Source of the DNA: Sipunculus nudus
Lineage: Eukaryota > Annelida > Sipuncula > Golfingiida > Sipunculidae
Reading direction: 5' to 3'
Assembly (NCBI GenBank): GCA_026874595.1
Contig: CM049319.1
Coordinates: 51,844,917-51,908,916 of the forward strand
DNA length: 64,000 nt
This document shows positions 1 to 64,000 of the stretch, in pieces. Under the pieces are notes generated by a model. The model had not been told where the DNA came from. It saw only the letters and a program-made list of their open reading frames with translations, and searched no databases. Position numbers and translations under genes: made by a program. Position 1 is the stretch's first letter. The number at the start of each line of letters is the position of its first letter.

Positions 1-1039
1 ATAGAGTGAGAGGATGCACACATTGTAGGTCGGCTCACTTTGCACAGACTGAGCTGGCTTTTCAAAAGTCTATTCCGCACTTAAATCATTTTTCAATCAA
101 TTCCATAACAAGTGACCCATTGGTCATGGCCCTCAGCTCTTGGCACCCAGGTGAGATCAGGTAAGAAAATCCAAGCTGAGAGAACAGCTACAAACCAAGA
201 TTGACGTCTGAAGTCTGGATTGTTAAAATGCATCCTTTTTTCCCACTAACCACTAATTTTTTTGAAAAAAATACTACATATGACACAAATTAAATCAATC
301 ACAATTAAGTGGATTCCATGTCTGATCATGTTGAAGTTTTTTTCAAACCTTTTTTACAATTTTTCATGAGACAAAATTTCTTTAAATACTGATTTACTTA
401 AATATAAAGTTTTCAAAACTTGCTTTTTAAAGTTTTAGCTTTGTGAACTCTGCAAGTTTAGTACTATACCCTTCATTATCATTACATTTAGAAATATGAA
501 GGAGAGGCCTAGCCACTCCTGATCACATGAAATGCAAACCCTTGACAGGCCAACTTGGGAATCAATTTGGCTTTGTAAATTTCAACAGCCAAGAAAAGAC
601 TTTTTACAACTTCAGAGATGGCATGCAGAATGTCATTTATCAGAAAAGCTTGGGAGTCAGGGCTTTTGTACAGAGAAACAATTGTTTATATCATAGATTT
701 TCATAATTATTGCCAAATACTGGATGTTATCAGATACTGATAAACAGGAATTAATGAAATTAATCAATCATACCTTTACAACAACATTTTTTTATTGTTC
801 CATAAAAATGTAATCAAGGTATCATGCTAAATACACTGAAAATATTGCTTATTGGTATTTGAAAATAAATTTTCAGTACTTATCCCTGCTACATTTGCCT
901 CGCAACTTTCAGTATCAACTTTTCAAATGTTCATTGCTAAGATATCAGGTAAACAATCAAAATTTAAAAGAAAATACCTACCCAGTGACAATAACTGACG
1001 TCTTATCAAATCTTAGGCTATATAATGAGTTGTATATAC
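1..1039 (-). other. Intron following DRAM exon 3, no coding sequence recognised
   Basis: Minus-strand sequence after the exon 3 donor (GT at 1039-1038). I looked for the next DRAM exon (lumenal loop, TM4 and beyond) on this strand and did not find a matching open segment with splice sites, so the intron probably continues past the window edge. The stretch is AT-rich and includes one truncated repeat terminus, listed separately. Confidence 0.5.
109..180 (+). repeat. Truncated 5' terminus of the A/C/D repeat superfamily
   Basis: Begins CAAGTGACCCATTGGTCATG and continues into CCCTCAGCT, matching with a few substitutions the conserved start seen at 3620, 15201, 25393, 28561 and 33818. The palindrome is damaged (CATTGG for CATGGG), so this is an older copy. 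Similarity is lost after about 70 bases. Confidence 0.55.
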
Positions 1040-1194
1040 CTGGAAGTTTGCAACCATGGACAACCCGAGGCAGCTGATGATACCGATGACTAAATTGACC
1101 TTGGTCAAGGCGTTCAGGCGTCGACTGATGGGGAACGGAGATGTACCGAGGAGGGCATGAATGAGCTTGTAGCGAAAGTAAATGTTGAGCAAAG
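1040..1194 (-). CDS. DRAM2: DRAM1/DRAM2-like autophagy modulator, coding exon 3 (TM2-TM3)
   Basis: A 155-nt internal exon of a Frag1/DRAM/Sfk1 family protein, a multi-pass endolysosomal membrane protein that in vertebrates promotes autophagy. The minus strand shows a pyrimidine-rich acceptor (TTTTTTTCAG, AG at 1196-1195) and a donor after CAG (GT at 1039-1038). The frame starts with two bases that complete an Ala codon from the previous exon. It reads LLNIYFRYKLIHALL, a variable loop, then VNLVIGIISCLGLSMVANFQ. The IY.RYK..HAL and G.LSCLG.S.VANFQ patterns are hallmarks of vertebrate DRAM2, and DRAM1 shares RYK and VANFQ. The exon completes TM2 and supplies TM3. Its acceptor sits directly against a 101-bp tandem repeat. 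DRAM1 versus DRAM2 orthology is not settled by this half of the protein; invertebrate members may be co-orthologous to both. Confidence 0.9.
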
Positions 1195-1204
1195 CTGAAA
1201 AAAA

Positions 1205-1800
1205 CACATAAAAGTACCATCAGATTGTTCAACCAAATGTGGACATTAAGCTTAACATCAGAATTTTCAAACAAATATGGATACTAAGCTGAACAAAAAA
1301 AATGGACTTTAAGCTGAAAATCAGTGTGTTCAACCAAATATGGACATTGAGATTAACATCAGAATTTTCAAACAAATATGGATATTCAGCTAAACAAAAA
1401 TATGAAAATTAAGCTGAATATCACTGTGTTTAACAAAATATGGACATTCAGCTGAACATCAGAATTTTCAAACAAATATGGATGTTAAGCTCAACAAAAA
1501 AATATGGACATTAGCCAAAACAGACATCTTTGTCTTCAAACAAATATGGACAATAAATTGAACATAAGTTGTTGTAACAAGTATGGAAAATAAATTTAAC
1601 ATCAGATTGTTTATACAAGTATGGATAATTAACTGAACATTTCAATGTTTGAACAAGTAGAGACAGCTGAACATCAGCCTGTTTCAACATGCATGAAATA
1701 TAAACTTAACATCAGCATGTTCAAACAAGTATAGACAATTAACTGAACATCAACATGTTTAAATAAGTAATGACATTAGGCGTAAGACTAAACTGTTTAA
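1205..1800. repeat. Higher-order tandem repeat (about 101 bp) abutting the exon 3 acceptor
   Basis: Sub-units of about 38, 25 and 38 bp, all variants of CAAATATGGACATTAAGCTG, repeat as a block. The segment AACATCAGAATTTTCAAAC recurs at 1254, 1355 and 1455, a 100-101 bp period, and decayed units continue to about 1800. The array starts roughly 10 bases upstream of the exon 3 acceptor, so it covers the usual branch-point region of that intron. Confidence 0.8.
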
Positions 1801-2965
1801 ATAAATATTATCTTGGCTGAAAATCAGACAAACAGCCAACAAAAAACTTATGAAATTTTCATATATCTGTAATTTTTCTTTTAAACAATACTTTCCAAAA
1901 TACCTGTGCCTTCTCACCAATATATTTTTATCATTAAAATTAATAAACAAAAGACCCATGGGTCTTTGGAAAGTTTTAGTAAATGCGAAATATATTTATT
2001 TCTTTTGGTTTTTCCTATACATTAGCATTTGAAAAGCTACGAGGAAATAGCCCTGCTAAAATGAAACCCTGTAGATTATAGAATAATGAACATGAGCCAA
2101 AGTATAATATGAAACAATGATTTATTAACTAAAATAAATTGGTCTAAAAAATTCAAATGGCCATAAACAAAATTTATTTAGCATGTTAAAACAAGCCATT
2201 TAGGTATAAATCGCATCTGTATAATAAAAGAAACCATTTAATGATGCAATAGGGAAAAAAGGCCTACAGGCCTAATGCAAATCTGTGCAAAGTTTGGGAG
2301 TATGAATGGAGGTTTATTTTTTTTTTAAATTTACCATTGATCCTATTATGTCCTGCATATCTACCTTAGTCATTATGATTTCAGCCAAAAAGACATTTTG
2401 GACCTGCATGTTTCCGACTTGGACATTTAAAAACTAGGATGTATCAGTCAGGATATTTTGGATATGTTGGGACAGACTAACGGACAATTAGGCAGCACAG
2501 TTTCTGTGAAGAACACTTTAAAAATGTTTTTTAGCTTTTTTCTATTAAATCTGAGAAAATGCAGTTAGCCAAGAAATTAGCAAAATCCAATAGAATTTTT
2601 TAGATGACTGAATATTGGCAAAAAGTTTGGTAATGATAGCTCCTGCCATTTTTCGAGGTAGTATTGGTCAACATACAGACGACACACGATGCACGGACGC
2701 ATGACGGATGATGCCTCACCTTCACATAAGCTCACAAAATTGCTAAAAATGCAAACTAATTTTGAAAGATATGTCCACTATTTCTAATCTGGGCATTGAA
2801 ATTTAACATTGAAATTATAAGATATTTCTTGTTTTTAAAATTCCCATATATTGAAGGGGCTGGTGGGGGGAGGAGCCTCTGTGGTTACTGCTGGTTGTTG
2901 AAAAAAATGTGAAATTATAAGATTCATCTTGTTCTATGTACAGGTCTGTCAACAGAATGGAGTGT

Positions 2966-3002
<37 letters not shown>

Positions 3003-3619
3003 CTCACCTAGACAGAGGGAGCTGGTCAGGCATGAAGCCATTACATAACAGCCTGGGGAACTGAGAGTTAGCTCTAGTACAGTGCATACCACTGTGCAGG
3101 GCTGGCTTGAAGTAAACAATACTTGACATTGTGCTTGAAAACTTAAATAAAATCTACAGTTTTTTATTAACTCATTTCAAATTTTGCTTGAAATAAGCTC
3201 TCTAACTTTAAGATTATCATGTTATGTGAGTAATAATATTTCCTTATATTAACTTCAAGAAATTACACAATACTGACCTAATTTTATCTTATGTACTTAG
3301 GAAATATATAGAGGCATGGTTATATCAAATGATATTATGCAGTCTTGATGTGTAACAATAGGTTTTTTAATGGAAAATAAGGTTTTTCTTAATATCTTAC
3401 AAAGTTGTAGTGACTCAATTTTTTGAATGGTAAGAGATTTTTGGGATATCTAAGTGTATGCTGAATTTCAGATTTGTAGGTCCAACAGTTTCAAAACAAG
3501 CCCTGTTACTGGCAAACTTATCTGAGCTTAGATCACACATTTATCATATTTAAATACCAACATTTAGCTGAACTTTCTTACTGAACATCAATCAACTTGG
3601 AGTTGAAACCTGGTTGAAA
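1801..3619. other. Intronic sequence without a recognised gene; one GA microsatellite
   Basis: AT-rich sequence between the tandem repeat and the A-family copy. It holds a (GA)n run at about 2969-2998. Around 2640-2730 there is a decayed repeat end with CACGGACGCATGACGG followed by GCTCACAAAATTGCTAAAAA, reminiscent of the GACGG-rich 3' ends of family A but too diverged to assign. No convincing exon on either strand. Confidence 0.5.
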
Positions 3620-6171
3620 CAAGGGACCCATGGATCACGGCGCTCAGCTGAAGTTTGAAATTTTTGCAAATTCAAAATATGCAAAATATTCTATTGTAAG
3701 GTTTTTCATATATACAAGCATATGAGAAGCTAAGAGGAAAGGGACCCTCTTTGTATGATTGCAAAACTTATACTCTGACAAGGCTGTCATGAAGAAAAAC
3801 AGTAACAATTTTGAGATACTGTGATGCATATGAAAAATTTACAGATGGACAGGCAAGTGGACAGAATGGACTAACACCTTTATGTCACCTTCAAGGGTAT
3901 AATGTTTATATTTAAGCCTATTTTTTTAGCATATCCACTTTTTCCATTAACAGTTTTTATCATATTCATTTTTTTTATTTACAAATTTTACAAATTTGTA
4001 ATAAAAAAATCTGAAAATATATAAGTTAAAATATCAGAATTCTAAGTTGCAATCAATATATATCCAGAGTGTAGCTCATATCCGGTCATATTATGCATAC
4101 AAATATACTTTATTATTTTTAAATCGCAAATGTTTCAACTGAATTCAAAGGAAAATAATGCCACAACAAGGCATCATCAAGATTATTCCTTGAATCACTA
4201 TTAAAGTTTTGTACATTGGAGCTTTCAGTACATGCTTAATTTTATTCAGCAATATAAAAGATTCAGTAAATCTGATAAAATAAAACCATCTTTTCAAATA
4301 AGTATACACACTATTAGTTACGCTCTTTACACAGCACTTTAATTATAGGTCTACTTCCTATATGGTAAGCGCTGTTTGTTATGACCTCGTATCCTGCATT
4401 GCTACACCAGAGGGAGCACTGTATTTTTGTCCAATCAGATGAGACCTTGTGCTGGAAGACACGGCCAAACAAGAAATACACTGAGCCAATCATGTTCATT
4501 TCGTTTTGAGTGCATCTCATCGCCCCGGTAACCGTATGATCAGGCCACAGGCTCAGAGAGAATTGCCGCAGATGTGGTTTACTTAGGGCCTTGGGCACAT
4601 AGGATGCCCGACTGGTGAGCTGTAATTCAAAAGAAACGTAAGAACAAAGGCTGCGTGCACACCTCGCCAGCTAGTTTCAGTTCTGCAGACACCAGACACA
4701 AGGCTACACTAACACAGTCACACTGTCAGAATCGAATCGGTCGATGATGCGAGAATGCAGAGGGAGCAACTAAAATTCGAATGTAAACTTGTCTTCAAAC
4801 GGTGCTTGAAGCGCAGCTATGGGCGGAGCCAGGATGCCTGAAGTGTGTTTGTTTATTGGCATCTGGTTGGCTGCTTGTCACATCATACGCATGTTTTTTT
4901 TTTCAGCGGACAACAAACCGCCATCTGGTGTCTAAATATATCATAGTCGGTCAAAGTTGGCAGCGCGAAAATCAGTTTTTTCTTTAGAAGCGTAAGATTT
5001 CCGCTGCCTCGGGAGCGTAACTGTTAGTTGAATGAGGGAGAAACATCATCATTGTGCTAATTACTATCTCAGCTATAATTTTTTACTGGAATTAATAATA
5101 GTCAATTTCATACCTGGTGAAGTGTTTACTCTTCTGAAGTAAAGAATTACTTATCTGATGAACATTCACACTTTCATATAGCAATACACCACTTTGTGGA
5201 CACAATTAAATGTGCACTTTAATAATTGTAACCCTGGTGGTACAATACAAAATCTAAAATGTAGCTATCAGCCTAGAATAAGAATTAATCAAATATAGAA
5301 AATTATAAAATTCATCTATTTTAAGCACCAGCTGGGGGGGGGGGAGTGCAGGGCAGAGTGGAAGCCTGCTAGTAGTGGCCAAGCTGAGCCAATGCAAGCT
5401 GCCTGGAGAGGGTTACATAATACAAGTGAAGGCTGTACTACAAGGTGGGCCTGTCGTAAACAACACTTGACATGGTGTATTAAAAATTGAATAAAAGCTT
5501 CTCTTTTCAATCAATTCCTTTGAAATTTCAGATTAAAAAAATTAAAACCTTATGTATATATGCTGTGAAAATTAAATCAACAGTGCTTACAGGGGAAAAA
5601 TGTGCCGTAAGTTGTACAAATTTAAGGTATTGATTTTTTATTTATGCTAATAACTGCAAAATTCAGATCTAATTTTTTGGTAAATAATTGAATCTTGATT
5701 TAATAAAGTTCTATCCCTGAAAAAAAGTCTCCAGCTTCAGCAATTCTCATGTTTAAATATATTTCCTGATTTTTTAAAAATTGCATTATATTTGGACTCA
5801 TAACTTCAAAACAATACTCAATACTGACCTAATGTTTGGTATGTTAATAGAAAATATATGGAAGAATATGAATACTAAATATAATAAGAAACAGACCAGT
5901 GGTTTTGATATTAGGCAGCCTTGAAGTGTAACAATGGTTTTTTTATGGAAAACGGAGATTTTTCCATAATATTTTGAAGGAACGAAGTCATAGTGACCCA
6001 ATTTTCGGTATGGTATTAGATTTTGGGGACATTTAACTGTATGCAAAATTTTGGATTCCTAGGTCCAATGGTTTCAAAACGTGCCCTGTTAACGGACAAC
6101 TGGATGGATGAAGGACAAAGGACCTCGACTATAGCTCAGATGACTTTTAGTCAGCTGAGCTAAAAATCTAA
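3620..6171 (+). repeat. Family A repeat, copy A0 (older, with nested insertion)
   Basis: Starts CAAGGGACCCATGGATCACG..CTCAGCTGA and ends in the hairpin AGCTCAGATGACT-TTT-AGTCAGCTGAGCT followed by AAAAA. It is collinear with A1-A3, but lacks the roughly 450 bp block after their shared start (the first similar segment is CTATTGTAAGGTTTTTCAT) and the duplicated 3' module of about 0.6 kb. A 703-bp element interrupts it at 4318-5020. It lies in the DRAM intron, about 190 bp from exon 2. No coding potential was recognised. Confidence 0.8.
4318..5020. mobile_element. hAT-like non-autonomous element nested in A0
   Basis: Where A1 reads continuously through ACACTGTTGGTTGAATG, A0 carries about 703 extra bases. 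The insert begins TTACGCTC and ends GAGCGTAA, an 8-bp terminal inverted repeat. It is flanked by CTATTAG on the left and CTGTTAG on the right, which fits a 7-8 bp target duplication with one change. An 8-bp duplication and short TIR suggest the hAT superfamily. The 94-codon open frame on the minus strand inside it shows no transposase motif. Confidence 0.6.
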
Positions 6172-6362
6172 AGAAATATATTTGCATAAGTAGAAATGAA
6201 AACTATATAATAATTTTCGAGTAAAATAAATAAATTTAACTATTTGAACAGTCCCAGTTTTCAGTCTTCTTGTAAATATATCTCACTTCTCACTGGAAGT
6301 TTTTGTGCATATCATTGTATGTGACTTTAAAAGTGTGGCCATTGAAAAAACATCTAACTCAC

Positions 6363-6430
6363 CTAAAAATGCAGCAATGTTGAGAAATTGTGAGAAGACA
6401 TTTCTTTCCGGAACAACTACACCAGTATCA
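6363..6430 (-). CDS. DRAM2: DRAM1/DRAM2-like autophagy modulator, coding exon 2
   Basis: A 68-nt exon with acceptor CTTTCAG (AG at 6432-6431) and a consensus donor GTGAGT (GT at 6362-6361). After one base completing a Ser codon it reads DTGVVVPERNVFSQFLNIAA then FL, leaving one base for exon 3. The (S)DTG..PE..(I/L)F...LN.AA pattern is the most conserved family signature: vertebrate DRAM1 and DRAM2 both have PYISDTG followed by PE and a hydrophobic LN/IN segment. It encodes the end of the first lumenal loop and the start of TM2. Phases 2 in and 1 out match the flanking exons exactly, which with the similarity makes the assignment firm. The intron to exon 3 is about 5.2 kb and carries the A0 repeat. 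Confidence 0.9.
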
Positions 6431-6585
6431 CTGAAAGATAACATTCAAACTTTCAGTTATATATTAGGTACATATCAGAAATGATTAAATGAACATATCA
6501 TTGGTATACATTTAGTAAGTTGTATCTACTGTCCTGATCATGCTTAAATCTGTTTTTAACTACATGAACTATGCAAGAACAAATA

Positions 6586-7695
6586 CAGTCAAGCCCGCTT
6601 ATTGTCATGTTGGTGGTGCAGCCATAATTTATGATAATAACCGGGATGTGACATTATGCGGGCCTCAACATCGAGGTCCTTTTCACTCACATAAGAAGCG
6701 TTATGTCTCTAATGATATTAAATAAATCGTCAGTAAAATGGTAACAGAAACGTTTATGAATATTTTTATTGCATTATGGCAAATTACGTTTATGCGCACC
6801 TGAAAATATATTTCCTGTAAGTTTTGTGCCGCATGCTGCAATAACTGACAAAAATCCGACTTGCCAACAGAAAGAGATGTAGCGTCTAGGTCATGAGGTC
6901 AAATGTCTGGAAATATGCTGCAAAGTTATACATTATGCGTAGGCAAACTATTTTACTAGATAATTCTTTCCCCGACTATTGCACCTTATTTTCCGGATAT
7001 CTTATTAAAGACTCAAACTTCCATGATCGTCTTTATGATAGGACTGTTCGGGAAGCTGGCATTGTCATGCCATTGTCAACTTTCTGAAGTTTCGCCACCA
7101 TTGAGGTTTTGGACCGGGTATCTCCTCCTGTGCTCACAAAACCTCCAGCTTTTCGCGGACCCTTAAAGGAGATTTCCAATCATAAGCAACGTTTAAAGCT
7201 CGCTCATGCTTCATATCATCTCAGTGAAACCTCACTGAGGTGTAAACCGCGGCCTTTCAAAGGCCAGAAGTTCATTTTGGATAATATGTGATCGCAAACA
7301 TTGCACTTGTTAACGTACGAGTTATGCAATGAGCTGGATTACTGTGGTATCTTAAGACATTAATTTGCTATGTAACGGGGAGTGACCCACATGCATCACT
7401 GCACCTGCCTGCCGCACACTAGTTGGATATGAGATCGTTTGATACGCCTGACCGACTACAAGCTCTAGGCCTCGTTGATCGCCGTGTCGGCGTTAGATGT
7501 GATATTAACTGCGAACTGGTTTCACTGCCCAGGGTTCCAAGCATGACTATAAAAGGGATTATGACAATATTATTCCATGATATTAAACGGTCATATTTAC
7601 CATTGTTAATATAGGAAATGGTTTGGGTTTTCATATTGATGTGACAATAAACATGATTTTCTATTAACCAATATGACACAAAGTGGGCTCGACTG
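6586..7695. mobile_element. pogo/Tigger-like non-autonomous DNA transposon (about 1.1 kb)
   Basis: The left end is TA|CAGTCAAGCCCGCTTATTG and the right end, reversed, is TA|CAGTCGAGCCCACTTTGTG. These are inverted repeats of roughly 20-23 bp, flanked by TA on both sides, as in Tc1/mariner-pogo insertions; the CAGTCgAgcCCGCTTAT start resembles pogo/Tigger termini. Internal open frames (60-66 codons) show no DDE transposase motif, so it is non-autonomous. It lies in the DRAM intron between exons 1b and 2. Confidence 0.7.
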
Positions 7696-8424
7696 TAATA
7701 TGGTATTATTAATAATGTCATTTAACATTTCAGCATCCAGAAAAACTATCATGGCATGAAATTTATCACTATTAACTTGTAAGACATTATTTTTACATAA
7801 AAAGTGCAGTGAAATGTATAATTTTTTGTTATAACTTAACATTTGTGAGTTTGAGTTTCATTGCATGGATATTTGCAAGAATTTTTAAATTCAGGCGAGA
7901 TGCTTTTTTTGTCTTTTAGTACAGATTTAATGTTTAATATATATTCCAAAGATTACACAAGGGGAATTCCATTCTAAGCACAGCAATCTCCTAAAATAGT
8001 CACTATGTTTATATATCAAGGGGTTTCTTTGTTTTCTTTGGTTGTCAAATCATGAAAAAAAAAAGATTTTTAGAATTTTCATGACATTATTCCTGGTACA
8101 TAATCTGGCAAAACCAAAGCACACTTATCTGCATAAAGGAACCTTGCAGATAAATAATAGAAATAATTTCTGGTTCCAAACATTATCACCACCACATGCC
8201 TAGTACATTGGTGCTATAACAGGAAAGAAATACTGTGCAATGTATTGATATTGAAATAAATACACATCCATAATTTACATACTATAATTTTTATTTTAAT
8301 TAGATATAAATCAACAAAATGGGTCTTTATGGGTTTTTATTTCCATTTGAACCTGCAATGAATACAAGGTATTTACCTCTGTAACTACTTAATTGCCTTC
8401 AGTAGTTACAGGCAAAACCTGTGC
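7696..8424. other. Intronic sequence, nothing recognised
   Basis: AT-rich DRAM intron between the pogo-like element and the promoter-like island. No splice-bounded open frame or repeat terminus was identified. Confidence 0.4.
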
Positions 8425-8589
8425 TTAATACCTGTCACCAGACAATAGGTGACAATATGTACGGTGTTTTGTATCATAGTTTAACGAAGTCTGTTCTCTA
8501 TTGATATTGACGTGAAGCGTCATCCTAAAGCGTTGACAGGTCTTGATTGTATATATATATATTGTGTATTCTTGTATGGAATCCCATCG

Positions 8590-9360
8590 GCTATCAGCTG
8601 ATTTATCCGTGTCACGCATCGTGTGTAATTATTACATTTGGTATGTGGGTCGCCATGGTGACGCTAACAGTCAAACTAGGTCACATATATCCTTATATGG
8701 GACACTTGAGAAATAAGCCAATCAGAGAACCGGATCGCCGTATTGTGACGACGATTGTGACGTCAGAGTTCAGGGAGAGACGCTGGAAGCTGCCTTCAGT
8801 TGGGTCTTGAAGCTTGAGGTGGCAGCACGCACGAACGGGAGTAGGAACATTGAAACGCCAGGAACGGCATAGAAGCAAGCTTCTACATGAGGCAAGGACC
8901 CAGCTCATGAGAACTCAGCCGTGCTGCCGACGGAGCTTCGTATTGGTGATAAAGTGAGAGAGCGCGCTCGTCACCTGCCGGTCTAGTTCAGCTTGACCTA
9001 GATACATAACCGCCGTAAGCCGTGAAACCGTTGCTACACGAGCAAGGTCAAGGACTCTAAGCTCTACATAAACAAAGAGCGTTATTGCATGCATGTGAAC
9101 GTAAACCTACCCGGGTCGCTGACAAGCAAGATCAGTTGAAGATCGCTAAACTCAGAAAGACTAGATCTATATGGTGCTAACCATACGCTTGATTCTACAC
9201 AAAACAGTAACCAGAGATCTCTGAAGGAACTGGACTTTATTGGTTTTTATACAAACCATGGACTCAGTAAATATCCTGTAATTTTAATGTGAAGAACTGT
9301 CGTATTGACACATCAACGCACACACTCACATTGGTGTCTCTGTAAGTATTGTCTTGAATT
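8590..9360 (+). promoter_or_regulatory. Promoter-like island, possibly with a plus-strand first exon or an LTR
   Basis: This segment is visibly richer in GC than its surroundings. In order on the plus strand it holds a perfect CArG/SRE box CCTTATATGG (8691-8700), a CCAAT box GCCAAT (8717-8722), a second CRE-like TGACGACG, and a full cAMP-response palindrome TGACGTCA (8758-8765). About 590 bp downstream is a strong splice donor CTCT|GTAAGTAT (GT at 9351). This resembles promoter plus non-coding first exon of a transcript antisense to DRAM. Alternatively it is a solo LTR or LTR leader of a retroelement (TGGCGAGCG at about 9504 resembles a primer-binding start), but no clear TG..CA ends or second LTR were found. 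Confidence 0.4.
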
Positions 9361-9839
9361 ATATTTGTGAATTTAACCTGATGTCTCATAGTTTCTATTG
9401 ATCTAGGTGTATGATTGTCTGGTATTTTAATACACGTCCTTAAAAGAACCTGGAAATGTCACCTGTAATGGCCGGGATCTAATTTCTTGATTAATGAAAT
9501 CTAGTGGCGAGCGTTAACCCATCCTGTTGTTTTATAGGATATATCCGTTGTAAAGTTATCACGTTAAGTTAGGGGTGACTATTCCCATATAACACAACAT
9601 ACCCCTTGCATAAGGAATTCCTTCAAGTTTTATTCATTAAGAACAGGACAAACATGTCATTGTAGATCTGAGTATAACTTGCACCCTGACTTTTAGGTTC
9701 AGCCTGGGGAATAGCATTAGTTTTGTTTCAAGAAATGTCCATAGTGCATATAAGTCCCAACAAGACTTAAGAGCCGTCCGAAACCACCTGGTACATACAG
9801 AATTAAAGTATCAAGGCTCCCTGCAACTAATGCAACTGT

Positions 9840-10240
9840 GGCTGTGATCTTTGACCCCATGACTTCAAACTAAATAGGGTTCTTCATCCATAGGTGGGTG
9901 AGCCATATTTGCAAAATGAAAGGTTTTGGTCAAACTGTTTGCCTTTTTAATGGGTCCACAATTTTTTCAAGAAGTGGGCCCTGTGGCAGTGATCTTTGAC
10001 CCTGTGACCTGAAAATTGATAGGATTCTTTATCCATGGATGGGGGATCCATATGTGCAAGATGAAAGGTTTTGGTCAAACTGTTTGGCTTAAAATTGGTC
10101 CACAAGCTTTTTCAAGGAGTTAGTCCTGTGGCTGTGACCTTTGACCTTGTGACCTCAAAATCGATAGGGTTCACCCATAGAGCATATGTACAAGATGAAA
10201 GATTTTTTGCCCAAAAATTCTGGTTTTAATTTATCTTTTG
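9840..10240 (+). repeat. Tandem repeat (about 145 bp period) with nuclear-receptor-like sites
   Basis: Three diverged units, each with a core like GTGACCTTTGACC then TGTGACCTCAAAATC and a stretch like GATGAAAGGTTTTGGTCAAA. Cores lie near 9849, 9990 and 10133. It is the same module as in 27040-27560 and, inverted, 55280-56220. It ends about 50 bp from the donor of DRAM exon 1b. Confidence 0.7.
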
Positions 10241-10288
10241 ATTTCCTAGTAGAAGTCGTGGCTTCTGCAAGGAATTTTACAGTATTAC

Positions 10289-10435
10289 CTGATGTATGGA
10301 AATAAAGCAGACACATGGCCATTGAGGACTGCCAGAATGTATGTGGTTGATATGGAGAGCATCATCAGTATTGCAAGTAACACTGGCAGGTACCCCATAC
10401 CTCGACAACACATGATGAATGTATGCTGCTGCCAC
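10289..10435 (-). CDS. DRAM2: DRAM1/DRAM2-like autophagy modulator, exon 1b (N-terminus, TM1)
   Basis: From the ATG at 10413 it encodes MCCRGMGYLPVLLAILMM, a hydrophobic TM1, then AVLNGHVSALFPYIS split at the donor GTAATA (GT at 10288-10287). RGM.(F/Y).P.LL and AVL.GHV...PYIS closely match vertebrate DRAM1; PYIS followed by DTG from exon 2 is the family signature. A second in-frame ATG at 10398 is possible, but 10413 gives the RGM alignment. The minus strand also has a plausible acceptor TTGTAG (AG at 10437-10436). From it the frame is open through 10435 (one base, then WQQHTFI before MCC), so the coding region may extend to an upstream exon. The 10.3-10.43 kb exon edge is itself part of a 73-77 bp tandem repeat. 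Confidence 0.85.
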
Positions 10436-10680
10436 CTACAATGTCAAATTAAAAAGTCAAAAGACTTAACCAGTTAGTTCAGAAATTAACAATGAATGTA
10501 CACTGCTGCCACCTGCAATGTCAAATTAAAAAGTCAGAAGACTTAACCAGTTCAGAAATTAACAATGAATGTACACTGCTGCCACCTACAATGTCAAATT
10601 AAAAATTCACATTACTTAGCCGAATAGTTCAGAAATTAACGATGAATGTACACTGCTGCCACCTACTATGTAAAATAAAT
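10417..10680. repeat. Tandem copies (73-77 bp, four units) of the exon 1b acceptor edge
   Basis: The unit ATGAATGTACACTGCTGCCA, then CCTACAATGTCAAATTAAAA and a TTCAGAAATTAAC tail, occurs near 10417, 10493, 10566 and 10642. On the minus strand each unit carries TTGACATTGTAGGTGGCAGC, the acceptor-like edge of DRAM exon 1b, so the array is three extra copies of a 3' splice site plus the first exon bases. Upstream copies read into an in-frame TGA and lack the donor. Confidence 0.8.
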
Positions 10681-11207
10681 AAATGCAGTGATAAATTAAC
10701 CTATATCCACTGTGGTAAAATATTCATTTTGTATTAACAGAAAGTTTAAAGGAAATATACTACTGAAGTAATAACTGAATCAAGGACTTATTTAAGGTAA
10801 AGAATCGATGAACTGAATCAATTCAAAGGCCCCTGACAGTTAACAGACCTTATCATAACATTCAAAAACCAGGAAAAAGGCAATGGACGTACACATTAAA
10901 AGAATATTAATTAGTTGTTTAATAGTTTAATAGTCATGATTCCCAGTAGCTGATTGGTCAATGCAACTTACTAATAGCTGTTTATCCACTTAAATTTCTA
11001 GAACAATGACTAATTTTCCCATTAAATTAATGCTAATATAAAGTTAACAAGTGACCTAGGGGTCAGGATGCTCAGCTGTCTAGGACAACGTTCACAAAAG
11101 AAATTTTTTCATCTGAATGCAAAATGTTATATGTGGTATCCCAATTCAACTGAAGCATAGCTTTAAGGATATGGGTAACAGAGACCTAAGTTCAGGTTTC
11201 AAAGAAG

Positions 11208-11260
<53 letters not shown>

Positions 11261-12540
11261 GAAACTAACAAAAACTGTCTGGGAAATAATTAATGACTCT
11301 CCTTGGTGGTTTCTTTAATATATATTTGGCATAAATGTTGATATTGTATGAATACATATATTAGTTTAATGTACCTACCTGATCACTGCTGACACGAGTT
11401 TTGTGTTAATACCTTTAAATACCTTCAGAGCTGATACTTTCCTGCTTTTTACACAAAGGAAAACTGGACATTGCCAGAAAGCCTTTGATCAGGAGTGCAT
11501 GTGTCTTATTCAATATCAATATCCTTTTTTACCAGTAAGTTAAACAAAGCTTTAAGTTATGAGTGTGGTGATTTCCTCACAAAATACATCCTTGTTATGT
11601 CCTCCTTATCATTAGACTCTGGCCAAATGTTTCATCATGTGACTTGACAGGCATGCAAATGGTCACATGAGAATGAGAACAGAACAAACATCATATAACC
11701 ACTGGTCTTTATAGTCTGAAAAAAGTACTGAGTAAACTTACAGATATCAACATAGCCTGGACATGTGTTTTTTTCCCTGGCTGATATAATCTGTATTTTG
11801 CTGTTAAATGTTTTCTTGCAGACATTTGAACCACTCTTCCCTTCACAGGGGTGAATATTACTCAATAGTAACCAATTCCCCCACCAGAGGTCAGCACTAG
11901 TAATCAGTCATTTTCTTTAATTCAAGAGAGATGTACATAGAAGAAATTTCATTCAGCCTTTGGATTCAGATCAACTGTGATGTTTATTCATTTACTCTTT
12001 GCTTTCAGAACACAACATTCATGGAAATCCTTAAATTGTAATTCTTATACACATATGAGCAGACAAGCAGACAAATAGATGGTGATAAGTGATAGCATAC
12101 TAGCAGGGTTGCTAAAGCCAAACTAAATTGGGTGGACTTGTTCAATATTAATGGAGTTCTTTGTCAGTGATGTAAAATTCTTTACCATCTGACAAAAGAA
12201 TGCACTGTTTTTAACTCATGTTACTATGACAACACCAATCACTGCATGGTTATATTTATCCACAATTAAGGTCACCCACAGGATATGTAAAACAGCACAT
12301 GTAATATTATTTCCTGATGCTATAAAGCTGTAAATAACACACTGAATTAAACACACGCTAAAAACTGAAAAATATTAAAACAATACTATAGAGTGATAGC
12401 AGGTAATGCATATTTCCACGTTTTGTGTCATCTACAGATTAATAAATTGAAACAACACAAGCCTGTTTAAACCAATATTTAATATTCTACTAATAGGTCT
12501 AAAAGAAAATGACATCAAGATTCTTGTATGACACAGACAA
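10681..12540. other. Intronic sequence with a truncated D-type repeat end and a TA microsatellite
   Basis: At 11048 a copy of the superfamily start (CAAGTGACCTAGGGGTCAGG, then GCTCAGCTG) runs for about 160 bases into GGGTAACAGAGACCTAAGTT, matching on the opposite strand the unit of the 37.4-38.8 kb repeat. It is cut by a (TA)n run at about 11210-11257. No coding exon was recognised in the remainder; short open frames such as 11635-11865 have no recognisable content. Confidence 0.55.
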
Positions 12541-12890
12541 ACTGTGGTAAGCTTTATATTTGTGGGGGTGCAAATATCACGATTTTCACCTTTTCAATGT
12601 GTCCCGAGGGTTCCATTTCACTGATCTCATAGTACAAAAGTTCTACATATTGAGTATAACCAATATTATGTAAATTAATTATATCAAATATTATGTGACA
12701 ATTTGAGAAAAATTTGATGTCATTAAAATATTAATTTTTGAACACAGACAACCTAATTTAATTTATAATGTCAACATTTTAGTTTTTAACTATGTCTTTG
12801 ATGACCTATGACCTTTTATTTTCACGATAATTCATGTTTTGTGAATATTGCAAATTTGAAATCCTGGCAAACAAAAAGGCAACCACAGTA
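12541..12890. mobile_element. MITE with ACTGTGG/CCACAGT termini, copy 1
   Basis: Left end ACTGTGGTAAGCTTTATATT and right end GGCAACCACAGTA are inverted, with TTTGTGGGGGTGCAAATATC facing TTTGAAATCCTGGCAAAC. The interior includes CACGATTTTCACC and TTCACGATAATTC, typical of the CGCGAT/CACGAT motifs of copy 2. About 350 bp, no coding capacity. A TA target is likely at the right end. Confidence 0.6.
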
Positions 12891-13079
12891 TATGATGATA
12901 AAAAGCTTAATCTTAATATAAACCTCCTATCAAATATTAACCTAAAGTTAAAATTCATAGATTTTCTTTGTTTAACTTTATTCCCTGGTTCATGTACTCA
13001 AGAATACAACTACAAGAGACTACTGTTTACCGGTAAGTAATAAACTCTGACCTGGGGTCCTAAAGAGATACTGCACATA

Positions 13080-13486
13080 TACTGTGGATGGTTTTATATT
13101 CGCAAGGCTGAAATTCGCGATTAATTTATTTTGAACATTTCATGAAGGTTTCATTTTTGCGATTGCACCAGAACCTGTAAAATCTTAGTATAGGAGGCTA
13201 TATATTGATTAAAAATTTAGGGAAAAAAATCCTACAAAACTTTACTAATTACTGGTTCAGTCATTAAATTATCAATGATCACAGTTGATATGTATCACAG
13301 CCTGTGAGAAGGGCTAATGTATGGGCCAGTTTCGAAACAAGGCACAGGTGAGGTTGTTTTCAGAGGATTGATACTTATATATAATGATAGGGCATCTTAT
13401 TCCCGAAGGTTTCATATTCGCGATTATTTCACATTCACAAATATCGTGAAATTAAAACCCTCGCAAATAAAAAGTCAACCACAGTA
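13080..13486. mobile_element. MITE with TACTGTGG/CCACAGTA termini, copy 2
   Basis: Left end TACTGTGGATGGTTTTATAT then TCGCAAGGCTGAAATTCGCG; right end, reversed, TACTGTGGTTGACTTTTTAT then TTGCGAGGGTTTTAATTTCA. The imperfect inverted repeats extend over about 43 bp with TA at both outer edges. About 407 bp, non-coding. It is the same family as 12541-12890, only 190 bp away. Confidence 0.7.
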
Positions 13487-15200
13487 TGTTTACAGATATC
13501 TAATACTGTTTCACAAAATAAATTATCTGTCAGTATGAGTAAAGAGCACAATATGAAACAGCAATAAATGTTACATGTCTAAATGAGATCTCAAAGAATG
13601 TATGAATCCAAAATTTATCATAGGTAGGCTCCTCACACACCAGTCATACACAGCAGTCATCCCAGATCATCTTTGTTTTTCACCTCTGCTTTGTTAAGCA
13701 AGGTTCTCTGGGTGTCACCACCAGGGCTGGTACACTACAAAGAATTGTTATCATACCAATTAGAGCATGGTATCACAATGTGCATCCAGCTCCAAATTTT
13801 AAACCCACACTCTTTGTTCTGATTACACTTGTTCTCACATGCCAATTGTATTCTACTTATTTTAATGAATGAAAGCTGAGGATTTCACTAAAAAAATATT
13901 ATTATTATCATGATTATCATGATTATCATGATTATTAATATTCTTGTTATGATTGCTACTACTACTGCTATTTATGTCACAATGTACAGTGTCTTGAGGT
14001 ATTTATTCAGTATGACACAGATTAGTGATTTTATTTTAAATAAATTGTTCATTCACAGCACAAATCCCAGACCCATCAAGGTTTGAGTTATATTAACATA
14101 TCTCTCATTTTTCAATGAATCAAGAACAGTAAAAAGACGTGCAGATCCATATAACATTTGTAAGTTAGTTTTATCATAACCAAAATACATTTTAAAGTGA
14201 ATGCGGGGTGGGTGGGAGGGAGCTGGACGGACAAGGAAGTATTTGCGTTGTAAATTTTATATTTCACAATACCAGTATATGCCACTGATATCTGAAACAT
14301 CTGCCTGACTTTTTCCTGCAGACCAGATAAAATATCAAATTCTTTAATAATCATTGTAATCAATATTTATGGATATATCACTTTATCACCTCTTATTCTG
14401 ATAATGGGCAGATAAACAATAGTGGTGTAACAATAGATGAATCAAGTATACTGATGCATTAAATTACAACTGGTCATTTGATTAAATCATATTTGAACCA
14501 TAGACTCCAATTTAATCTAATCATTTTGATTACTATTTCATGCATCACCACCCAAACGCATCAGGGAGCTGTTCATTTTGACAGTTCACAATGAGATGTC
14601 AGGATTGTTTATTGAGTACATGCTCAAGATATAGTTTTAACTCTCAAAAGTAAAGCACTCCACTCACACAGAAACTAAAATGGAAGTGATAAACTGTTGG
14701 CAAGCTACATTTTCCTTTACTTGTTAAAAATAACTTACAGCAATTGTGACAAAAATATTAAATTTTATTTACATGATACCCTTAATTTTACTTCTAAAGT
14801 TATAATTATATTGAGAAGGGTATCAAAGGAAGAGAAATGATTACAGCCAGCGATTTACTTAATTCTTCTGTAGAATTTATGTGATTTCTGGGTTACTGTG
14901 TCTACATATTGAAATGCAGGTAATTCCTGTTAAGAAAAGTTTAAATAACACCTCTGTGACAGAGCTTGTTTATGTACAAGCTGTTATGAAACATGATACA
15001 TGTGCTTATGTTGACAAACAGAAAAACCATGTAACCCAAGGTAATTGGATACATATGTGCAGAAGCTGAAAGGTGACAAATTTCAAAATGCCTTTTGCAA
15101 AACTCTGGTTCATCTGACCCGGTGCCAGATGTCCATGCTGAATGTTTTGGATTATGTTGGTGCCCCCCACATGTTACAAACACATGGCCACAAAACCAAA
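13487..15200. other. Intronic sequence, no gene recognised; ATGATT microsatellite
   Basis: AT-rich sequence. A short array of TATCATGAT units lies at about 13900-13940. Several 60-90 codon frames on both strands lack splice-supported or recognisable protein content. Confidence 0.45.
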
Positions 15201-18200
15201 CAAGGGACCCATGGGTCACGGCGCTCAGCTGATCGTGATTGGACTATAAATGTTTCTCCACTGTGATACTATATGGAGTCGATAAAGCTTATGAATATCA
15301 TATACATGTTGGGCTATTATAAAGGAATGTTATGTAATATGTGAGTAAATGATAAATGAAATTACCTGACTGATGGATTAATAGAGTCAAATAAAGTGGT
15401 TTATTTTTTATTTATTTAGGAGGGGTTGAAAATTGTGATATATTTGAGCAAATATGAATGCAATGACAGCAGTAATGAGCAGTAGTAGAATGATGATAAG
15501 GCTATTTGTTGAAGGATCTAAAGTGTATGGTAGTCTGCAAGCATTCAATTTGACAGATATGATGTTATGATTAACTATGCTGATGAAGTGATTTATGAAT
15601 ATGTGACTGTATGACACAATATCTCTTTAGTCTTGACAAGGTACATTATTGTGATGCCCACTATGTCTACATATTACACAATATTGACATAATTTCTGGC
15701 ATGTACATAGGTACCTATGGACGAATAGTTATACAAAATATTAAAGTATGAATATATCTGATTCGTCTTGTTCTTGCTTACTGAGGCTGACTTTCAAAGT
15801 TGGGATGGGGTTCGGAGAAGGGAAAAGTGAGGGCAGCACGAAGGTGGATGTAGAAATATTCTATTGTAATGTTTTTCATTTATATAAGAATATGAAAAGC
15901 TAAGAGGAAAGGGGCCCTCCTACTTGGTTATAGTAAAGTTCTAAATATATGATTGCAAACTAATACTCTGACAAGACTGTCATGAAGAAAAACAGTAAAA
16001 GTTTTGAGATACTGTGTTGCATACGAAAATTTACAGATGGACAGGCAAGTGGACAGAATGGACTAATACCTTTATTTCACTTTCAAGAGAATAATGCATT
16101 TAAGTTTATATATAATCCTATTTTTTTAAGCAGATCCACTTTTTTCCATTAAGAAGTTTTTATCTGAATCATTTTTTTATTTACAGGTTTATAAATTTTT
16201 AATTAAAAAACCTGAAAATATAAGTTAAAATATTAGAATTGTTGCAAAAGTTGCAATCATTATATATACAGAGTAAAAAACATTGGGTCATATTATGCAT
16301 ACACATATATTTTATTATTTTTAAATCATAAATGTTTAAACTGATTTTAAAAGAAAATAATGCCACAACATGGCATCTACAAGAATATTCCTTGAATCAC
16401 TATTAAAAAGTTTTGCACATTGGAGTTTTCAGTACATGCTTAATTTTATTCACCAAAATAAAATAAAAGTAAATTTGATAAAATAAAACCTCTTTTCAAA
16501 TAAAGTATACACACTGTTGGTTGAATGAGGGACAAACAATATCATTGTGCTAATTACTATCCCAGTTTTAATTAATTACTGGAATTAATAGTCAATTTCA
16601 CACCTGGTGAAGTTTTTACTCTTCTGAAGTAAGGAATTACTTATCTCATGAACATCCACACTTTCACAGCAATACACCACTTTGTGGACACAATTTAATG
16701 TACACTTTAATCATTGTAACCCTGGTGGTTCAATACAAAATCTAAAATGTAGCATGTCCAAGAATAAAATAAAATAATAACATTCATCTAGTTTATGCAC
16801 CAGCTGGAGGGGGGATGAGTGCAGGGCAGAGGGGAAGCCTGCTAGTAGTGGCCAAGCTGGGCCAAGGTAAGCTGCCTGGGGTGGGTTACATAATGCAAGT
16901 GAAGGCTGTACTACTAGGTGGGCTAGATGTAAACAACACTTGACATGGTGTATGAAAACATGAATAAAAGCTATTCAATCCTATCAATTTATTTTGAAAG
17001 TTCAGACTTTAAAAGATTAAATCCTTATGCATATATGCTGGGAAAATTAAATCAACAGTCCCAAAGTTGGACAAAATTTAAGGTATTGATTTTTTATTTA
17101 TGCTAATAACTTGAAAAATTTGCAAAATTCAGATCTAATTTTGGGTAAACAATTGAATCTTGATTAAATAAAGTTATATTCCTGAAAAAAAGTCTCTAGG
17201 TTCAGCAATTCTCATGTTAGGTGAGTAAATATATTTCCTGATTTTTTAAAAAATTGCATTATGTTTTGGCCCATAATTTCAAAATAATACCCAATACTGA
17301 CCTAATTTTTGGTATGTTAATAGAAAATGTATAAAAGAATGTGAATACTAAATACGATCAAAAACAGATAAGTGGTTTTGATATTAGGCAGCCTTGAAGT
17401 GTAACAATGGCTTTTTTTTTATGGAAAACAGAGTTTTTTTTCCTTAATATCTCGAAGGAACAAAGTCCTAATGCCCCAATTTTCGGTATGGTAGGAGATT
17501 TGGGGACATCTAAAATAATGTCAACAGCCTGGGGAGCATTGAGATGTGCACTGAATGACCTACAGTCATCAAAGTGGACTGCTTGACAATGTAAGGGAAT
17601 ACAACAAGAGCCTCCAAAAAAAATACAATAACTAGCCTAATTTTGCAGCTTTTATTTTCAAATTTCAGAATTTAACAGATTTAATCCTTATGTATACATG
17701 GTGTGAAAATTAAATCCACAGTACTTACAGGAAAAAAACGTGCCATGGCCAAAGTTGGGCAAAATTTAAGGTACCAATTTTATATTTTTGCCAATATTTA
17801 AAAAAATTTAACAAATTTTGATCTAATTTTTGGTATACAATTAAATTTTGATTAATTAAAGTTGTATTACTGGAAAAAAGTCCCTACCTTTAACACTTTT
17901 GGTCTTAAGTGACCAAATATCTTCCTGATTTTTTTACAAAGTCCATTATGTTTGGGCTCATAACTTTTTTAAATTATATAATACTGACTTAATATCTGGC
18001 ATGTACATAGGAACTATATAGAGGAATATTTATGGTAAATATGAAGAAAACCGGATGAGTGGTTTTGATATTAGGCAGTCCTGAAGTGTGAAAATAGATT
18101 TCTAATAAAAAATTGAGGTTTTTCCTTAATATCTCAAAGGAACGAAGTCCTATTGACCCAATTTTTGGCATGGTAGGAGATTATGGGGACATCTAACTGT

Positions 18201-18366
18201 ATGCCGAAATTCAGATTCGTAGGTCCAACGGTGTCGAAACGTGCCAGTCTTACGGACGGACATCCAGACGGACAGACAGACAGACGGACGGACTGACAGA
18301 CGGACGGACGACGGACAATGGACCATGACTATAGCTCAGATGACTTATAGTCAGCTGAGCTAAAAA
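15201..18366 (+). repeat. Family A repeat, copy A1 (about 3.17 kb)
   Basis: Full-length copy. The start is CAAGGGACCCATGGGTCACG then GCGCTCAGCTGATCG; the end is a GGACGGACGG-rich tract (18242-18315) and the hairpin AGCTCAGATGACT-TAT-AGTCAGCTGAGCT plus AAAAA. It is nearly identical base for base to A2 (28561) and A3 (33818). Within it, 17640-18240 is a diverged direct duplication of about 17000-17520 (both contain the CTTATGTATA..GTGAAAATTAAATC and CTTAATATCTC..GGAACGAAGTCCT segments). No long open frame, so it is non-coding or non-autonomous. Intron location (DRAM intron 1, if exon 1a is linked). Confidence 0.9.
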
Positions 18367-18594
18367 CTTCGTGCAGGGGAGGGGGGCAAGGGGAATTGAA
18401 GTGTTCTGGGCTATTTTTATAAAAGGTTCAAGTGGAGTATATAAATGTCAGATATCAGAATAGGCCCCTTTAACTGAATCTATTTTACAGACCCTTCACA
18501 ATTCACAGGCCTTAATTAATTATACTGCATGCAAAAGAGGGTTTTCTGTGATTTTAACATAAACAACATGCACTTATATGAACTGTATCCTCTA

Positions 18595-18994
18595 TTCCAT
18601 GTGCATAGAAATGATATACTTATTAAACTTATTTGGGACCGACATGACAATCAGTACCTACACATGGGACAGCTTGATTAAATATTACTAGCACTTCCAT
18701 GTGCACAGAAATGATATACTTATAAAACTTATTTGGGACCGACTTGACAATCAGTACCTACATATGGGACAGCTTGATTAAATATTACTAGCACTTCCAT
18801 GTGCACAGAAATGATATACTTATTAAACTTATTTGGGACCAACTTGACAATCAGTACCTACATATGGGACAGCTTGATTAAATATTACTAGCACTTTCAT
18901 GTGCACAGAAATGATATACTCATTAAACTTATTTGGGACCGACTTGACAATCAGTACCTACATATGGGACAGCTTGATTAAATATTACTAGCAC
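18595..18994. repeat. Tandem repeat, four units of exactly 100 bp
   Basis: The segment GTGCACAGAAATGATATACT starts at 18601 (GTGCATAG there), 18701, 18801 and 18901, so the period is exactly 100 bp with only a few substitutions between units. Each unit also holds TTGGGACCGACTTGACAATC and CAGCTTGATTAAATATTACT. The low divergence points to recent expansion or ongoing gene conversion. Confidence 0.92.
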
Positions 18995-19054
18995 CTCTTG
19001 TCTTCTCTTTAATTTCACCTCCTGTGGCGTAATATGTTGATGAAGCTTGAATTA

Positions 19055-22000
19055 TAACTAGATATTTCTTGGCACTGCAGAAGCCATAGTATCCCCAGAC
19101 AATTAATCCCCCCCCCCCCTTTAAGAATAGGCCCCCCCATCTTCAGCAATTAATATCAGACCACACTCATAGAAAAGGTCACTTTCATAGAAAAGGTCAT
19201 GACCCATATATCAATATACATCATCCCCTAACCCATGTCTATGTATATGCATAATATGAAAGAAATCTGTCCATTAGTTTTTGACTTATAATGCTCACAG
19301 TACTGAGAGTGGCAATGATGGGGTATTAAACGGCATGAAAACAAGTAAAAGAATAACAGGGGGCGCTATTAGTTTGCGTGAGATGACAACACTATCCAAG
19401 ATCTTTGGTTAAATTGATTTTTGGACCAATTAATGTATCCCTTATTGAGATATTAATGATTTTGTGTGATTTTCCCCCCAAAATGGACACATTCAAGGTC
19501 AAGGCCACTCCCATAGGAAGGTCATGACCCCAATTTAAATAAACATCACCCTATAATCCATATCTATGTATATGTGTAGCAAATGTTAAGTCGGGAGAAC
19601 AGCCGGCTTGTCTCCCCTGCGTAATATTTCTTCTCTTTTCCTTCACTATGGCATTGTTGGCATTGTCGTCTTGGTGACACTGTCACCGGAAACTGTTTTA
19701 ATCTCAGTCTCTCTGGTTGACTCCCCTGAATAGAAATAATTTTTCAGATTTATCATTTTTTATATAAAGTTTTATATCATTAACGTTTAGATTTATATTT
19801 AATAGATTTATATTTAATAGAGGTAAGAATAAAGGCGATATCAATACAATTATTATGTATATAGATTCTTACCATTTGGGGTTTGCCGAAGGTTTCCGAT
19901 ACTGAACGGCTATGTGGCATGAAACCTTCCCTGATCGGTTTTTGAGAAACCTAAACGCAACAATAGGACAGGTCGCATGGCATGGGTACTTGGGCATGAC
20001 GTGCCCCTACTGACGATCCCGTTAGGGACATCACGTCAGTCCAGCCTCATGTCATGCTATCGACAACACGTCGAATCAGATCTTGTCCACTTTGTTGCAG
20101 GTAGGTAAAATTGGCATCTATCTACAACATTTTGAAAACAAAGTATGAATTGAATGTCAATATAATATTCTCTAATTAATATTAATATATTTTCTATCTG
20201 GGTGCTTTAATTATATATCCTTGTAATATTATTGTTATTAATACGGGACCCCTGAACCTTTGACCTCGAGTTCTTTGGTTGCACTGGAAACCCCGTGAAA
20301 TATTCCTGTAAATCTTTAAAGGGACCCACACCACAAGTCAATATGCCAAATTATTGCTGACCTCTAAAAGAGCATTTCCACGTGTCCAAATAATTTCCAC
20401 TTGTCTAGATAATCTCCACGTGTCCCGATAGAATTCCACGTGGGACTGAAAGAAGGGCCAATAAACGAATTATATCTGTACAAGTACATCTAACCTCCGT
20501 TATTTTTGTCTGTCCATCATTTATTTTCCCCCCACTCCTAAGGCAGCAGCAATATTTAAAAATTAGCTTGAAAATGCATAGAATGAGTAAACAGAGAATT
20601 TAAAACATAACAGAACTAAATGTAACACTCGTATTGAATAATTCTATAAAATCATATTTTCTTTTATAAAATATAATGAGAAAATGGGTCTACGGCATAA
20701 ATATGAGTAAAGAGAAAATGTTCTACAGCAACGGCCTTCTCTCAAACAAACGCAGACGTTATGACTATAACCGTGCTGCCGTCTATCAGTGGATGCTCGC
20801 CCTAATTCGAGCTAAGCCATAACATCCCCCCCCCCTTTCTCTCTCTTTTATTTTTTGACAAATTGAATTACCATGAAATGTTAGCGAAATGAACCAGAAA
20901 TTCCTACAAACGTTCATAAACCTCATATAAACGTATTTTAAACTAAAACCACTTAGCATTGTGGCAGAACTCACTGTGGGAATATGCCAAGTTACTTTCA
21001 ACCTTAAAAATCTGATCCTTTAAATAAAAGTACGATCCTATGCATTAAAAGTACCAGAACCACTGACCAATGACTGACTCCCAGTAACTTTCCACTTAAT
21101 TATTGATTTTGAACCTCACCTGTGATAGCCCTGCTGCAAAATTCACGTTAAATTCATACACAACTTTCACCAAGTGTTCTGAGCCTGGCGATGTTGATGA
21201 TTTGTCACTGGGAACCACCTGTTTACACGCGGCGGCCTCGTTTTTCTGACTCACTGTTCCCTTTATGAACCATTCCCCTTTTATAACACACATTAGTCCT
21301 TCTATTTATTATGTTACGAAGTAATGTTAATATGTGTGATTAACCAAAGATATCCCATACCTACAAGTAAATAAATATTTACCGAGGTAGATTTCTTGAA
21401 TTTCCTAGGGTAGATAAACAACCATTATCCGTCCCTCCAAATATAGTGGGATACCCCCTTCGCTCTTCCATCATAGACTCCCAGAAAATAACCACCCCGA
21501 ATGTTTTCACTTAGAAATTTACTACAATCATTGGTCATATTTATATTCTATCGTGTAATAGCATAATTACTTTGAATGATAACAATATAAAACATTATGT
21601 ACTTAAGAATGATACTTAGCCTAGATGTTTCACATTTGTATACTTAATGTATGTTATTATAGATAGAAGATATAAACGAAGTGAAATCTTAGTGGTATTG
21701 TTTGTGTATAGTTGTACACAAACATAATTTGTGTATGAATAGTAAGATGTAAACAATTATAAATTAGATGAGAGTATGAGATAAAGATTGATAGATATGT
21801 ATAAACAAGATGTAAGATAGTGTGAGATTAGGAGTTGTTTAAAAGATATGTATAATAACATGATTATAATAACATGAAGATTTCAGGTAAACATACATTA
21901 ACATATCTTGTGTACTTGTTGCAGATGCATAAATTGCATTTGAGTATATTTATATACATTATAATAAACAGTCCAGTATGTGTAAACAATATGTTAAGTA

Positions 22001-22975
22001 CCTTTATGATAATAAGCAGTCCAATATTTGTAAACAATATGATCAAGTGAGTCCAGCCTCATGTCATGCTATCGACAACACGTCGAATCAGATCTTGACC
22101 ACTTTGTTGCAGACAAAGAATAAACAGTTGTCAAGCTTATCGTTTACCATTTGTGTGTGTGCGAGTGGACCACGAACCAGACCCCGCCTTACCGCCCGCC
22201 CGTGACACATGCATAATATGAAAGAAATCTGTCCATTAGTTTTTGACTTATAATGCTCACAGTACTGTTTAGTAGCAATTCTGGGGGTATTAATTGGCAT
22301 GAAAACAAGTAAAGAATAACAGGTGGAGCCACCTGTTTCCCATACATGACAATACTATCCAAGATCTTCAATCAAGTTGATTTTTGGACCAATCCATGCA
22401 TCCCTTATTGAGATATTAATGATTTTGTGTAATTTTCACCATATATGGCAATATTCAAGGTCAAGGCCACTCTAATAGGAAAGGTCATGACCCCAATTTA
22501 TATATAAATCATCCCATAACCCAAGTCTATGTATATGCATTATATGAAAGAAATCTGTCTGATAGTTTTTGACTTATAATGCTCACAGTATTGTCAAGTA
22601 GCAATTGTGGGGGTATTAAACAGCACGAAAACAAGTGAAGAATAATAGGTGGCGCCACCAGTTTCTGGAACATGACAACCCTATCCATGATTTTCCACCA
22701 ATTTGATTTGGGATCATTCCATGCTAGATTTCTTGAGATATTTAAGAATTTGTGTGATTTTCCCCAAAATTGGACCTATTCTAGGTCAAGGACACTCTCC
22801 TAATCAAGGTCATGACCTCATTTTAAATAGACGTCTTCCTCTCACCCATATCTATACATATACCAAGTTTGGTAAAGATCCGTGAAATATTTTTTGAGTT
22901 ATCATGCCAACAAGATTTATATGCGGCGGCGGCGTGACCGGTATGAAGACATAGTATCCCCCGACGTCAGTGCAT
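19055..22975 (+). repeat. Family B repeat with tandem units of about 326 bp, split by a 2.6 kb insertion
   Basis: Starts ACTAGATATTTCTTGGCACT then CATAGTATCCCCAGACAATT and poly-C; ends GCGGCGGCGGCGTGACC then CATAGTATCCCCCGACGTC, so the same CATAGTATCCCC motif marks both ends in direct orientation. Internal units repeat TATGCATAATATGAAAGAAA and GTTTTTGACTTATAATGCTC at 19248, 22209 and 22535 (about 326 bp apart once the insert is removed). The full inverted relative is at 54650-56350. Confidence 0.75.
19584..22207. mobile_element. Insertion of about 2.6 kb in family B, possible LTR-type element
   Basis: It interrupts a B unit: B sequence stops after CTATGTATATGTGTAGCAAA and resumes at CATGCATAATATGAAAG. 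The insert begins TGTTAAGTCGGGAGAACAGC and ends CGCCCGTGACA, giving TG..CA termini. Inside, a 63-bp segment (20038-20100) is repeated at 22050-22112 with one mismatch. The first copy is followed by a donor-like GTAGGT; the second by sequence with a polyadenylation signal AATAAA (22119-22124). No reverse transcriptase, integrase or gag-like frame was recognised, and a clean target duplication is not visible, so the class is open. Confidence 0.5.
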
Positions 22976-24150
22976 AAACTAGCATACGGGTAGTGGACAA
23001 GCGACTATGTGTATCCGCCAAAATTAGAGTAGGACAGGTGAAGTGAGACATGGATTGAGTGGCAAGGGGTAACAGAGTTACATGTGTTACATATTAGAAT
23101 GGATCTCTGCCACGTACACATGATTGTAGGTGGGCCACCTGTTATTTGATCGAGAAACTATCCAAGATGTATACACATGCGAAATTTCAGGTGGAAAAGT
23201 CAAACCACTGCAGAGATATGAGTGATTTTATCACACAGCAGACAAACAGATGGATGCTGTGCAAAAATGGCTGCAGATGGCTCCACCATTTTTGTGTATG
23301 TTATAAAGCTATCGAAGGGCTACATTTGTGTAAATTTTTTTCCTGATTGGTCAAACGAGTCCGGAGATATAAGCATTAATGTCTGCAGCGTGAACGTGAA
23401 TGAAGCTGGCGCCACCAGTCATAAAATCAAGAAAGCTATCCAGGATGTATATGCATGCCGAATTACAGGTAATTTGGTCAAACCACTGCTGAGATATGAG
23501 TGATTTTTACCCAAGGCAGACAAACAGATGGATGCTGTGCAAAAATGGCTGCAGGTGGCACCACCATTTTTGGGTATGTTATAAAGCTATACAAGGGCTA
23601 CATTTGTGTAAAATGTTTTTTCCTGATTGGTCGAACGAGTCCGGAGATATAAGCATGGATGTCTACAGCGTGAATGTGAATGTAGGTGGTGCCACCTGTT
23701 ATAAAATCAAGAAAGCTATGCTGGATGTATACGCATGCGGAATTTCAGGTAATTTGGTCAAACCACTGCAGAGATATAAGTGATTTTAACCCAAGGCAGA
23801 CAAACAGATGGACGCTGTGCAAAAATGGCTGCAGGTGGCGCCACCATTTTTGTGTATGTTATAAAGCTATCCAAGGGCTACATTTATGTAAAAAAATTTC
23901 CTGAATGGTCTAATGGTTCCCGAGATATGAGCTTGGATGTCTGTAGCGTTTACATGAATGTAGGTGGCACCACCTGTCATAAGATCAAGAAAGCTATCTA
24001 GGATGTATACGCATGCCAAATTTTAGGTGATTTAGTCAAACCACTGCAGAGATATGAGTGATTTTAACCCAAGGCAGATGAACAGATGGACACTGTGCAA
24101 ACATGGTTGCAGGTGGCACCACCTTTTTTTGTGTGTGTATGATATATATG
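22976..24150 (+). repeat. Tandem array (about 280 bp units) with GGTGGCGCCACC palindromes
   Basis: Units alternate two related half-units of roughly 130-150 bp, each centred on GGTGGCGCCACC or a one-base variant, with TATAAAGCTATCCAAGGGCT and GGTCAAACCACTGCAGAGAT between them. About three and a half units are present. The array is the inverted relative of 59000-61610. The start (AAACTAGCATACGGGTAGT, then CAAGCGACTATGTGTATCC) also matches the far end of that array at 61570-61614. Overlapping open frames of 66-95 codons here are repeat-derived. Confidence 0.85.
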
Positions 24151-25163
24151 AATGCCCATCAACCACTAATGCAGAGTTCACACTCCCCTGTTCTGGAATA
24201 TCTGGATCCGCCACTGCTAAGGTAGTCCAAATAATGATTGTTTGCCATACTGTAATTAACAGTTTACAAAACATCATTGCAGACAACTGAATTTGGAAAC
24301 CACCAGAATGCTATTAGTGGTATTTGATTTGTACTCCAAACAGTTTTTTTTTTTGGAAAAGGAATACTTATATGATTTTATTAACCTATATTTAGGGCTG
24401 TTTGGACGTATAATTTTACTTCCTGACTCATTAGTGGTGGTGTAACCACAGCTACTTGAATCGTTATCTGTGGCTGATATCTGGCCCAAAACAAGGTCAA
24501 TTCAGATGTAAACAGAGAATCCAAGAAGTCTGTTCCGAAGGAACAAAGTACAGAAACTCCAATGTTTGGTTGCATGCAATGATCTGGTGGTTCAGGCCAT
24601 TACTTTTGCTGTTAAGCTGGAATACATACAGTAAACCATATAAATATTGTTGTCTGTGTCCTTTTCTTCCTACTTGCTGCTCAAAGCTGCAGTACTATCT
24701 TAAATGGAAATATATACAACCGTTTTTAAACTGTTTTCCAAGTCTGCAGAAGAACCATTGCTCACCCACCATGTTTACAGATGATTCATAGTCCCACACA
24801 GAATGAAGTCATTCCGTACAGTTCTCCGATCGGTTCATTCACTGAGAGTTTAAGTAACCGCTGTTGTATGTGTCCACCTGAATTTTCTTTTTTTTTAACA
24901 CGACATGGTATGTTGTTATAACTGAAAATGACTGCAGTAAATAACCATTCTACAGAATATATTCCTATTTTATTATACCAAAAGTAACAGTACACAAATA
25001 TTATTTTAATCTTTGATTCTAGGTTATGTAGATTTAATAACATTTTGCCTGAGATTGTCACAGTCAGGTCAAGGCCACAGAGTTGATGCAGGTAAACAAT
25101 GGTGGTTCTACAAGATTTTGTTCTGCCTGATCCCGATGAAGCAATTAGCAATTTCAACAAAAA
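24151..25163. other. Unique-looking segment with open frames of 111 and 124 codons, unidentified
   Basis: Non-repetitive sequence between two arrays. The longest frame is 25160-24786 on the minus strand (124 codons); its first part (LIASSGSGRTKSCRTTIVYL) has a GSGRTKS stretch that superficially resembles a P-loop, but nothing else supports an ATPase. A 111-codon frame lies at 24456-24791 on the plus strand. Neither has clear splice boundaries or a recognised family. The two frames overlap only slightly, and either or both may be chance. Confidence 0.25.
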
Positions 25164-25392
25164 ACTAGATATTTCTTGGCACCGCAGGTGCCATAGTATC
25201 GCTAGACAATTAATCCCCCCCCCCCCCCTTTAGGAATAGTCCCCCCCCCCCCATCTTCAGCAGCATATACTGACATTTGGCAAGCGACTATTGTTTCTTC
25301 CATCTATCAACTTGATAAACCATATTTTCACCAAATATGGGGGCAAATAAAGAGAATCACTCTTATGAAAAGGGGATGAATTTATACTATAA
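25164..25392 (+). repeat. Truncated 5' end of family B
   Basis: ACTAGATATTTCTTGGCACC then GCAGGTGCCATAGTATCGCT, AATTAATC and two long poly-C runs match the start of the 19055 copy and, inverted, 56220-56350. Similarity ends before the next element, which begins at 25393. Confidence 0.7.
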
Positions 25393-27828
25393 CAAGTGAC
25401 CCATGGGTCATGACGCTCAGCTGCCAAGCATGACCTGCGACATCATGGGCTGCAATTCACAACTTCTAGTAAAATTGTTGCAGATCCTATATGCCAATTT
25501 TGTTTAAACTTTCTACATTGCCATAAATTCTTATCATATATGTCTGGTTAAAACATAGTGAATGATGGTCTGAGGCAAAATGTATGGTTGTTGAGCTATC
25601 AGGAACTAATCATACAGCTTGCTCGATACCTGTCAGTCTCAAAAGGAATATCACACAGGCCACATATAAGATCAAAATATAGCAAAAGATCAAGGAAATC
25701 CATGCAAGAATTATTGTGATACAGGTGCTTCCATATTAATTTTTATTCAATACAAGACAACTGTACTGAGCTTTCATAAATGATGGTCATATTTATTAAG
25801 AAATCTTTGACCCAATGCAAGATTACATTAATATACATCCCACTGCATTCACTTTAATAGTTCTTGAGATAATATGTTCTAAAGGAATTTAAAGATGGCC
25901 TCCTGGTGGCCATATTGGATTTCTGACAGGTCGGAAATTAAACAACAAACATCCTCTAAAAGGGACCAAACATCATAAAAAAATCACAGAAACTGTCCTG
26001 GCAAAAGGATTTCTAAAATGGCTACCTGGCAGACATAATGGTTTTCTGACAAGTCACACATCCTCCAATAAGACACTAAACTTGTAGCAATTGCTTCAAA
26101 GAATGTAACAGTTATGAATGTCCAAAACAATTCAAAAGGCATGATCAGGTTGGAGAGCTCTCATATCAGATTTATGAACATGCAAATGTAAAAAGTGCAA
26201 GTCCAATTTGTTTTAATTATCAGCTTGCTATTCAATGGGGTCAGCAGGGTAGGTAAACTGCAAAACCTAAAAGAAAAGAAATGCAGAAAGCATCACTAAG
26301 AGTCTTGTAATCAAAAAAAGCCATCCTAAATCCAGGTACAGACCCACATATTATCAAAACAAACACTTGCTGGTATATCTGATGATTTGTATAATAATAT
26401 TCAGATATCTAGAAAACTAAGTTTATTGCTATGATTCCATGTTATAAACTGCAAAATGTTCCCATCATTTTATAAATCAGTAGCTAAACGTAACACTTAA
26501 CTCTCATAGTCTTAATGCCTGGCCAAAGCATTCCGGCAACAGTGTTTTTGTTATGCACTAATGATATATCCTTATCACTCCATGAGCTGATTCAAAAGGG
26601 AGTCATATATCACAAGTGTCACTGACAATTATGGGCACATAGTGAGATGTACCAGTTGTGAGTGCCATATGGTTATATATACAAGAAAACAAGAAAAATA
26701 GAGATGGTCTACAAAATAAGTTATTGTGAACATCCCTGACCAATGACCTTGGCCTTTTGCCCACATATCAACTGGATTCTTTCTAAATGATGGGTAACTA
26801 CTAACCACTTACATCTGGCCGGGTGTAATTACTTGGCAACCAATGAGTGAATAATTTAGACCTGCAACCTTTAACCTCCTGACCAGCTGACCTCAAAATC
26901 AATTAGTTATTTCTTCATGCAAAAAGACCCATAAATATGAAGTTTGAATCAAATTCAGTGATGCACAGATGTGGCATATGTGAAAGACTGAAGGTTTGGG
27001 TTGAACAGTTTCACTTGAAATATGTTCACAAGCATTTAGAACAATATTGTGACCTTGACCTTTGACCTTTTGAACTCAACATCAATAGGCTTCTTCTCCT
27101 ATTGGTAGGTAAGCCATATATGACAGATGGAAAGTATAGATTGAAAAGTTTGCTGAAAATGACTCCACGCAAGAAGAGGGTGCTGTAAACTTGACCTTTG
27201 ACCTCAAAATCAACAGGTCTTTTCCCCTGTTGGCAGAGAAGCGATATCAGTGCTGAAAGGTTTGGAATGAAAGGTCTAGCTTGAAATGTGTCCACAACCC
27301 TTTCAAAGAAGTGGATCCTGTGACCCTGACCTTTGACCTTGTGACCTCAACATCTATAGGATTCTTCTCCCACTTAGTAGGTGAGCTATATGTGAAAGAT
27401 CAAAGAATTGGGATGAAAGGTTTGGCTTAAAATGCATCCTGAGGCTTTTCAAAGAAGTTGGTTCTGTGACCTTGACCTTTGACCTTGTGACCTCAAAATA
27501 ATTATGGTTCTTCCCCTGTTGGTAGGTGAGCTGTATGTGAAAGATGGAAGGTTTGGGATGAAAATTTTGGCTAAAAGAATTATTTCTGGGGGGTGCAAAC
27601 ACACCCCATAACTTCGAGAATATAGGTCGCAGTGACCTAATTTCAGGTTTGCAAGATCTTTTTAGAACCTCTAAGACTGCATAGGGTTCATGGCCCTAGC
27701 CCCTATGGTTACGATTTGCGCCCTGCTAACGGACGGACGGCCGGCCGGACGGACGGACAGACGGAAGGACGCCGGACAAAGACCCATCGCTATAGCCCAG
27801 CATGACTGAAAGTCAGCTGAGCTAAAAA
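25393..27828 (+). repeat. Element C, relative of family A, with a DR1-type tandem module
   Basis: Start CAAGTGACCCATGGGTCATG then ACGCTCAGCTG. End: a GACGGACGGCCGGCC-type tract, then AGCCCAGCATGACT-GAA-AGTCAGCTGAGCT plus AAAAA, the same terminal hairpin as family A with a different loop. The interior is different from A1-A3: it holds an approximately 140-bp tandem module (27040-27560) with cores GACCTTGACCTTTGACCTTG at about 27049, 27322 and 27468 and a weaker one at 27191. No coding region. Confidence 0.8.
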
Positions 27829-28560
27829 TGGTAAGGTAGGTGGCGCCACCTGTCTGGTTGGCAAGAAAACTCTCCAAGATAGATGTACATGCCAAATTGG
27901 AGACCAACACATTCAAGGACTCTTCAGATATGAGCAATTTTTAAAACAAATATACAGGTGGACATCATGGCAAAACAACTGCATATGGCCCCATAAGTCT
28001 TGAGTAAAAGATGAAGGAGTGCAAGATCTATAGATAGGCACAATTTCAGGCCAATTGTGCAAAACACTCTTCAGAAAAGGGCATTAATTTATTCTCATAA
28101 AATGGGAAGGTAGGTGGAACCAACTGTCTGGTTTACGGGAAAAATTCTCATGATGGATGGAGATGACAAATATACATCATCTAAAACCCATGTCTATTTA
28201 TATGCATAATATGAAAGAAATCTGTCCATTAGTTTTTGACTTATAATGCTCACAGTAGTGTTAAGTGGCAATAATGGGGGTATTAAATGGCATGAAAACA
28301 AGAAAAGGATAACAGGTGGTACCACCAGTTTCCAGTTTATGACAACACTATCTAAGATCTTCAGTCAAGTTGATTTTTGAATCAATCCATGCAAGATCTC
28401 TTGAGATATTTAAGAATTTGTGTGATTCCCCCCCCCCCCCAAAATGGACCTATTCAAGGTCAAGGTCACTCTCCTAATAATGGTCATGACCCCATTTTTA
28501 ATAAGCTTTGTCCTCTCACCGATATCTATGCACATGTCAAGTTTGGTAAAGATCCTTAAA
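27829..28560 (+). repeat. Family B-like and palindrome units, interrupted by A2
   Basis: Begins directly after element C with AGGTAGGTGGCGCCACCTGT (exact palindrome 27839-27850). From about 28190 it matches family B units (TATGCATAATATGAAAGAAA at 28200, then CTTGAGATATTTAAGAATTT and CAAGTTTGGTAAAGATCC). The B sequence resumes after A2 at 31741 (GTTTTGAGTTATCGCGTCC, then GCGGCGGCAC), which shows A2 inserted into an existing B copy. Confidence 0.75.
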
Positions 28561-31500
28561 CAAGGGACCCATGGGTCACGGCGCTCAGCTGATCGTGATT
28601 GGACTATAAATGTTTCTCCACTGTGATACTATATCGAGTCGATATAGCTTATGAATATCATGTACATGTTGGGCTATTATAAAGGAATGTAATGTAATAT
28701 GTGAGTAAATGATAAATGAAATTACCTGACTGATGGATTAATAGAGTCAAATAAAGTGGTTTATTTTTTATTTATTTAGGAGGGGTTAAAAAATGTGATA
28801 TATTTGAGCAAATATGAATGCAATGACAGCAGTAATAAGCAGTAGTAGAATGATGATAAGGCTATTTGTTGAAGGATCTAAAGTGTATGGTAGTCTGCAA
28901 GCGTTCAATTTGACAGATATGATGTTATGATTAACTATGCTGAAGAAAGTGATTTATGAATATGTGACTGTATGACACAATATCTCTTTAGTCTTGACAA
29001 GGTACATTATTGTGATGCCCACTATGTCTACATATTACACAATATTGACATAATTTCTGGCATGTACATAGGTACCTATGGACGAATAGTTATACAAAAT
29101 ATTAAAGTATGAATATATCTGATTCATCTTGTTCTTGCTTACTATGGCTAACTTTGGGATGAGGTTCGGAGAAGGGAAAAGTGAGGGCAGCACGAAGGTG
29201 GATGTAGAAATATTCTATTGTAATGTTTTTCATTTATATAAGAATATGAAAAGCTAAGAGGAAAGGGGCCCTCCTACTTGGTTATAGTAAAGTTCTAAAT
29301 ATATGATTGCAAACTAATACTCTGACAAGACTGTCATGAAGAAAAACAGTAAAAGTTTTGAGATACTGTGTTGCATACGAAAATTTACAGATGGACAGGC
29401 AAGTGGACAGAATGGACTAATACCTTTATTTCACTTTCAAGAGAATAATGCATTTAAGTTTATATATAATCCTATTTTTTTAAGCAGATCCACTTTTTCC
29501 ATTGAGAAGTTTTTATCTGAATCATTTTTTTATTTACAGGTTTATAAATTTTTAATTAAAAAACCTGAAAATATAAGTTAAAATATTAAATTTGTTGCTA
29601 AAGTTGCAATCATTATATATACAGAGTAAAAAACATTGGGTCATATTATGCATACACATATATTTTATTATTTTTAAATCATAAATGTTTAAACTGATTT
29701 TAAAAGAAAATAATGCCACAACATGGCATCTACAAGAATATTCCTTGAATCACTATTAAAAAGTTTTGCACATTGGAGTTTTCAGGACATGCTTAATTTT
29801 ATTCATTAAAATAAAATAAAAGTAAATTTGATAAAATAAAACCTCTTTTCAAATAAAGTATACACACTGTTGGTTGAATGAGGGACAAACAATATCATTG
29901 TGCTTATTACTATCCCAGTTTTAATTAATTACTGGAATTAATAGTCAATTTCACACCTGGTGAAGTTTTTACTCTTCTGAAGTAAGGAATTACTTTTCTC
30001 ATGAACATCCACACTTTCACAGCAATACAACCCTTTATGGACACAATTAAATGTACACTTTAATCATTGTAACCCTGGTGGTTCAATACAAAATCTAAAA
30101 TGTAGCATGTCCAAGAATAAAATAAAATACAGAAAAATTATAACATTCATCTAGTTTATGCACAAGCTGGGGGGATGAATGCAGGGCAGAGGGGAAGCCT
30201 GCTAGTAGTGGCCAAGCTGGGCCAAGGTAAGCTGCCTGGGGTGGGTTACATAATGCAAGTGAAGGCTGTACTACTAGGTGGGCTAGATGTACACAACACT
30301 TGACATGGTGTATGAAAACATGAATAAAAGCTATTCATTCCAATCAATTTCTTTTGAAAGTTCAGATTTTAAAATATTTAATCCTTATGCATATAAGCTG
30401 GGAAAATTAAATCAACAGTGCCAAAGTTGGACAAAATTTAAGGTATTGATTTTTTATTTATGCTAATAACTTGAAAAATTTGCAAAATTCAGATCTAATT
30501 TTGGGTAAACAATTGAATCTTGATTAAATAAAGTTATATTCCTGAAAAAAAAGTCTCTAGGTTCAGCAATTCTCATATTAGGTGAGTAAATATATTTCCT
30601 GATTTTTTAAAAAATTGCATTATGTTTTGGCTCATAACTTCAAAACAATACCCAATACTGACCTAATTTTTGGTATGTTCATAGAAAATGTATAAAAGAA
30701 TGTGAATACTAAATACGATCAAAAACAGATCAGTGGTTTTGATATTAGGCAGCCTTGAAGTGTAACAATGGCTTTTTTTTATGGAAAACAGAGTTTTTTT
30801 TCCTTAATATCTCGAAGGAACAAAATCCTAATGACCCAGTTTTCGGTATGGTAGGAGATTTTGGGGACATCTAAAATTATGTCAACAGCCTGGGGAGCAT
30901 AGAGATGTGCACTGAATGACCTACAGTCATCAAAGTGGACTGCTTGACAATGTAAGGGAATACAACAAGAGCCTCCAAAAAAATTCAATAACTAGCCTAA
31001 TTTTGCAGCTTTTATTTTCAAATTTCAGATTTTAACAGAATAAATCCTTATGTATACATGCTGTGAAAATTAAATCCACAGTACTTACAGGAAAAAAACG
31101 TGCCATGGCCAAAGTTGGGCAAAATTTAAGGTACCAATTTTATATTTTTGCCAATATTTAAAAAAATTTAACAGATTTTGATCTAATTTTTGGTATACAA
31201 TTAAATTTTGATTAATTAAAGTTGTATTACTGGAAAAAAAGTCCCTACCTTTAACACTTTTGGTCTTAAGTGACCAAATATCTTCCTGATTTTTTTACAA
31301 AGTCCATTATGTTTGGGCCCATTACTTTTTTAAATTCTATAATACTGACTTAATATCTGGCATGTACATAGGAACTATATAGAGGAATATTTATGGTAAA
31401 TATGAAGAAAACCAGATGAGTGGTTTTGATATTAGGCAGTCCTGAAGTGTGAAAATAGATTTCTAATAAAAAATTGAGGTTTTTCCTTAATATCTCAAAG

Positions 31501-31740
31501 GAACAAAGTCCTATTGACCCAATTTTTGGCATGGTAGGAGATTATGGGGACATCTAACATTATGCCAAAATTAAGATTCGTAGGTCCAACGGTGTCGAAA
31601 CGTGCCAGTCTTACGGACGGACATCCAGACGGACAGACAGACAGACGGACGGACGGACGGACGGACAGACAGACGGACGGACGACGGACAATGGACCATG
31701 ACTATAGCTCAGATGACTTATAGTCAGCTGAGCTAAAAAT
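28561..31740 (+). repeat. Family A repeat, copy A2 (about 3.18 kb), nested in family B
   Basis: Near-identical to A1 throughout, with the same start, the same duplicated 3' module, a longer GGACGGACGG run (31615-31687) and the same terminal hairpin. Scattered substitutions and small indels separate it from A1 and A3. It splits a B unit between GATCCTTAAA and TGTTTTGAGTTATC; compare the uninterrupted B sequence GATCCGTGAAATATTTTTTG at 22875. Confidence 0.9.
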
Positions 31741-33817
31741 GTTTTGAGTTATCGCGTCCAAACGAAATCTCTGCGGCGGCACAACCGTGCCTAAACCAAA
31801 GTATCTCCAGACTTTGTCTTGCTATACAATAATAGCAGAATAAACAACGCGTAAGGAGTTAATCAGATGCTTTTAGTCAGTGTCAAAGATTTTATCCTAA
31901 GAAACCCTGCAAAACTGTTGTTTTACTGTTGTACTAGCTGGCTGAAGTTCACCAGGTCCAAATTGTGCTTGTAATACTGGCCTTCCTTCTGGAGGCAAAT
32001 TTGCGGTTTTAGCCACTAACCATTAACAATACAAAAACCAAAAAAACTATTTCATATCCATTTTGACAAACAAAAACAGAATTAATGTAATGAAGAAGTA
32101 AGAGGCAGCTGAACATAAGTGACGAAATTAAGACAGAAGAAGGTGATTATAAAAACGTTTTCTGTTCATACAAGTGTCTTGCCTCATAGAGGTGCATAGG
32201 CTATTATGACTGACCACACTCCAATCGTATATAAATTTATATTAAATAGTTTAAGATAATAAATTTATAATAATAATTAATATACATAAAAGCAACTTTG
32301 GTGTGACAGAGTTTGGTATGTAGGTACTAATTATTAAGTCAGGCCCTTATTTGTAAACAATCTGTCAAACACGAGTACGATTTGTCTCAGCCCAAATCAC
32401 CGCGGGCTAACAAGGATCGTTAGGGATTATATTTCATTAATATATTAAGGTAAAAACGTGGTAAAGTTGCCAGAAAGACCCATTTACTACCAAAGACACT
32501 AACGGATGCATTTTGGTGTGTATATTTAGTAGTTTTAAGAGTTTTTTTGGTGCCTTCTACCAGTGTCTACCCTTTCACCATTACAAGGCCTAACTGTACA
32601 GGCCTTTCCCACAACTGTGATCGTATCACAGTTGTGGATCCGCAACAAGAGTACGAAATACGAGACAGTACAAAGTACACCTGAATGGCTGAAGCCTGTA
32701 CATCTATACAGTGTTAAACAGTGCCCAATCTGAGATGGATATAGTCTGTTACGTAACAAGCCTCGTAATCATGCGGGTAATCAATCACGTACAAATAAAG
32801 GGCACAGTTACGTACCACAAGTCCAAAAACAGCTACGTAGGTTTGAGGATCGAGCAGCCCTCAGCCTCCCGTCTGCTATCATATGATCGTGTCTATACAC
32901 AACTCTCCACGCAGAGATGATATCATCACTCCCGTACTATATGAAAGGCAAATAATGACGTGTTCGCGGTACTTTCAGGAGAGTGACAATGGGCTTTCCT
33001 CATTCACAATCTTTCGGCAGATAAAGTCTCTCAAATGTCAGCAAAAGCAACTCCTTATAATCAGCTGTCTGATACTGATTGGTTAAACGATAACATCAGT
33101 TAACCGCTAAACGTTCTCATCACATAATCTATCAGCTTTGGATTTTAATCACAATCAATCCATATTCTAACAAAATGAAAAATGACATCTTGTGGTGAAT
33201 CTCTTTGAGAGTTCAAGTCAGTTTTACAAAATAGCTACAGATGGCACCACTATGGAACTATCCCATAGCGTCCGAAGAGGACAGTCCGTTTATTTATATT
33301 TTTATATACTCATTTATTTCCATGAAATTAATCCTTATATTATTCATATGAGACATCTGTTATTCATATAAAATGGATACAATCAGGAGCAACTTTACAC
33401 TTGGCCATAACTTTTATAGATTTACCACAATGATTTGCTATAGTAGGCCTACACTATAGCTAGGCCCGCGATGACACCCGGAAGTTTTAAACCAGCCAGT
33501 ATGCTCAATGAAAACCTGAAAGCATATTAAAAGCACAGACCTGAAAGTAAAAGTAAATGTAGGCCTTTAGTTTTCGACAAAGCACTTAAACTAATACTAC
33601 GTACTGAAGTTTAAATGACAAACCTTACCTGGAAAAACGCCAAGCTAGGGCTATCGGGTAGGTATGTGTTCAAACTAAAGATAATTCTAAAACGTATGTT
33701 GACTATACACCTCTGGATACATAAAAGGGTTAAACAGGGGAACAGGATTTGGGTGTTCATATGACTACCGGTGAAATTATGATGCGTCATGAAATTCCCA
33801 AACGGCACTTAAACAAA
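31741..33817. other. Remainder of B copy, then unique sequence; no gene recognised
   Basis: The first 70 or so bases are the 3' end of the B copy split by A2. The rest is largely unique. Short frames at 32535-32759 (minus) and 32711-33086 (plus) have no recognisable protein content. A perfect inverted repeat is listed separately at 32609-32637. Confidence 0.45.
32609..32637. other. Perfect inverted repeat, 13-bp arms with 3-nt spacer
   Basis: CCACAACTGTGAT-CGT-ATCACAGTTGTGG: 13 matched base pairs without error, capable of a tight hairpin or of binding a dimeric protein. It stands in otherwise unique sequence and is not part of a terminal repeat that I can see. Confidence 0.85.
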
Positions 33818-36800
33818 CAAGGGACACATGGGTTACGGCGCTCAGCTGATCGTGATTGGACTATATATGTTTCTCCACTGTGATACTATATCGAGTCGAT
33901 AAAGCTTATGAATATCATGGACATGTTGGGCTATTATAAGGGAATGTAATGTAATATGTGAGTAAATGATAATTAAATGAAATTACCTGACTGATGGATT
34001 AATAGAGTCAAATATAGTGGTTTATTTTTTATTTATTTAGGAGGGGTTGAAAATTGTGATATATTTGAGCAAATATGAATGCAATGACAGCAGTAATAAG
34101 CAGTAGTAGAATGATGATAAGGCTATTTGTTGAAGAATCTAAAGTGTATGGTAGTCTGCAAGCTTTCAATTTGACAGATATGATGCTATGATTAACTATG
34201 CTGATGAAGTGATTAATGAATTTGTGACTGTATGACACAATATCTCTTTAGTCTTGACAAGGTACATTATTGTGATGCCCACTATGTCTACATATTACAC
34301 AATATTGACAATTTCTGGCATGTACATAGGTACATATGGACGAATAGTTATACAAAATATTAAAGTATGAATATATCTGATTCATCTTGTTCTTGCTTAC
34401 TGAGGCTGACTTTCAAAGTTGGGATGGGGTTCGGAGAAGGGAAAAGTGAGGGCAGCACGAAGTTGGATGTAGAAATATTCTATTGTAATGTTTTTCATTT
34501 CTATAAGAATATGAAAAGCTAAGAGGAAAGGGGCCCTCCTACTTGGTTATAGTAAAGTTCTAAATATATGATTGCAAACTAATCCTCTGACAAGACTGTC
34601 ATGAAGAAAAACAGTAACAGTTTTGAGATACTGTGATGCATATGAAAATTTACAGATGGACAGGCAAGTGGACAGAATGGACTAATACCTTTATTTCACT
34701 TTCAAGGGAATAATGCATTTAAGTTTATATATAATCCTATTTTTTAGGCATATCAAATTTTTCCATTATGAAGTTTTTATCTTAATCATTTTTTTATTTA
34801 TAGGTTTTATAAATTTTTAATAAAAAAAAACTGAAAATTTAAGTTAAAATATTAGAATTGTTGCAAAAGTTGCAATCATCATGTATCCAGAGTGTAGCTC
34901 ATATTGGGTCATATTATGCATACACATATATTTTATTATTTTTAAATCATAAATGTTTAAACTGATTTTAAAAGAAAATAATGCCACAACATGGCATCTA
35001 CAAGAATATTCCTTGAATCACTATTAAAAAGTTTTGCACATTGGAGTTTTCAGTACATGCTTAATTTTATTCACCAAAATAAAATAAAAGTAAATTTGAT
35101 AAAATGAAACATCTTTTTAAAAAAATGTATACACACTGTTGGTTGAATGAGGGACAAACAATATCAGTGTGCTAATTACTTTCCCAGTTTAATTTATTAC
35201 TGGAATTAATAGTCAATTTCACACCTGGTGAAGTTTTTACTCTTCTGAAGTAAGGAATTACTTATCTCATGAACATCCACACTTTCATAGCAATACAACA
35301 CTTTGTGGACACAATTAAATGTACACTTTAATCATTGTAACCCTGGTGGTACATTACAAAATCAAAAATGTAGCATGTCCAAGAATAAAATAAAATACAG
35401 AAAATTATAACATTCATCTTGTTTATGCACCAGCTGGGGGGGTGTGAGTGCAGGCAGAGGGGAAGCCTGCTAGTAGTGGCCAAGCTGGGCCAAGGCAAGC
35501 TGCCCGGGGTGGGTTACATAATGCAAGTGAAGGCTGTACTACTAGGTGGGCTAGATGTAAACAACACTTGACATGGTGTATGAAAACATGAATAAAAGCT
35601 ATTCTTTCCAATCAATTTTTTTTAAATTTCAGATTTTAAAAAAATCCTTATGTATATATGCTGTGAAAATTAAATCAACAGTGCCAAAATTGGACAAAAT
35701 TTAAGGTATTGATTTTTTATTTATGCTAACAACTTGAAAAATTTGCAAAATTCAGATCTAATTTTGGGTAAACAATTGAATCTTGATTGAATAAAGTTAT
35801 ATTCCTGAAAAAAGTCTCTAGGTTCAGCAATTCTCATGTTAGGTGAGTAAATATATTTCCTGATTTTTTTAAAAATTGCATTATGTTTTGGCCCATAACT
35901 TCAAAATAATACCCAATACTGACCTAATTTTTGGTATGTTCATAGAAAATATATAAAAGAATGTGAATACTGAATACGATCAAAAACAGATCAGTGGTTT
36001 TGATATTAGGCAGCCTTGAAGTGTAACAATGGCTTTTTTTATGGAAAACGGAGTTTTTTCCTTAATATCTCGAAGGAACGAAGTCCTAATGACCCAATTT
36101 TCGGTATGGTAGGAGATTTTTGGGACATCTAAAATTATGCCAACAGCCTGGGGAGCATAGAGATGTGCACTGAATGACCTACAGTCATCAAAGTGGACTG
36201 CTTGACAATGTAAGGGAATACAACAAGAGCCTCCAAAAAAATTCAATAACTAGCCTAATTTTGCAGCTTTTATTTTCAAATTTCAGATTTTAACAGATTA
36301 AATCCTTATGTATACATGCTGTGAAAATTAAATCCACAGTACTTACAGGAAAAAAAAACGTGCCGTGGCCAAAGTTGGGCAAAATTTAAGGTACCAATTT
36401 TATATTTTTGCCAATATTTAAAAAAATTAACAGATTTTTATCTAATTTTTGTTATACAATTAAATATTGATTAATTAAAGTTGTATTACTGGAAAAAAGT
36501 CCCTACCTTTAACACTTTTGGTCTTAAGTTACCAAATATCTTCCTGATTTTTTTACAAAGTCCATTATGCTTGGGCCCATAACTTTTTTAAATTATATAA
36601 TACTGACTTAATATCTGGCATGTACATAGGAACTATGTAGAGGAATATTTATGGTAAATATGAAGAAAACCAGATGAGTGGTTTTGATATTAGGCAGTCC
36701 TGAAGTGTGAAAATAGATTTCTATTAAAAAAATTGAGGTTTTTCCTTAATATCTCGAAGGAATGAAGTCCTATTGACCCTATTTTTGGCATGGTAGGAGA

Positions 36801-36957
36801 TTTTGGGGACATCTAACTGTATGCCGAATTTCAGATTCGTAGGTCCAACGGTGTCGAAACGTGCCAGTCTTACGGACAGACGGACGGACAGACGGACGGA
36901 CGACGGACAATGGACCACGACTATAGCTCAGATGACTTATAGTCAGCTGAGCTAAAA
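33818..36957 (+). repeat. Family A repeat, copy A3 (about 3.14 kb)
   Basis: Start CAAGGGACACATGGGTTACG (two changes from A1), same internal order and same 3' duplicated module, a shorter GACGG tract (36874-36906), and the same hairpin ending with GAGCTAAAAA at 36957. It is followed by GGGGATCCCC and then the next repeat. The TGGATACATAAAAG-type unique sequence ends immediately before it. Confidence 0.9.
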
Positions 36958-36964
36958 AGGGGAT

Positions 36965-37110
36965 CCCCCATCATCAGTGATAAAGGACTCGGACTCGAGT
37001 CCTGGCTTGAATTGGAGCCCTGACTCGAGTCCCCTTTTTAGGGACTCGGATTTGGACTCGAGTGTCCTGGACACGGACTTGTACTCAGACTCGGAGGTAT
37101 ACGTATAAGG
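36965..37110. repeat. GGACTCGAGTCC-rich minisatellite-like patch
   Basis: Repeated GGACTCGGACTCGAGTCC, GACTCGAGTCCCC, GGACTCGGATTTGGACTCGA and GGACACGGACTTG units form a short, imperfect array containing the 12-bp palindrome GGACTCGAGTCC. It lies between the end of A3 and the minus-strand D array. Confidence 0.65.
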
Positions 37111-37354
37111 AATCGAGAAATCAGGCCGAGTCCATTTCATGTACACTAAATAACATCTCTCTCACATATTCTAAAGACTTGTGTACATGTCCGCCGAACT
37201 ATACATGCTGACTTTTAATAATATCATGGCTATAGCCTACCAAACTGTGCTCAGCATCGAGAGCTATAAATGTTATTAACCTTTATATTAAAACATGTTA
37301 GAACTGACTTTAACATGTACAAGTTACTCTGAAATTTTCATTTTAAATTGCTTT

Positions 37355-38836
37355 TTAGCTCAGCTGACTGAAAGTCATCTTAGCTATAGCGATCACCCTT
37401 TGTCCGTCGTCCGTCTGTCCGTTAACCAGGCACAAATCGTAACCACTAGACCTGGAATCTTCTAACTTGACATCCTGGGAGGTTAAAATAAAATCTCCTT
37501 GAAAACCCGAAATAAGGTCTCTGTTACCCAAATTCTTTGAGCTATGGGGCTCTAAAATACCCCCAGAATAATGGAAAATTTGATACAAAAGCTCAAGTAT
37601 CTGAACAACTAATGCACTGATCACCGTGATTTTTTTGCATGGATATTGATCATGGATTTTTCATCAGTTTCTGCAGACTGGTGGTGCCACCTGTATTTTT
37701 TTCGATTTTTTACGATTTTTTTCTCTAGTTTTGAGATCTCTTAAGATGCGGTTATCTGTTAATAGGGCACAAATCGTAACGACTTTACCTAGAATCTTCT
37801 CTCTTGACATGCAGAGAGGCCCATGAAAAGTCTCTTTGGAAACCTGAAAATAGGTCTCTGTTACCCATTATCTCTGAGCTATGGAGCTCCGAAGTAACCC
37901 TAGAATAATGGAAAATTTGATACAAAAGCTCAGGTATCTGAACAACTATTGCATTGATCACCATGATTCTTTGCATAGATATTGATAATGGAATATTTCA
38001 TAAGTTTGTGCGGCCTGGTGGTGCCACCTGTATTTTTTCCATTTTTTTACGATTTTTTTCTCTATTTTTGAGACCTATTAAGATGAAGTTATCTGTTAAC
38101 AGGGCACAAATCGTAACGACTTGACCTAGAATCTTCTCTCTTGACATGCAGGGAGGCCCATGAAAAGCCCCCCCCCCCCCCCCCCCCCCCCGAATAATTA
38201 AAAGATTTTTTACAAACGCTCCAGTATCTGAACAACTTTTGCATTGATCATCATGATTTTTTGCATGCATATTCATAAAGGACTATTTCATTAGTTCCTG
38301 CAGAATGGTGGTGCAACCTGGATTTTTTTCGAATTCTTATACATTTTTTATCTGTTTTTTTTAGCTCAAGTGACTGTAAGTCATCTGAGCTATAGTGATC
38401 CCCCTTTGTCCGTCGTCCGTCCGGCAATCTGGCCGTCAGCCGTTTGTCCGTTAACAGGGCACAAATCGTAACAATATCGTACCTGAACTCTTCTTGATTG
38501 ACATCAAGAGAGGTCCATGAAAAATCTGATTGAAAACCTGAAATTAGGTCTGTGTTACCCATATCATTCGAGCTATGGGACTCCGAGGTACCCCCCCCCC
38601 CCCCCCCCAGAATAATGGAAAATTTAATACAAAATCTCAGGTATCTGAACAACTATTGCATTGCTCACCATGATTCTTTGCATAGATATTAATAATAGAT
38701 TATTTCATCAGTTTCTGCAGACTGGTGGCACCACCTGTATTTTTTTCAATTTTTTACGATTTTTTTCTCTATTTTTGAGACCTTTTAAGATGAAGTCATC
38801 TGTTAACAGGGCACAAATCGTAACGACTTGACGTGG
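37355..38836 (-). repeat. Element D, minus-strand array of about 350-bp units
   Basis: On the minus strand it ends in the superfamily hairpin (plus-strand view TTAGCTCAGCTGACT-GAA-AGTCATCTTAGCT at 37357) preceded by the GACGG-rich tract. A second terminus lies at 38361 (TTAGCTCAAGTGACT). Units repeat GTTAACAGGGCACAAATCGT, AGGTCTCTGTTACCC, a poly-C run of variable length, and TTCTGCAGACTGGTGGTGCC. The array stops abruptly at about 38836 against CGCTGGTAACGCGC. Related units are at 56708-57080 and 61810-63742. Confidence 0.8.
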
Positions 38837-38841
38837 CGCTG

Positions 38842-38857
38842 GTAACGCGCGCGTTAC
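38842..38857. other. 16-bp perfect palindrome GTAACGCGCGCGTTAC
   Basis: A CpG-rich alternating purine-pyrimidine core (CGCGCG) inside a perfect palindrome, exactly at the junction where the D array gives way to unique sequence. Confidence 0.8.
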
Positions 38858-38859
38858 AG

Positions 38860-41027
38860 TGTTGAGGGCCTAAATGTTCTATTTCTATGAAAAATAAATG
38901 TTTGTAACTAATAAGTCTGAATAAAAAGAATTTAATCTTGACCAAATTGTTTTTAAAAAGTGTTAGCTTGACATTGAAGTTAACCAAAAATACTGCGAAA
39001 TGTGAACATCAGAGGAAAGTTAGACCATGTGCATGTGTGTTACCTATACTTTTTAAGTCGGTATAACCACCACTACCCCTCCGAAAACTCTTAATCTTTG
39101 AATCCGCCAGAAGGGTATAGGCGCTCATCGACGTTTGTGTGTGTGTTTGTATGGGTCTTAGTGTGTTTCTTCACAACATAATTCATACAATCATGAACGG
39201 AATGTAATGAAATGTTCAGGGTACTTCGGAGAATGGGCCAGTTAAGAACCGATTTAATTTTGGTTTATATCCGGAAGACGAACTGGATTCATGAACATCA
39301 AATGAACGGGGGAATATGAGCCGAATAAGTGAATACAAGCACGATATTGGGAGCATCCCACAACAGGGACCCCACATGGAGGAGGCTTGCTTTCCCTAGA
39401 ATACAGATTTGTAATTTACGTATTAAATAGGTAGTGTTACAGAATAAGGGTGTATTGATCAAGTCAATTCTGAAGCAAACCAGAAGGAAATTGATAATTG
39501 CGATGAAGAATATGTGACATAGTTCACGAAATAGGTTGAATTAAATCTGAGCCGATTTTATAACCGAGGCTGGTGATATTCAACTGTTGTCTCGCAACTC
39601 CTCTGTGGCATTTCCTCTCGCGAGAACGGTTCAGAAAGGGAAGGAAAAATTCTTATTTAGCTGCAAGATCATGGAGATTTAGATTAGATTTATTTCAGAT
39701 TTATTGGCTTCCTAATTCAAACCCTCATGCTTTACCGAATTATAAAATAACACAGTCACACTCTTTAGTAGCGATTTTTCGGCCTTCTGACCATAAAGAG
39801 CTCGGGCCAGCGTCAGAGTGCTCTTATACATCTTGTATAGAGGGCTGCACAGTTAGCATGAGGATGCTAATATTTTCATATTTTTTTACAAACGCCTTAT
39901 GGCCTACAAAACGCTGTTACTTGACATAAACCAGACCAATCGTTAGCTTTTTGGTATACTTTCTAACAACACCTATAGCATGTACGAAAAAAAAATCCGT
40001 TTTAACTTGGCACTTTGGTAAATCCCTCTGTATGCCCGTTTGTGAAATACTGATCCCCTGAATACAAGCATGGCTGATATGGGGTTACCGGACGATGGCA
40101 AATTTATACTTAAATTTCAGTTTGGATCATAGTTCGCATATATTTTTTGTGTTTTAATAACACTCGTAGCTATAGCTTAAGATTATCGTCTGTTTACCAC
40201 AGTATATCAGTTCAATAGGGTGGATAACCGATGCAGTTCATTTCAACTTATGCATGGCTTGTATCACGACTTAAATTAGGCTTACCAGTCCAATCTAAAT
40301 ATATACTGTATTCACAGCTTACTTTTTAGAGGCAATCGCACATATTTTAATGTGCAAATATATGAATCTCTCCATTTCATAGCAACATCAATACATTACA
40401 TATATGTAGCAACATGCATGCTTAAAATTGCAACATGTTTACTTTTGCGAGTGCTCTCGTTGCATTACTTATACAAATACAATTAGGAGAACTTCAACTG
40501 AATCATATATGAATTAAGTAAAATGTGGCTGGTCTATTTGCGTATATATAGTTCGTATATCCGCACACCGTCTCGAGCGATATTTGCGCATTATATGTAT
40601 ACCATGCAATTACCTGGTCAATTTTAAGGATTTAGCAAAGTTTATAAATTGATTTTATTTCGTATTAATGAAATTTCTATAATTAATATTACATATGCTG
40701 TACGTATTTTATTATTTTCTAAAGGATAAAACGAACCTTCATTATCGTGTAAAACGACCATTTTCGAAAAAATCAATATAAGAATTATTTTTGTTTTAAG
40801 CTAGATTTTCATAATTTAAATACCAAAAAATCTACAATAATTGTATGGTAAATTGACTTATTAAAATAATTTACCAAGCACCTTCGAAAATTCTTTTTTG
40901 GACTTAGGACTTTGTCCATGAATGTATTTGTGGATACGGATTACGCATATATACGAGCTTTACGCACTATCTTTATTTGGAAGAATGCAAAGAGACCATT
41001 GAGTATATAAATAAAGCATTGTTTCCA
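38860..41027. other. Unique sequence without a recognised gene
   Basis: No repeat terminus found. A 118-codon plus-strand frame at 39573-39929 starts MIFNCCLATPLWHFLSRERF; I do not recognise it and see no splice support, so it is probably a chance frame. The remainder is AT-rich. Confidence 0.35.
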
Positions 41028-41043
41028 TGTGGGAGTCCATGCG

Positions 41044-41107
<64 letters not shown>

Positions 41108-41392
41108 TGTTCGTGAAAAATGGCGGTGTTTCCATTTCTGCGTATGTGTATGTGTGTGAGGGTGAGTGTGTGTGTGTGTGTGCATGCGTGAACCGGCTGA
41201 AATATATTAAGTGGTACAGTGGTTGTATAGCAGGCCTTCCTTTATAAGAGATGCTATATAGAATGACGTCATTTTACGCGAAATCCCTTGGTTCGAGCAG
41301 ACCCTATACGTGAAAATTGCATATACGCATATGCGCATATACGCTGACGGACACATGGAACACCACATGCAGTTACACAATTTATCATATGC

Positions 41393-41452
<60 letters not shown>

Positions 41453-41483
41453 GCAAATACGCATGTACGCGTTCATGGAAACA
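41028..41483. repeat. Two long TA microsatellites inside an inverted arrangement
   Basis: (TA)n runs at about 41047-41102 and 41397-41451. Outside them GTTTCCATG..CATGCGTAAATAT on the left is mirrored by ATACGCATGTACGCGTTCATGGAAAC on the right. A GT/TG run lies at 41148-41184. The self-complementary runs and mirrored flanks would allow a large cruciform. It sits about 90 bp downstream of the exon 1a donor on the minus strand. Confidence 0.75.
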
Positions 41484-41571
41484 CGTATACAGCTGATTAA
41501 ACACGCGCTCTAAGGGCAACTGCGTGCGTGCGCACAAGCCTTTCATTAAAAAAACGAGCTTAAAAACTTAC

Positions 41572-41681
41572 CACATTCTCAGCCGCTGAAGAAATGGTTG
41601 TTTTTCACTTTCTTTAAGCTGGCTAGCATCTTCAATATCCAGCACTGAGTGATCCTTTTTCTCACTTGTCTTGGCACCCAT
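41572..41681 (-). CDS. Candidate first coding exon (1a), possibly of the DRAM-like gene
   Basis: The minus strand reads ATG at 41681 and 36 codons to a consensus donor GTAAGT (GT at 41571-41570), leaving two bases (TG). The peptide starts MGAKTSEKKDHSVLDIEDAS and ends KQPFLQRLRM, hydrophilic and charged. Gly2 and Ser6 fit the N-myristoylation pattern. The phase (two bases over) matches exon 1b, which begins with one base after its acceptor at 10437-10436; the joined frame is open and reads RLRMWWQQHTFIMCC. Human DRAM2 begins MWWFQQ, an intriguing but possibly accidental resemblance. Linkage needs an intron of about 31 kb and is inference. Alternatively this exon starts another gene whose next exon I did not find. 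An acceptor-like CTGACCTGCAG-type site (AG at 41698-41697) suggests a 5' UTR intron. Confidence 0.6.
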
Positions 41682-42079
41682 GTTCCCTTATAGACTGCAG
41701 GTCAACAGATAAATACATACATCACCAACACTTTTCCGATCAGGATAGCTTATATCATACATCGTCAGATCGCTGAAGGTTTGTCTATTACAAATTGAAA
41801 ATCATCTCAGTTATCACAACGTTGGGCCCATGACAGCTGTACCATTTCGCATTTTCCTGAAATTAAAACCATTTTTCAATTCACGTATTCAATATATCAG
41901 ACGTTTATTATTGATATATTTTCTTCATCAGTGTTTTCATCAAAGTGCATGGAAGGAAAGTGTAAACACATTTGAATTTCACTGCATGTATTTTCACAAT
42001 ATACACACGAGGTCATTACTCTTCCAATATGAAGACGATGCTTTGAAATGAACATTTATAAAAACTCGGCGAGGAGATT

Positions 42080-42130
42080 TTGAAGAACACGTGAACTTCG
42101 TAGTCGTGCGCGGGCATGCGCATGTCAGAC
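42080..42130 (-). promoter_or_regulatory. Candidate promoter elements upstream of exon 1a (E-box, NRF1-like)
   Basis: A CACGTG E-box lies at 42088-42093 and an NRF1-like TGCGCATGCCC (minus strand of GGGCATGCGCA) at about 42112-42122. Both are typical of broad, CpG-containing housekeeping promoters; CACGTG is also the core of the TFEB/CLEAR element found at lysosomal genes. They are about 400 bp upstream of the exon 1a ATG. The transcription start itself is not visible from sequence. Confidence 0.4.
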
Positions 42131-45100
42131 AATTAGCCTGATCAAGCATTGCATAACCAACAGATATATTCGTGTCCCAGTTAATCAAAGGTATTGCCTC
42201 TGTCCTTAACCTCATTTTATACATGTGGTACGCTTCAAGATACTTGGCTTCAAGCTGTTATAGGAGATAAGGTATGTTCAGATTACAAGTAGATAAACAA
42301 AACCTAGAAGGGGCTCACTAGAAATTTACTTATGAAATAGAGCCCTACAATATGGACTATATATCAGTAGTTAACATATTTATTTTATAAGTAATTGTTT
42401 ACGGAACTCATCCTAATCTAATCTAAAAAAATATCACCATTTGCAAACCCGATAATATTCCTCCATGTAGGTAAGGGGGTTTAAGCCTGCCGCCCCTCCC
42501 CCCCCCCCCCCCCCACACACACACATACACACACACACTTTTAGCAAAGGGAGTGGGGGCATCAATGCATGTAATCCCCCCCTGCTATTCAGAGAGTAAG
42601 ATTTATATTCTAGAAATATAATATGACAGTATTTGAAATATTAGACTTTGGTTATAGTTCTTCCTTCCCGCTGGATGAATTAGCATTAACATATGAGTTA
42701 TAAATTATTTTGAATGACCTCAGAGACACTTTAATTACGACACAAGTTTTACTAGGCTGAGTAACCAGGCAGTATACACACTTCCCCCAGTCTGCCGTGA
42801 CCAGCAAGTGAAACAGCTTCTGGTGTGACCAGTATAATTACTTGTATTAGGTTGTATATGGCAGCTGGCCTTACCATGAATATTACAATGCGAAATTAAA
42901 CAAATACAAATATTATAGTAGTATAACAGTATAAAAAAATGTTGTGTATCCCCCAACACACATGCACACACACACACCTTGAATTAAAATTTCACACTTG
43001 CACGAACCATTCGAAGCTGAATTGACATAAAGCAAAGCAAAGTTAAAGGGACCGAATACGTTAAGAGTGCTACTATTGCAGTTATAAAACAAAGACCATG
43101 TATACTGTGTTTAACTGAAAGGTAATACAATATAATAAATTTAAAATCAATCAAGTTTGTATATCCACTAAGTTGAAGAAAAGTTCAATATAAAATTCAA
43201 TATTTCATTATTTATATCCGTAAGGAAGATGTCAAAGCCTAAAGAAACTGAAACATTATACCTGACCGGCGGATTCGAAACCATGGCTGTGAAATCACGC
43301 AAATAGAAATGTTTAGGTCTACATGCATGCATTGTTTGTACCTTATTATTTAAAAAAAAAATATGAGCTTCTTATAAACCCACGCTTTTTGTACAATTTT
43401 TTTCAGCTTTTGTTTTTATTGAAATGGTGTATTGTTTTATGGAATATGTATTTGACCATCATAAATGTAAATATGCTAAAAATGATTACTGTGTTTTCGG
43501 GTAGGTACGCTGGGGGTGGGGGGTGCTTCAGCCTCTAAAGCCCCAGTCTTGATCCACTATAGCTATAACTATAGCTCAGATTACCTTTGGTTAACCTATC
43601 TTCATAAATGTTTTATATTCATAAATAAACGGTTTAAATATTTCGATCATACCCATCTTGATTTTTCTTCAGCAAAATGCTCTGCTTTGGTCTTAAAGTC
43701 GCTATTCACCTGCCTTATTTATAGAATCTTTTTTTTATGTTATCTCGAGATCTCGAGATCAATATTTTTTTCTTTGTCCTTAATCAGCTACCGTACCTTT
43801 AGTTTATCAAGGTCAGGTAGGTGATTGGGCCCCTTAAAGGCTTACAGTACGATCAGGTGAGACCGATTCGGATTTGGAAACTACTGTTATACACCAGCTT
43901 CTCCAACACGTTCATTATTTTAAACGCGACGACCAGTTTTGTTTTTTTTTCCCAAATAAAACAGATGCTGCTTCAAATGTATGAAGACTGACTAAACTAT
44001 AACATGCCTCAAGGTAACCCGACTAACCATATATCTTATTATTCGAACCAAATCGTGTTTGTTGATGCTACAGGTTAAGTAATCCTATTCCACGTGCGTT
44101 TGTTGTGTGATGGAGGATTTCACCCAGATCCAAGACTTTGCCCTGATTTGATTGGCTGGTACACGTGTAACATCATGGACTGAATTTTATCAACAACTCA
44201 GATCTAGTAATGCATGTTGTTTTTATTCTCTGTTGAAAATTTGGGACTGACAGAGGCGGAAATACTGTGCTTTTACTGAGATCTAGAATTTTTAGTGTGT
44301 GTGTGACGTCACTGCCGATTTGACAGTGCTCATAGATGTGCCCATAGTTTTTGAACAAACCACACAACCTCATGTTTTTAGTGGAAAAATAGATAGAAAA
44401 AATGTTTTCCTCCAGGAATTGGGCTCATTTTATGTAAAATCTATATTAATATGTTTTATAGGCAATTATGTCCTATGATAATATAATGAGATTTGGAATA
44501 CGTTTGCTTGACCTACAGGATCAACTGAACATAATGTTATGTGGGACTCTTTGAGTGTCGGATAAATGTGAAGATATAGAGGGCCTTAGTACCTGATATA
44601 GAATAACACATGATAACCCCATGATACACAATCGTAGATGCCGACAGGTGGCGCTGCGTTAGCCCCTTTGAAAGATAATTAGAGATATATCTGGATGTGT
44701 TGAGAAATAACTAAAATGACCCCTCTTAGGACACACTTTGCATTATCCCTAATAGATAGGTGTTAGACATTAAAGATGAAACTGTCCGATGTAATGTTTA
44801 TTGAGTTATACATACCTATCTTAGATTTATTCTAATCTATGTCGAATCATGATAATAATTCCTTCTCCCTGTAGCATTTTTTAATACAGTCAAGATACAA
44901 TGTAAAGAACAGGAAATAACTTGACCATAAAATTAAAACTTAAATTCATGTCTATATTAGACATTTACACGTAATTAAATAACCGTAACATTTTACAAAG
45001 AACTTTGGAGCTGATCGAAGTCCTATTAAATATTAGAATCATTTGAACATCTTTGAATGAACATTTTTATTCAAATGATTAAATAACATACCTAAGCACG

Positions 45101-46640
45101 CACATGCCCTCATCGTAACATTGTAACCAAGCCTCCCTCCACGCCATCCCGTGTTGTGACCGGGCATAAACATATAAGAGTTTGTTATCCGATACAGATC
45201 AGGCTAAAGATACCGTATTACTAGACCAGCTGGTGAATTTAATAACTATATGGGCGATTGTTTTTGTAGTCTGTATGCATCGCCTGTCCCGGAGGCGGAT
45301 TTCTGTTAAACGCCCCTTATCGACAACACCTTAAATTCATACAATAGTTCACTGTGTTCACCAATTCGGATATATAAATATTCATGTTATGCTCGTATAA
45401 AGGAACATATAATTATTTATCATAATTCTAGTATATAGTGGAAAATACATCGATGGATACAATCGCGGTGTGAAAACTGGAACCCCCCCCCCCCCCTCAA
45501 GCGATAAAAAAGTGGAGACGTATTAAATATGATCTCTAATAAATACGGAGTACCCCCCCCCCCCCCCCCCCCCCCCGGGCAACTGAGCGATAATGTGTGT
45601 ACGGCCTTTGGCATAAGGTTAAGGTAAAAATATCAAGTGTGAGGCGAGAAAAAGGTTGGGTTCTCAGGCACTCTTTTCTTTACCTTTTTTATGTTTTGAT
45701 AAAAAGTTCATGATTAGGGAAAAGCATGATAATAACAGAAATGTTTTGTTTACATTACAAAGGTATCTTTATCAAAATTATCTTCTTGAAAGAAATGTCC
45801 GAGCGGCTGGAGCTTAACACTGGTAAGTTTCTATTGAAAATAAAAATAAAACTAGGTCCACTCATAAAAATACTTTGACACAAATATTAATTAATTATAG
45901 AAATGAACTCATTAAGAATAAAATTCCGGTTGTCAAAGGCACTTTTATCTAGCGTAACTAATTATGATTCTTACATAATTGTTTATTATATATAATTTAA
46001 ATTGTTTTCCGTCGTTTTACACATTACTGGTGTGCTGATTGGTCGATTAAATCGATGATTGATCGTTTTCTTTCAAAATCGATTAAAAATTGATTGCATT
46101 TTTGCTTAATCAATATTAAACGATTATATATGCTCATGCAAGGAACCTAATCCTGTCAGGGATATATGAACACAAAGTAACGAACGGCAGCAAAACGGAA
46201 CCTTGAGCAGTCAACAATCGTCCAATGGCAAGTCGACCGGTGATACGGGTGGATTTATGGTTTCCTTATGGATGTCGATGTACATGTCAGGCTATTTACT
46301 TGAGTCAATATGTAAGGTAGTTGTTTAAAGCAGGTTTCAATGTTATATAGAAAGTAAATAAAATAATCGATTAATAATCGATGATCGGGCATTTTTAGTT
46401 TCCAATTATTGATTATGATTTTGAAACCAATTCTTATCACTATTATACATGCATTTGTGTAATTCGGTGTATGTGAACATGTTTATGCATATGAAGGCAT
46501 GTTTGTAAATAATTGCGGTGACCATTTCGGTCATCCTGATCCTTTGTTTGTATATGTATTTATTTTATGAAGAAGTCGTCTTCTAGCTGTATAAAGCTTC
46601 TTGGAATTGGTCGACCGATTGAAACAAATATGTTTAAAAT
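42131..46640. other. Mostly unique sequence; poly-C tracts and short palindromes, no gene recognised
   Basis: Holds poly-C runs at about 42495-42515, 45483-45496 and 45555-45575, a CA run at 42515-42540, and a perfect 18-bp palindrome ATCTCGAGATCTCGAGAT at about 43742-43759. Around 46020-46100 and 46365-46390 there are ATCGATTAAT/ATCGATGATCG-rich patches that may be the ends of an old transposon copy. Open frames such as 43516-43824 have no recognisable content. Confidence 0.4.
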
Positions 46641-47060
46641 AAAAACAAAGGAAACTTGATTGGCCGAAAGGGCGTACGTAGTGGTGCATTATTTTCATCT
46701 TGCCTTGCACTTATTGTCCAATTAATAAGAGTTAAGCTACGTCAAGTGTGGGTATGCGGTAAGCGAAAAGGTTTCATTGCTCTCATTTTTTTTATAAACC
46801 ACGTACTGGGCAGCGGTATAACTAAGCAGTGTGAGACATGCGCTAAAATTGAATTATCAGTGGAGATTTCTATCCGCATATACCGCACGCGGTAAATAGC
46901 GCCCATAAGCTCTATGTGACCAACGGATGCAGCTCAATCTACAGCGGGTTTTGACTTTTGATATCACCGGGCCCTAAAGTGTTTTACCGCCCGCCAAGTT
47001 AAACTGCCGCTCGCGATTTTATACCGCACTCCACATACTGCATTTTGCTGCCGCAATACG
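46640..47060. repeat. Patch rich in GCGGTAA/TACCGC motifs, host of the LINE insertion
   Basis: GCGGTAAGCG, TACCGCACGCGGTAAA, TTTTACCGCCCGCC and TATACCGCACTCC recur here. The same motif appears right after the LINE tail (TACCGCGCCCGTATAAACGC at 51528). The LINE therefore seems to have inserted into a pre-existing repeat of this type. Confidence 0.45.
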
Positions 47061-47402
47061 CAATCATTGTTATCACCCTTGACATACATTTTAAATCTTT
47101 CATTAAAAAACTCTACAGTTCAAGATAAATTTAAAGTTGCGAAAGTTGTCCAACTTTTCAAAAAAGGTGATCGAAATTTTGAAGGTAACTACAGACCTGT
47201 GTCTATTTTACCGGTTGTTTCGAAATTATTAGAAAAGATTGTCTATGAGCACCTTTTTGTATATTTAAAGAATAGAGATTTGATCTATGAATTTCAGTCG
47301 AGGTTTAGGCCAGGTTTTCGACCGACACAGCAAAATATATCATTTTAGGAAGGTATTTGCTGATTTTTTGGTTGATGTGATGTATCTTAGCTGGTGTAAT
47401 AA
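47061..47402 (+). pseudogene. Non-LTR retrotransposon (LINE) reverse transcriptase fragment
   Basis: One plus-strand frame from about 47067 to 47348 encodes part of a LINE reverse transcriptase. KVAKVV.LFKKGD is followed by NYRPVSILPVVSKLLEKIV and YEHLF.YLKNRDL..EFQS.FRPG, the N-terminal RT blocks typical of Jockey/CR1/L2-type elements. The catalytic (F/Y)xDD block is absent and the frame ends in TAG-type stops soon after FRPGF, so it is a 5'-truncated, internally deleted remnant. The 3' part resumes at 51156 after a nested element. Confidence 0.88.
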
Positions 47403-48716
47403 TACACTCTAAGAAAAAAGGGTTACATGTAGAACCCTTAAGTGTTCTTTAGAGTGGATCCAGTGGGGAACCCTTAAAGGTTCCAGGTAGAACCCTCTGG
47501 TCAGGGTTCTTCATAGAACCCTCTCTAAGGGTTCTTCATGGAACCCCAAGGGTTCCATATATAACCCTAGCAATGGGTGCTTCTTAGAACCCTACTGAAA
47601 GGTTCGTCAGGGTTCTTCATAGAACCCTCTCTTATGGTTCTTCATGGAATCCCAAGGGTTCTTTGTATAACCCTAACAATGGGTGTTTCTAGTAACCCTA
47701 TTGAAAGGTTCTTTCTGGAACCGATTCTTCGGATAAGGGTTCTTACAGGGTCCTGGTATGACAGATATATGGATGAATACTCCATTTTGTATTCATATTA
47801 ATTTACGAAATATTCTTTAGGATATGGGTTCTCTTCACTTAAACCAATCGGATCTTATACATTTAAGTTGTGATGTGATGATGACATTTGTGTTAAAGCA
47901 GCTGTATTGTAGAGAAGCACAGTTGGGCAATTCATGCAAAATATTTGGCAAAATATTTCTTAGGTTCATTTTCATTTCATTGCTTAAATGTAAAAAGCTG
48001 TTCTTGGGTTGTGTTTGTTGCGTTTAAAATATGCTTTGATTGTTAACGGAAAAAAAAAACAAACGTGCTCAATGTTAAAACATTTTAATTTGCATATCAT
48101 AAACAACTGTAAAAAATTATATAAAACATGACCATGCGGCATGGACTGGTGATATAGCATATCTAAAAATCGCAAACGACTCTTTCAAACGGTACGGGAT
48201 AATGTCCATTCTTCATACTCGGCAACTCGGTTAGTCCTAAGGTAAAATATATTGAATCTGATGCCCATACAATTAGAGTTGTAATATAATCCACGATACA
48301 TGCAACGGATCCATTTCATGTAATCTAATTGCCTATATACTGCCTTACAACAAGACCGAATTACATCAATTAAACACCTATAAATATGCTCATCACTTTC
48401 ATGGCCTCGGTAACAACAATAAGTAAACTTGTATCCTAATTACTAATTACTGATCTTTCTAACAGTGTTGATTTTATGGTAATATTCAAGAGGTGTGATG
48501 AGCAAAGTTTTATTAAAATGACCCCTAAAACGTTCGATTTGAGGGGTTGATTTCAAAATTTTCCACACCGAGCATATCACACAGCCGCACCAGTTCAATC
48601 TTTTCTTTTGTTGCCTTTGATCTTTAATCACAATCCTAGGGCCCCAAAGACCCTTACGACTGTTGGCCTTTGTGTTTGGGTGGATCTGGCATGTTCATGA
48701 CCTGTGCATGGAGAAA

Positions 48717-49316
48717 TTACAACGTGTTTGTCAGTCCCTTAGAATAAACTGTACTAAACATAAAGTACAACCCAATGACACAACATAAGGTTGTTGTCGC
48801 GTCCATAGTTGGATGCTCGTCCACGACGTTGACGCGATCTACCTGGATTGATGCCCTCTTGGCAGTCAATGGATTCCCTTCCTGACAATCCTTGAACAGT
48901 ACACACGGCGTCAGTTTGGCATCAGCCTGCAAAAGAAAGAAGGAAACAATAAGTAATCAATCTGAACATGGAAAATTGTGGACATTGTCCTGTAACTCAC
49001 TGTGACCAATGTCTCATCTTGTTAAAATATGCGACACAGGTGGGATACAATGTATAATATGTACAAACTATGTATTACCTGGTAACACTGTTAAAACAAA
49101 ATATAACACAGCAACAGTAAATGAACAAATGCATGATCCAGATTAAACCTCTTTCATTGTAAAACATGCCTGTGCTTGAATTTTCAATTTTAATAAAAAA
49201 AAAATGAATTTTGAAGGAATAACGAGACATATTCAATAATGCAGACCACTCCTGCACACACCTACCTTATTCAGGACAAACAGCTCTTCATCTTTCTCTT
49301 TAAACAGCCTTGGAAG
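48717..49316 (-). pseudogene. Two-exon fragment of a multicopy gene of unknown function, degenerate
   Basis: Exon-like part 1 (49316-49266) reads LPRLFKEKDEELFVLNK to a donor GTAGGT; it is preceded in frame by TAA. Part 2 (48926-48717) follows a good acceptor CTTTCTTTTGCAG, starts in the same phase (0), and reads ADAKLTPCVLFKDCQEG, VDRVNVVDEHPT and LCCVIGLYFMFSTVYSKGLT before NTL and a stop. The closing pattern GLYF.F...Y.KGL.NTL resembles the C-terminus of a large uncharacterised multicopy family in fish and marine invertebrates, in which the chain usually continues with FL; here FLH follows the stop in frame. I recall that family only loosely and no function is known to me. It lies wholly inside the 3.75 kb TIR element, so it may be captured or element-encoded. 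Confidence 0.4.
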
Positions 49317-49485
49317 TTATACTGTCGCAGTATTGATGGTCAGTTCTGAAAAGAACAAATTTTTATATGCTATGTAAATTATGTCAACAACATAACACAT
49401 TTCTGCCTTTCTGAGAATATTCTGACAAATATATTGCTTCTTTGATCGTGCTATATCTAGAAGAACGACAAGTTAATGTTATATG

Positions 49486-49486
<1 letters not shown>

Positions 49487-49542
<56 letters not shown>
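49487..49542. repeat. (TA)n microsatellite
   Basis: Uninterrupted AT dinucleotides for about 55 bases inside the TIR element. Confidence 0.95.
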
Positions 49543-49544
<2 letters not shown>

Positions 49545-49856
49545 CAGATAAAGTCATAATCAGTTCCTTAATTCAAAATGGCGATAATTTATCAATGCAG
49601 AGGCAAATAAACTAATAATATTAATTTTAAAGAGATAAATATTATTTATAGTCGAATCTACAAATACACAGAAAGTAAAGAAAATTAATATGAATTATAC
49701 ACATATTAAAATCCAATATGAATTATGGTCTATATCAATGCAATGCTACCCATAGTAATAAGGCGAAACAAATCCACATACATATATTAGTATACTCATT
49801 TGTGCGTTTATTGTATGTTAGTGTACTTATATACAAAACCCACACGCACGCACCCC

Positions 49857-49858
49857 CA

Positions 49859-49909
<51 letters not shown>
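49857..49909. repeat. (TA)n microsatellite with one interruption
   Basis: AT dinucleotides with a single TACATA break near 49875. The overlapping tyrosine/isoleucine-rich open frames here are translations of this run. Confidence 0.95.
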
Positions 49910-49913
<4 letters not shown>

Positions 49914-50159
49914 CATAAATGTGTACTTGAGTATATGAAAACACATCGCTGGCACTGTAGATTATTATACATGAACATGACCACTCTGCCAGGGCACCCA
50001 TATATACACAATACAATAACACGTGGTATCAACTGGCCTTTTGCCTGGGCAGTGGTGAGGGCTGAATCTTGGCTTAATGCTGTATAAAAACACATAGATT
50101 TTCTAAACATCAGAGTGATAGCGGGCCTTTGTAAGCGATCAACCATACAGCAACTTACC

Positions 50160-50460
50160 CGTACTCTTAGTCTTCTTTTTTTTTCAGCAAATTTTCACTT
50201 CTCATGAGAGACTGGTGAAGCATATTCAAAATGGCATTTGTGGATGTCTTCGTTCAAAGCTGTTTGACATTCGAAAAGGCCGCTGAGATGCTGCCACGTG
50301 ACAGTAGCCTGCGAATGGCAGCACACAAGAGTGACCAGATGCTGCCAGGCGCCCCCCACTGTTCGCGCCCGACCAGGCAACTCGTCACCCGTAGCCCGCC
50401 TCCCGCTGCTTGGACTTACCCATCTGGCTGATGAGGGCTCTGACGGGATCACTTCTCGTC
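50160..50460 (+). other. GC-richer open segment, unidentified, possible exon
   Basis: A long pyrimidine tract ending TTTTTTTTTCAG (AG at about 50187-50188) precedes a 66-codon frame at 50231-50431 that starts MAFVDVFVQSCLTFEKAAEM and ends in TGA. The opposite strand is also open (50195-50452). The base composition is richer in GC than its surroundings. No family recognised; equally likely to be chance. Confidence 0.2.
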
Positions 50461-51155
50461 TTTTCTGACGAGTTTAGGGGGAAAATGTCGAGTTTATGTT
50501 GTCAGTGTAATGTTAATCTTGCCTTGCATTATGAACAAAATCGATAAGGCCATCAGGTGTAGTTGTCAAATGTCAGGGTCGCAAAATTTGGTTTGATCCC
50601 CCCAGAAAAGGTTGTTTTGGCTCAAAAGGGGATCCGCCGCATATACGTGTGTGTGTGTATATAAACATATACAAATATGTATGTATATATATTTATATAT
50701 TTGTGGTGTATATATATATATATGTGTATATATGTTTTATAATATATAACATGCTATTATGATTTAATATTATATCATATTATATATTTCTATATTTCTA
50801 TTAGTTTTATTATTTATAAATATAATATAACATAAGGTAAGAAAAAAAAAGAAACTATAATACGATTTAATATAAGATAATATGAGAAATAATGAGATAA
50901 GATAATGACATCATTTATCACACAAAGTCAGTGAATACTGATTCATAGTGCAGCTTGGGACAGTGACCCACACACGTATTGGTACTGTAGGGTTCTATCA
51001 GGCACCCTCTCTTCGGGCAGAACACACGAAGAACCTTAAGTGGGCTATCTGGAACCCATGGATATCAAAAACGGTTCTAAGTTGAACTATGGTTCCAGCT
51101 GGAACCATACAGGTTCTGCATGGAACCCCCAAGAACCCTTTTTTCTTAGAGTGTA

Positions 51156-51306
51156 CCAGGTGCAGTTGCCGTGTAAACTGTGATCTTATTATGGTCCACT
51201 ATACGGAAATAATTGGTCTTTCATTGGGAAGACTTTTAGTGCTCCATTTTCAATTTTACTTTTTTTTCAGGTATAATGTTGCATGGTGCTCAGGTGTTGT
51301 ACTGTA

Positions 51307-51344
<38 letters not shown>

Positions 51345-51530
51345 TTATATCTTCTTTTTAGATAACCTTTCATATGTTAACTTTAGTTTTTTTTTATTTT
51401 AATATTTTTTATTCATCAAGTCTGTGATATATGTTTATATTTTGTAATATGTACTTTGATATGTGGTATATATTTTAAACTTGTACCGTAAATAATGTAA
51501 CTGAATAAAATAATTTCATTCATTCATACC
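51156..51530 (+). mobile_element. 3' end of the LINE remnant with ATTC-type tail
   Basis: Continues the LINE after the nested element: GTGTAAACTGTGATCTTATT and a TA-rich stretch, then ACTGAATAAAATAATTTCAT followed by TTCATTCAT. A polyadenylation-like AATAAA plus short tandem (ATTC) tail is a common 3' end for invertebrate LINEs. The next bases (ACCGCGCCCGT) belong to the TACCGC-type flanking repeat. Confidence 0.6.
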
Positions 51531-53189
51531 GCGCCCGTATAAACGCAGATTTATATGCGGTCTCGCATTATAAGACCCTGGGCCAAGGCCTTTGCAAAAA
51601 ACTAGCAAAAGGCTATATTCTCATATATTTTGGCTTCTGATGACTGCATACACACCCAAAAATTCAAGCTTGTGACGTATCCTTAACTCTTTCGCCGCAA
51701 ATAAAGTCAGTCTCTGATTTCCCCATGCATACTCGCTCGGTACGACCTCGAAACTCTGTGCCATGACCTATAATAATTCTAGTTTCGCCGCTAGGGCTGT
51801 GGCTGTCGAAACGAAGTTTTCAGCCTGTTTTCACCGGTGCCATCATCCTTTCCGGAGATCGATAGAGAATTTATATGGAATTTCCGAAACTTGGCAGCAT
51901 TACAGGGTCCCATTTGTGAATTTATCCCATTTCGTTTTTGAGTGTATGACCACTGGCCATTCGTGAATGTTTGCGTCTATATTGATTGAAAATAAAACAT
52001 ACGTACATCGGGAGCAGTTCAATCTACTTGACTGAAATATTGTATTTTCGTAGAAATTTGATAGCTTTATCTAAAATTTTTCCCTCGCTCGTCAATCCAT
52101 GCATAACGTATGTCAATAGATAGGGGTCAGAAGACAAGACTTGAAGACATTGACCACAGATGGGTGAGCGAATGGAGAGGCCTTGCCCAATGGCCGCGTG
52201 TTTCACTCACAAATGAGTGCCCTTTTCTGGGGTTCCTCGATGGTATGACTCAGCAATGGAGACGATTACGCACCCAAGGCCCGCAGGTGCAGGAGTCACC
52301 GGGCCTGATTAACAACAGGATATGAAATGAGTGGAAGCGTGTGCTACTGCCCTGTCTGCAGATGTACATGTACTTAGTTCAGCTGCATTTAAAAAATGGG
52401 GGGGGGGGGGGGGCGGTTACCTCAAAAAAATTTTTGAAAAAATGTTTCAAGCTTTAAGCCGCGTTTCTTCTCCTTTGGGATCTAAGAGTTGTCACGCATG
52501 CGAAAGATATCGGGTCTCTGGTCACGCAGTCTTGTTATGTAATTACTCGCACACAGAACCATAACAAAAAATGAAAAGAGGTGAACTGGAGATATAAAGC
52601 CCATATGGTGCATGAGGTGGTTTTGCTGGGCGAATTTTAAATTCAGCCAAAATGAGCAAATAACATGAGATGATTCACATTTTATTGCAAATGAATAAGA
52701 ACCTTTAAAGCTTCGAAGTCTTTGAAGAAAGGAATATTTGATAACAATTTATAAAGCGGATTAAGATATTTCCATACATATATGTGTATATATATTTATT
52801 ATTATTATTATTATTAATATTATTATTATTACTACATGTAATACTACTACTACTTCTACTAAATTCTTCATAGAAAATGAAAATTCCCCCTTTCCTTTTA
52901 TGTTAAGGTAAATTAAAAATAAACACGCTGTAATACAATTGTTGAAAACCGGTGGCATGAAAAGAAAATGAAAATATTTGGCCTTTTGTCCATTCAGCGG
53001 GGAAGTTTGTACAGAAAATTAATCCCCCAAGCAATAAGTGTTGATCCTCAGTCGCACAATGAATGTGTTTATCTCAGCGGCACTTATTATAATACAGTAG
53101 AGGGCTAATCCTTTGATCTCATTCAGTGGGCGGTTACGGTGAATGCCAGTTTGTAATGTCAACACGAAAAACGTGCTCAGGCTAGCAAA
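51531..53189. other. Unique sequence, no gene recognised; poly-G and TTA microsatellites
   Basis: Holds a poly-G run at about 52398-52412 and (ATT)n/(ACT)n runs at 52797-52860. Small frames at 51763-51966 and 52110-52325 are not recognised. Nothing resembling a repeat terminus was found. Confidence 0.4.
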
Positions 53190-53353
53190 TCCAGATATTG
53201 ACCAATAGCAATAGCTTTAACATATTGCAAATGGAAATGGTTGTTTACAATATGGCTCCCGCTTACACTTTGATTTGATTGGGCCAACTTCTCATCAATA
53301 GCCAATCGACAAGGCTGTGATAAATCACGCGCTGAGAGATGAATGTTTACAAC
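53190..53353 (+). promoter_or_regulatory. CCAAT/YY1-like promoter of a plus-strand gene
   Basis: CCAAT boxes occur at GACCAATAGC (about 53199) and AGCCAATCG (about 53300), and an ATTGG at about 53276. Two near-identical YY1-type initiators, GTTTACAATATGGCTCCC (about 53242) and GTTTACAACATGGCGACAG (53345), lie 100 bp apart; the second contains the start codon of the adjacent frame. This mix of NF-Y and ATGGC elements around a start codon is typical of short-5'UTR housekeeping promoters. Confidence 0.45.
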
Positions 53354-53403
53354 ATGGCGACAGGGATATTGGTGCTGTGTAAACAACTCATAACAAATTA
53401 TAG
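53354..53403 (+). CDS. Candidate first coding exon of an unidentified plus-strand gene
   Basis: ATG in the context ACAACATGGCG, then 16 codons (MATGILVLCKQLITNY) and two bases to a good donor AG|GTAAGC (GT at 53404-53405). The frame would stop at once without splicing (TAA inside GTAAGC). The start lies inside a YY1-like element, as in many housekeeping genes. I do not recognise the protein; the short hydrophobic start (ILVLCKQLI) could be an organelle-targeting or membrane segment. The next exon is uncertain: the nearest phase-compatible one is only 33 nt downstream. Confidence 0.4.
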
Positions 53404-53436
53404 GTAAGCAAAAAATCTGTCCCTTTTCTTTTATAG

Positions 53437-53518
53437 TCTGCTAAAAGCGTATGAGCCATATGATCGGAGCTTGAATATCTTATTCAAAGACGATGTCGTA
53501 ACTTCAAGCAGACGACAG
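53437..53518 (+). CDS. Possible second exon of the same unidentified gene
   Basis: The sequence CCCTTTTCTTTTATAG is a good acceptor (AG at 53435-53436) and CAG|GTAAAT a plausible donor (GT at 53519-53520). In the phase left by the previous exon it reads S then LLKAYEPYDRSLNILFKDD and VVTSSRRQ, ending on a codon boundary. The implied intron is only 33 nt, below what metazoan spliceosomes normally handle, so either the intron is exceptional or this is a chance frame. An 82-nt stretch stays open by chance fairly often. Confidence 0.2.
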
Positions 53519-54208
53519 GTAAATATCACCAAACGGCAATGATGCGCTGATTAGTCCGAGCAGGTTTCCCTGAGATCCGTTTCTGTGTTGTTCTGTCACT
53601 TACCCTCGGGCCGGGCAAGGACATATTGGAGTTTTATTCTCACTGTAGCAAACAAATGTCAAATTGAAGAAAAAGAAATTGCACCTGTTCATTTGCTTTG
53701 TGATCTGAAGCTTGCGATGCCATGCTTGTCTGGCATTGCAATTCAATGTACACACATGTACAGTATCATACATTATGTATACATGCATATATATATACAA
53801 ACCATCAGAGTCTAGGTGTAAGTCGAGGCTACTCAAGTCTGAACCAAATTAAATCTACCTATTAAATCTAATAAAAGAAATTTAATACATGAATATTTGA
53901 GAATACCATATTAAAGTATTTTTATGTTAATTTACACCTACTTTTTACATGAATTTTGATTACATTTAGTTCCTGATGTAGAGCTGATACTTGACCTATT
54001 GAGTCTTTTTTTACATATATATATATATTATATATATAGTCTTTTTAGTAATAGTTTTACACATGTATATAAATGACTAAATAATATGTGAGTCTTTCTT
54101 CTGCTGGACATTAAATAGTTTTGCTGTTATAAATACATATAAATGTGTGGATATGTGTGTGTGTATATAAATAGCAAACCCAAATGACAGACCAAAGAAT
54201 TTATTTAT
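53519..54208. other. Unique sequence, possible intron; nothing recognised
   Basis: AT-rich, with a TATATA patch at 54017-54037. No exon recognised on the plus strand after 53518. Confidence 0.35.
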
Positions 54209-54420
54209 TATAGTCGCCAGCCTAGGTCTGGCGACTATAGGCTAATCCTTTGTTTGTCCGCACGCTACAGGTCGCAATTTTGCAGCAATTGATCTGAAAC
54301 TTACAGGAAAAGTGTAAAATCGGTACCTGTCCAAGCCTATTTTTTTTGGCCATGATCGGTCCAAGATCAAGGTCACGGTTCTTGGCAACCGCTGGCGACT
54401 ATGTCATGATTACATCTTGT
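54209..54420. repeat. Short element with a 12-bp-armed hairpin and CTGGCGACTAT ends
   Basis: TATAGTCGCCAG-CCTAGGT-CTGGCGACTATA (54209-54239) is a perfect hairpin with a 7-nt loop, and the same CTGGCGACTAT recurs at 54392-54402 before GTCATGATTACATCTTGTTT. Between them lie about 150 bp including AAGATCAAGGTCACGGTTCT. The layout suggests a small non-autonomous repeat of about 210 bp. Confidence 0.6.
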
Positions 54421-54649
54421 TTAGTTAATTAAACTGCATTCATACAGTGCCATATTCAAAATTTTGATAATGCTCTTGATTACAATGTTAATTATAAATT
54501 ACAAAGAAAGAAGTGCTTTAAAATACATACATTAGTGTATGCCACGCCTTTCTTAGTAATTTATAATTAAATGCAGATGAAGGGCAGGAGGTGAAAAAAA
54601 TTAGTAAACAATGCCAAATGGTATTACCATGGCCCAGAAGTACACTACA

Positions 54650-56350
54650 CACTAATTGTCTGGGGATACTATGTTTTCATACTGGTCCCACCGCCGCCGC
54701 CGCATATAAATCTTGTTGGCGCGATAACCCAAAAAATTTTTCACGGAACTTTACCAAACTTGGTATATGTATAGATATGGGTAAGACGACGCCTATTTAA
54801 AATGAGGTCATGACCTTTACTAGGAGAGTGTCCTTGACCTTGAATAGGTCCAATTTTGGGGAAAATCACACAAATTCTTTAATATCTCAAGAAATCTTGC
54901 ATGGATTTATCCCAAAATCAAGTTGATGGAAGATCATGGATAGGGTTGTCATGTTCCAGACACTGGTGGCGCCACCTATTTTTCTTTACTTGTTTTCGTG
55001 CCGTTTAAAACCCAAAAAAATTGCCACCTTACAGTACTGTGAGCATTATAAGTCAAAAACTAATGGACAGATTTCTTTTATATTATGCATATACATAGGT
55101 ATGGGTTAGGGATGATGTTTATTTAAATTGGGGTCATGACCTTTCCTATGATAGTGGCCTTGACCTTGAATATTGCCATATATAGGGAAAATCACACACC
55201 TCTTATGATATCTCCAGTGTTGATAGCCATATGGATTATGTATGGCCCACCACTAAAGTAAGAACCCTATAGGTTCTAGGGTCATGAGGTCAAAGGTCAA
55301 GGTCACTGGACTGGCATTTTAAAAGATACTGTGGATGCATTTTAAGCCAAACTTTCATCCCAGATCTTCCATCTTGAATATATAGCTCACTTGCCAATAG
55401 TAGATGATCCATATAAATTTTGGGATCACAAGGTCAAAGGTCAAGGCCACAGGAGCTATCTGTCCAAAAATTAGTTTCTGGATGATAATTCCTGCTTTTA
55501 TTGATGTATTGATTTCAAATTTGACTTATATATGTCCCATTGAAAAAGCAAGACTCCAATTGATTTTGGGGTCATGAGGGCAAAGGTCAAGGTCACAGGA
55601 AACATCTTTAAAAAGATTGTGGATGCATTTTCAGCCAAACATTTCATCTCAGACCTTTCATCTTGCACATATAAGTCATCTGTCAATAGAGAAAGACCCC
55701 TATCAATTTTGAGGTCACAAGGTCAAAGGTGAAATTCACAGGAGCCATCTGTCCAAAAATTAGTTCCTGGATGATAAATCCTGCTTTTATTAATGTATGG
55801 ATTTCAAACTTGACTTGTATATGTCCCATTGGAAAAGCAAGACCAAAATTGATTTTGGGGTCATGATGTCAAAGGTCAAGGTCACAGGACACATCTTTAA
55901 AAGGATGTGGATGCATTTTCAGCCAAACATTTCATCTCAGAACTTTCATCTTGCACATATAGTTCTCCTGCCAAGAGAGGATGAACACTATCAATTTTGA
56001 GGTCACAAGGTCAAAGGTGATGGTCACAGGAGCCATCTGTCCAAAAAAATTAGTTTCTGGATGATACTTCCTGCTTTATTGATGTATAGATTTCAAACTT
56101 GACTTGCATATGTCCCATTGGAAAAGCAAGACCCAAATTTATTTTGGGGTCAAAGGTCAAGGTCACAGGACACATCTTTAAAAAGATCAAGGTCACAGGA
56201 CCAACATCTTCAACAAGATTGTGGATTGTTAGATGGAAGAAACAATAAATATGCCAAGTGTCAGTATATGCTGCTAAAAATGGGGGTCTATTCTTAAAGG
56301 GGGGGGGGGGGCTACTATGTCTGGGGATACTCTGGCATGTCTAGTTATGC
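54650..56350 (-). repeat. Family B repeat, minus-strand copy with a seven-unit DR1 array
   Basis: On the minus strand it starts ACTAGACATGCCAGAGTATC and ends at GTATGAAAACATAGTATCCC after a GCGGCGGCGGCGGTGGGAC tract, mirroring 19055-22975. In the plus-strand view, 55280-56220 is a tandem module whose cores sit near 55289, 55432, 55577, 55722, 55865, 56007 and 56151 (142-145 bp apart). Each core is AAGGTCAAAGGTCAAGGTCA or a close variant. The frame at 55797-56000 and its relatives are repeat translations. Confidence 0.8.
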
Positions 56351-56502
56351 ATAACCTGTCTTTTTACCTTTGATGACAACATGCTGCTAGGACCACTTCA
56401 TATATGTTTCTATCATAAATCAAAAGACTGTCTCTGAATGTGAAATAAGTGAATTAATTATATGTGGCACAGTAACAATGCAGCTGATGTGTATAAGAGC
56501 AG

Positions 56503-56508
<6 letters not shown>

Positions 56509-56563
<55 letters not shown>
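56509..56563. repeat. (TA)n microsatellite
   Basis: Uninterrupted TA dinucleotides ending at TATTGTTGGGATATTAC. The sequence that follows (56590-56705) resembles the reverse of family A interior (TTGGCCAAAG / CAAAATTTAAGG context). Confidence 0.95.
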
Positions 56564-56568
<5 letters not shown>

Positions 56569-56707
56569 GGATATTACTTAATTTAATTAAGATTCAATTG
56601 TATACCCAAAATTTGATCTGAATTTTGCAAAAATTTAAGTTAATAGCATAATTATAAAATCAGTACTTTAAATTTTGCCCAAAATTGGCCAAAGCATGTT
56701 TTTATTT

Positions 56708-58150
56708 TTAGCCAAGCTGACTGTAAGTCATCTGATCTATAGCAATTACTCTTTGTCCATCTGCCATCCGGCCGGGCTGTCTGTTTGTTAACAGGGCACA
56801 AATAGTAACCCCTGGACCTGGAATCTTCTAACTTAATATTCAGGGAGGTCCATGAAAAGTCTACTTGGAAACCTGGAATTAGGTCTCTGTTACCATATTC
56901 TTCAAACTGTGGGGCTCCGAAGTACCCCCCCCCCCCCCAAAATAATGAAAAATTTGATACAAAAGCTCAAGTATCTGAACAACTAATGCATCGATCATCC
57001 TGATTATGTGCATGGATATTAATCATGGAGTGTTTCATCAGTTTCTGCAGACAGGTGGTGCCACCTATATTTTTAGCGAACCTGTAAGCTTATGCAATGG
57101 TGCATTGTCATGAGGCGTGCGTCGTCTATACGTTAACCATAGCTATCTCAAAAACAGCAGGAGCTAGCATCACCAAATTTTTTGCAAATAATCAGTCATC
57201 AAAAAAACTATATCGGATTTTGTTTATTTTTTTTCTAACTGCATTTTCTTTGATTTTATAGGGAAAAAGCTAAAAACTTTAAAAATCTTCTCCGAAACTG
57301 TCAAACCAAATTGTCCAATATTTCACAGAAATGATCCATGGAACAATCTTTCTCAAGTTTGTTCGAATGGTTCCAGATTTTTGGACGAGTTACAGGAGGT
57401 TGAACTTTGTTAGCTGTGCAAAAAAGCATATTAAAATTAAAATCTCAGAAACGGCTGGAGCTATCATCACCAAATTTTATGCCAATGTTGGTCACATAGG
57501 TCATATCTGAAATTGAAGGATTAGTGGCGCCACCTGCATCGGCCTTTTTTGTACGGGGTCATTAGTGCCTGTATCACACTGAGGGCTACAAAAAACTTCT
57601 TCTCTGAAACCATATGGCCAAAATGTTTAATATCGCACAGAAATGATCCTAGGGTAGTGCTTTCTGAAGTTTGTTCAAATGGTCTCTTTTTATTGAATTT
57701 TGGCTCAGTTACAGGAAGCTAAATTTAGTCATATGCCATAACAGCCCATTTTAGCTCAGTGGCTACAAAGATCTTCTTGTCAAAAACCACTGGGCCAAAT
57801 TCTTAAATCTCACACATTAATTATCCTCAGATGTTGATAATTCAAGTTTGTTCAATTGGTTTCGGTTCAGTGCTTTTTGGCTGAGTTACGGGAAGCTGAA
57901 CTTAGCCAGTTTGCTGTATCTTCCTATATATGAGTTATAAACTTGCGAAACGTTTTTCAACTGATGTCACTGAAGCTAGTTTGTTAAATATTTTACAGGA
58001 ATTATCCCTACAATAATTCTTATAATAATTGTCATTAATGGTTCCACATGAATGATTTTTGGCTGAATTATGGAGATTGAATTGAGTCATTTTACCATAT
58101 ATGTTAGCTGTGTGATGCTGTTAGATATAGCCTGGCACCAGTTTATCAGC
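56708..58150 (-). repeat. D-type unit followed by a further repeat family with the GGTGGCGCC motif
   Basis: 56708-57080 is a D unit on the minus strand (terminal TTTAGCCAAGCTGACT-GTA-AGTCATCTGATC, GTTAACAGGGCACAAATAG, poly-C, GACAGGTGGTGCCACCTA). From about 57080 a different family follows, with recurring ATTTTACAGGAATTATCC / TCACAGAAATGATCC, GGCCAAATTGTTAAATAT and TTTTTGGCTGAGTTACAGGA segments spaced by about 170-280 bp, and AGTGGCGCCACCTGC at 57522. No gene recognised. Confidence 0.6.
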
Positions 58151-58529
58151 ATCTATTACATCATGCCACTAGACATTTAGATTTCAGGTTATCTTTGGTT
58201 AATATTTACGAGAAAGTTTTTTTAAAAGCTTTTAAAAAATTTAGATTTATGATTTAAGTTATTCATCATACCAGGCAATGTTACAATTGTGGATATTCAG
58301 CTCTCTGTTGCTATATAAAGACAACTGTACGTGGATTATATATTATTGGTATCCCTACTCAACTTAAATCAAGAATTTGCCATCAGTGAGATATATCTGT
58401 ATTTTAATTTTGCATTCATTATGCATCGGTAATAATTTTACATATATTCCTGATTTCTCTTTTATAAAAAGTCAGCTGAAAAGCATTTTGTATTGGGAAA
58501 ATAAATTTCAAAGTTATTTCAAGTAGGGA

Positions 58530-58990
58530 CCTCTTCTTTGTACAGATGGCAGCTCTTGGTTTACCATTGGCATATTGCCAGTGCCTTGATGTTGGCCATT
58601 ACCCAAGATGATGGCAGCTCTATAAATAGTTTTGGCACAGTGCCAGGATTGGAAGAAGTGCAGCCAGGTATAGGTCAAGAGTTCACTCTGTGCAGTAGCT
58701 GCATTATATTTATAGCTTTGGCAGACTGCTCATTGCATCATATTTTCTACCAAAGTTCAGCCTGAATCTATTTATAGCTTTGGCAGACTACCAACTGTGT
58801 CAGATTATGCAACAGGTGGAGTTCACTCAGTGCAGCCAGGTACAGGTCAAAAGTTCACTCAGTCTAGCCAGGTGCAGGTCAAGAGTTCACTCAGTGCAGT
58901 AGCTTGAGGATGCAATTTGTCACAGGTCACTTGGGGGCAACTGCCTTACTTACCTAAGCCTTGTCAGCCTAGTGCATCAAACTCTGGGGA
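58530..58990. repeat. Short-period repeat with CAGGTCAAGAGTTCACTCAG motifs
   Basis: AGGTATAGGTCAAGAGTTCA, AGGTACAGGTCAAAAGTTCA and AGGTGCAGGTCAAGAGTTCA each precede CTC(A/T)GTGCAG-like segments, and TTTATAGCTTTGGCAGACT occurs twice. The frame at 58538-58765 is a repeat translation. Confidence 0.65.
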
Positions 58991-58999
58991 AGTTTGATG

Positions 59000-61610
59000 C
59001 ATTGGACTGATATTTTGACCTGTCTATGTGTCTTTGATGGTATTCTCATTTACAAGACAGGTGGTGCCACCTACATTGACTTTAGCAGTATATGTGCCTG
59101 CTTATTTCTACAGAGGAATTTGATACATCAGCCTAAAATTGGGCATGTTTATACATATCAGGTAGCTTTATAGTGTACAAGACTGGTGGCGCCACCTACA
59201 ATAATTTTTTGCACAGTGTATGTCCCTGCTTATTTCACAGGAGGGGTTTGACATATCAGTCTGACATTGGGCATATGTATATATCTTCGTTGTATATTAG
59301 ACTGGTGGTGCTAGCTACAATCATTGGATCGGCCAAAACAGAGTATTGCGGATACTATGTTTTCAATTGGACGCTGACGCTGCCCCCATCGCTGCATAGG
59401 TTCCGGAGAACTCCTCCATAACCACTGGGCAGAAATTTTTAAAATTCGGAATTATGATCGGTCACATATGAACTGCTGCGCCCTCATTTTTGGTTGACCT
59501 CTGACATTTCCTCTCTGCCCAGCGTCCATATGTGCGTCTGTTTCCACACATAAACCCACATATCTCGGGAACCATTTGACTGATAAGGCTAAAGATTTTG
59601 CACATGTGTAGCCCTGGGAAAGCTCTATAACATACACAACAATGGTGAAGCCACCTGCAACTATTTTTGCACAGCGTCCATCTGTTCATCTGCCTTGGGA
59701 TAAAAACACTCATCTCTGCATTGGTTGGACTTATCCACATGAAATTTTGGATGTGTATATATCCTGGACAGCTTTCTTGATTTTATAACAGGTGGCGCCA
59801 CCTACATTCATGTTTAAGCTGCAGACATCCAAGCTCATATCTCGGGAACCGTTTGACCAGTTCGGCCAAAATTTTGCATGGTATAGATCTCCAATAGCTC
59901 TTTATCATACGCAAAACTGGTGGTGCCACCTGCAACCATTTTTGCACATCGACCATCTGTTCATCTGCCTTGGGATAAAATCACTCATCTCGGCAGTGGT
60001 TTGACTTATCCACCTGATATTTTGCAGGTTTATACATCCTTGACAGCTTTCTTGATTTCATGACAGATGGCACCGCCTACATTCAGATTTACGCTGCAGA
60101 CATCCAAGCTCATATCTCAGGAACAATTTGACCAATTGGGCCAAAATTTTGCATGTTTATAGATCTCACATAGCTCTTTATAATACACAAAACTGGTGGC
60201 GCCACCTGCAATCATTTTTCCACAGTGTCTGTCTGTTTGTTTGCCTTGGGATAAAATCACTCATATCTCGGCAGTGGTTTGACATAACTGCCTAACATTT
60301 TGCAGGTTTATACATCTTGGATAGCTTTCTGGATTTTGTGGCAGGTGGCGCCACCTACATTTATGTATATGCTGCAAACATTCAGGCTTATATCTCTGGA
60401 CTGGTTTGACATATCCCCCTGAAATTTTTCATGTGTATAGATCTCACATAGCATTTATTTATACACAACATTTGTGGTGCCACCTGCCACCATTTTTGCA
60501 CAGTGTCCATTTGTTTGTCTGCCATGGGCAAAATCACTCATATATCAGTAGTGGTGTGACTTATCTGCCTAAAATTTTGCATGTATATACATCTTGGCAG
60601 CTTTCTTGATTTCATGACAGATGGTGCCGCCTACATTCAGATTTATGCTGCAGATATCCAAGCTCATATCTTAGGAACAATTTGACCAATTGGGCCAAAA
60701 TTTTTCATGTTTATAGATCTCACATAGCTCTTTATAATACACAAAACTGGTGGCGCCACCTGCAATCATTTTTCCACAGCGTCTGTCTGTTTGTTTGCCT
60801 TGGGATAAAATCACTCATATCTCGGCAGTGGTTTGACATAACTGCCTAACATATTGCAGGTTTATACATCTTGGATAGCTTTCTGGATTTTGTGGCAGGT
60901 GGCGCCATCTACATTTATGTATAAGCTGCAAACATTCAGGCTTATGTCTCAGGACTGGTTTGACATATCCCCCTGAAATTTTGCATGTGTATAGATCTCA
61001 CATAGCATTTATTTATACACAACATTGGTGGTGCCACCTGCCACAATTTTTGCACAGCGTCCGTCTGTTTGTCTGCCATGGGCAAAATCACTCATATCTC
61101 CGTAGTGGTGTGACTTATCTGCCTAAAATTTTGCATGTATATACATCTTGGACAGCTTTCTCGATTTTGTGGCAGGTGGGGCCACCTATATTTATGTATA
61201 CGCTGCAGACATTCAGGCTTATATCTCTGGACTGGTTTGACATATCCCCCTGAAATTTTTCATGTGTATAGATCTCACATAGCTCTTAATCATACACAAA
61301 ATTGGTGGCGCCACCTGCCACTATTTTTGCACAGGGTCCGTCTGTTTGTCTGCCGTGGGCTAAAATCACTCATATCTCAGTATTGGTTTGACTTATCTGC
61401 CTAAAATTTTGCATGTTTATACATCTTGGACAGCTTTCTGGATTTTGTGGTAGGTGGTGCAACCTACATAAACATTTCGGCTGCAGACATCCAGGCTATT
61501 ATGCAACACACCTCATTGTATTTCCCCTTGCCACTCAATCCATCCCTGACTTCACCTTTCCCACTCTGATTTTGGTGGATACACATAGTAGTCGCTTGTT
61601 GACTACCCAT
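59000..61610 (-). repeat. Tandem array (about 280 bp units), minus-strand orientation of 22976-24150
   Basis: In the plus-strand view the array has sites at 59185, 59791, 60195, 60354, 60749 and 61304 with exact GGTGGCGCCACC, interleaved with one-base variants (59917, 60066, 60475, 60622, 60898, 61029, 61176, 61451). Half-unit spacing alternates at about 130 and 150 bp. Between them lie CTCATATCTCGGGAACC.TTTGAC, AAATTTTGCATGT.TATA and TTGCACAGCGTCCATCTGTT. A higher-order duplication of about 555 bp is visible (60066-60620 against 60622-61176). The end at 61570-61614 mirrors 22976-23020. Confidence 0.88.
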
Positions 61611-61809
61611 ATTCTAGTTTTTGTGTTGTGCGCACCTATGCCAGAATTGCAGCAGTGTATGTTTATTGTTCTAAGTGTTTAGTACTTGTATTGTTCATAT
61701 ACATGTTACACATGTTCTTGAAAAGTAATGGTCCAGCATTGAAGCATTATACCTGTGTAATCTCATTGCACAGGTTAGCATTAGGCCTGTAGGCCTTGTT
61801 TTATTTTTT

Positions 61810-63742
61810 TTTTAAGATTTTTTTTCTCTTTTTTGAGACCTTAAAAGATGCGGTCATCAGTTAACAGAGCACAAATCGTAACCACTGGACCTGGAATCTT
61901 CAAATTTTACATCCAGATAGGTCCATGAAAAGTCTCCTGGAAAACCTAGAATTAGGTCTCTGTTACCCATATTCTTCATGCTATGGGGCTCCAAAGTACC
62001 CCCCAGAATAATAAAAAATTTGATGCAAAAGCTCAAGTATCTGAACAACTAATGTATTGATCACATTGATTCTTTGCATGGATATTGATCATGGAGTGTT
62101 ACATCAGTTTTTGCAGAATGGTGGCGCCACCTGTATTTTTTTATTTCTATGATTTTTTTTCTCTAATTTTGAGACCTTAAAAGATGCTGTCATCTGTTAA
62201 CAGGGCACAAATCTTAATGACTGGTCTTAGAATCTTCTGTCTCAACATGCAGGGAGGCCCGTGAAAAATCTCCTTGGAACCCTGGAATTAGGTCTCTGTT
62301 CCCAAAACCTGTGAGCTATGGGGCTTCCAAGCACCCCCCCCCCCCCCCCAGAATAACAGAAAATTTGATACAAAAGCTCAAGTATCTGAATAACTAATAC
62401 ACCAATCACCATGACTCTTTGCGTGGATATTGATCATGGAGTGTTTCATCAGTTTCTGTAGACTGGTGGCGCCACCTGTATTTTTTCAAATTTCTACTAT
62501 TTATTATTTTTTTTATTCTATTTTTGCGACCTAAAAGATGTGGTCATCTGTGAACAAGTCACAAGTCATAATGACTAGACCTAGAATTTTTTTTCTTGAC
62601 GTGCTGGGAGGCCCATGAAAAGTCTCCTTGGTAACCTGAAATTAGGTCTCTGTCACCCATATTGTCCGAGCTATGGAGCTCAGAATTACCCCCCAGAATA
62701 ACTAAAAATTTAATCCAAAGGCTCTGGCTTCTGAACAACTAGTGCATTGATCGGCATTATTCTTTGCATGCATATGCATCATGTAGTGTTTCATCAGTTC
62801 CTGCTGACTGGTTGTGCTATCTGCACTTCTTTGAATTTTTATGCATTTTTATCTTTATTTTTGAGACCTCCAAAGATGTGGTTGTTTGTTAACAGGGCAC
62901 AAATCATAACTATTTGAACTGAAATTTTCTTTGTTAGAATCCAGGGAGGTCCATAAAAAACTCCATGGAAACCTGTAATCAGGTATCTGTTACCCATATC
63001 CTCCGAGCTATATGGGGCTTAGAAGTACCTCCAAGAATAACTAAAAATTTGATACAAAAGCTCCAGTATCTGAACAATTATTGCATTGATCATCCTGATT
63101 CTTTGCATGCATATTCATCATGAAGTGTTTCATCAGTTCTTGCGGACTGGTGGCACCACCTAAATTTTAAAAAAAAATTTAACACATTTTTTTTCTCTAT
63201 TTATGAAACCTTGAAAGATGCGGTCATCCCCTAACAGGGCTCAAATTGTAACCATTGGTCCTAGAAACTTCAAACTTGACATCCAGGAAGAATTGTGAAG
63301 TCTCCTTGGAAACATGAATTAAGGTCTCTGTTACCCATATTTTCTGAGCTATGGGGCTTATAAGCACCCCTCAGAATAATTGAAAATTTGATACCAAAGT
63401 CGGGCACATCATAACCATGGGGCCCAGAATCTTCTAACTTGACATCCTGAGAGTTCCTCAAAGGTTCTCCCCAGAGACCTGCTTGGGTCACAGTGACCTA
63501 TATTCTCAGAGTTTTGGGGAATGTTTTAGCACCCCAGAAATAATGCAATATACACACAAATTGCCAGATTCCTTATGAAAGGCTGGTTGGATTGTCATCA
63601 TATTTGTTGTGCTTATGGGTCTTGATGAACTTAAGCTAATATTCATGAACAATGATGCCACCTATCTTAATTAGTTGTCTGTGCAAGGACATATTATCAA
63701 CATGTCAGACTACTGAGCTTCATGACACATGGGTCACTTGTT
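61810..63742 (-). repeat. Element D array, minus strand, with intact 5' terminus at 63742
   Basis: About five units of roughly 345-355 bp. Each has (plus-strand view) GTTAACAGGGCACAAATC, AGGTCTCTGTTACCCAT, ACCCCCC..AGAATAAT, AAAAGCTCAAGTATCTGAAC and an (A/G)CTGGTGGCGCCACCTGTAT core. The minus-strand start AACAAGTGACCCATGTGTCA (63742 downward) is the superfamily terminus seen at 25393 and elsewhere. The hairpin end is missing at about 61815, where poly-T takes over. Confidence 0.8.
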
Positions 63743-63745
63743 CTC

Positions 63746-64000
63746 CAAGTACTGTGGATTTAATTTCTTGCAGCATGTACACATAAAGATTTAATCTTTT
63801 GAAATCTTTAACTTGAAAATAAACGCTCCAAAATTAGGCTAGTTATTGGATTTTGTTTAGGCTCCTATTGTATTTACCTGCAATGTCAAGCAGCCCATTT
63901 TGGTCACTTGAGGTCATTCAGTGCAGCTTTCTCTGCTTACCTTATTTGCAATGGGTCACCAGGGTAGCAGGGGTCACAGTGTACAGTTATTTTCATATCA
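63746..64000 (-). repeat. Partial family A-like module on the minus strand, cut by the window edge
   Basis: CCAAAATTAGGCTAGTTATT, GGCTCCTATTGTATTTACCT, TGTCAAGCAGCCCATTTTG and GGTCATTCAGTGCA are the reverse of the spacer in A1-A3 (17540-17650: TGCACTGAATGACC, TGCTTGACAATGTAAGGGAA, GAGCCTCC, AACTAGCCTAATTTTGCAGC). It is more diverged than A1-A3 are from one another. Confidence 0.65.

Follow-up and report, generated by a model that had tools for sequence, protein, structure and literature searches.

The window analysed here, a stretch of 64,000 nt from the sipunculan Sipunculus nudus (GenBank assembly GCA_026874595.1, contig CM049319.1, positions 51,844,917 to 51,908,916 of the forward strand), harbors a group of repeats with shared ends that we describe as putative non-autonomous Helentrons (HINEs). 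Three full copies on the minus strand, A2 (15201..18366; left end at 18366, right end at 15201), A4 (28561..31739, within another repeat), and A5 (33818..36958), measure about 3.15 kb each, are 94–97 % identical and have both borders in common. The minus strand also carries the A-related copy E1 (3620..6166, 2547 nt), whose two ends were matched up from their positions and their similarity to A, as well as copy C (25393..27828), paired by position, with a different body and repeats related to 9836–10172 and 55279–56187. On the plus strand, copy P (56705..63740; central repeats of 337–345 nt) is inserted in A-like sequence, with A2, A4, and A5 as uninterrupted relatives, and is interrupted in turn by a second, nested HINE-like element (57070..61798, plus strand; central repeats of 278 nt) that was delimited by its junctions and by uninterrupted units. 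Repeated units are present in the bodies of A, C, and P. Two left and two right ends are partnerless, which counts against the HINE reading: a left end followed by central repeats (37352..38357, plus strand) and another one (38358..38836, plus strand) located in a T-run within the central repeat of the copy before it, both with no right end found, and the right ends at 11048..11091 and 109..147 (both minus strand; leave-one-out E of 9.4e-6 and 3.4e-6, respectively). The two left ends at 37352 and 38358 are 78.8 % identical, and we consider it unlikely that they arose by recent tandem amplification. The left end of a related element lies at 2749.

The initial annotation had taken the palindrome for the 5' and the hairpin for the 3' terminus of these repeats. 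This assignment has to be reversed: the hairpin with its AAAAA is the left (5') end seen on the other strand, and the CCATGG palindrome corresponds to the 3' hairpin. The hairpin end was found at all eight places given for it, each time bordered by AAAAA (TTTTT on the opposite strand), and its order is TTTTT, the subterminal repeat AGCTCAGCTGACT, a 3-nt loop, the inverted partner, and a GTCC/GTCY microsatellite, often followed by tandem repeats. The left edge starts with TTTTTAGC, and the left-end motif of the family is TTTTTAGCTCAGCTGA. The left subterminal inverted repeat (subTIR), AGCTCAGCTGA, is exact in 6/8 copies, and the inverted partner AGTCATCTGAGCT or a variant follows the 3-nt loop in every one of them, once with an indel (27795–27823). 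A 13-bp stem, said to be held throughout, is exact on both strands in four of the eight copies, but its position 8 is mismatched in all seven ungapped ones (C.T in six, G.T in one; three of the seven are near-identical), and these show five further broken cells at four other stem positions. Stem covariation had been suggested as a check; among the seven ungapped left stems no compensatory change was seen, which again counts against the HINE reading. GTCC/GTCY stretches occur in the left ends, weakly in those at 6166 and 56705, and ACGG arrays lie on the plus strand for A2, A4, A5, and C. The left-hairpin pattern gave 0 matches in prokaryote genome contigs and 0 in viral contigs.

The right end comprises (T)CAGCTGAGC, an imperfect palindrome near GTGACCCATGGGTCAC and then TTG, in the layout TCAGCTGAGC–palindrome–CTTG. 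It is located where it had been reported in plus orientation (109, 3620, 11048, 15201, 25393, 28561, and 33818), while the minus copy starts at 63740 and not at 63742. The 16-bp palindromic core, in contrast, could not be recovered: exact GTGACCCATGGGTCAC is absent from the window, one of the eight right ends has its inner 14 nt and three have its inner 12 nt, and five to seven of the eight positions pair per copy, with a perfect palindrome in none (a further point against the HINE reading). The consensus proposed for this end is loose, being exact to CAAGTGACCCATGGGTCA in 1/8 copies, though the exact adjoining CGCTCAGCTGA is kept in 4/8. That an inverted motif is common to both ends was borne out, with the right subTIR TCAGCTGAGC exact in 4/8 and CAGCTGAGC in 6/8 copies (109 and copy P have altered versions); the low count of exact 10-nt repeats at the right and the alteration of both end motifs in copy P likewise weigh against a HINE identity. 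The shared motif is subterminal and unevenly placed, 5–6 nt inside the left edge and about 22 nt inside the right one. Left and right subTIRs can pair without mismatch over 10 nt in four of the six paired copies and over 9 nt in a fifth, but not in copy P.

The claim that two conserved ends are combined with unlike bodies proved largely real. Leave-one-out nhmmer regained all eight hairpin ends, each at E 1e-14 or better, as well as all eight palindrome ends, each at E 1e-5 or better. With five or six mismatches permitted, the window contained eight palindrome-end and 14 hairpin matches (seven copies, each counted on both strands), whereas 30 random sequences that reproduced the base-to-base transitions of the window contained no match to either of the composite ends. 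What the copies have in common is limited to about 50 nt of the left end and 35 nt of the right end, so that the bodies would be free to vary and to gather tandem repeats. In the 25 nt that lie inward of the terminal 35 nt, separate subgroups have right ends that are 24–59 % identical, a range obtained without a control; the 56–59 % between 63740 and the A copies beyond the right end may be residual likeness. A ninth palindrome-end look-alike, at 1948, is not counted among the members (no flanking motif, leave-one-out E 0.26). A generic structural HINE scan returned six pairs on the two strands, three of which are A2, A4, and C and three false pairings, while A5, E1, P, and the nested element escaped it; because control runs on a single strand of each of 20 random sequences produced one hit in six and none in 14, it is weak evidence.

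TT comes after each of the eight family right ends, compared with 55 of the 529 occurrences of CTTG on the window's two strands, and the flanks are unrelated (same-strand blastn of eight right and eight left 100-nt flanks, no match at E 1e-3). Empty sites, another suggested check, exist within the window in the form of uninterrupted relatives for three insertions, i. e., A4, P, and the nested element, although these relatives are diverged and internal to the window, which counts against the HINE reading. In the case of A4, two of three relatives are uninterrupted (22750–23000 and, as reverse complement, 54600–54850), whereas the third (19400–19640) diverges at the junction, and this has to be weighed against the reading as well. 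At the target, the uninterrupted relatives have runs of T. The nested element reads TTTTT-AGCGAACCTGT ... ACAGGTTAGC-ATT-AGGCCTGTAGGCCT-TG and is followed by TTTT. No target duplication was detected at the three insertions other than ambiguous Ts. The T-runs at the junctions hide how many Ts are the element's own and would mask a duplication of a few Ts, a further point against the HINE reading. The earlier view of Helitron-like mobile DNA defined by its ends is borne out.

The statement that no member is coding holds for the parts scanned (ORFs and Pfam). The longest closed stop-to-stop ORF in the window spans 147 aa, and Pfam gave nothing above cut-off for A5 (six frames), C (three minus-strand frames), the nested insert (six frames), or the six ORFs of at least 120 aa, to which the scan was confined in A2, A4, E1, and the outer parts of P. 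Sub-threshold matches in read-through frames of A5, C, and the nested insert (InlK_D3, E 0.042; Nse4_C, E 0.088) are taken as chance; the ORF 46962–47345 has two below-cut-off matches (RVT_1, E 0.00035; DUF5580_M, E 0.023). Over the whole window, Rfam yielded 0 matches at gathering score, and 0 tRNA genes were found.

While the initial annotation considered the class unclear, it is recognizable, and we are highly confident that the repeats are HINEs, that is, non-coding rolling-circle elements. Prior classification of the family had been named as grounds for refutation, and it applies here to the type (HINE). The type is already known from oysters and insects, and the class of mobile DNA is not new. 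Pearl elements, likened to these repeats by description, are presumably a close known system. In favor of the assignment, besides the TT after the right ends, the unrelated flanks, the uninterrupted relatives of three insertions, the borders shared by three copies, and the lack of Pfam matches above cut-off in the parts scanned, the order of the ends matches the published one of subTIR, nearby inverted repeat (IR), GTCY/GTCC microsatellite, central repeats, 3' subTIR, and palindrome (available text of PMC7492417 and PMC4067079). Judging by end anatomy, the repeats look like Cg_HINE of Crassostrea gigas, for which the available text of PMC7492417, compared by description only, gives subTIRs with a complementary IR adjoining the left one after a short spacer, a GTCY/GTCC microsatellite plus satellite-like central repeats, a right subTIR and then a palindrome, modular bodies, and a preference for TT with no target duplication. 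Available sections of PMC4067079 list similar features for DINE-1/HINE elements of Drosophila, mites, and Culex, namely subTIRs, a 3' stem-loop, an IR near the 5' subTIR (DINE-1), T-rich targets with Ts at both edges and, in some elements, a microsatellite plus central repeats; the 3' subTIR of mite HINEs, however, lies 38–60 nt from the end, compared to about 22 nt here, which speaks against the assignment. Conserved ends and subterminal inverted repeats flanking satellite-like repeats are a trait of the superfamily according to excerpts of PMC11136912, which name oyster CvA-type elements; these resemble the present ones by description.

Canonical non-autonomous Helitrons, which begin with 5' TC, have a hairpin about 11 nt ahead of their 3' CTRR, and insert between A and T, are likewise defined by their ends, and both the hairpin close to one end and the lack of a visible target duplication would suit them. 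They are nonetheless a highly improbable identity, as the left edge is TTTTTAGC instead of TC, the right end is CTTG instead of CTRR, TT comes next at 8/8 right ends, and the repeats carry subterminal inverted repeats. Equally improbable are MITEs mobilized by a cut-and-paste DDE transposase via the common 10-nt inverted motif; this motif does occur near both ends, but its subterminal, uneven placement, hairpins that differ between the two ends, and three sites with no duplication except ambiguous Ts all argue otherwise. Retroposed SINE-like elements, with the AAAAA past the hairpin (8/8 ends) as poly-A tail, are the least likely of all, given T-runs at the target in uninterrupted relatives, no duplication except ambiguous Ts, zero Rfam matches in the window, and both edges fixed in A2, A4, and A5.

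Taking the repeats as HINEs, and going by what has been published on Helentrons, an autonomous element at another place in the genome (a Helentron) would supply a Rep/helicase/endonuclease that would recognize the left TTTTT–subTIR–hairpin and the right subTIR–palindrome–CTTG; the element would then be moved via a single strand by rolling-circle replication and joined between Ts at the target. Autonomous partners have been reported for DINE-1/HINE elements (available sections of PMC4067079); the authors of the oyster study were unable to tie any autonomous Helentron to their HINEs (available text of PMC7492417). Bounded copies, uninterrupted relatives, and nested layers within one window are useful for annotation and in the hunt for the autonomous Helentron that would mobilize the repeats.

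We consider it doubtful, if conceivable, that the left-hairpin mismatch and the 12-nt palindrome GGTGGCGCCACC are both functional signals. The kept stem mismatch, set against the mismatch-free pairing of the subTIRs, could represent a switch, with end-to-end pairing displacing the local hairpin in rolling-circle transposition, and GGTGGCGCCACC may mark preferred insertion sites. The latter has 36 near-matches as compared to about 0.5 expected, 27 of which reside in tandem-repeat units and are therefore not independent. As text in the literature, the palindrome GACCCATGGGTCA gave no match, and GGTGGCGCCACC gave one, to a chitinase paper. Within the window, GGTGGCGCCACC recurs in the central repeats of otherwise unlike families, in some with a T-run after it, and one such T-run took the nested insertion (57070).

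Read on the other strand, the repeats show a plan in which the left end runs TTTTT, AGCTCAGCTGACT, a 3-nt loop, AGTCATCTGAGCT, ATAG and a GTCC/GTCY stretch, and the right end (T)CAGCTGAGC, 3 nt and an imperfect palindrome near GTGACCCATGGGTCAC, followed by TTG. As set out in the relevant part of PMC7492417, Cg_HINE comprises, in order, a 5' subterminal inverted repeat (subTIR), a nearby complementary inverted repeat (IR), a microsatellite, optional satellite-like repeats, a 3' subTIR and a palindrome, and the portion of PMC4067079 devoted to DINE-1/HINE gives the same order from 5' subTIR through 3' palindrome; the elements in the window share this order of end modules with both. The initial annotation, which had placed the palindrome at the 5' end and left the class unclear, thus had the ends swapped, and the class is recognisable as HINE/Helentron, HINEs being non-autonomous Helentrons. 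The repeats are probably a new member of this known group, of an ordinary and well explained kind.

The ends lie where originally placed, except for one coordinate (63740 rather than 63742). Both are loose consensus motifs: the 16-nt palindrome first proposed does not occur in the window as written, of the eight right ends one matches its inner 14 nt exactly and three its inner 12 nt, an exact match to the proposed 18 nt is found in one of eight palindrome ends, and in P (56705-63740, plus strand), a HINE with 337-345-nt central repeats, both end motifs are altered. With 5 or 6 mismatches allowed, the window contained 8 palindrome-end and 14 hairpin matches (the latter being 7 copies, each on both strands), as compared to 0 and 0 in 30 random sequences generated with the same base-to-base transitions as the window. 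Leave-one-out profiles, in which the three near-identical A copies were withheld as one group, regained all eight hairpin ends and all eight palindrome ends. A ninth look-alike at 1948 was rejected as a family right end, as its leave-one-out profile failed to regain it (E 0.26).

Both stem strands are exact in 4/8 hairpin ends. The claim that a 13-bp stem is held is not exact: it fails at position 8 of the left stem, a mismatch in all seven ungapped stems (three of them near-identical copies), and at five more broken cells spread over four positions. Since no compensatory change occurs among these seven left stems and none of the eight family copies has a perfect right palindrome, covariation lends no claim to the structures.

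Three full copies on the minus strand, A2 (15201-18366), A4 (28561-31739) and A5 (33818-36958), are 94-97 % identical across 3.14-3.18 kb; their alignments stop together at the left end and continue just 3 to 7 nt into common flank at the right end. Same-strand blastn among the 100-nt flanks (8 right, 8 left) gave no match at E 1e-3. TT directly follows all eight family right ends (for comparison, TT comes after 55 of the window's 529 CTTG words, counted on both strands), and TTTTT opens all eight left ends. Empty sites, a suggested check, were found for three insertions, each by comparison with diverged relatives inside the window: the site of P is continuous in A2, A4 and A5, with a T-run at the junction; the host repeat of A4 runs on unbroken at 22750-23000 and also at 54600-54850 on the opposite strand (a third aligned relative, 19400-19640, departs from the alignment at the junction); and the element at 57070-61798 interrupts a T-run in one of P's central repeats, with three other units unbroken at that point. 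No target duplication is visible at these sites, where the T-runs leave a few Ts undecidable.

This nested element (57070-61798, plus strand), which carries 278-nt repeats, is a second, HINE-like element whose own ends follow a like blueprint, with TTTTT-AGCGAACCTGT on the left and ACAGGTTAGC-ATT-AGGCCTGTAGGCCT-TG on the right, TTTT coming next. Its inverted repeat matches at 9/10 nt (by eye), and the HINE fit is looser because, at the left, no IR was seen that would complement its subTIR. A related left end, TTTTTAGCAATTTTGT, occurs at 2749 (minus strand). At 1948-1966 (minus strand), a perfect 16-nt palindrome, AAGACCCATGGGTCTT, is followed by TTG and TT, without the flanking motif; it may represent the right terminus of a separate HINE family with TTTTTAGCAATTTTGT at 2749 as left end. 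Two of the family left ends, at 37352 and 38358, are separated by about 1 kb; the second sits in a T-run within the central repeat of the first copy, and neither was assigned a right end by the right-end profile. The two copies share 78.8 % identity, which makes a recent tandem amplification improbable; nested insertion followed by loss offers the simpler reading. Immediately outside the A-related E1 (3620-6166, minus strand) lies an A-type fragment (3250-3528) whose positions 3516-3528 show a left-end stem strand in degraded form.

That the window holds no coding member was borne out for the parts scanned: the longest closed stop-to-stop ORF measures 147 aa, and Pfam searches of read-through frames of A5 (six), C (25393-27828, a minus-strand element with a different body; three, minus only) and the nested insert (six) returned nothing above cut-off, this frame scan being confined to these three elements. 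Among the six ORFs of at least 120 aa, one, outside the elements, gives weak sub-cut-off Pfam matches, one of them to reverse transcriptase, from the fragment at 46962-47348 (plus strand; RVT_1, E 0.00035, 20.8 bits, Pfam cut-off 29.6).

A mechanism may be proposed against the general background of Helentron transposition. An autonomous partner would supply the Rep/helicase/endonuclease that works in trans on the HINE ends, transposition would pass through a single-stranded intermediate, and insertion would occur in T-rich DNA, the Helentron biology behind this being drawn in part from PMC4067079. Ends, target and absence of coding in the scanned parts are observed in the window; the enzyme and the single-stranded step are postulated by analogy.

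The palindrome GGTGGCGCCACC recurs 36 times in the window with at most two mismatches (for example at 22648, 23834, 37680, 54965, 57054, 59185, 60195, 62120 and 62465), whereas 30 random sequences averaged 0.47 such matches and never gave more than 2. By position, 24 matches fall in tandem arrays (19 in 278-nt, 5 in 337-345-nt arrays) and three in stray 337-345-nt units; the 27 matches thus in repeat units are not independent, and nine lie elsewhere. The 278-nt and 337-345-nt units gave no mutual blastn match of at least 100 nt at E 1e-8. Other repeats include a 100-nt tandem unit in four copies near A2 (18595-18994, 97 % matches) and a 106-nt unit in two copies (47500-47711) with many short inverted repeats around GGGTTCTTCAT.GAACCC.
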